From Saccoglossus kowalevskii (taxonomy: Eukaryota > Hemichordata > Enteropneusta > Harrimaniidae), in contig NW_003122910.1 in NCBI RefSeq assembly GCF_000003605.2, positions 193,717-236,393 on the forward strand: a stretch of DNA of 42,677 nt. The letters are read 5' to 3'. A program made the position numbers and the translations under genes. Numbering within the stretch: position 1 is the stretch's first letter; every line of letters starts with the position of its first letter. Below, piece after piece: positions 1-42,677 of the stretch. The notes under the pieces were generated by a model, which was not told where the DNA came from, searched no databases, and saw only the letters and a list, made by a program, of their open reading frames with translations.

Positions 1-81
1 AAAAAATATATTTTGACAGTACAGTTATAATAGTATGTGATGATAATATACTATGTGGCTATGTTAATATATACATGCAAC

Positions 82-2701
82 GTGGTCACTTGTGTTAATA
101 TACCACATGGTGACCCATGTTAAAATAATAATGTGGTGACTTGTAGTAATATACCATGTGGTGACTTGTAGTAATATACCATGTGGTGACCCATGTTAAA
201 ATAATAATGTGGTGACTTGTAGTAATATACCATGTGGTGACTTGTGGTAATATACCATGTGGCGACCCATGTTAAAATACTAATGTGGTGACTTGTAGTA
301 ATATACCATGTGGTGACTTGTAGTAATATACCATGTGGTGACTTGTGATATACCATGTGGTGACTTGTAGTAATATACCATGTGGTGACTTGTGGTAATA
401 TACCATGTGGTGATTTGTAGTAATATACCATGTGGTGACTTGTAGTAATATACCATGTGGTGACTTGTAGTAATATACCATGTGGTGACTTGTGGTAATA
501 TACCATGTGGTGACTTGTGGTAATATACCATGTGGTGACCCATGTTAAAATACTAATGTGGTGACTTGTAGTAATATACCATGTGATGACTTGTAGTAAT
601 ATACCATGTGGAGACTTGTAGTAATGTACCATGTGGTCACTTGTGGTAATATACCATGTGGTGACTTGTAGTAATGTACCATGTGGTCACTTGTGGTAAT
701 ATACCATGTGGTCACTTGTGGTAATATACCATGTGGTGACTTGTAGTAATATACCATGTGGAGACTTGTAGTAATGTACCATGTGGTGACTTGTAGAAAT
801 ATACCATGTGGTGACTTGTGGTAATATACCATGTGGTGACTTGTAGTAATATACCATGTGGTCACTTGTGGTAATATACCATGTGATGACTTGTAGTAAT
901 ATACCATGTGGTGACCCATGTTAAAATAATAATGTGGTGACTTGTAGTAATGTACCATGTGGTCACTTGTGGTAATATACCATGTGGTGACCCATGTTAA
1001 AATACTAATGTGGTGACTTGTAGTAATATACCATGTGGTGACTTGTAGTAATATACCATGTGGTTACTTGTAGTAATATACCATGTGGAGACTTGTAGTA
1101 ATGTACCATGTGGTCACTTGTGGTAATATACCATGTGGTGACTTGTAGTAATGTACCATGTGGTCACTTGTGGTAATATACCATGTGGTCACTTGTGGTA
1201 ATATACCATGTGGTGACTTGTAGTAATATACCATGTGGAGACTTGTAGTAATATACCATGTGGTGACTTGTAGTAATATACTATGTGGTGACCCATGTTA
1301 AAATACTAATGTGGTGACTTGTAGTAATATACCATGTGGTGACTTGTAGTAATGTACCATGTGGTCACTTGTGGTAATATACCATGTGGAGACTTGTGGT
1401 AATATACCATGTGGAGACTTGTGGTAATATACCATGTGGAGACTTGTGGTAATATACCATGTGGAGACTTGTAGTAATATACCATGTGGAGACTTGTGGT
1501 AATATACCATGTGGTCACTTGTGTTAATATACCGCATGGTGACCCATGTTAAAATACTAATGTTGTGACTTATGGTAATATACCATGTGGTGACTTGTGG
1601 TAATATACCATGTGGAGACTTGTGGTAATATACCATGTGGAGACTTGTAGTAATGTACCGTGTGGTCACTTGTGGTAATATACCATGTGTTGACTTGTAG
1701 TAATGTACCATGTGGTCACTTGTGGTAATATACCATGTGGTCACTTGTGGTAATATACCATGTGGTGACTTGTAGTAATATACCATGTGGAGACTTGTAG
1801 TAATGTACCATGTGGTGACTTGTAGTAATGTACCATGTGGTCACTTGTGGTAATATACCATGTGGTCACTTGTGGTAATATACCATGTGGTGACTTGTAG
1901 TAATATACCATGTGGAGACTTGTAGTAATATACCATGTGGAGACTTTTAGTAATATACTATGTGGTCACTTGTGGTAATATACCATGTGGTGACTTGTAG
2001 TAATAAACCATGTGGTCACTTGTGGTAATATACCATGTGGTGACCCATGTTAAAATACTAATGTGGTGACTTGTAGTAATATACCATGTGGTGACTGGTA
2101 GTAATGTACCATGTGGTGACTTGTAGTAATATACCATGTGGTGTTTTCTAGTAATATACCATGTGGTGACCCATGTTAAAATACTAATGTGGTGACTTGT
2201 AGTAATATACCATGTGGTGACTGGTAGTAATATACCATGTGGTGACCCATGTTAAAATACTAATGTGGTGACTTGTAGTAATATACCATGTGGTGACTTG
2301 TAGTAATGTACCATGTGGTCACTTGTGGTAATATACCATGTGGAGACTTGTGGTAATATACCATGTGGAGACTTGTGGTAATATACCATGTGGAGACTTG
2401 TGGTAATATACCATGTGGAGACTTGTAGTAATATACCATGTGGAGACTTGTGGTAATATACCATGTGGTCACTTGTGTTAATATACCGCATGGTGACCCA
2501 TGTTAAAATACTAATGTTGTGACTTATGGTAATATACCATGTGGTGACTTATGGTAATATACCATGTGGTGACTTGTGGTAATATACCATGTGGTGACCC
2601 ATGTTAAAATACTAATGTGGTGACTTATGGTAATATACCATGTGGTGACTTGTGGTAATATACCATGTGGTGACCCATGTTAAAATACTAATGTGGTGAC
2701 T
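82..2701. repeat. 25-bp minisatellite, about 105 copies
   Basis: A tandem array with a 25-bp unit built around ATGTGGTGACTTGTAGTAAT followed by ATACC. The most frequent variants change the GGTGACTT core to GGTCACTT or GGAGACTT. A second, recurring unit type contains GACCCATGTTAAAATA. A block of about 280 bp near 1290-1570 recurs almost unchanged at 2244-2524, which shows a higher-order period of about 954 bp. Because 25 bp is not a multiple of 3, three units give a 25-residue repeating peptide on the minus strand; I regard this as non-coding. The array ends about 150 bp before an exon of the DZANK1-like gene, so it lies in an intron. Confidence 0.95.
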
Positions 2702-2851
2702 AATTATTGCATGACTGAATACAAACAAGAGAGCATATACAATGTATATGATGTACTCTGATAAAAATATCACACACTGAAACTGTAAATTCGTCCATCG
2801 TTACACAAACCGCAATGTAAATATGATAGTGACGTTGACTTATCACTCCAG

Positions 2852-2920
2852 GTCCAAAATACTTTGCTACAAGAGAAAGAGGATATTACAGTGATGACTG
2901 TGGTAGTGTATATAGTATAG
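2852..2920 (+). CDS. DZANK1: DZANK1-like exon a
   Basis: A 69-nt phase 1-1 exon between acceptor CACTCCAG and donor GTAAGT. It encodes a short linker that starts GPKYFATRERGYYSDD. It is the first exon of this gene visible in the window; the upstream intron is filled by the 25-bp minisatellite. The assignment rests on phase agreement with the next exon. Confidence 0.6.
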   Translation, partial: VQNTLLQEKEDITVMTVVVYIV

Positions 2921-5773
2921 GTAAGTAGTGTATCTTATATGTGATGAAAATAATTTGTTTATGTTGATTACAGTAATATATTTGTAGGTTACAGTAGTAT
3001 ATTTATAGATTATCATGGTGTATTTCTACACTTTAGATTACAATGTCATATTTATAGATTACAGTAGTATATTTATAGATTATCATGGTGTATTTCTACA
3101 CTTTAGATTACAATGTCATATTTATAGATTACAGTAGTATATTTATAGATTAGCATGGTGTATTTTTACACTTTAGATTGCAATGTCATATTTATAGATT
3201 ACAGTAGTATATTTATAGATTAGCATGGTGTATTTTTTTACTATTTAGATTACAATGTCATTTATAGATTACAGTAGTATATTTATAGATTAGCATGGTG
3301 TATTTTTTTACTATTTAGATTACAATGTCATATTTATAGGTTACAGTAGTATATTTATAGATTAGCATGGTGTATTTTTCTACTATTTAGATTACAATGT
3401 CATATTTATAGATTACAGTAGTATATTTATAGATTATCATGGTGTATTTCTACACTTTAGATTACAATGTCATATTTATAGATTACAGTAGTATATTTAT
3501 AGATTATCATGGTGTATTTTTCTACTATTTAGATTACAATGTCATATTTATAGATTACAGTAGTATATTTATAGATTATCACAGGTATTTATACATATAT
3601 AGATTACAGTAGTTCAGGCTAATCTCCTCAATTTATGTTTCCTCAGACTCGTATGAAACGTACGAGAAACCAAGGAAACAAATAGGTGGGAGAGCAAAGA
3701 AAAGAAATATTCCCAGACCACGAAAGAGGCATCCATCGGAAGAAAGAGAACGATCCAGGGAAAGGTCTTATCAGGAGAAAATGCATGTGAGTAATTACCT
3801 AGATACAACATATTGATTCAATTCTAATATTGCCACAGGTCATTCAGATGAAGTCTCCTACCAGATAGAAAGAAAAAATACATTTTGCCACTAGAGGGCA
3901 TTTCAATAATATTCTGATTTACAATTCAAATGTTAATAATTACTGATATCATAAATTGAATCTTGCGTTGTATTTCTTTACTAGCCTGAAGACAGACTCC
4001 TTCTAAAAGAGATTGGATCGAAAGGGAAGGGAAGATCAGAGGAAGTACAACAATTGTTGGATGAGGTAATACTTAGTTTAGGGCTACCACAGATTAATAT
4101 TATATGGTACAGCCGTAATCACTGATAGTTATCTTTACATAAGAATTTAACTATTTTATTGACAGAATATTTAAATATGACTTTGTATGGTAAATCATGT
4201 GCAAGCACACATATTGCTGCTGAATACCATGCACATGGCTTAACCTTTGTTCACCTGATTGTGTTATTTTACAGGGTGCCAATCCTAATGTTGAGAATGT
4301 AGATGGTGTACCTGTACTTGCTATAGCTGTAATCAATGGTCTCATCAACTGTGTACCAGTATTGGTGGAAGCCGGTGCTAAAATCAATAAAAGATTTGGA
4401 GCGTAAGTATAGTTCTACTATAATCCTATATTGTTACAACATAACTGCAGTGTGTTACATCTTTTTTATAGTACCGGTAATATGTATTTGTAATGTAATG
4501 TAGATATTTGATATGCAGAAATGATTATCATTTTTGAGACCTATTTCAACTGTGAGTTTGAACATTATTTTGTTGAAATATAACCAAATAGAGATGACCA
4601 AATCTAACGAAAATATTGTTTTAGACACAATTGCATAGACAAGGCTAATGCCACATGGAATGCAATGTGACAACTATTGGTTGAGTAGTCGGCATCATTG
4701 AAATTGATCAAGTTGCCATTATGTACCATAATCCCTGAGGTTGGATTGCAAAACTAGATTTCAATAAATGATACCATATGTAGACCTGGATGCAACCCCA
4801 CGGCCGGCAATCTTTTCACTTTTTTTCACATGCAAGTGATTTAATGCTCTATGTTGGTATATATCGTATATGTTGTATCATATTTTGGCGATGGCCATTA
4901 CAGATTAAAACTAATGGCACAGGGAATGATTTATTAACAATAAAAATCAGAAAATTATTAGTTACAAATATTACCGATTGTTTGCACTGTAATTCCATAC
5001 AATATCACTTTTATTCAGAAACTGTTTATGAAATTTTGGAAGACTGATATGCATAGCAAAATGTTATTAACTGAGTATAATGATGTGTGTTCAGAACAAA
5101 GATTCTATAAGATGGTATGCAAGGATGGTATCCATGAATGCAATGAAAATCTAATTTGTGCAAATTTACGTACTTTGATTGTGGAAATAGGAATGAATGC
5201 ATATATTGGCATATTCTAGAAAACAAAAACATAACACATTGTAAAGACATCGAAAAAAAAAAAGTTGAGACAAACACTAACCATTTCTTTTACATAATTA
5301 CATAATGCATTTGTCTTGAAATGTACATTTGTCACACAATTATGTGATTTATTTTATATGATTTCAAAATGGTTTATCATCACATACTATAACAGTTGCA
5401 TACATATGGTATATTGTACAGAATTATATTATAGTGTTAGAAGAGATCTGGATTTCATTCTAAGATTAAATGCAAATTTCTCACCTAATTTGACAGGAGG
5501 GGAAACACAGCACTGCATGAGGCGGTTTTAAAAGGACCAGGTGCCAAGAAAATGATAGAAACACTGATATCTAATGGAGCTAATTCCCAAGTACAAAATA
5601 ATAAAGGTATAACACCGTATGACCTTGCTGTGAAAGCTGGATATGATGGAATTACAAACATGTTAGCATCCAATGTGGGATTTTCTTTGATGGATAGATT
5701 ATCTAAAAAATACAGCAATGGCGATTTCAAGAAACACAGCAGTAGAAGAGAATTAGACTTGGATGGATTTTAG
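2852..5773 (+). CDS. DZANK1: DZANK1-like ankyrin-repeat protein, C-terminal five exons (5' part outside window)
   Basis: The C-terminal 231 residues are encoded by exons 2852-2920, 3647-3786, 3985-4065, 4275-4402 and 5497-5773. All junctions are GT-AG and phases agree (1/1, 0/0, 0/0, 2/2), ending in TAG at 5771-5773. The third exon starts PEDRLLLKEIG and ends EEVQQLLDE. The fourth begins GANPNVENVDGVPVLAIAV, and the last contains NTALHEAVLKG and GITPYDLAVKAG. These are ankyrin-repeat signatures and match my memory of the C-terminus of DZANK1 (double zinc ribbon and ankyrin repeat protein). In vertebrates that protein is linked to dynein-dependent transport and photoreceptor cilia. The zinc ribbons would lie upstream of the window. 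The second exon is basic and Arg-rich (PRPRKRHPSEERERS). The family call rests on recall of the motifs, not on a search. Confidence 0.75.
2975..3605. repeat. 70-bp minisatellite, about 9 copies
   Basis: An AT-rich tandem repeat of 70 bp inside the intron between the first two visible DZANK1-like exons. Each unit holds ATTACAGTAGTATATTTATA followed by a TCATGGTGTATTT segment. Copies differ mainly in a short T-run (CTACACTTT against TTTACTATTT). It contains no coding signal. Confidence 0.93.
3647..3786 (+). CDS. DZANK1: DZANK1-like exon b, basic linker
   Basis: A 140-nt exon (phase 1 to 0) between TTTCCTCAG and GTGAGT. The peptide is strongly charged and Arg/Lys-rich, with KPRKQIGGRAKKRNIPRPRK. 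It is probably a disordered linker before the ankyrin repeats. Confidence 0.7.
3985..4065 (+). CDS. DZANK1: DZANK1-like exon c, start of ankyrin region
   Basis: An 81-nt phase 0-0 exon between TTTACTAG and GTAATA. PEDRLLLKEIGSKGKGRSEE runs into VQQLLDE, the second helix of an ankyrin-like unit that continues in the next exon with GANPN. Confidence 0.78.
4275..4402 (+). CDS. DZANK1: DZANK1-like exon d, ankyrin repeat
   Basis: A 128-nt exon (phase 0 to 2) between TTTTACAG and GTAAGT. It encodes one ankyrin unit: GANPN, then VPVLAIAVINGL, then PVLVEAGAKIN. The usual TPLHLA is replaced by VPVLAIA, as in the DZANK1 family. Confidence 0.8.
5497..5773 (+). CDS. DZANK1: DZANK1-like terminal exon, two ankyrin units and C-terminus
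   Basis: The terminal exon after acceptor TTTGACAG (phase 2). NTALHEAVLKG starts one ankyrin unit and GITPYDLAVKAGYDG the next. A conserved-looking tail with MDRLSKKYSN follows, and the stop TAG is at 5771-5773. A second AG three bases downstream would drop one codon (AG|GGGAAAC) and cannot be excluded. Confidence 0.82.
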
Positions 5774-8700
5774 TGACAGTACTAAATCTACTTGCATCAA
5801 ATGAACTTGAAAAGCATGCACTTAGAACATCTCAGCACAAATGTACATTCAATCATGGCTAAGTAAGTAGCCAACAATCACACAAGACAATTCACCTGAA
5901 AAGTGTTTTTTTTAATAGGCACTTTTTCATCAAGTTGTCAGCAGTGACAACAAACAGTGTCCCTTATGTCTCAAATTATTAAACATAAATTTCCAATTAT
6001 TACATACCTTTAATATCTGGGTTACGTGGGCATCCATTTTCTTAAACAAGTTTGATCAAAACGCCATAGCATATAGAAATAATACAGTGCACCCAGACGT
6101 TTGGGCATCGAAGCAATTGACTGCAAATTTAAGCCATGCAACCATATATAACACAACAATAGTGCAAAGCAACTACACACATCCTAATCTTTGTATACAT
6201 GTTGCTATAGCGATGGATTCAGTAGAACAACACAGTGTCTCATCAAGGATGTGTGATTAGTGCCAATTTTTGACAATTCTCCAACTTTTCTGGTGTAGGC
6301 AAAATTTTTACATTGAAATTCTGTGTATTTTTTTAATTGTAAATTACACAGTGTTAGCAACTACCAACTGGTATATACTGTTAATGCTTCCAACCTGGAA
6401 ATCCAGGTTGAACATATTTGTCGTCTTATCTGCAAACTGGAAACATGGGAATTGCAATGTATCTACAAATGTACCTGACCAAACAAGAGTACAAAATAGT
6501 TTTGGGGAGAACTTTCAACATGACCTGCAATGTTAACGCATCTTTTCAACACAATGAAATATTGCATTTTTGTGGCAGTAATAAACAATGAAGATTTCGA
6601 TGCAAATGATAGAAATTGAACAAGAATGGATACAAGTGGTGGAACAAGCGAAGATCAATTTGATAAAAGTATGGTTGAAAAGATCCCCTCTTGTAAACTG
6701 AGTAATGAGAGTTTCCGTCTGGATGAGACACCAACAATATTGTATTACAATATGATTCAACATCTCACAAATAATACATTTATTTTTTGAACATACAAAA
6801 TCTCATTAAAACTTAGATTTGGAATTAGATGTTATTAGACATAATTTATTAGAGCAGATGCATATACAAATTGAGAAAATCAGTGACAATTTTTTTTTTT
6901 TTCATAGAAAAATTATATAAACCGGGTTATATATGGATTCACTGTAGCATACTTGAACTAGCAGTAATTTGTTTCTTTTACAATTTTTTTATGTACATTT
7001 TATTTCAATTTTACTGGATTTGTACAGACATATATGAAGAATCTTGTAATTATCAAAATTTTAAATAAAGTCATTTTATTAATTGTATTTTATATCCTAA
7101 ATGGTAAACCTTTTGTAATATAAATATAATAACTAATAATAATAGTATAATTAGTTTTGAATTTATCTATTTATTTGCTTGTACATCCTCTACTGTTCTT
7201 AGGTAGTATAGATAAAATCATAATTAATTAAAAACTCATTAACAGATTTTAATTTATAAAGTTTACATATGGGGAAAAGAAAAAATAATGATTTCTTTTC
7301 ATGACTGACCTCTAACTTTTTACTCCTTCATAGTATTTAGAATGCATTACTGCTCTTCTTATCACATTTTTTTATCAAAATTTTTGCCTGAGGACTAGAA
7401 ATGCTGCCTGACCTGTATTTTGATTCACTGATGTACAAGTACAGTCTTTAGTTGATCTTTCCCTGGGTTCACTCAGTTGTGTTCAAGTCTTGGCCTTCGC
7501 ATTCTTATAAATCTGTTAAGCTCCTCCCTCCTAGAGTAAGGTCAACTGGTTCAACCCCAGGTAGAATTTGAACTTTGACCTACTGATAACTGTGACTTCC
7601 AGATTCACTAACTCAAACTGACAACAACAATCTTTTCACAAAAGATAAGTTTATTTTGTAATTGTACTATTTTTTAAGAAAATGTATATTTTGTAAAGCA
7701 ATAAATTTGTATCTTTGAAATTTAATAAAATTATTTTCCCCGTAAGGATTTACATTTACCGGTACAACTAATAGTATCACAATGTTTTTGTTTTTTTTAT
7801 CAAAAGAACGTTATATAGCCCTCTGTGGTTGGAAAATAGTTGACTTCGTTTTTACATTGATTGGTACAATGATTGTAGAATACATTTATGGATGTAGATA
7901 TGTGATTTAGTGGACTAGATAAATCTCAGGGCTACTGTGTCTAATCATGTACAGAACAGCTTTCACAGAAATAAAGACACTTTGTTATACTGATTCCTAA
8001 ATTGGTGGTTAACTGATAATGATCTTATGTAAACAAGTTTCCTGGTTGCTGAGTGTGTGTGTGTGTGCGTCAGTCAGAGATTCGTTTTTGACTCTTATTT
8101 TCTCAACTACATTCTTAGCTGTTGTTCAGGTAGCAAGATATTATAAATTGTATTTAATCCTGCTTTGTGGATATGAATGAAAACAAAGTCATAAATCTTC
8201 TAAGTAATGTGAATACCTACAATACAAAATGTTTGGACATTGAAACGGGTGTAAGAAAATATCTTACTAAAACTGTTCCTGTTTATTAGAAGTGTATTGC
8301 GGTCGATCGTGTACATGATGGCTAAGTAACCAAAGAACCTCAACTCTGCCTTTGACTGCTCTGAGGGTTTTCATGGCTTTGTTATTTACTGCACTGAGGT
8401 TTGTGAAATTTAAACATGCTTAAGTAATATGGGTCATTCACCTGTTGTCTCAGGAACAGCTCTTCCAAGGGTTCATAAATACGATGTTTCATTAGTCTGA
8501 CAAAATAATCCCATACATTCTACCATTTTCAACGCATCTTGCAACCTCTGTATATTTTTTTATTCCAAGAAAACCGTCAGACTAAATTATAAGTTAGCTT
8601 GTTTTTATGTGTTTATATTTCATGCGTTCATGCGTAAAGCTCACAACAGTACTAAAACTATAGGTACTTAATTTTGTATCTAGCTGCAAATGCTTGGTAT

Positions 8701-9640
8701 TAAATTCTTAGAACAATACAGAGATATTGGTCATTAATCTTCAAATAGTTCGAAAATGCTAAAGTTTTAAAGCTTGTATAGTATATGAGTAAATAAACAT
8801 TTATATAACGACTGCAACACAGATAAACATTGTGTTACTTTCTCGTCTAGTACAAGTATAAGATGCATTTATGCATTGATTGAACGGTGTAGCTGTAGAC
8901 AATTTGTCATATTACAATGTGTGGAAGGTGGGACATTGCAATTTTTCATTTTCTATTATGTCAAATGTATAAACGCGATTACATCGTTATTTAAGAACAA
9001 AATGTAGCTAGATCGATATTGGAGTACACCTACTATTATGTCCCTCGTTTCTTGAGACAGTAATTCTCCTGTAATATCGAAGGATTTCAATTATTTTGTC
9101 CAAAAACCGTATTTAGATCGATATTAGAGATTGTTCATTTTGAAGTTCCTCTTTTCTTGTACCAGTAATTCTCCAATAGAAACCATAGAATCTAAATAAT
9201 TTTCATCAGAAGTTAGAATAATTTAATAGTTCTAGAAGTCAAGGCAAAATGATAATTGTCCGATATTGGACAACTCTTTAATATTGATAATTTTTTGATA
9301 ATATGGTAAAAAAAAATCAGTGTCACGTCTCCTGTAGTGAATCATTTACATATGTACCGGGTGGCACGTTTACTTGTGTAATAGACGGAACTTTTGCAAC
9401 GATTCAATCCTTTTTAACTGTTTCTTTGTAAACGTTCAAAGAAGGGAATTCAAATGAATGAAAGAATAATATGGTCCATCTTACTTGTATTTTCACTGCA
9501 TACTTTTTCTACATTATTTCTTCATATTCTGTTTTACATTTACAATCTATCTATTTACTTGTCTATCGTTATTGTCGTTTACAATATACCAACATATATG
9601 TAATACGCTATTTGAGAAAATGAATTAACAATAAATACTT
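5774..9640. other. 3' UTR and downstream flank of the DZANK1-like gene; no other gene seen
   Basis: AT-rich sequence with no ORF of coding character. Candidate poly(A) signals AATAAA on the + strand are at 6580-6585, 7064-7069 and 7700-7705, so the 3' UTR could be 0.8-1.9 kb; I cannot choose between them. A short (TG)n run is near 8056. Otherwise I see no structured element. Confidence 0.5.
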
Positions 9641-9647
9641 AGATTAT

Positions 9648-9835
9648 TGAACCCTCGGACTAATGAACCTCGAACAAATAAACCCTCGGATTAATGAACC
9701 TTGGACAAATAAATCCTCGAATTAATGAACCTTGGACAAATAAACCCTCGGATTAATGAACCTTGGATAAATAAACCCTCCGATTACTGAACCTCGGACA
9801 AATAAACCTTCGGAGAAATGAAGCCTCGGAATATT
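9648..9835. repeat. 31-bp tandem repeat, about 6 copies
   Basis: Copies contain CCTCGGATTAATGAACCT followed by TGGACAAATAAAC. The unit is 31 bp, and adjacent copies differ at one to four positions. It is a short intergenic minisatellite with no coding signal. Confidence 0.85.
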
Positions 9836-9879
9836 GACCTGTAACCTTTGCCACAATTTATCTATGCCACTGTATTCAT

Positions 9880-10225
9880 GTCTACTTGTATATATCACAC
9901 TATGTTTATGTCTACCTATAGCTATATCTCTATCACATACTAATATATCTAACTAAATCTATTCCACTGTATTCACATACCTACCTATAACTATTACACT
10001 ATATTCTTATACCTAACTATATCTATTTCATATACTCATATACCTAACTATATCTAAACCACTATATTTATATATCTATACTACTATATTCTTATATCTA
10101 ACTATATCTATTTCATATACTCATATATCTAACTATCTGTACCACTATATTTATATGTCTTACTATATGTAAACCATTATTTTCCTATACCTAACTGTAT
10201 CTATTTCCATATACTCATATACCAT
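9880..10225. repeat. degenerate AT-rich tandem repeat
   Basis: Repeated variants of ACCTAACTATATCTATTTCA and TATACTCATATACCTAACTA, with a period of roughly 60-80 bp. It has low complexity and no coding signal. Confidence 0.7.
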
Positions 10226-10599
10226 AAAATTATTTTATATTTTTAAATCATTCATTTGTCTAATTAACTCATGTATCTCTTCCTCCAATCTAATTTTTTT
10301 GATAAATTTACCAATCTCACAGTCAGTCTTTCGCTTTGTTCCTCTGTTCACAATCTGTTTCTCAATAACCAACTGACAATTCTTTTTAACAACATTGGCA
10401 GCTTATTTAAATTGATTCAAAATTTAATATTAGCCTTTCAAACAAGAAGCTTGGCAACTAGTATTTGTCAGATATTTGAGACACAAAAAGTATTGTTGAT
10501 ATAATTTATTCAAGAGCACATCTACAACAAGTTCAATTCAAATCTGATTTTACAATTATCAGAAATTGGCTAATAATAATAATAATTAGATAATCTATA

Positions 10600-11935
10600 T
10601 GCATGTTTTTTCAATATAAAACTAATTAGGTCAGCAGATTATGCCCCAAAAAATCTACGAACCAAATTTCAATGAAATGTGATGGTTATGCATATTATGC
10701 AAATTAGGCAATTAGTATGCTTGAATTTCAATCCACAACTAATCAGGTCTTTACCATGTTCCCAAGCACATAAACACTAAGTGTTGTTGAAATGCAATAA
10801 TTGGGTTTTGAGAAAAAAAATCTGTAATGATTATACAAAGTGAGCAATTATTATGCATATATTTCAACCCAAAACTAATTAGGTCTGTGTATTATCCCAA
10901 GCACATATGTATCAATTTTCATCATGATGTGATGATTAATTCTGAAAGCCGAAAAGTAAATAATTAGGCAAATTAGGTAGTTATTATGGATGTATTTAAA
11001 GTAGTTAAATTAGGGTGTTGCACAGTATTGATGTGCTGAGATTCATTGATATAATATTATAAGTATTGATGGAAAACAGAAAACTGACTAATTGTTATGC
11101 AAATAAGGTAATTAATATGCAATTTTTATTCAATACTAATCAGGTCTGCGAAATGCATGTATGTGCACCAATATACCAAGTTTCATTGAAATCTGACCAG
11201 CGGTTCTTGAGATAATTCTGGAACAGACATACATACTTACGCACATACAGAGAGACAGGGTATCTGCAGGGTAACTATCCTGTTGTGTGGAAAATGATAT
11301 TCTGGAAAGTCTTTTAGATTCTTTTACATAAAAAATTAAAGTCAGCTCCATCCCATATACAACTTGTGCCATCTTGCATTGAATAATACTTTTTATGTAT
11401 TCCTTCTTTCCTGACTACAATTTCATCATCACATTGAATCCATTGAACGCCCATGAAATTACATGGCTTTATATACCAAGTTTTATTGAAATCTGATGAG
11501 TGGTTGAGATATTGGTAGAAAAGCTAAATATTAGCTAATTAATATGCAATGTAGGACATTAATACGCTTGAATTTCAATCAAAAACTAATCCGGTCTGAG
11601 CATGATCCCAGAGCATCTATGTATCAAGTTTCATTAAAATATGTTAAATGGTTCTTGAGAAAAAAGGAAAAATTGGCTGATTAATATGCCAATTTGATCA
11701 TTAATATGCACGAATTTTAACCAAAAAATATTTGAGTGTGCGCATTATTCCAGAGCTTCTATATATCAAGTTTCATTAAAATCTGTTAAATGGTTCTTGA
11801 GAAAAAAAGGTAAAATTGGCTAATTAATATGCCAATTGGATCATTAATAAGCACGAATTTTAACCTGGGAAAGTTTGAGTGTGCGCATTATCCCAGAGCT
11901 TCTATATATCAAGTTTCATTAAAATCTGTTGAATA
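10600..11935. repeat. degenerate ~140-150-bp repeat, about 8 copies
   Basis: Each copy holds, in order, an ACTAATTAGGTCTG-like box, a TTATCCCAGAGC box, ATCAAGTTTCATTAAAATCT, GGTTCTTGAGA and an ATTAATATGC run. Box starts are near 10620, 10735, 10871, 11128, 11583, 11723 and 11862. The last three copies are the most alike. The motif 'caagtttcat..aaatctg..cggttcttgaga' resembles dispersed repeats common in invertebrate genomes; the element class is not identified. Confidence 0.8.
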
Positions 11936-11945
11936 TAGATATAGG

Positions 11946-12209
11946 GGTCTCGTCTGAACAAAGATGGCGACTTTGACTGTTGCGCAGATCAACGAGTACG
12001 AACTGATACGTTTCCAAGCTTTAATTAGGCAATTTTCATGTGACTGGAAGGTATCGAAGGAGTCACCGTCGGTAATCAGTGCAAATCGCGCCCAGGTCAA
12101 ACCTCATACTTCTGATTTCCATTTGAAGAACGCATTGGATTGTTGGAAAATCAATGTTTATCAACACAAATGTCACACATGCGCAGCCCGACGACTAACG
12201 CGCTTTAAG
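11946..12209. mobile_element. MITE-like element related to the one at 18505-18763
   Basis: The interior (CCAAGCTTTAATTAGG, GAAGGTATCGAAGGAGTCAC, GCAAATCGCGCC.AGGTCAAAC, GGATTGTTGGAAAAT, ATGTTTATCAACA) is shared in the same order with the element at 18505-18763. Its right end, CGACGACTAACGCGCTTTAA, is a diverged form of that element's CGACCACCGCCCTTTAA. The 86-codon frame across it is not treated as a gene. The outer limits are approximate. Confidence 0.75.
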
Positions 12210-13360
12210 ATCAATCGGTCGTGACGAGTAATTGCATGGGAGACTACATGAGCAAACCACAGGGTGAAATACTTTTTTTTTGGACCCAGTAAAAACATAG
12301 AAAAGACATAAAACATTTTTCGTATTTTTATAATTGCAATGTAACACCTTTATAGTAGAAGGTCGTGCTGATTATTTTGATATTTTAAGTTTATAGAATG
12401 TTTTAAAATTTGCACGTATTTTCAACGCACAACTAACTTTTGCCGTCGGCTATAATGAATGTAAGCTATTAAAACGGAGTGCAAATTTGTGAATAGTGAG
12501 TGCAAAGTTGGTAGATTTGCGTGTATGTTTGAACGAAGTTGTTGTCATATTTAACCGTGAAATTATAAAGTAGGAAAAGAGAATAAAATGCAAGTGAAAG
12601 TATCGTATAATGGCATAGTGTCTTATGGGCAGACCGTGACATGTTCTAAAAGAGCCTAAAAAGACAGGAGAACCATTAGAAAAGTAAGTGGGTTTTCTAT
12701 TATATTTTACCTAAGTCATTGTAACATCGACCCCGCAGTTAAAAATATAAAGAAAATGAGCAAATGTGTTAGAAAAGCCACTTATATTAGCAGATCATAC
12801 CCATTTGAAAGCGTAACATGATAAACAAACTGCTTACAAAGTAGTGAAAAGTGGTTGCAAAGTTAGCAAATTTACATGGAAATGTGATCTATGTTGTTAT
12901 ATTATCGAGCCTTTAGAAAAAGTGAATAAATATGTCATAAATGTCCGTTTATTATCGTACTGACTTTCAAAGCATGGATAGGTCATAGGTCAATTTACGA
13001 AAGACACGAGTGAAAACGAATGCAATTTCGAAACACTTCCAAACAATAAATGGCCGCCAATTCGAATAAATTTCAAATGATCCCAGGGGTCGTGTGGTCG
13101 TGTGTAACAAAAGTTAAGATCAATCGGGCGTGGCTAGTAATTGCATGGGAGACTACGGCATCAAACACATGTTCTTTGAGGTTAATTCTTTGAGGTTAAT
13201 TAGAGGTAATTTGAAAACTTTCTTTAATATAAATGATTGTTATATTGCAATCTCCTATTGTAGTGACTCTATTTATTGTATTTTCTGTGCTTTGTTTCTT
13301 GTATGTGTATTTCATTTCCAGTACTATTGTCTTGTCTACCCCGTCATTTTTCAAATTTTC
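12210..13360. other. intergenic; a short direct repeat brackets it
   Basis: AGATCAATCGGTCGTG followed by AGTAATTGCATGGGAGACTAC at 12209-12245 recurs at 13117-13153 with a few changes. These may be ends of one larger mobile element or two copies of a short one. No gene is seen between them. Confidence 0.5.
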
Positions 13361-13800
13361 AAATGCGTGATCGGTTATGACAACAACATTGGTCCAACGC
13401 TCAAATTTCTTCGCCAACCTTTCAGTCACTTTGCAAAACTTGTCACGCTGTATTCAACAGATTGCGGCCAACAATTATGACAGTCCGATAGTATTATTGG
13501 CTCTTGCGAGTCTTTTCGTACTTTTTTCATTGTTTCAACTACGTATATGACAACAACAACGGTAATGTTTTTATGGCGACTTGACTGATTTCCCCATCAC
13601 TTTGCACGCTATTCTCTGCAAATTGTTGCCAACTGGAATGATTGTCCGCTGACATAAGAAACATCGAGCGTTTAAATGCGTGATTGGTTATGACAACACT
13701 ATTGGTCTAATTTCCGAGCAACTTTGACATCTTCCCGTTACTTCGCACAACTGTGCACGTTGTTCCGAACAACTATTGCTAACTTCTGTCGACTACAACA
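13360..13800. repeat. degenerate ~160-bp repeat, three copies
   Basis: Starting near 13363, 13543 and 13674, three segments share GCGTGATTGGTTATGACAAC (partial in the second copy), a CATTGGTC-like box and a CACTTTGCA..T box followed by a GCCAAC or GCTAAC box. Similarity is patchy and the copies are old. Small reading frames in this stretch look spurious. Confidence 0.55.
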
Positions 13801-14479
13801 GCCAATTCTTTACAGACATTGTGTAAGAAACTTCAAACATTCCGTGAACAATTTAGACTATTTATCATCACTGTCAACAAAACCTTATCGAAATCGCAGT
13901 TACGAAAATTACTTTTTAAATTGACATATGCCATTTTCATGTTTTCGCGAAATCAAATAAAAATTAGTTTCGCTAACTGTTTTGTCCAATTGGTCTGCCA
14001 TGCAGATACTAGACTCGCTTGATGTAGCTTAACATTTAAAAAGGGTCGATCTCATGTAAATTCCGCTATAACATGCGCACTCATCATATTATCTATTATT
14101 TTACATCTGTACTCAGACAGTAAACCGTTGCATCGACCTCCACTGCGCGTCGGTCCATACTCCCGCTGTACTATCTTCGTGTATACTTTGAGGTATCCTC
14201 GTAATAACCTCATATTATTATTTCCTATATACGCGGAGCATTCATCATATCATGTTGTGCATCTTTCATATTGTATGATGCAATCGTCTTGATATGTTAT
14301 GCATTTATCGTGTAATTTATCATATCATATTATGCTTTTACCATGTTATGGGGTGTGTTCTTGGCATATAAAATTTAGAGTGTCCACATCCCCACTAAGG
14401 GTCGGTCTTTATTATTGTGAATGTCTCCTGTTGTCCCAACGTCATCCCACTCGACCCGAGGAAAACATTAATACATACT

Positions 14480-14660
14480 TTGTGTAGTACATTTATCATT
14501 TCATGTAGTACATTTTATATCATATTATGTGGTGCATTCAGTATGTTATGTAGTGCATTTACCATATCATGTGGCACAATTGACAAGTTATGTAGTGTAT
14601 TCATCAAGTTATGTAGTGTATTCATCAAGTTATGTAGTGTATTTATCAAGTTATGGTATG
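14480..14660. repeat. 21-bp tandem repeat
   Basis: Units of about 21 bp related to AAGTTATGTAGTGTATTCAT. Three nearly perfect copies lie at 14593-14655, and more diverged copies (CATGTAGTACATTT, TATGTGGTGCATTC) lie before them. Confidence 0.8.
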
Positions 14661-16563
14661 AGTCGTAAAATGAAACACGCGGCGAGTATTTTTTCGGCGC
14701 CGTAAAATTGAACATGACAACTCTATTGACTACCAACATAAATAGCAACATTTTTCAAGTCAACAGTATTCTGATGACTAATGTTGTGTTCATATTCAGT
14801 GTTAACCATGAAGTGATGAGCATACTTTACTCCATTCCTCATATTATTGCAAAAAAAAACAACTCAAGAAAAACTTGTAAATGGAAAATTTGTTTTAAAA
14901 TTAATTTTAATTTCATTATTTGTAGTAAAATGTAAATAACATCCCCAATCGTACTGAATATCTGCACCCCTTGTATCAAACCAACGTCAGTCATTACTAT
15001 CAATATGTATTGGTATTTATCGATACACACCGGATTAGTCTGTTAAATGGGCATAGTACTTGAATATAAATTTCGACAAACCCTGAAAATTCATATCAAT
15101 TGCTACATTGTAAGTACTGTATTCAAAATACATAAAATGATTACCTACATGAAAGTTATATAAACACATACAACATTTGCAACATTTAAAAGAACATACT
15201 TATCATAATAAATCACCATAGCAACATAACATACTCTCTAAATTCACGTACGGATTTCGTATCACGCAATTCATAAACAATAGGTGTTCCCAGTAGTAGT
15301 ATCTCGTAATAGCAAAATTTACTACAAACATATAATAATGGTACGTAATCGAAAAAAATGAAATATTAACTAATTGCTTATATAGAGAAGGCACATGTTA
15401 ATAAAAAAAATGATATATGTACAGTGACGATCTCGTGTAAACAAACTTATTTCTGGTTACTTTTTGCATATATATAGTGATTCACGCGATTTACGCCCTC
15501 ACACTTTAAGATTGTCACTTCCTACTGGGCTTCCATTTGGAAAAGCATGATTATCATAAGCGTGTACGATGTCACGTGGCGTCGAGTGCTGAAACAGAAT
15601 GTTTTAAATATAGTTAATGTGCGTTCATGTAACATTACTGTTGGTATTCCCGCCCTACTTTATTTTGTCCTGTTAGCCCATTAAAGCTGCGGAATACAGG
15701 AATACGCTATTATTGACAATATATCGAAATAACATATCCTACTCTTTTACCACTACAAGCATACCTATGTTGCTTTAAATATAAAAATGTGTGTACAATT
15801 TAAAATATGCAGACGAAATCAGCGCATGATCTTACGTCGAAATAACGTAATATTTGATGTTTAACGCGATGACATGGGCATCATAGAACACATTTTAAAT
15901 TATCTTTCCAACTTATACCTTACCTTGTAGTTGGACCTTCTTTTGCTATCATTACACGAACTTGCAATCTGGTTATTAAAATAGAATCTTAGAGTGAGCA
16001 CGACGACTACAAGTTGTGGGGTTATATTTAAATATAATAACTGCAACCTACTAACATCCATGGAATTATATTTTAATCAGTTGTGTGTAAGTTTATATAT
16101 ATCTACATCGACACTTTTTTTCGCCAATAACAGAAAGACGCGATGGTAATGGAACGGGCGTACTAGACAGAATATAGAGAAGTAAATAAATATTAAATGT
16201 GTTTTTTTTATATTTACAATGTCCTATGGGAATGTTATTTTCGTGTTACAACTCTTTTACCTATGCCCATTGTTCTAAGTATCGTGTTTATATCCGGTAT
16301 AAGACATTTTTCGTCCAGCATCCTTTGTCAGCATTTACTCAGAGAATTTTCTTTCCTTGTCCTTTCGTTACGAGAAAAACACTTTTTTGACAGAACTTAC
16401 TGGTGAAAGAAACCACCTAACACAACTATGCATCTACGACACACAACCTGTGATGGTTCAGTCGGAAGACCACATCTAAAACTCGCCATGTTCACAGTAT
16501 TACTTATTCAAAAGACGGAAACTCAAATAACCTACCCTTAACGTTCCCGTTAACTTCCTTTAA
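14661..16563. other. intergenic or 3' flank of the mosaic gene; no gene recognised
   Basis: AT-rich sequence without coding character on either strand. It should contain the 3' UTR of the minus-strand mosaic gene. One minus-strand AATAAA reads at 15664-15659, but I cannot show that it is used. Confidence 0.45.
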
Positions 16564-16659
16564 CTAACAGTAAATACAATGGCCCTCCTTGAGGTAATGC
16601 ATGTTATTTTGCTGTGGTGTTATGACTACTGATACATCGTATCTTCGGCCAGGTCGTAG
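16564..16659 (-). CDS. mosaic gene, terminal exon: short cytoplasmic tail
   Basis: After acceptor ATCGTTGCAG the frame reads [12 protein letters not shown] and continues to a TAG stop at 16566-16564 (31 residues). Basic residues directly after the membrane helix fit a stop-transfer signal. The acceptor has a weak pyrimidine tract. If the upstream intron were retained, the protein would instead end after nine more residues at TAA 16719-16717. Confidence 0.5.
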   Translation of the reverse strand, partial: LRPGRRYDVSVVITPQQNNMHYLKEGHCIYC

Positions 16660-19600
16660 CTGCAACGATGTTTGATATGCAAGTGTATGGATGGCTGTGT
16701 GTATAAAACACACATCTTAAACTTTGAAATTATTGAAACTCACCAAATACGTAACCACCATGATAATGACAAGAACGGCAACCACTGCAATGACGATTCC
16801 CACTATAATCAGAGCATCGTTGACTGTATCACGTTTTACAGGCTGTGGTTCCTGGTAAACCTTCTCAAATACGGCAGTGCTCCCATCTACTTCATAAATG
16901 ACTCCATTATAAACAAATGTGTAGGAAGATATCTAAAACAAACAAATCATATATTAACTATTTGAACGCAAATTCACGAAATAAACATACATAATGTTCA
17001 ATGATATTTGCATAAAATGAAATTCTCAAATCATATGGTGCAAAATTATTATAAAGAACAGTTATTGCAAATGTGAATGTACAGTGTCTACACAAGTTTA
17101 ACACACACCTTTTCTTCCATTTTATAAACAACGGCTTCAGTATCTTTATTGATTTCAGGATCAGCCACGATATTAAACTCGACTTTTATGCTCCCCTCAG
17201 AAATCTGAAAAATACAGAGTAATTGTTAACAACAGTGTTACATACAAATGAGTCTTGTTTATTAAACAGTCTGCAGATATTCGAATGTAAACGATCCCTA
17301 CCTTCATATTATCAATCATAGTGTCGGGAATTTGAAAATTCAGTGATATGCTCTTTGAAATTGACCTGTAATGCAAATAACAAACCATTATAAATGCATA
17401 TGTATCTTTTATTCACTATGTGTATACTTTTTTTATTTTATTACATAGTAATGTCATTTATTGTCTAGGTTCGTTTTGAAATTATGACTTGCATTGCAAT
17501 TGGAAAGTTTTTACAGGTGGATTGGCATTACTCACTCTTCAAAATCATCCACATCGTCCGCAATAACACCATAGTCTCCTTTCAGGTGGAAAGTGACGGA
17601 AACCGCTCTGTAATATAATGTACAATTATAAACAGAAACAAAATTACAAATCAGAATTATATGATTGTAGTTGCGTAGACTGGATATGTGTTCTAAATGA
17701 ACAATAATTGTAATTGTAAAAAAGGAGGAATACCACTATACTTACACCAATTCTTCGTCGTTTGCTGTGATATATGTGAAGGAAAATAAGAAATGAAATA
17801 TTATGTATACATGTATTTTCATAACAATCTTCTAACGTATTCAACAATGAACATCTTGTGAAGGTATTATCATCGAACATTTCCATTCAATAAATCATCA
17901 CGTTTCCCAGTTAATCGTAATTATCTTGTGAACAGACATTATATATAATTAATAATCATTACTCACGACATTCTCTATTGGAGCAAACCCATTCTTTTTG
18001 ATTGCAATAACTGAAATAAATATCAGTGAAACTGTATTCAATATGTGGATATGCGTCTCTAAACCAATATTTACCAGTATGTGCGTTTTATCGATATAGG
18101 ACTCATAGCAACGTGTACAACACGTGTAAAATACATTGTTTCTTTGTTTGTTTTAACACACTCGCTGTGCGACGACCACCGCCCTTTAACGCCTACAATA
18201 CAGTGGTATAAACGAATGAGTTGAAAGATGTGAAACGTAAATAATTTATCACATGAAATCTTACCATGTGTTGCATTCATTTGGTCTATATTCACCTTGT
18301 TTGTATGCCATATCTGAATAATAACATGATGTTGCGTCTCCTGAAATACAAAATCCATATATATAATTGTCTGGCCTTATACAGTCTCATTGACAGACGT
18401 TAACATTTACGTCAACTTAATATATAATTTATAAAGTTGAATCGCTGAAATTAACCAATTCATTAGTAGAAGATTTACTGAAAAATAATCGTCATATAAA
18501 TTAAAGGGCGCTGGTCGTCGAGCCGCGCATGCGCGAGTTATAAGAGTCTTACATAAACAAAGACAGCCTAAGACGTTACCAAGCTTTAATTAGGTATTTG
18601 TCAGGTGATTCGAAGGTATTGAAGGAGTCACTGACCGTATTTACTGCAAATCGCGCCAAGGTCAAACATCATACTTTCCATTAGAAGAGCGCACTGGATT
18701 GTTGGAAAATAAATGTTTATCAACAGAAATTTCGCACATGTGTAGCGCAACGACCACCGCCCTTTAAATATATGTGTTTCTTACCACAATAAATGTTCGT
18801 ACAGGACCATACACCATTGCTACAAGTACTGAAACAACAAATAACAATGATTGGATCAGTATAGAAACAATATCAATGATAGTATCGACATTCAGTGAGC
18901 ATAACCGTCAGTAAAGACACTGTGAGTTGATAAATAAATAAATAGTAGCATACAACATTATGGGAGAATTACCATGAATTACAGTCGCCGTCTTCCTCGG
19001 AACCTTCCAGTAATTCACCATGGGGATAGTCATGTCCATCCCTAAACGTACACGGTCGTTTCTCTGCAATAGAACACACGTGGGTACCAAATTGACATAC
19101 TTATCTAGTGTGAATATATTATTGAATCGAAGCACAAACATTGCTGATGTGTTGCTCCTCTTATTTTTTTCACATTGAGTGAGTTCGTAGAAATGATAAT
19201 GAAATTATTTTGATATTGGTTATGAGCTTACAATAAAGTAAAATATCATCAAAATAATCAGAATATCGTTAACATATCTGGCAGACCTGCTGAAACTGAA
19301 ATAGTAGTGTTGAGAGTAGTGAACATTATGTTACATTATATTACTTTTATGATAGAAGTGAACATTATGTTACATTATATTACTAATATGATAGAAGTGA
19401 ACATTATGTTGCGTTGTATTATATATTATGATAGAAGTGAACATTATGTTGCGTTGTATTATATATTATGATAGAAGTGAACATTATGTTACGTTATATT
19501 ATATATTATGATAGAAGTCAACATTATGTTACGTTATATTATATATTATGATAGAAGTCAACATTATGTTACGTTATATTATATATTATGATAGAAGTCA

Positions 19601-22600
19601 ACATTATGTTACGTTATATTATATATTATGATGGAAGTGAACATTATGTTACGTTATATTATATATTATGATAGAAGTGAACATTATGTTACGTTGTATT
19701 ATCTATTATGATAGAAGTGAACATTATGTTACGTTATATTATATATTATTATAGAAAGAAGTGAACATTATGTTACGTTATATTATATATTATGATAGAA
19801 GTGAACATTATGTTACGTTATATTATATATTATGATAGAAGTGAACATTATGTTACGTTATATTATATGTTATGATAGAAGTGAACATTATGTTACGTTA
19901 TATTATATATTATGATGGAAGTGAACATTATGTTACGTTATATTATATATTATGATAGAAGTGAACATTATGTTACGTTGTATTATATATTATGATAGAA
20001 GTGAACATTATGTTACGTTATATTGTCTGTTATTATAGAAGTGAACATTATGTTACGTTATATTATATGTTATGATAGAAGTGAGCATTATGTTACGTTA
20101 CGTTATATTATATATTATGATAGAAGTGAACATTATGTTACGTTATATTGTCTGTTATGATAGAAGTGAACATTATGTTACGTTATATTATATATTATGA
20201 TAGAAGTGAGCATTATGTTACGTTATATTATATGTTATGATAGAAGTGAGCATTATGTTACGTTATATTGTCTGTTATGATAGAAGTGAACATTATGTTA
20301 CGTTATATTATCTATTATGATAGAAGTGAACATTATGTTACGTTATATTATATAGTATGATAGAAGTGAACATTATGTTACGTTATATTATATATTATGA
20401 TAGAAGTGAACATTATGTTACGTTATATTATATATTATGATAGAAGTGAACATTATGTTACGTTATATTATCTATTATGATAGAAGTGAACATTATGTTA
20501 CGTTATATTATATATTATGATAGAAGTGAACATTATGTTACGTTATATTATATATTATGATAGAAGTGAGCATTATGTTACGTTATATTATATATTATGA
20601 TAGAAGTGAACATTATGTTATGTTATATTATATATTATGATAGAAGTGAACATTATGTTACGTTATATTATATATTGTGATAGAAGTGAACATTATGTTA
20701 CGTTATATTATATATTATGATAGAAGTGAGCATTATGTTACGTTATATTATTTATTATGGTAGAAGTGAACAGTTATTAACTTTTTTTTATATAGTAGGC
20801 TGTAGAGAAAAGATACGAATACGAAATGCCCAGGAAAATTTTTAAAAACTATTATAACCTACCATCACAGTCGATGTTCATTCCATTGGCATCATAGAAC
20901 TCTGCAAAACATCCACCACAGTAGTTATCGCGGCATATAGCATTGGGATCAAAAGCACACTGTGTAACATCACATGGTTTCGCCGTACACTGAACAAATT
21001 GCTGGTTGTCTGGGCAACCAGGACAGCACATAGAGGGGCCATCAGCAAACGTTTGGCAGTAATGTTCAATTGGACACTGATTGGTATCCGGACTGCACGC
21101 CATATTAGTTCCATCTTCGTTCATCGATGCTTCTCCTCTGGGACACACATTTTTTTCATCTAAATTGCAAACATATTCCATACGTTGAGATTAGAAAGGA
21201 TATTTCACTATTTGAATTTGTATGTACAAATGACAGTTGGACTGTAGACATTAAATATCTATCATGTGATAGTTTTGATCACAATAGTAAATCTATATTG
21301 GGTGTATAACACTTTTAGAAACTAGATACTTTCTGCTCTTCTTCATTACATAAGCGCCCCCTCATCCTACACAATGACATAAACTTACCATCACAATTGA
21401 CTTTCATTCCATATTCATCATAGAATTCTGCAAAACATCCACCACAGTAGTTGGCGTGGCATTCAGCATTGGGATTAGAAGCACACTGTGATACCCGACA
21501 TGGGTTTGTTGCACACTGTACTGTCTGCTGGCCGTCGGGACAACCTGGGCAACACACATCAAGGCCACCAGTAGACATCTTGCAGTGATGTCCGGGCGGA
21601 CACTGATCATGGTTTGGCATATTACCACAAAAAAGTACAGTTCCATCTTCGTCTTTTGCTGGTTTGCCGTCTGCACATGGATTGTCTAATCACAAAATAA
21701 ATTAGGTTTATAATTTATTATGTTCATGTTGAAGTGTTTCTAACCTAAGTCATCATGATGATTGTATGTATACTGATTCGACACTGAGAGCCTGTATGAA
21801 CTACACAATATGCCCGATTCGCATTGTATGTTATGCTAATAAAAGTACTATACTCACACTCCTCGCATAATCTTCCAAAGAATCCATCTGCGCAAACACA
21901 AACTCCGTGTGAGCAAAGACCACCATTATAACATACAATAGTGTCACTGCAGACAATGTCTGTGAATGAGAAGACAGTTATATTTAAATAATTACTTTGA
22001 ATTCCCATTGAATATAATTGAACAACAATTAGAATAACACTTTAAGATTATGTTATGGATCTGCATACAACGGAACACGTGTTGGTAGATAAGATATGTA
22101 CTAGTTGCCAGGCTGACTTCTGAAATGCTTAATATATTTAATCTTGTTTTGGACATTATTTGAACTCTGACAAATAGTTATTTCTAGTGTGTGTAATAGA
22201 ATTCAGAACACTTTATCACACACTCTTGGCTTTATGTCTTGGAGTCCATACATGTTTCAGTCTCTGACCATCTGACCATGCATTGTACTTTTCTCTATTG
22301 CGTTTATGATAAGCTAATTTGTTCGTCCACTGCGCTGTCAGTGCGTTTGACTTGATTTCACGGTTTATGAATTTAAAGTTCAATTAGGTAGGTAGAGTGT
22401 TATTTTATGTTAAGTTTTCTTTTTCCATGCATGTTATTTTTCACATCAGTATCTATGCATTCTGATAGTATTTTGTTGAATTAGTATGTGCATCATTGAC
22501 TTAAAGTTGGTGGATGTCGCAACTGCTGCTAAAAATGGAGATTAGGCGATACACAGCGGAACTTTTCCTTTCTATGTTTCCCTATGATTTATAAATTTAT

Positions 22601-25600
22601 TGAATAATATCTTAAATAGTTATTAATTAGAGAATTAGTATGCTACCTTATTTCCAATTGTTAACACAATTGCCAATAATGATATCAATCAAACATTGGT
22701 CGCATAATAAATTATAGTAAGATACAATTTAAACAACGGAAATACTCGTGTGATGCCATGTTACTCAAGCACACTACATTCAAAATGTCAAAGTCAAGTT
22801 AGTTGAATAGATCAAATCAATACATATATTCAAGGTTTAGTAAAATACCAATTTCGCTGACAAATCGCATACCTGGTACAGTACAACGTTTGTAGCAACG
22901 GTTCGAACAACATTTCTGAGTGCCGTAACAATCTCTGTCACCAACACATTGGTCGTCCTGTCCATTGCACGGTATATCATTAAGAACTATTGGACACAAT
23001 CCAGGCTTTGGATCGACTACCTCTATCAAGTAAAATTATATATGCGGTAATGAAGTACCTATACAATGAAGTTTGTATTTCAAGTACGTCATATGTGAAT
23101 ATCAAATGCAAACAAAAATATAATCCACTAGATAACTCACTACTGAAACCTACCATTACAATTGACTTTCATTCCATATTCATCATAGAACTCTGCAAAA
23201 CATCCACCACAGTAGTTGGCGTGACATTCAGCATTGGGGTGAGAAGCACACTGTGATACCTGACATGGGTTTGTTGTACACTGTGTAGGTAGTTGACCGT
23301 CGGGACAGCCCGGACAGCACACAGCATGGTTATCGGTAGACATTATGCAGTGATGTCCAACAGGGCAATGATGTTGGTTTGGCCCACATAATAGTTCAAC
23401 ACCATGCTCGTTCTTTAATGGTTCACCGCTAGGACAAGGGTTTACTTTGAAATAAGCAGAATGGATTATTTGTTGAAAATGATTCCATAGTTCACATACA
23501 CGTTTCTCATACAAGAATACACACTAACACATGACATGTGTGAACACAACCATTAAGACTCGTATGAGTGCACTGTAAAACATGGATAGTTACCGGGAGC
23601 TAGAATTGGATTTTGACATGTGTGACCACAACCATTAGAACAACACTTTTGTGCATCAGGACAGTTTTCGTCCAAAGTGCAAAGTTCAACACAAGTTCCA
23701 AATAATCCGTCAGTAGGGGGGCACTGTCCAGGTTTTGGTGGGTCTGAATGAGAAAACATACATAACAAACACAGATGTCACTATAGTGCAACTATGAAAT
23801 GGTATTACACGGTGCGTTTTAATATACACATTAACTAACACATTTGTATCTGAGAACACACGTATGAGTGCACTGTTCTAAAACAAGGATAGTTACCTGG
23901 AACTAGGATTGGATTTTGACATGTATGACCGCAACCATTAGAACAACACTTTTGTGCATCAGGACAGTTTTCGTCCAAAGTGCAAAGTTCAACACAAGTT
24001 CCAAATAATCCGTCAGTAGGGGGGCACTGTCCAGGTTTTGGTGGGTCTGAATGAGAAAACATACATAACAAACACAGGAGTACTATAGTGCAACTATGAA
24101 ATGGTATTACACGGTGCGTTTTAATATAATATACACATTAACTAACATTTGTGCGAACACACGTATGAGTGCACTGTTCTAAAACAAGGATAATTACCTG
24201 GAACTAGGATTGGATTTTGACATGTGTGACCACAACCATTAGAACAACACTTCTGTGCATCGGGACAGTTTTTGTTCAGTTGAGTACCCCCCGAGTATAT
24301 GAGTTTAACACACAAATTTGAATGTATATCAATGCGCGGGGAACGATTGTAATCCCTTTATTGCAACCGATGCATTAGCATGTATAACCAAGAGCGAGTA
24401 GTCAGCTTTTTCTGATATTGCCAATACTGGTGTAATTAATTAAATAATTTTATTATTGTAATTACTATTTGTTTTAAAAGAAGACAGACCACCTTTATTT
24501 GTTTTTTAAAATGCGGGAAATTAGCTTGTAGGCTCCATTTTGTAGCCCTACATTTCAAGTTTTTTTAAAACTGTTGCCTAGATGAAGGTAAACTGTAGCA
24601 TGTAACAAATCAAATGTAGCCATTGTAAATTACCTTCACAATTAACATTATCAAACACAATTTTATACCAGGCACAGTAATCAGCGTAACAACGTGCACA
24701 CGTGTGTTGTCGAGCACGTGCAGAGGAAGACAAGCACCTTCAAGGCATTACCAATGTATTGCCAAATTTAATGTACCACATATAATTTGTCTACATTCAG
24801 TAACGAACATTCGTAATAGTTACGTAAGTAGTAGATGAAAATACTGATATAATGCAGAACATACCAGTACAATCCACTTTGTTTCCATACTCATCAATAT
24901 ATTCCGCGATACATCCCGAGACATGGCAGTAATTAGGAACACATGTAGCAGTTGGATAAGTTGGACAGGAAGCTAAGAGGCATGGATTCAGTTTGCATTC
25001 AAAAGCCAGTGGTCCATATGGACACATCATATCTGCAAAATAGAGGCGATTGCCAATTAAGTAATATATTTAAATTATGTTATAATAATACTAAGTATAT
25101 AAACGATGTTTTTTATATGTGGGCCTGTCAATCCATGCCATTGATCGCCACACTAACAGGGATTATTGTCTACAATAATTCATCTTTAAACATAACCAGA
25201 CGAGACACTGATGCCTGGCAATTTGTTGAATCTTTGGGTACATCATTGTCGTTATGTATGTGTGTCGTTATTAACACTTGGGCATGATCAGATATTATAT
25301 AATGTTTAATGTGACCCAGACAATCTATAATTTCGTTCAGTTGTATTATTTGTCCATAAACCCAGTATAAACAATAATGATTCAATTACTTACCAAGACA
25401 GTCCACAATGTTGTCCTGTTCGTCAAAGAATTCTGGGAAGCATTCGTTGTATATTCCATGTTGACATATGTTAACTTCACATCGTGCATTAGGGTGCGCT
25501 GGGCACAGTGTTGTGTCACAATGATTACTCACACATGGAAGAGGTTCTACGCCATCATCACAACCTATGTGTAAGAATTAAGTTAGAAAGGAGAAATAAC

Positions 25601-28600
25601 ATATCCAACCGTATATCAGTAACTGTCACACAGGGGAGAACACACGTTTATGAATATAATACAACTACATCCTGATCACACTGACAATACATTACAAAAT
25701 ATAAACATTTTCAAGAATAGTGGGTATATAGTTAGTATATATACATAGTTCATTATAGTAATTACACAATGTGCCTCCAAATAACCATGCAGGAAATAAT
25801 GAAAACACGTATATACAGATACAAACTTACTGAGTATACGTTCGCAGTGAGTGCCATAGAACCCATCAGCGCACATGCAAAGTGGTGTTTTTCCGTTGAT
25901 ATTATAACACACACCATTATTTTGGCAGGGGTCTGGTGAACACGGATCTACAAAAAAAGGTATCCGGGTGTATTACATCATATTTTGATGGCATGAATGA
26001 TACGAGTTACAATTGACAAACTACCAATATTATATTTTCACTATATTTTCATTATCTACGCCGATCAATGGAAGATTTTCTCATCATTAAGTGTAACTAT
26101 AGTCACATCTTGAACACTGAAAACACAGATAATTGAAATTTATCCGAAAAGGAAACATTTACATACCTTCACATTGTATTCTGATGTCCCCGTCGAAGAA
26201 AAATTGGGTTTTACATCCCCCACAGTAATTAGGTCGACATTGCGCGGCTAAGTTAGATGGACAGGACGCTAGGAAGCATGGATCCAGTGGACACGCGACT
26301 GGCTCGCTGCCATCTGCACAACCAGCTAAATAAATAGTAGAAACAATGTTACAAATATAATAAAGAAATTCATTGTATATTCTACTATAAAAGATATACG
26401 ATGGCATATCTCAAATTGTTGGGTGGTGACGCTGGATTAAAATTAATATATGAGGTACTTTTTTGAACTGCGACTTAATGTGCATTCTAACACTATATTT
26501 TTATCATCAGATAAATTCTGGACACAAAACAAAACAAAGTCATACATAGACATATTATGATTAACATTAATAATAAATATTGACTAAATACGTGCCATAT
26601 GCAAGTTCACATCTCCTCGACCCAACACTTACTTTTGACATGCTCGCAGTATTTTCCCATCCATGTTGGTGGACAAACACAGACGTTTACTGATCCTACA
26701 AGAGTAGTGCACATGCCACCATTTTGGCAAGGGTTGTCGGTATAACACAGATTATCTACATAAACAATAACATTACAATAATAATGATATATATGGAAAT
26801 CAGACAGTCGATCACCATTGGTAAAATCAAGAATCCCATATACCATTGTTACAATAAAGAATCCCATATACCATTGTTACAATCAAGAATCCCATATACG
26901 ATTGTTACAATCAAGAATCCCATATACCATTGTTACAATTAAGAATCCCATATACGATTGTTACAATCAAGAATCCCATATACGATTGTTACAGTCAAGA
27001 ATCCCATATACGATTGTTACAATCAAGAATCTCATATACCATTGTTACTATCAAGAATCTCATATACCATTGTTACAATTAAGAATCCCATATACAATTG
27101 TTACAATCAAGAATACCATATACCATTGTTACAATCAAGAATCCCATATACGATTGTTACAATCAAGAATCCCATATACGAATGTTACAATCAAGAATCC
27201 CATATATGATTGTTACAATCAAGAATCCCATATACCATTGTTACAATCAAGAATCCCATATACGATTGTTACAATCAAGAATCCCATATACGATTGTTAC
27301 AATCACGAATCTCATATACGATTGTTGCAATCAAGAATCCCATATACGATTGTTACAATCAAGAATCCCATATACGATTGTTACAATCAAGAATCCCATA
27401 TACCATTGTTACAATCAAGAATCTCATATACCATTGTTACAATCAAGAATACCATATACGATTGTTACAATCAAAAATCCCATATACCATTGTTACCATC
27501 AAGAATCTCATATACGATTGTTGCAATCAAGAATCCCATATACCATTGTTACAATCAAGAATCCCATATACCATTGTTACAATCAAGAATCTCATATACC
27601 ATTGTTACAATCAAAATTTCATATACCATTGTTACATTTAAGAATACCATGTCATTTTCATAATCAAGTCTTATAATATTGTTACAATCAAACTATTGTT
27701 ATAATTAAGATTAACAAGACTATCTTAGATTATTACACTAATAAATAATAAGTCAAATTCAGGATAAATTGCATTAACAATGGTTGTTGAAAACAATAAT
27801 CTTTCTGTTGTTACTTTGTGATACTTATTGTTCCAGTCTACAATCATAAAACACAGTGTTATAATCAACAACAGTAATTGTAATAGTTGCATATGCCATT
27901 GTTACAATAACTGTGACACGTATAAATCATAACAAAACAAAACATAAAAGTATATGTAGCATTAACAATATTGGTGTGTAAAAGATCTAGCGTAATTACT
28001 TAAACTGTATACCTGTTGCAATTTCACAATATACTCCTGTGTATCCATCTGGGCATGTACAGGTGAATGTATAACCAATTGGTTGACACGTCCCGCCATT
28101 CATACAAGTGAGTCCAATTGAACACGCATCATCTGAAATAGGATGCAGACAACAGATTGCTTCTATCATTGAATAACTTGAGAACTAATTAACCTTCTGC
28201 TTGCTAATTCGGGTTATATTCGAAACATTGAGTTGTGTAATATAGAAACGATTAAGTTAAGTTTTTGATGACATTTAACTTACCAACTTGTGTGCATTGC
28301 ATACCACAATTGAATGAAATACAACATTTCTCATTTGGCTCGCATTGGTAATCACCGATACACATAGTGGCACAGTCGTGGCCGACTGTTCCATCCAAAG
28401 GCTCAGCAACCGATGGACACATTCCTTGATGGGTTTCTGAAACCATTAGGTAAGATATAATGATATAATTTAACATATATAACCAAAGTTAGTTTATACA
28501 TAAACAAAACCACTGTCTTCAACATCTTTAACTTGTAATAATTCGTCGCTTTTATTCTCGTACAAATTAACAAAATATTCTTACGTGATATATCAATTTC

Positions 28601-31600
28601 GCAGTATTGTCCACTGAATCCATATGCACAATTACAGTGAAACATGCCTCCCTGTGTCAGTGTGCACGTGGCACCGTTGTGACACGCGCCAGTATAATCA
28701 CAGCTTCCACCTGAATAAATGACGTGAAATCACGTGGAAAATTAATCAATAGCAGAAAGTATTACTGAATCATTATGCGGTGCTGAATATGTCGTGGTAA
28801 ATATAAAAATATTTAGATGTGTTTAGACATATGTATTTATATATTCATATATAACTATATTAATTATTCACGCAACATGAAAAATATTCAACAATATTTA
28901 TATTACATAGAATATTGTTTTGTACTCAAACTATTTGATAATGAATTAGAATAATATGTGGCGGGTGGCACAGATGTGGCAGGATGTGCTTTTTCTTTTT
29001 AGAACACTCAATATCTACTTGTCAGTTGTTTTATTTTGCTCTTATTGATTATTTTGCCGATTATTGCCAGTCGTTCATTGTGTGTTGCGAGTTTTTAGAT
29101 CCACGGTTTGGTATGTTATTTCTAATAGTCGTGTGGAATTGCTTTAGTGCAAGGTATAAATACACATTATTCGTTGAATGTGATTATTCAACTTGTGAAG
29201 GAATACAATAGAATATATAGGAACGCTATCGTGCTTACCAAGTAGAGTTTCGCAATTAAATCCAGTATAACCATCAGTGCACTGGCACATATATTGTGTA
29301 TTAGCGTGTAGGCACGTACCGTCGTGCTGGCATGGTTCGGAATCACATGGATTAGTACCTGGGTCAAGTGAATACAATGTGAATTTAAGGTGATGGCACC
29401 GGTGTAACAGATAGTGCCAACATTCATGTTAGTTAGTAGAAACATAGTGTGCACATAACAAAAATAAACTTGTGTTTTCTAATATGTATTCTACGTAGTG
29501 TACGCGAAATTGAATATTCAGATCTACTCACTGCAAGGATTTGTTGTACATGACCAACCGCCATTAAGACATTCGCTGAAAGGATACAAATACCATAGAC
29601 AAGTCAATACTTGATATTACGTCATGGCCCAAATACTCCATCAACCGTGACCCGGAACTGATTTGATAGTATACATTATAACAAGTGCATGTGTTGATTC
29701 TTACCAGACATTACAGTCTTCTTGTCTTGTTGCAAATTCGTTGTATCGTGTACTTCCATAGTAACATTCTAAAAATACGAAATGCACAATAACGCTAGTA
29801 AAACATATGTTAATTTGGGTTGAACTCATGACTGATATCTACTTAGCGGGAATACAATAATATATACACAAATCTCAAAAGTAAATGTTGTGCGGCACCG
29901 TAACAATACCGACGTGATTTGTGGTTCTCTCTTACCTCTACCATTGCTCCCTTCACAGTTAGTGCCCGTATACCCAGACGCACATAAACATACATAAGCC
30001 GACAAGCCGTTACCAGCCTGGAAGCATGTGCCGCCATTGAGACACGGCATACTGTCACACGGGTCTTGAACTGTCAAGTATTAAGAAAATAAATATGGTG
30101 TAAGCACTATAAGTGTATACGTAATGACACAGTCAGTTGTGTGATTCCTCCCTTTAACTGTGTGTACAATATATTCGTTTCTTTATTATTTAGTAATAAT
30201 ATCAAAATAATATTTTAAAAATTAAGCGAACCAGGGTCTTATTTAAAACAGATTGATTTCAGAATACAAACTGGAGTTAGTTGCAGCCATTTAGAAAGAG
30301 GTGTTAAAAACCTGGGGTTACTCTATAGACTGTTAGACATGTCAATAGTCTCATCTTTCTTCATAAAACAACGAATGACACCAACAGGAGTTGCATACAG
30401 AGTAACTTGTTTGAGTTGATCACACTCCACCTTTGTGCAAAAAAACGGCAGAGAATGCTCACAATAGGGGGTAGGATGTTCTCAATGTCTGAAATAGGGG
30501 GTGTTTTTCTCTTCAATATGTCTGCTCTATGGGGTACTAAATTTATAGTGCGTCCGCAATAGGGGGTATGGTTTGCCAATGTGCTGCCAGCCCTAGGGGC
30601 CTATTATTGTTTTTTTTAGCAAGGACGCACATGGTATAAGGTTTTAATATAGGGTGACCCCCGGGGTCAAAAACATGACATAAATCTTCATATAAATATG
30701 CCTGACATGATGTCTGATGCAAATGTGTGATTTCGGTACATTTTTAGTCTTAAAATGACTTCCAGTCGGGCACAAACGCACATATATATGTCCGATGAAA
30801 TGCTTGATGTAAGCGTGAAGTTTGAACTTGATTGGGGAGGAAGGTGTGTCTGAGATACAAAGGGGTAAGAACGGGTGCACTGAGGTCGTGGAAATGTTTG
30901 GATGTCATGAATATGTGACTATTTGATTAAAAGCGTGCATCACCTATTTCACAAACATCTCCATAATATCCAGATAGACATGTACATGTCATGACGTTAT
31001 TGACCATTGAGCAAGTCCCACCGTTTATACACGGGTTGTATGCACACTGCGTTGGTCCTACGATCAACAAGAAATATTACACATTGTTATAACAACGATT
31101 TAATCAAAATTGCATATATATATACGTGCTTCTAATGAAGCAGAATGAGTGATGGTCACAAATGAAACACCAGAATAATCATCGAATCCCTAATTGTAGT
31201 ATAAAAACAGCAATAATCGATAACCAACGTGATTTATCGGTATTTATCTTTTCATGGCGTTGGTCAAGTGTAAATAAAGACCATTGTTTATAATAAAAAC
31301 ATAAAAGAACAAATTATTGAAGTTTAATATTTAGACCACTTTATTTGAAAGTGTTATTGTTGATGGTTGACGAGAGGGGACGTTCTGACGATAAGAAAAT
31401 ATATCTTACCCGACAATGTATTCACTTACCTGTGCCGATATTACAAAGTTGACCATAATACCCAGTGGCACAGAGGCATACGTAGCCGGGTGATGTACTA
31501 GTTATCGTGCATGTACCGCCATTATGGCAGGGGTTGGGGTAGCACGAATCGCCTACAAATTACGATAAAAAAAACATGACTGTTACTATTTATTTTTACC

Positions 31601-34600
31601 CACACGCATCATGGCTGCGAAACCTGAATGCGAATGGTAATACAACTGTTTAAATGTGTACCATTTGTAAATAGTTGAACATTCGAGGCAGCGTCCCTAT
31701 TACTTTGAGTGTCACTGTACTATCAGGGGTAAATCTTCTTCCACGGGGTCTCCACACTTGTCAGGGGGGAAACTCGTCTCGTCTCTCTATCTCGTCCCCT
31801 TGAGGTACGGGATCGGGAATGTCACTTATACTTTACAGTCAAATAAGACACACACAACGAAATACATTTCAGCTCTCGTCTTAGTCGATCTTTTGGAGCA
31901 CTCTATAAGACACGGCGCCCTGGGGAAAAATCCCCAAGACTCTCCCAAGGCTGACCCAAGACTAGCCCAAGACTGGACCGCCTCAAGGCTCGCCCCTGGA
32001 CTCTCTCCGACCCTCCAGGACTGCACTCTCTCTCTACTGCGTCTATCGTGCTGTGCTCGTCAAGACCAACTCAAACTCTCTTTATTCATTTTCACAACTC
32101 CAACCAATTACAAAGCAGTAAAAGACTCTAGGGCGTAACCTTCAATCATAAAGCCAATCACACTAAGTACTGAATACGTCATATCTTTTGATTAAACGTT
32201 CACTACATTAATAACTACGGATGTCAGAATAGCGACGGTATCTTGTAATTAGTTCCAAATCACTGAGCCAAGTTCCGTCCAAAACTTCAAATAGGCCTAC
32301 ACGATGACAGACATAACACAGCAATTCGCTAATAATCAGTTAATTAAGTCGGTCAACAGATACGCGAAAACAAATTCATGACAGTACATTTAAAGCAGTG
32401 GCGGATCTAGGGGNNNNNNNNNNNNNNNNNNNNNNNNNNNNNNNNNNNNNNNNNNNNNNNNNNNNNNNNNNNNNNNNNNNNNNNNNNNNNNNNNNNNNNN
32501 NNNNNNNNNNNNNNNNNNNNNNNNNNNNNNNNNNNNNNNNNNNNNNNNNNNNNNNNNNNCCCCCCCCAATAAAATCAGGTGTGTGTCAATCACCGAGTAA
32601 GTGTGACTTTTTTACTCACCTACAGACACTGAATTCAAACAAGTGACAACGCAACCATTGAAACAACATTTTTGATTATTTGAACAAAACTGGTCAGAGA
32701 AACAAGCGGTTAATGTGCAGTCCCCCGAAATTCCGGGATATATCGGAGGGCATAATCCTGTGTGCAGTAAAATAAACATTACAAACCGTGTGGTTAGTAT
32801 AGATTACGTGCAATGATACGATTATTATAGACTTCGTGGAATTGCGTCACCATAAAAGAATATAAACAAACGATTGAGTAAGATGATAGGTTGATTTGCC
32901 AAATACAAGATATTGACCAACATAATTTTACACATTTAATCATGGGAAACATATCACTATTTGTTGATGGTCTTCACAATGATTTTAAAGAATGATCTTA
33001 TGATATGCCCTCATGCGGAATACATATTCTTTATTTACTTATGCTTTTCCGTACTTATATAAAACGTCCGCTAACGAAAGCACTATTGAATATGTCGTTA
33101 GAGGGCACTAACACTATGTCTGTGAATTCAAAATTACGTTGTATGTATTGCTTATACGCACGTGGCCCCACTGATGCATAAATTATTAATAAACTATCAT
33201 TTAAATGTTAATACAGGTTAGTTAGAAAGTTGATCAGCGATTATTGATTTTTGTATATTTATTCAGACTTACCACAAGATAATTGAGTGCAGTTCCATTG
33301 GCCGTTTAGACATGTACTAAAAATAAACACAATAACAACTTTTAACTACGCATTATCAGGTCAAAGTTCATTTTGTTAATTACATATTACATTAATATCA
33401 GCGTGTATGATAACGACATCACACATGAGAGTATATCTTACCAAGTATTGCAGTCTTGCTGCCTCGTAGCACTGTGTGAATACGTAACAAAGCTGTGAGT
33501 GCAGGGAGCTGGGTATAAAATAAAACATTACTCGAGTTACATTAATATTCATTGGTTAGTCTCGTGAAAAAGGTTGTCACTTATGCTAAACAGTGTTTCA
33601 AATATAAAATTTATTGAAATGTAAGGTGGGATTGATATGAAAGAAACTCCGAAGACATTTTTTTTTTACTTACCACACGGCAATTCACTGCAGCCCCACT
33701 GACCATTAAGACATGTACTGAAAATAATGATACAAAGTGTGTGATAAACTTATTAGAAAACAAATCGATTTCATAACATGTGAGTATATATCTATGATCT
33801 TACCAAAAGTTTCCGCAGTCTAGCTGTCTCTCAGCTCCGTCTGAATAAGCTACGCCGTCATGGGTGCAGCCGCCTAAGTATCAAATGAAATTGCAAGAAA
33901 ACACGTTATTGTTATGCAGACATTTCTGGATACCGGGTATATTCAAATGCGGGGGAGTCGTCACCTGCACCTGCGTATGCGGCAAACGACCATAGCTTGT
34001 CGTTGTTTACAAACAAACATCTACCCATGGGCCTTTGCGTTTTTAATGTTCTTTGTTATCGTCGCTTGGAATTCAATTACCGCGCATGCGCAGGTGACGA
34101 CCACCTCTGCTTCAAGTAAATTAAATAATTATGAATGTTAAAGTATAACATTTGAATACAAATTGCCTAACCTGAGTGACAGGAAATCTCTGTACACGAC
34201 CATGACCCGTAATTACATGTGCTATAATAAACAAATGAACATCTTTACGTACAAATTGAACATTACACTTATAAAGGTACACACATCTCATGTTTAATAC
34301 CAAATTTAGGATAAATAAAAACCGAGAATAATCAGATACAGTACGAAGTGTGCACTTTTGTTTATTGTCCTTTCGTAACGTTTAATTTCCTTACGCGCCG
34401 TTTTATTTGAATTTAATCTTTTTCGCGAGAAGGTAGACAATATCACGTGGCCAAAGACCCAACGCCCTCTACGGTGTAAAACACACACTTACCACTTGTT
34501 ACAGTCTTCTTGTCGTGTTTCGAAGTGTTGGTAAACTTGGCCGTCGTAAAAGCAATTCACATTTCCAGCTAAAAAATTTAAATAAAACAATAATGGTCTA

Positions 34601-37600
34601 GAGCCGCTGAAACTCGTATACAAATCTCACTATCTGATTCCGAGGTAATAACATTCAATGTGTCCAATACATCTGTCACTTGTATTGTGATCTTCACGTG
34701 TTGGATGGATATACATCAATCACGTGACAATGGTACTTACTGGGAGTGTCACATAGAGTGCCTGTAAATCCTGTTGTACAATAGCACGTATATGTATTAT
34801 AATATCCAAAGCAGGTAGCTCCATTTTGACACGGATTGTTGGAGTAACATATGCCTGCCACTGAATATAAAAAAAATACTATGTTATAACAAAATATTAA
34901 TCACCGTGGCCAGCCGCTTACGAAGCACTTAATTTTGTCCAAAAAAACGTGTTATATTTAAGGCAGAGGAGATTTTAGCATAATAATGGTACAATGGTAG
35001 ATGTCGACTAGAACGTTCAGGTCAACTCAATATAATGAAACGTATGATATCGGTATTAACTGGTGGTTTGAAAGATAATGATACTTTATGTAAATTAAAT
35101 AATAAGCGTGTGACATGACATTAAATTGACTCGAGTAAAAGACACATTCTTAAAACGGAGAAATAATTTAGGCGGAAGGATTAATCGTGTACAAGTAAAA
35201 TAATATATAATTAATTGCTTTGTTCTGGTATGTGTATTCGATGAAGTGTAATGTATGTGGGTTTGGTTCACCTTCGATGGACGTTCCACATCTGTCACCA
35301 ACAAATCCTTCCGTGCAATGGCAAGTGTAGCTGCCATCAACGTTGTCTTCACAGGAACCGCCATTAAAACATGGATTGGTACTACACTGTGAAACTGAAA
35401 TGTAATCGATGTGTAAGCACACTCAAATATATCAAAAAAAGGAACATTCTGGAAAACAAATCACTTTCTATTGTAACGGACTCAGGGTGAACTCTCCTTA
35501 ATCACGAATGTAACATGCGGCTTTGCATTGTGTCATTTTTAAGTACCACGAGTAGTCTTAAATTTTGACATATGTCAGTACTTCATCTTTTCTGCGTGGA
35601 TAATTGGAATACGTGTGCACACATCACGAAATGATTCATATAGCAGCCCCACCCCATTCCGACATTGTCATGTGACAACGTTCTGAATTGTACTTATTGG
35701 GTACATGTGTATAGGTTACGTGACTCGTAAACAATATATTTTTGATATAGATTATAAATGTTTTAAAAAATAGCATTCTCTCACGAAACATTTAAATTGT
35801 TCACCAGGGTTGTCATGGTGAATTACGTCATAAGTAGATAAAAGCATATTGATTGTATATGTTATCACTACTCACAAATCAAAGAATATTCATTACAATG
35901 TGGAGTGCTAATGTACGCTCTCTATGTCAGTTTTCATGCAGGAGTTGTTTCCGAATTGTGACTTACACTTTGCCAATAAAACCTTTCAAAACGCCAAACG
36001 GATAAAAAAAATAGATCAACTGATTATCAGCCTCGACCTAAATGAGTTTTTATGAATTTCGAATCACCAAGTCAACCACCGTTATAAAAAATAGAAATAA
36101 TTGTGCCCTCTTTTGTAGAGGTTACATTTGGACATGATATGATATTTATATCCGCCATTAATATAGTGCTTATGTTGACAGCATTGGTTTATGGGTAGAA
36201 TGTTGCAATATATAACTCCCAGATGAAAGAGCTTCATAAATACAGGAGAATGCAATTTACATTTTGTTATTTCACAATTAATCAGTATACAAGTATGTGA
36301 TTCGCTATCTTGATTCTCCAGCAAAGGATTTGGGGTTATGTTGTGAAAAATTGAGAAAATGATATAGATGACTACAACTTCAAAATTAGGACTTCGAAGT
36401 TTAGACCATGCCGTACTATAATATGGTTGTCATACCAACATAACTGGAAATATTCATCGTTTCATTTTTAGATCTTTCTACCAAATCTCACTCAATTTAT
36501 CGATTAGAGTGGCTTATACAGGATATGTATAACCACAAACGGGAACAAAACAGTCATTCTAATCTAAACGACTACATTTTTACTTATTTTACCTTTCTGA
36601 AAATGTCTCGTGCCTTTGCAACATTATTTTACCACTATTTGAGTTACTAGTATATACATGAGTAAAATAAAAATGTGACCTAATTAATTTTACTAAGTTA
36701 TGAATGGAATCAATTTCTTCATTTTTTGAAACAACGATTGGAAAGTTAAAAAAAGAGGACAACGTATATTAATTAAAAAGTTGAATATGTGTAGAACGAA
36801 AAAAAAAATATAAAGAGAGAAGCTATAAATTGCATACCGTGTATTCGTGCAGCTCTTTTATTTGGAAGTAACATATATGTATCCATATATGCATTAGCTA
36901 TGGTAGTTTTAGTATATAATGGGACATAACAATACGCTTTTCTTTCAAAATTAAAACTGCATTCAAAAAATATTTCATTAAACTCACAAATCTAGAGTGT
37001 ACCAGCTGAAATATCAGTAGCTAATTTGTACAAGCTACTTATCCATTTTAACAAATATCATGAGAGTATTATTCTTTCAAATTTCAAGTTTTCTTTTAAT
37101 GATATTCAAATATGAGAGTTTATGAGGTTTACACTGGTACACTCTGTGTATAATTGGCCTATCAATGTAGGTCATCATGTTGTGCATATCCAGTTATAAT
37201 TGATTACGTACGTAATTGAGTTTGTCATCCCTCGAGGTTTTAAGATAACAAATCACGCGTTAACTAAGCCAGTGATGGAAGATTCGTGTACTCTCTGTAT
37301 CGGAACGTGATTGCTGAATATGCGGGGCCGAGGATTTATCATTTATTACTGAGGGGCTGAGTGTGGGTGATGATCGACAGATTATACACAATTTTGTTTT
37401 GTTTCATACAATATTTGTTGCTTTCATACAATATTGTTGATACATATATTTTTGATAACTAATTTCCTGAAGAATTGTATCTATGTGCAAGTTTTTTTTT
37501 AATTCACCCCCTTCTCCACATAGTTCAAATGGTCAACCCCAAAACAATAAACTTACTAACCTCCTGTCTGTGCCCACAATGACATCACCAGTGACGTCAT

Positions 37601-37622
37601 TATCAGTAACGTCCACATCATA
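16564..37622 (-). CDS. large mosaic type I membrane protein (EGF, WAP, VWC-like, lustrin-type, NYCGGC, SEA, TM), 41 exons
   Basis: Not a gene I recognise. Joining 41 exons by canonical splice sites gives one closed frame of 1,584 residues. Approximate order: signal peptide 1-22; EGF 23-101 (two); VWC-like 101-218 (three); WAP 218-264; EGF 264-388 (three); VWC-like 388-424; EGF 424-506 (two); WAP 506-557; EGF 557-638 (two); NYCGGC 638-691; EGF 691-730; NYCGGC 730-843 (two); WAP 843-943 (two); lustrin+NYCGGC 943-1040; WAP 1040-1090; EGF 1090-1124; lustrin+NYCGGC 1124-1322 (two); VWC-like 1322-1407 (two); SEA-like 1413-1510; TM 1530-1553; tail 1554-1584. The modules point to an extracellular adhesion, protease-inhibitor or mucin-like surface role; the function is not known. 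Ends are weakest: exon 1 to exon 2 relies on a second acceptor, and the tail exon on one plausible acceptor. It is not Notch (no LNR, no ankyrin domain). Confidence 0.85.
16744..16932 (-). CDS. mosaic gene, transmembrane exon
   Basis: A 189-nt phase 0-0 exon between TGTTTTAG and GTGAGT. About 39 residues end the SEA-proximal stalk ([17 protein letters not shown], then VKRDTVND). A 24-residue helix of only A, L, I, V, G, M, T and Y follows, starting [12 protein letters not shown]. This is the single membrane span of a type I protein. Confidence 0.88.
17109..17607 (-). CDS. mosaic gene, SEA-like domain (three exons)
   Basis: Exons 17536-17607, 17302-17365 and 17109-17204 (phases 2-2, 2-0, 0-0). 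The first gives a beta-strand-like [12 protein letters not shown] followed by ADDVDDFEE. The second gives [12 protein letters not shown]. The third gives [17 protein letters not shown]. The order F-E-E, alternating hydrophobics, then G-S-I-K-V-E-F immediately before a membrane helix is typical of SEA domains. G-S-[hydrophobic]-x-V is where mucin-type SEA domains autocleave. The domain is assigned by pattern, not by profile search. Confidence 0.7.
17746..17764 (-). CDS. mosaic gene, 19-nt microexon
   Basis: CAAACGACGAAGAATTGGT sits between acceptor ATATCACAG and donor GTAAGT. It adds P-N-D-E-E-L-V and converts the phase-1 end of the last VWC-like exon (17967) to the phase-2 start of the SEA exon (17607). 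Without it the frame does not join. Confidence 0.72.
17967..18340 (-). CDS. mosaic gene, VWC-like module 6 (exons 18265-18340 and 17967-18010)
   Basis: First exon: [19 protein letters not shown], ending in TG of a split Cys codon. Second exon (44 nt): completes Cys, then [14 protein letters not shown]. Six Cys follow the pattern C...C-x2-C-x-C-x6-C-x4-C. The RQ.DC box of the other copies is here RPNEC. Splice sites are TTTCAG/GTAAGA and TTTCAG/GTGAGT. Confidence 0.82.
18169..18190. mobile_element. solo terminal repeat of the AGGGCGGTGGTCG MITE family
   Basis: GCGACGACCACCGCCCTTTAA matches the right end of the element at 18505-18763, but no left end is apparent. It is a fragment in an intron of the mosaic gene. 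Confidence 0.6.
18505..18763. mobile_element. 259-bp MITE with terminal inverted repeats and TTAA flanks
   Basis: The left end AGGGCGCTGGTCGTCG and right end CGACCACCGCCCT are inverted repeats. TTAA flanks both sides (18501-18504 and 18764-18767), as expected of a TTAA-targeting element. Because the flank is itself palindromic the exact TSD is ambiguous. A GCGCATGCGC palindrome lies just inside the left end. It has no coding capacity. It sits in the intron between VWC-like modules 5 and 6. Confidence 0.8.
18785..19063 (-). CDS. mosaic gene, VWC-like module 5 (exons 18973-19063 and 18785-18828)
   Basis: First exon: [20 protein letters not shown], then EEDGDCNS and a split Cys codon (TG). Second exon (44 nt): [15 protein letters not shown]. 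Acceptors are TTGCAG and TTTCAG; donors are GTAATT and GTAAGA. The first exon is 15-27 nt longer than those of the other copies. The longest open frame over this exon is a different frame without cysteines; phase and cysteine pattern decide for the frame used here. Confidence 0.8.
19318..20772. repeat. 40-bp minisatellite, about 36 copies
   Basis: A strict 40-bp unit containing GATAGAAGTGAACATTATGT followed by TACGTTATATTATATATTAT. The first copies at the low-coordinate edge carry TACATTATATTACTT and look older. One unit is 44 bp (near 19750) and another about 45 bp (near 20095). It lies in the intron between VWC-like module 5 and the last lustrin exon. Low divergence suggests recent homogenisation. 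Confidence 0.95.
20863..21159 (-). CDS. mosaic gene, lustrin-type + NYCGGC exon 3
   Basis: A 297-nt phase 1-1 exon between GCAATTTAG and GTAGGT. The N-terminal half has [24 protein letters not shown] and MCCPGCP, which fits the lustrin-type cysteine repeat (C..G, C, CP..xxC, CC). The C-terminal half has the NYCGGC module: [36 protein letters not shown] and IDCDG. It is the most diverged of the three fused exons. Confidence 0.85.
21389..21685 (-). CDS. mosaic gene, lustrin-type + NYCGGC exon 2
   Basis: A 297-nt phase 1-1 exon between GTGATTAG and GTAAGT. Lustrin half: [45 protein letters not shown] half: [43 protein letters not shown]. The second half is almost identical to that of the exon at 23154-23444, while the first half differs much more. 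Confidence 0.88.
21858..21959 (-). CDS. mosaic gene, EGF module 11
   Basis: A 102-nt phase 1-1 exon between TTCACAG and GTGAGT. Six Cys: [25 protein letters not shown]. It is the shortest EGF of the set because the C3-C4 loop is only SHGV. It lacks the O-fucose residue (L instead of S/T before C3). Confidence 0.88.
21960..22872. other. intron, nothing recognised
   Basis: About 0.9 kb of AT-rich sequence between the EGF 11 and WAP 5 exons. I see no repeat array, transposon end or extra exon with a cysteine pattern on either strand. Confidence 0.5.
22873..23022 (-). CDS. mosaic gene, WAP module 5
   Basis: A 150-nt phase 1-1 exon between CTTGATAG and [14 protein letters not shown], then [18 protein letters not shown] and KRC give the eight cysteines of a four-disulfide WAP core, including the K-C-C motif. 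WAP domains often inhibit serine proteases; activity here is not shown. Confidence 0.87.
23154..23444 (-). CDS. mosaic gene, lustrin-type + NYCGGC exon 1
   Basis: A 291-nt phase 1-1 exon between TTTCAAAG and GTAGGT. Lustrin half: [47 protein letters not shown] half: [41 protein letters not shown]. The two domains are fused with no intron, sharing the CCPGCPDG hinge. Confidence 0.88.
23594..23743 (-). CDS. mosaic gene, WAP module 4
   Basis: A 150-nt phase 1-1 exon. [43 protein letters not shown] give eight cysteines, including K-C-C-S-N-G-C. It is nearly identical, including flanking intron, to the exon 303 bp away at 23897-24046; the only residue change I see is A to V near the end (NPILAPG). 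Confidence 0.9.
23897..24046 (-). CDS. mosaic gene, WAP module 3
   Basis: A 150-nt phase 1-1 exon between TCATTCAG and GTAACT. It is an almost exact copy of WAP module 4 (ends NPILVPG). Because each copy is phase 1-1 and has intact splice sites, both can be included in the mRNA without shifting the frame. Confidence 0.9.
24198..24280 (-). pseudogene. truncated third WAP exon copy
   Basis: The 3' half of the WAP exon ([25 protein letters not shown]) with its donor, 301 bp from module 3. Similarity stops near 24280: the first half with its cysteines and the acceptor are gone, replaced by unrelated sequence. No AG with a pyrimidine tract is placed to splice it in. Confidence 0.8.
24634..24736 (-). 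pseudogene. eroded NYCGGC exon relic
   Basis: Reading CYADYC, then [11 protein letters not shown] before a good donor (GTAATT), this resembles the end of an NYCGGC exon. The first cysteines are lost, and an in-frame TGA lies at 24742-24740 with no phase-1 acceptor. It is probably a dead duplicate lying between the truncated WAP copy and NYCGGC module 3. Confidence 0.5.
24865..25032 (-). CDS. mosaic gene, NYCGGC module 3 (variant NYCHVSGC)
   Basis: A 168-nt phase 1-1 exon between TTTTGCAG and [36 protein letters not shown], then HVSGC instead of [19 protein letters not shown]. The module stands alone, without the lustrin half. The C-to-C loop is three residues longer on one side than in the canonical copies. 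Confidence 0.83.
25394..25564 (-). CDS. mosaic gene, NYCGGC module 2 (variant [11 protein letters not shown])
   Basis: A 171-nt phase 1-1 exon between CACATAG and [33 protein letters not shown], then [11 protein letters not shown] in place of [19 protein letters not shown]. All cysteines are kept but the loop has grown by five residues. Confidence 0.83.
25831..25947 (-). CDS. mosaic gene, EGF module 10
   Basis: A 117-nt phase 1-1 exon between TTTTTGTAG and [33 protein letters not shown] give six cysteines. The O-fucose position is V, so no fucose is expected. Confidence 0.88.
26167..26325 (-). CDS. mosaic gene, NYCGGC module 1
   Basis: A 159-nt phase 1-1 exon between TTATTTAG and [56 protein letters not shown]. 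It defines the minimal stand-alone module: C-x-D-G, C-x3-[DN]-P-C-x3-S-C, C-x2-N-Y-C-G-G-C, then a hydrophobic stretch and a final C. Confidence 0.85.
26633..26755 (-). CDS. mosaic gene, EGF module 9
   Basis: A 123-nt phase 1-1 exon between TTATGTAG and [33 protein letters not shown]. It is a standard six-Cys EGF, with M at the O-fucose position and an atypical PPTW in place of the usual xxGY/F. Confidence 0.88.
26822..27650. repeat. 28-bp minisatellite, about 29 copies
   Basis: The unit is 28 bp: AAGAATCCCATATACGATTG followed by TTACAATC. The commonest variation is CGATTG against CCATTG. It begins about 65 bp from the EGF 9 exon, inside the intron toward EGF 8. All three + frames stay open for long stretches because the unit lacks stops, giving frames up to 281 codons that I consider non-genic. 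Confidence 0.95.
28013..28132 (-). CDS. mosaic gene, EGF module 8
   Basis: A 120-nt phase 1-1 exon between TATTTCAG and [36 protein letters not shown]. It has an O-fucose consensus (T before C3) and an EOGT-type site (C5-xxG-x-T-G-xx-C6). Confidence 0.9.
28284..28436 (-). CDS. mosaic gene, WAP module 2
   Basis: A 153-nt phase 1-1 exon between GGTTTCAG and [39 protein letters not shown] give eight cysteines with the K-C-C motif. Confidence 0.87.
28585..28710 (-). CDS. mosaic gene, EGF module 7
   Basis: A 126-nt phase 1-1 exon between TATTCAG and [34 protein letters not shown]. It carries O-fucose and EOGT-type sites. Confidence 0.9.
28711..29238. other. intron, possible unidentified repeat
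   Basis: About 0.5 kb. A segment near 28966-28990 (GGCGGGTGGC, GTGGCAGGATGTG) is more GC-rich than its surroundings and may be a transposon remnant; no inverted partner was found. Confidence 0.3.
29239..29358 (-). CDS. mosaic gene, EGF module 6
   Basis: A 120-nt phase 1-1 exon between TGACCCAG and [33 protein letters not shown]. It matches three O-glycan consensus sites: O-glucose (C-D-S-E-P-C), O-fucose (T before C3) and EOGT-type (G-Y-T-G). Confidence 0.9.
29532..29768 (-). CDS. mosaic gene, VWC-like module 4 (exons 29705-29768 and 29532-29575)
   Basis: First exon: [20 protein letters not shown] and split Cys codon. Second exon (44 nt): [15 protein letters not shown]. Acceptors are TTTTTAG and CTTTCAG; donors are GTAAGA and GTGAGT. 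It has the R-Q-E-D-C box and W between the fourth and fifth Cys. Confidence 0.85.
29936..30070 (-). CDS. mosaic gene, EGF module 5
   Basis: A 135-nt phase 1-1 exon between ACTTGACAG and [33 protein letters not shown], with an extra NGRG tail. It matches O-glucose (C-D-S-M-P-C), O-fucose and EOGT-type sites. Confidence 0.9.
30360..30900. repeat. unclassified repeat-like block in intron
   Basis: It has several TAGGGGGT boxes (30465-30475, 30494-30502, 30552-30569) and, after 30650, two loosely similar segments of about 100 bp around CATATAAATATGCCTGAC and CATATATATGTCCGATG. The sequence is richer in G-runs than the neighbouring introns. It is probably a decayed mobile element; class unknown. 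Confidence 0.4.
30944..31057 (-). CDS. mosaic gene, EGF module 4
   Basis: A 114-nt phase 1-1 exon between GATCGTAG and [33 protein letters not shown]. An O-fucose consensus is present. The donor GTGATG is the weakest of the EGF exons. Confidence 0.88.
31430..31552 (-). CDS. mosaic gene, EGF module 3
   Basis: A 123-nt phase 1-1 exon between ATTTGTAG and [32 protein letters not shown], six cysteines, O-fucose consensus present. Confidence 0.9.
31690..32140. other. GC-richer block in intron, possible retroelement remnant
   Basis: This is clearly less AT-rich than the surrounding intron, with CT-rich stretches (CTCGTCTCTCTATCTCGTCC, CTCTCTCTCTACTGCG) and imperfect repeats of CCCAAGACT. A + strand frame of 126 codons covers it, but its Pro/Leu/Ser-rich product has no recognisable domain. 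An old LTR is possible; I saw no flanking duplication. Confidence 0.35.
32396..32413. mobile_element. possible hAT-type transposon end beside an assembly gap
   Basis: CAGTGGCGGATCTAGGGG resembles terminal inverted repeats of hAT elements of the CAGTGGCGGATC type, common in invertebrates. The inverted partner is not visible; the sequence runs straight into Ns. Confidence 0.5.
32414..32559. other. assembly gap (146 Ns)
   Basis: A run of N flanked by GGGG on the left and CCCCCCCC on the right, inside the intron between EGF 3 and WAP 1. Phases of these two exons agree, so no exon need be missing. Confidence 0.98.
32620..32757 (-). CDS. mosaic gene, WAP module 1
   Basis: A 138-nt phase 1-1 exon between GCACACAG and [44 protein letters not shown] give eight cysteines of the WAP core. 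Confidence 0.88.
32758..33272. other. intron, nothing recognised
   Basis: About 0.5 kb of AT-rich intron between VWC-like module 3 and WAP 1. No cysteine-patterned exon or repeat is seen. Confidence 0.5.
33273..33508 (-). CDS. mosaic gene, VWC-like module 3 (exons 33442-33508 and 33273-33316)
   Basis: First exon: [21 protein letters not shown] and a split Cys codon. Second exon (44 nt): [15 protein letters not shown]. Splice sites are ATACCCAG/GTAAGA and TTTTTAG/GTAAGT. Confidence 0.85.
33674..33873 (-). CDS. mosaic gene, VWC-like module 2 (exons 33804-33873 and 33674-33717)
   Basis: First exon: [23 protein letters not shown] and a split Cys codon. Second exon (44 nt): [15 protein letters not shown]. 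The second exon closely matches that of module 3 (C-T-C-L-N-G-Q-W), so these two are probably the youngest pair. Confidence 0.86.
33951..34106. mobile_element. MITE-like element with inverted repeats
   Basis: Left arm GTCGTCACCTGC..TGCGTATGCGG and right arm GCGCATGCGCAGGTGACGAC are inverted repeats. GTGGTCGTC and GCGCATGCGC also occur at the end of the element at 18505-18763, so the two are related. It lies in the intron between VWC-like modules 1 and 2. Exact ends are uncertain. Confidence 0.65.
34172..34568 (-). CDS. mosaic gene, VWC-like module 1 (exons 34493-34568 and 34172-34221)
   Basis: First exon: [21 protein letters not shown] and a split Cys codon. Second exon (50 nt): [17 protein letters not shown]. 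It shows the full pattern C...Y...RQEDC-x2-C-x-C-x2-G-x-W-x-C-x4-C. The second exon is six nt longer at its end than the 44-nt exons of the other copies. Confidence 0.86.
34741..34860 (-). CDS. mosaic gene, EGF module 2
   Basis: A 120-nt phase 1-1 exon between TATATTCAG and [35 protein letters not shown]-fucose and EOGT-type sites are present. Confidence 0.9.
35272..35386 (-). CDS. mosaic gene, EGF module 1
   Basis: [26 protein letters not shown], six cysteines, O-fucose consensus (S before C3). Two acceptors eight nt apart are possible: ATTTCAG (exon from 35394, phase 1) or TTTCACAG (exon from 35386, phase 0). Only the second joins in frame to the strong donor of the signal-peptide exon. 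If the first is used, another exon must lie between 35395 and 37556. Confidence 0.85.
35395..37556. other. first intron of the mosaic gene, nothing recognised
   Basis: About 2.2 kb, strongly AT-rich, with many short A and T runs. I found no cysteine-patterned exon, transposon end or array. A small extra exon cannot be excluded. Confidence 0.45.
37557..37622 (-). CDS. mosaic gene, exon 1: signal peptide
   Basis: Reads [18 protein letters not shown] then TGGL up to donor GTAAGT (66 nt, phase 0). It has a hydrophobic core of about 15 residues and a polar end with A-Q-T-G, as in a secretory signal. A second ATG directly follows the first. It is the only good signal sequence upstream of the first EGF on this strand. 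A weaker donor (GTTAGT, phase 2) overlaps. Confidence 0.75.
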
Positions 37623-37786
37623 ATTCTTCGTTTATAAATGTATCAGAAAACCTATAATATATTTCATATACTCAGAATAAAAGACTACGTCTTACTGTGG
37701 CCTCTTCGGTTACACGCCTAAATAACGTTGTAAAACAGTGTAATGAAATCGACATTAATGTGTGAAATATCGCGAGTACACCAAAA

Positions 37787-37825
37787 CTCAGACAACTAAT
37801 TATTATTATTTATTAGTTGTCTGAG
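37787..37825. other. perfect 14-bp inverted repeat with 11-nt loop
   Basis: CTCAGACAACTAAT at 37787-37800 and its exact reverse complement ATTAGTTGTCTGAG at 37812-37825 surround an AT-only loop. It lies about 165 bp upstream of the signal-peptide ATG on the gene's strand, so in its promoter or 5' UTR. Function unknown. Confidence 0.85.
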
Positions 37826-37960
37826 ACTAAAGGCAGAAACATAAAAACAGCGTATCGACTGCCTATTCTGATCAGACTATTTACGATCTAGTCACTGGGG
37901 CCGTGAAACTAGCACACAATATGCCCAGTTTGTACGTTGTGGTCGCCATGTGAAATGAAC

Positions 37961-37962
37961 AA

Positions 37963-38029
<67 letters not shown>

Positions 38030-38129
38030 AACAAAATAAATAAATAAATTTATTTTTTAAATGAATGAATGAATGAATGAATGAATGAATGAATGAATGA
38101 AAGAATGAAAGAATGAATGAATGAATGAA

Positions 38130-38180
<51 letters not shown>

Positions 38181-38183
38181 ATA
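37961..38183. repeat. compound tetranucleotide microsatellite (AAAT)n-(AATG)n-(AAAT)n
   Basis: About 100 bp of AAAT repeats, then about 70 bp of AATG repeats with a few interruptions, then about 55 bp of AAAT again. The 129-codon minus-strand frame across it is spurious. Confidence 0.97.
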
Positions 38184-41100
38184 TTGGTATTGAAGCAATG
38201 AGTTATTTATTGAAATACATATGTCAGCTGGTCGGTTACGACGTAAGACAGCACAACTTGGTATTGTCAAATGACCTGAATACTAAAACGTACTATTTAT
38301 TTGTAGCAATCTGCATGCATTATTTCACTGCGAATGGTTTATAAAAACAAGCATTCGAGCGTAATATTGTGTTTTGAGTTTATGTAGGGATCAGAATTAA
38401 TTGAAATGAATACTCATTGTAGGTGAAGTCAGTTTACTGTATATAATATTTTTATTGCAAATACAACATGCCAAAATAGGTTCACAGTGACCGTACTTAA
38501 TTCTTTTGTACATGTATTAAGTTCACCTAGGTGTCAGCGTCATCGAACACTGCATATTATTGTTTATAATATATTCATTTATCGGGGTGTTACAACTGTA
38601 TTCAATATCTAGACCAGAATGCGTGATAATTTTAAAGTACGTTTATGTTAGAATTCTTTTATATATTAGTTGGAGATGTTCAACCGTGACTGTTTAAAGA
38701 TATTCCAAAGTAGTAAATAAAATAACACCAAAATCATGTAGTATGTTTGACCACCAATGCTTGCTTTAACCCCAAAATATGGTTGAATTTAAACATAAAA
38801 ATATTAAGTAACATAATTAAGTGTTGAGAGATTTTATAAAACAAAAGAATCAGCGGTGATTCTTGGCAAACGGCTGAGAAAGCATACCATTAAAAACACC
38901 ACAATAAATTGGCTTAGAGTGAATGTTATTAAACGAATTATTTTTAAAATAATATTTAATTTTGTTATATGGAATATAATATAAAATGTAAACATTTTAT
39001 TTTACTAGCTTGATATCATCTCATGCTTGTCTCATATTTTATTGTGGATAATTCTTATACAGTGTCCGTCTTACAAAATGTCTGATGTATTACAATGTTT
39101 TTGTTTTGTTTTATTTATTAGAACTGTTGTTTTTTGTACAGAAATTGAGCAGCCATATAGTTTATCGAATTATAATATATAAAGGAGGTCATAAGCCAAT
39201 GTCTACCTCAAATGCCTGTCCTCATATTGGTATGTACTGGGTTTGTCAACAAGCAGACAATGCGTTGAAGTTACGTATTGTGCGAGACTTTCTCCTGTCG
39301 AGACACGCCTTTTGTGAACGTCTTTTTAGCGACGGCACCATGGCGTGACTAACACCAATTGTATACAAATAAACGAGATAGCGGGTGAAAAGTCTGGATC
39401 CCGCGGATTATCGAGTGGATCTTGATTTGCTTGGTAATCAGAATACCATTCGTGCGCCATTAATGCATCTATCTGATTATCTGATGAAAGTGAATATATC
39501 CAAGAAGAAAACGTGGCTACGAAAAACACGAGAAATTAGTCACGTTTTAGTAAACAATAGTTCCCTTTAAGTCGAGCCAGACACTGGCAATACATGTTAT
39601 TATGATACTTTACGGACAAGTCGGGTCATTCAGGAATTGAAGTAAAATATACAAGCCATTGTCTAGTCTAGTCAACGAACAGTATCTTACATTATATTGT
39701 ATTTATATATTTGTGTTTACGCCCAAAAGACATGTAATTAAATGCAAATCTTCACTGATGACGCAATATTCGGGTTTAGGATAAGTGATACGAATAGATC
39801 GATTATATAGTACACGATTTAAGAATACCAGGTTGCCTAATGGATTGACAGTCAGCGTATTATATTCATATTCACAAATGAGTTCCGATTCTAGAGATCT
39901 ACTTTGTTAATTTTCTATCACAATATAAACGATATAGTAACACAATGTCGTTTAAATTAAATCTCATTCACAGTACGACAGCACTTAGAATTCAATCCTC
40001 ACGTTATAGTGGGTGTCTAGCGTTGCAACGCTTTCTTTCCCCCTCGCTTTTAAGATTTACATAGTAATGCATGGGTAGATGGTACAGCACAGCACATAAC
40101 GAAGTAATGGCTTCCGACATTGTTGTGGTTATAGTATTCTAGGAGGTGTTTGAATCGATGTGTTTCGCACAACAATTTTCTATTCTTTTCGTTTTTATCA
40201 CAAGAATTTGCAGCGTTCCGCATTGTAAGTTTCGATATTTTCATAGCAATGTGTCAATTCATCGACTTTAAAACGTCGAAACAAGAGTCACTTTCACCTG
40301 TTTTACTTTGACTACGGTAATGTTAACGATCGTCTATGTTGATCCCGTTTACTCGATTCGGTCATTGACGCAGAAACATACCAATACAGACAGTCAACGA
40401 AGCGGTGTGTACATATGTGCCAGCAGTCATTAATTGATCAGTTGTACCTTTGGTGGGTATGCTGCCTGTATTACCAGTGAAACGACAACACCTTAATGAT
40501 TCACACACACAAACACACGGCAGTACGATATAACACAAGTCGATAACCGTAGGCGCTTTTTTGTGTTCTAATATCGTAGCCACAATGGTCAACCTTTCGC
40601 TGCTAATTGTACAACGTGATAAGCTTCTTACCTGACAACTGATATGATGAAATAAAACGTAAATCGTAGCGTAGTGATCAGTTAAGTCCCATAGCAATGT
40701 GATTTCGCTAAACGGCTACGGGAATTACGATTATTATCTATCAAGGTTGAAGGTCACATTCACAGGTCACGTGACTACCATGTCCTGGTACAATTGTGAT
40801 GTAAATTAGTGAGAGTGTTTATGCATCTAATTTATCCGAAATACGGTACACAGCCGAACACTCCCACAACAACAACTCGCGTGTGACGGGAATTTGGAAA
40901 TGAATTCGATTGCATGTATTACCAATATAGTCTGTGTAGTTAATAGACACTCCATATATCATTGTTAAACATTCAGGAGCGTGATATTTCTAAACCAAAT
41001 TTTTTTTTTATAAATGGTTGTGAATTTTGCCTTCCTATCCGTTGGCCGTAATTGTGACACAAATTAAAACTGGCAAAAACGAATGAATTACACCTTTTGC

Positions 41101-41960
41101 ACTTTTTGTTGCACCAGTCTAGCTAGAATATCAGTGTCTGGCCAACATACAGTTGTCCCGAGAAAAAAAGTCGCACAGCACACATTTAGAACGATCTACA
41201 AATAGCAAAAAAAAAAAGTTTGGTGAAGCCATGGTTATCAATCGCTGATTAAATTACCTTCATAGTGACCTTGTCAAATACAGAGAGGAGATTCTATAGC
41301 GGTTTATTAACACCACTGTTTTAACTAATAAAACCAAGCATAAATAACGATTAGGCTAATTCTGAAAGCGCGATTCAATCCAGTGAAAACACTGGCTCCA
41401 ACTCCATACAAAATAGTAACTTAGGCACACACTGAGACTAAACGAGAATGAAATATGTCCGAGATTTTGATTAAAAGATTTTGCGGGAAGTTTCCGGCCA
41501 TTGTCATAGAAACAGTAGGACATAACTTCTTTTTTTTCAAATTTGTCCAGCTTTCTAGAGTGCAGGTGTAACCTGCCTGTCAAGTTTGATCAATTTTGGC
41601 CCAGCCCCCAAACAGATGGCAATCACACAAAAGTGATAATAAGGACAATCTTAGCGAAGTGAATCGCAAACAAAATACATAGTGTTTGTTAGACCACAAA
41701 AGTGAGATGTTACAATGGATGAAGTGGGTGGGTAACAGTAAGTACGCTACCAATCTGCAAATGATGACATCACATATTTCAAAAATATTTATTAATATTG
41801 CCACATGTGTATGAAAGTGTCTTAATTATGACAAACACCATTGTCATGTTTGATTCATAAACCCGTTGTTACATGAGCTGTCGTCATCAATGCTACTTTG
41901 CTATTGTCTTTTAAGAAAAGCATTTTTTTTTTCAGGCATAGTTGCTCCATCAATGATTCT
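38184..41960. other. upstream flank of the mosaic gene, no gene recognised
   Basis: AT-rich, with no exon that I can support on either strand. Reading frames of 60-111 codons here lack recognisable domains. At 40751-40775 two AGGTCA half-sites, seven nt apart, run into the palindrome GTCACGTGAC; see findings. Confidence 0.45.
40751..40775. promoter_or_regulatory. possible binding-site cluster: AGGTCA direct repeat and GTCACGTGAC E-box
   Basis: AGGTCA at 40751-40756 and 40764-40769, and GTCACGTGAC at 40766-40775. AGGTCA is the nuclear-receptor half-site; GTCACGTGAC is a palindromic E-box of the MiT/TFE type. Only the motifs are seen; the site is 3.1 kb from the mosaic gene start and may be chance. 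Confidence 0.25.
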
Positions 41961-41969
41961 TCTAAATAG

Positions 41970-42677
41970 TACTTGAAAACCTCACCCTACTCGAAACTAA
42001 CGATATTTCTCTATTGAAAACTTTTCCTACCCAGGATTAATGATACTTAACCATTGAAAACCTCAAACTACCCGAGGTTAATGATAGTTTCCCTATTGAA
42101 AGCCTCACCCTACCCCGGGTTAATGATACTTCACCATTGAAAACTTCACCCACCCAGGGTTAATGATACTTCACCATATAAAACCTCACCCTACCCGGGG
42201 TTAATGATACTTCACCATAGAAAACCTCACCCTACCCGGGGTCAATGATACTTCACCATTGAAAACCTCACCCTACCCGGGGTTAATGATACTTCACCAT
42301 TGAAAACCTCACCCTACCCAGGGTTAATGATAGTTTCCCTATTGAAAACCTCACCCTACCCGGGGTTAATGATACTTCACTATTAAAAACTTCATCCTAC
42401 CCAGGGTTATGATACTTCACCATTGAAAACTTCATCATACCCGAGGTTAATGATACTTCACCATTGAAAACCTCACCCTACCCGGGGTTAATGATACTTC
42501 ACTATTAAAAACTTCATCCTACCCAGGGTTATGATACTTCACCATTGAAAACCTCATCCTCCCCAAGGTTAATGATACTTCACCATTGAAAACCTCACCC
42601 TACCCGGGGTTAATGATACTTCACTATTAAAAACTTCATCCTACCCAGGGTTATGATACTTCACCATTAAAAACCTT
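41970..42677. repeat. 41-bp minisatellite, about 17 copies, continues past the window
   Basis: The unit holds GAAAACCTCACCCTACCCGG then GGTTAATGATACTTCACCATT. A variant trio (with TTAAAAACTTCATCC and a one-base-shorter GGGTTATGATAC) recurs near 42380, 42502 and 42624, giving a 122-bp higher-order period (41+41+40). Confidence 0.94.

Follow-up and report, generated by a model that had tools for sequence, protein, structure and literature searches.

A 41-exon gene model in an acorn worm for a mosaic surface protein of 31 cysteine-rich modules

Animals commonly have mosaic surface proteins that arose through the shuffling of phase 1-1 exons. The full VWC module has ten cysteines; pacifastin units have a C1-C2 spacing of ~9–12 and a basic or hydrophobic residue at P1, and lustrin A carries long low-cysteine spacers. 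The SEA fold is ferredoxin-like. SEA domains hold their fold despite low sequence conservation, and SEA-like domains act as proteolytic switches, both in Notch and when built into chimeras with other receptors, as an excerpt of PMC6586460 describes. The motif at which MUC1 undergoes G/S autoproteolysis is GSVVV (PMC4456727, excerpt), and WAP proteins are present in the shell matrix of molluscs (PMC3374290, excerpt).

Here we describe a locus of Saccoglossus kowalevskii, contained in a 42,677-nucleotide stretch of DNA (the window), for which a 41-exon membrane protein with an unfamiliar module order had been predicted. The mitochondrial contig of the assembly likewise indicates a Saccoglossus-type acorn worm: cox1 is inverted, nad5 adjoins cob, nad2 precedes nad1, and the tRNA-Lys carries anticodon TTT (cox1 was identified with Pfam, the remaining genes by inspection). 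In this contig ATA encodes Ile, AAA corresponds to Lys at an aligned COX1 site, and the single AGA of cob falls at a conserved Ser. An excerpt of PMC3121625 lists for S. kowalevskii an inverted COX1, a transposed ND1 or ND2, the anticodon UUU and the assignments AUA Ile, AAA Lys and AGA Ser, and PMC2697986 (excerpt) describes nd5-cob adjacency in hemichordates. A lancelet source, suggested by gene order with the mitochondrial code taken as table 5, was rejected on two grounds: Asymmetron has moved cox3/nad3 (PMC2034537 and PMC5430900, excerpts), and ATA stands for Ile, the best PDB match of COX1 (7o37_a) having I at five of nine aligned ATA sites, V at two and L and M at one each, as counted by eye. 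All modules but one kind belong to or resemble known families; the protein is an ordinary animal mosaic in what appears to be a new combination. The claim of unfamiliarity holds in that an incomplete survey of the literature yielded no description of this combination of modules; it is tempered by contig C4661, where a second locus of this genome has a comparable C-terminal half. The architecture is thus not unique, part of the arrangement being repeated within the genome.

Gene model on the minus strand

The window looks to carry one long gene for a cell-surface protein, running from 37621 to 16564 on the minus strand (Table 1). The spliced model has 41 exons and 40 introns and encodes, in one uninterrupted frame, 1,583 residues followed by a stop codon. 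This reproduces the predicted 41-exon, single-frame model to within one base: the interval given originally (16564..37622) and the frame were right, but the stop had been counted among the 1,584 residues, the start codon lies at 37621, and the strand, left unstated there, is minus. The plus strand was rejected as the coding strand; its long frames are mainly minisatellite, and the cysteine-rich module frames lie on the minus strand.

Exons were located by a dynamic-programming finder that chains AG...GT exons and takes its codon scores from clear-cut modules of the same gene. The finder returned 35 exons, 33 internal ones of which were retained, and eight were placed by eye: exon 1 (signal peptide), exon 35 (the last VWC-like half) and exons 36–41 (juxtamembrane, transmembrane and tail). 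The acceptor of exon 2 was set at TTTCAG, giving phase 1, 8 bases from its initial placement, and the single frame depends on this choice. All 40 introns of the final 41-exon model are GT...AG, an agreement that carries no weight as independent evidence because exons were picked for GT/AG ends. The chain score was 498.6 on the real strand, compared with at most 0.44 in seven controls (0.44 for the plus strand, −0.52 for the reversed sequence and −0.24 to −2.60 for five order-2 Markov sequences). With training restricted to the opposite half of the gene, 19 of the 22 exons in the 5′ half were recovered, 17 with exact ends (exons 1, 4 and 5 were missed and two false outermost exons added), as were 11 of the 19 exons in the 3′ half, nine with exact ends (exons 23 and 35–40 were missed and exon 41 received a wrong end). 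The membrane end is therefore a reading by eye combined with likeness to C4661, where exons 38–40 were matched by tblastn. If exon 40 were read on instead of spliced, the frame would close 8 codons later.

Because almost every module is phase 1-1, a skipped, unseen or wrongly joined module would leave the frame intact. Four introns span 1.0–2.2 kb, and intron 10 holds a 146-base run of N. The weakest exon of the model is exon 1, with the start codon and signal peptide: it is the sole signal-peptide candidate in the 7.3 kb upstream, but the same scan gave one candidate in a 7.3-kb control and none in 16 kb. Tandem arrays, a dispersed repeat and a plus-strand ankyrin-repeat frame also occur in the window and are included in Table 1.

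Table 1 Features of the window, in window coordinates.
Feature	Position	Strand	Basis or remark
Exon 1: start codon and signal peptide	37561..37621	-	by eye
Exons 2–3: EGF x2	34741..35394	-	chain model and Pfam
Exons 4–9: VWC-like/pacifastin-like half-modules x3, two exons each	33273..34568	-	model and Pfam
Intron 9: signal-like start exon with phase-1 donor	32851..32935	-	alternative start or chance match
Exon 10: WAP 1	32620..32757	-	Pfam, 38.2 bits scanned alone
Exons 11–13: EGF x3	29936..31552	-	model and Pfam
Exons 14–15: VWC-like module 4	29532..29768	-	model and Pfam
Exons 16–17: EGF x2	28585..29358	-	model and Pfam
Exon 18: WAP 2	28284..28436	-	model and Pfam
Exons 19–20: EGF x2, minisatellite in intron 19	26633..28132	-	model and Pfam
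Minisatellite in intron 19	26814..27650		28 bp x 30
Exon 21: NYCGGC module	26167..26325	-	model and unit alignment
Exon 22: EGF	25831..25947	-	model and Pfam
Exons 23–24: divergent NYCGGC-type x2	24865..25564	-	model and unit alignment
Third, truncated WAP-exon copy	24145..24357	-	91% identical to exon 25 over 157 bases
Exons 25–26: WAP 3 and 4, near-identical tandem duplicates	23594..24046	-	model and dN/dS
Exon 27: lustrin-type and NYCGGC in a single exon	23154..23444	-	model
Exon 28: WAP 5	22873..23022	-	Pfam, 41.1 bits scanned alone
Exon 29: short EGF	21858..21959	-	model and Pfam
Exons 30–31: two more lustrin-type and NYCGGC exons	20863..21685	-	model
Minisatellite in intron 31	19311..20777		40 bp x 36
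Exons 32–35: VWC-like x2	17967..19063	-	model and Pfam; exon 35 by eye
Dispersed repeat, two copies 80–85% identical	11988..12208 and 18553..18767		the latter in intron 33
Exons 36–40: juxtamembrane SEA-like block (EGSIKVEF) and transmembrane segment	16744..17764	-	by eye
Exon 41: basic stop-transfer, short cytoplasmic tail, stop codon	16564..16659	-	by eye
Ankyrin-repeat frame, perhaps part of a neighbouring gene	5489..5770	+	29.5 bits against an Ank cut-off of 21.1
Array flanking the gene	82..2701		25 bp x 104
Array flanking the gene	41973..42676		41 bp x 17

Module identities, cysteines and duplicated exons

From the N-terminus, the signal peptide is followed by two EGF, three VWC-like, one WAP, three EGF, one VWC-like and two EGF units; then by one WAP, two EGF, one NYCGGC, one EGF, two NYCGGC-type and two WAP units and a lustrin-type unit joined to NYCGGC; and finally by one WAP, one EGF, two further lustrin-NYCGGC pairs, two VWC-like units, the SEA-like block, the transmembrane segment and the tail. 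The predicted counts (11 EGF, 6 VWC-like, 5 WAP, 6 NYCGGC and 3 lustrin-type) were right and amount to 31 modules of five kinds. Every one of the 208 ectodomain cysteines lies inside a module, with none in the SEA-like block, and each module class keeps its own constant number: 11 x 6 in EGF, 5 x 8 in WAP, 6 x 6 in VWC-like, 3 x 8 in NYCGGC units standing alone and 3 x 14 in the lustrin-NYCGGC exons.

Profile searches with Pfam confirmed the EGF units (PF00008; 93.4 bits against a cut-off of 21.5, 11 stretches, six cysteines in 11 of 11) and the WAP units (PF00095; 108.4 bits against 20.8, five stretches, eight cysteines in all five). The residue following Cys2 of the five WAP units is V, V, A, T and N. 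The VWC-like units matched VWF-like PF23244, a 28-residue model, with 56 bits over six stretches, and Pacifastin_I PF05375 with 37.6 bits (cut-off 27.9), again over six stretches. VWC PF00093 itself scored 25.8 bits with the whole protein, below its cut-off of 27.6, 28.5 with the C-terminal pair and 25.2 with the first unit. We term these units half-VWC/pacifastin-like because each has six cysteines, with a C1-C2 spacing of 16 in five units and 22 in one. At the P1 place, following Cys5-T/S, they have E, E, Q, T, N and N, residues not typical of pacifastin there. In the domain-profile check proposed with the original prediction, EGF and WAP scored above their cut-offs, SEA and the lustrin-type units had no match, and VWC fell below its cut-off with the whole protein and above it with the C-terminal pair; the suggestion of protease-inhibitor units stands for WAP as a domain family, but for the VWC-like units it depends on the Pacifastin_I score, with a spacing unlike that of pacifastin.

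Each NYCGGC unit contains eight cysteines, in the pattern C...C...C...C...A-x-C-x-x-N-x-C...C...C, and ten columns are invariant across the six copies. All six predicted units are present, but the literal motif occurs in four of them. Scanned against Pfam at E ≤ 10, the three single units and two lustrin-NYCGGC exons gave only a 6.8-bit zinc-finger match. A profile of the unit found nothing of note in the PDB (one chance antibody match, E = 0.74), and an NCBIfam scan gave no match close to any cut-off. Across the 572-Mb assembly of 4,830 contigs the unit is found at 25 places: this gene accounts for six, and the remaining 19 are spread over nine further contigs. This is a domain of eight cysteines, frequent in the genome, that escapes the Pfam copy used. 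Matches elsewhere include contigs C1210, C3296, C1942, C3465 and C1344 (L034, L036, L037, L039, L040 and L041); at L036, L037, L039 and L041, WAP matches fall inside the same 10 kb.

Lustrin_cystein (PF14625) had no match at E ≤ 10 in the whole protein or in exon 27 or exon 31 alone. An exon on C4661 that shares 51% identity with exon 30 scored 36.2 bits with this family (cut-off 27) and was its sole match among the 16 candidates scored genome-wide. The lustrin-type label predicted for these units is thus upheld by the homologous exon but not by the window copies. An AlphaFold model of exon 30, built on a 3-row alignment, had a pLDDT of 55 and a pTM of 0.41 and was set aside.

Four of the eight pairs of duplicated exons could be dated and show constraint, with dN/dS values from 0.07 to 0.36 (exons 25/26, 0.07; 27/30, 0.25; 27/31, 0.32; 30/31, 0.36); three of the others are saturated, and the pair 7/9 rests on 8 synonymous sites. 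The lowest value is thinly based, since WAP exons 25 and 26 differ by four synonymous changes and one non-synonymous change (dS 0.13, dN 0.009). Upstream of both lies the third WAP-exon copy, its first half missing, which is, on its alignment to exon 25, a broken module relic. The gene may have originated by phase 1-1 exon shuffling followed by tandem exon duplication. It would then be a clean case of such shuffling in an invertebrate deuterostome, with the birth of modules visible, as in the recent WAP exon pair next to its truncated third copy.

The juxtamembrane block and related loci

The SEA-like block starts at residue ~1411 and is followed by a strongly hydrophobic segment with 19-residue means of up to 3.66, the transmembrane segment lying within residues 1523–1557. 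Exon 41 encodes 31 residues of the tail region, in which no Pfam family rose above its cut-off. The SEA profile PF01390 gave no match to the window protein at E ≤ 10 and none to the C4661 block at E ≤ 1; a genome-wide search with it returned 0 matches, but its controls were likewise silent, which makes that search uninformative. The block itself was found at two loci only in the genome (E ≤ 1, 8 candidates scored). The window and C4661 blocks are 44% identical, and both keep GSI[KR]VEF. Three internal introns of the block agree in place and phase at the two loci, as judged by eye. The motif, GSIKVEF in the window and GSIRVEF at C4661, may correspond to the MUC1 cleavage G-S: hhalign of the two-block pair against the MUC1 SEA domain put the G-S in register with an E-value of 0.015 in one comparison, at a probability of 3%. 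Plain pairwise alignment with MUC1 was not significant for the window block (p ~0.1) or the C4661 block (p ~0.22).

In PDB searches the best match was yeast SMT3, with an E-value of 0.024 for the block alone and 0.047 for a two-sequence profile; SEA proteins were absent from the best 60 of 84 matches to the block and the best 60 of 70 to the profile. The SMT3 likeness covers about half of the block and was taken as chance, though it outranks any SEA protein. The juxtamembrane block is likely a SEA domain. The predicted SEA end is favoured by the G-S alignment with MUC1 and by the second locus, but has no profile match; the original proposal of a mosaic protein that carries these modules and crosses the membrane once is well supported.

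The C4661 locus resembles the window in having, in the same order, EGF units, lustrin-NYCGGC, VWC-like, NYCGGC, VWC-like halves, the juxtamembrane block and a transmembrane segment. Its chain model comprises 10 EGF exons, a fused lustrin-NYCGGC exon, a VWC-like pair and NYCGGC; the further VWC-like second halves, the KGSIRVEF block and the transmembrane segment were read by eye and partly by tblastn. The EGF units and the SEA-like/transmembrane block fall inside ~10 kb on the same strand. Unlike the window, the locus gave no WAP match in tblastn, although WAP may still exist further 5′, since the sequence there reads N. A third locus, C3574, shares with the window four NYCGGC and nine WAP matches on one strand (tblastn), and is possibly an inhibitor array; in the two stretches examined there, one of them mostly N, neither EGF nor the SEA-like block was matched at E = 1e-3. 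We tentatively propose, at somewhat less than even probability, a hemichordate family with at least two loci, whose members would be sheddable surface proteins, anchored by SEA and bearing multiple inhibitors, with the eight-cysteine NYCGGC domain as their core.

Proposed function and comparison with known systems

The best-supported reading is a type I single-pass surface protein whose ectodomain strings together disulfide-locked modules. By analogy with WAP and SEA biology, from which shedding and inhibition are inferred, there is about an even chance that it serves as a sheddable protective rod or coat on epithelial surfaces, bearing inhibitor-type units. The ~31 disulfide-locked modules would form a stiff, protease-resistant extracellular rod, with EGF and VWC-like units supplying length and ligand contacts. 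The SEA-type block would break at the G/S of EGSIKVEF to leave two subunits held non-covalently, so that shear or damage could release the rod from the membrane, and the WAP units would have an inhibitory or antimicrobial role at a mucous epithelium.

The main rival, which we consider unlikely but worth weighing, is a signalling receptor or adhesion molecule whose EGF runs bind a partner and whose juxtamembrane block works as a Notch-like proteolytic switch that frees the tail. The 11 EGF units and the cysteine-free block beside the membrane would suit such a protein; the SEA-like switch in Notch offers a precedent (PMC6586460, excerpt), and any type I receptor or adhesion protein could just as well have such a transmembrane end. 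Against this, the tail is short, with 31 residues in exon 41, and has no Pfam family above cut-off. WAP and lustrin-type units are also, to our knowledge, unusual in signalling receptors of this kind. A lustrin-like protein of the extracellular matrix or associated with mineral, membrane-anchored by happenstance, has very little probability: it can draw on the 36.2-bit Lustrin_cystein score of the homologous C4661 exon and on the precedent of mollusc shell-matrix WAP proteins (PMC3374290, excerpt), yet the protein has a hydrophobic segment near its end. The long low-cysteine spacers typical of lustrin A are also missing, and acorn worms, as far as we know, build no shell.

A different objection concerns the gene rather than its product. 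The exons might belong to two or more genes, a secreted EGF/VWC/WAP protein being encoded upstream, a membrane protein downstream, and the two falsely linked through phase 1-1 modules, the symmetry of which makes real and false junctions alike in frame. Four introns are long, one with its run of N, and the signal-like start exon in intron 9 would allow a gene to begin at exon 10. When read into their own introns, exons 1–40 each reach a stop within 60 codons, which makes an early gene end compatible with the sequence. The scan that produced the intron 9 candidate had one other intragenic match, which is part of EGF exon 20, and one intronic candidate in ~19 kb is no more than its background (1 in 7.3 kb and 0 in 16 kb). 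At C4661 EGF units and a SEA-like/transmembrane block likewise lie close together on one strand, although that locus could itself be two genes. Taken together, we regard a split as quite improbable and retain the single-pass surface protein as the preferred reading.

Among known systems, the protein resembles the WAP arrays of mollusc shells (perlwapin and the Lottia WAP/antistasin proteins) in having several WAP units, and in the Lottia proteins WAP stands beside other inhibitor-type units (PMC3374290, excerpt). The mollusc arrays are shell-matrix proteins, whereas the window protein adds EGF, VWC-like and NYCGGC units and a transmembrane segment. Its likeness to lustrin is indirect: the homologous C4661 exon exceeds the curated cut-off of PF14625 and the window copies do not. 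With MUC1-type surface mucins it shares a single transmembrane segment and, in the hhalign comparison, a juxtamembrane G-S that falls where MUC1 is cleaved. Those mucins have a long, O-glycosylated Ser/Thr-rich region, which is missing here, the ectodomain being cysteine-rich instead. Serine and threonine make up 12.9% of residues 21–1405 and proline 7.0%, and the ectodomain has a single N-X-S/T site, a composition that does not support the mucin-like option of the original prediction. If the block is a cleavable SEA domain, the protein could be the acorn worms' cysteine-rich, inhibitor-bearing counterpart of cell-surface mucins.
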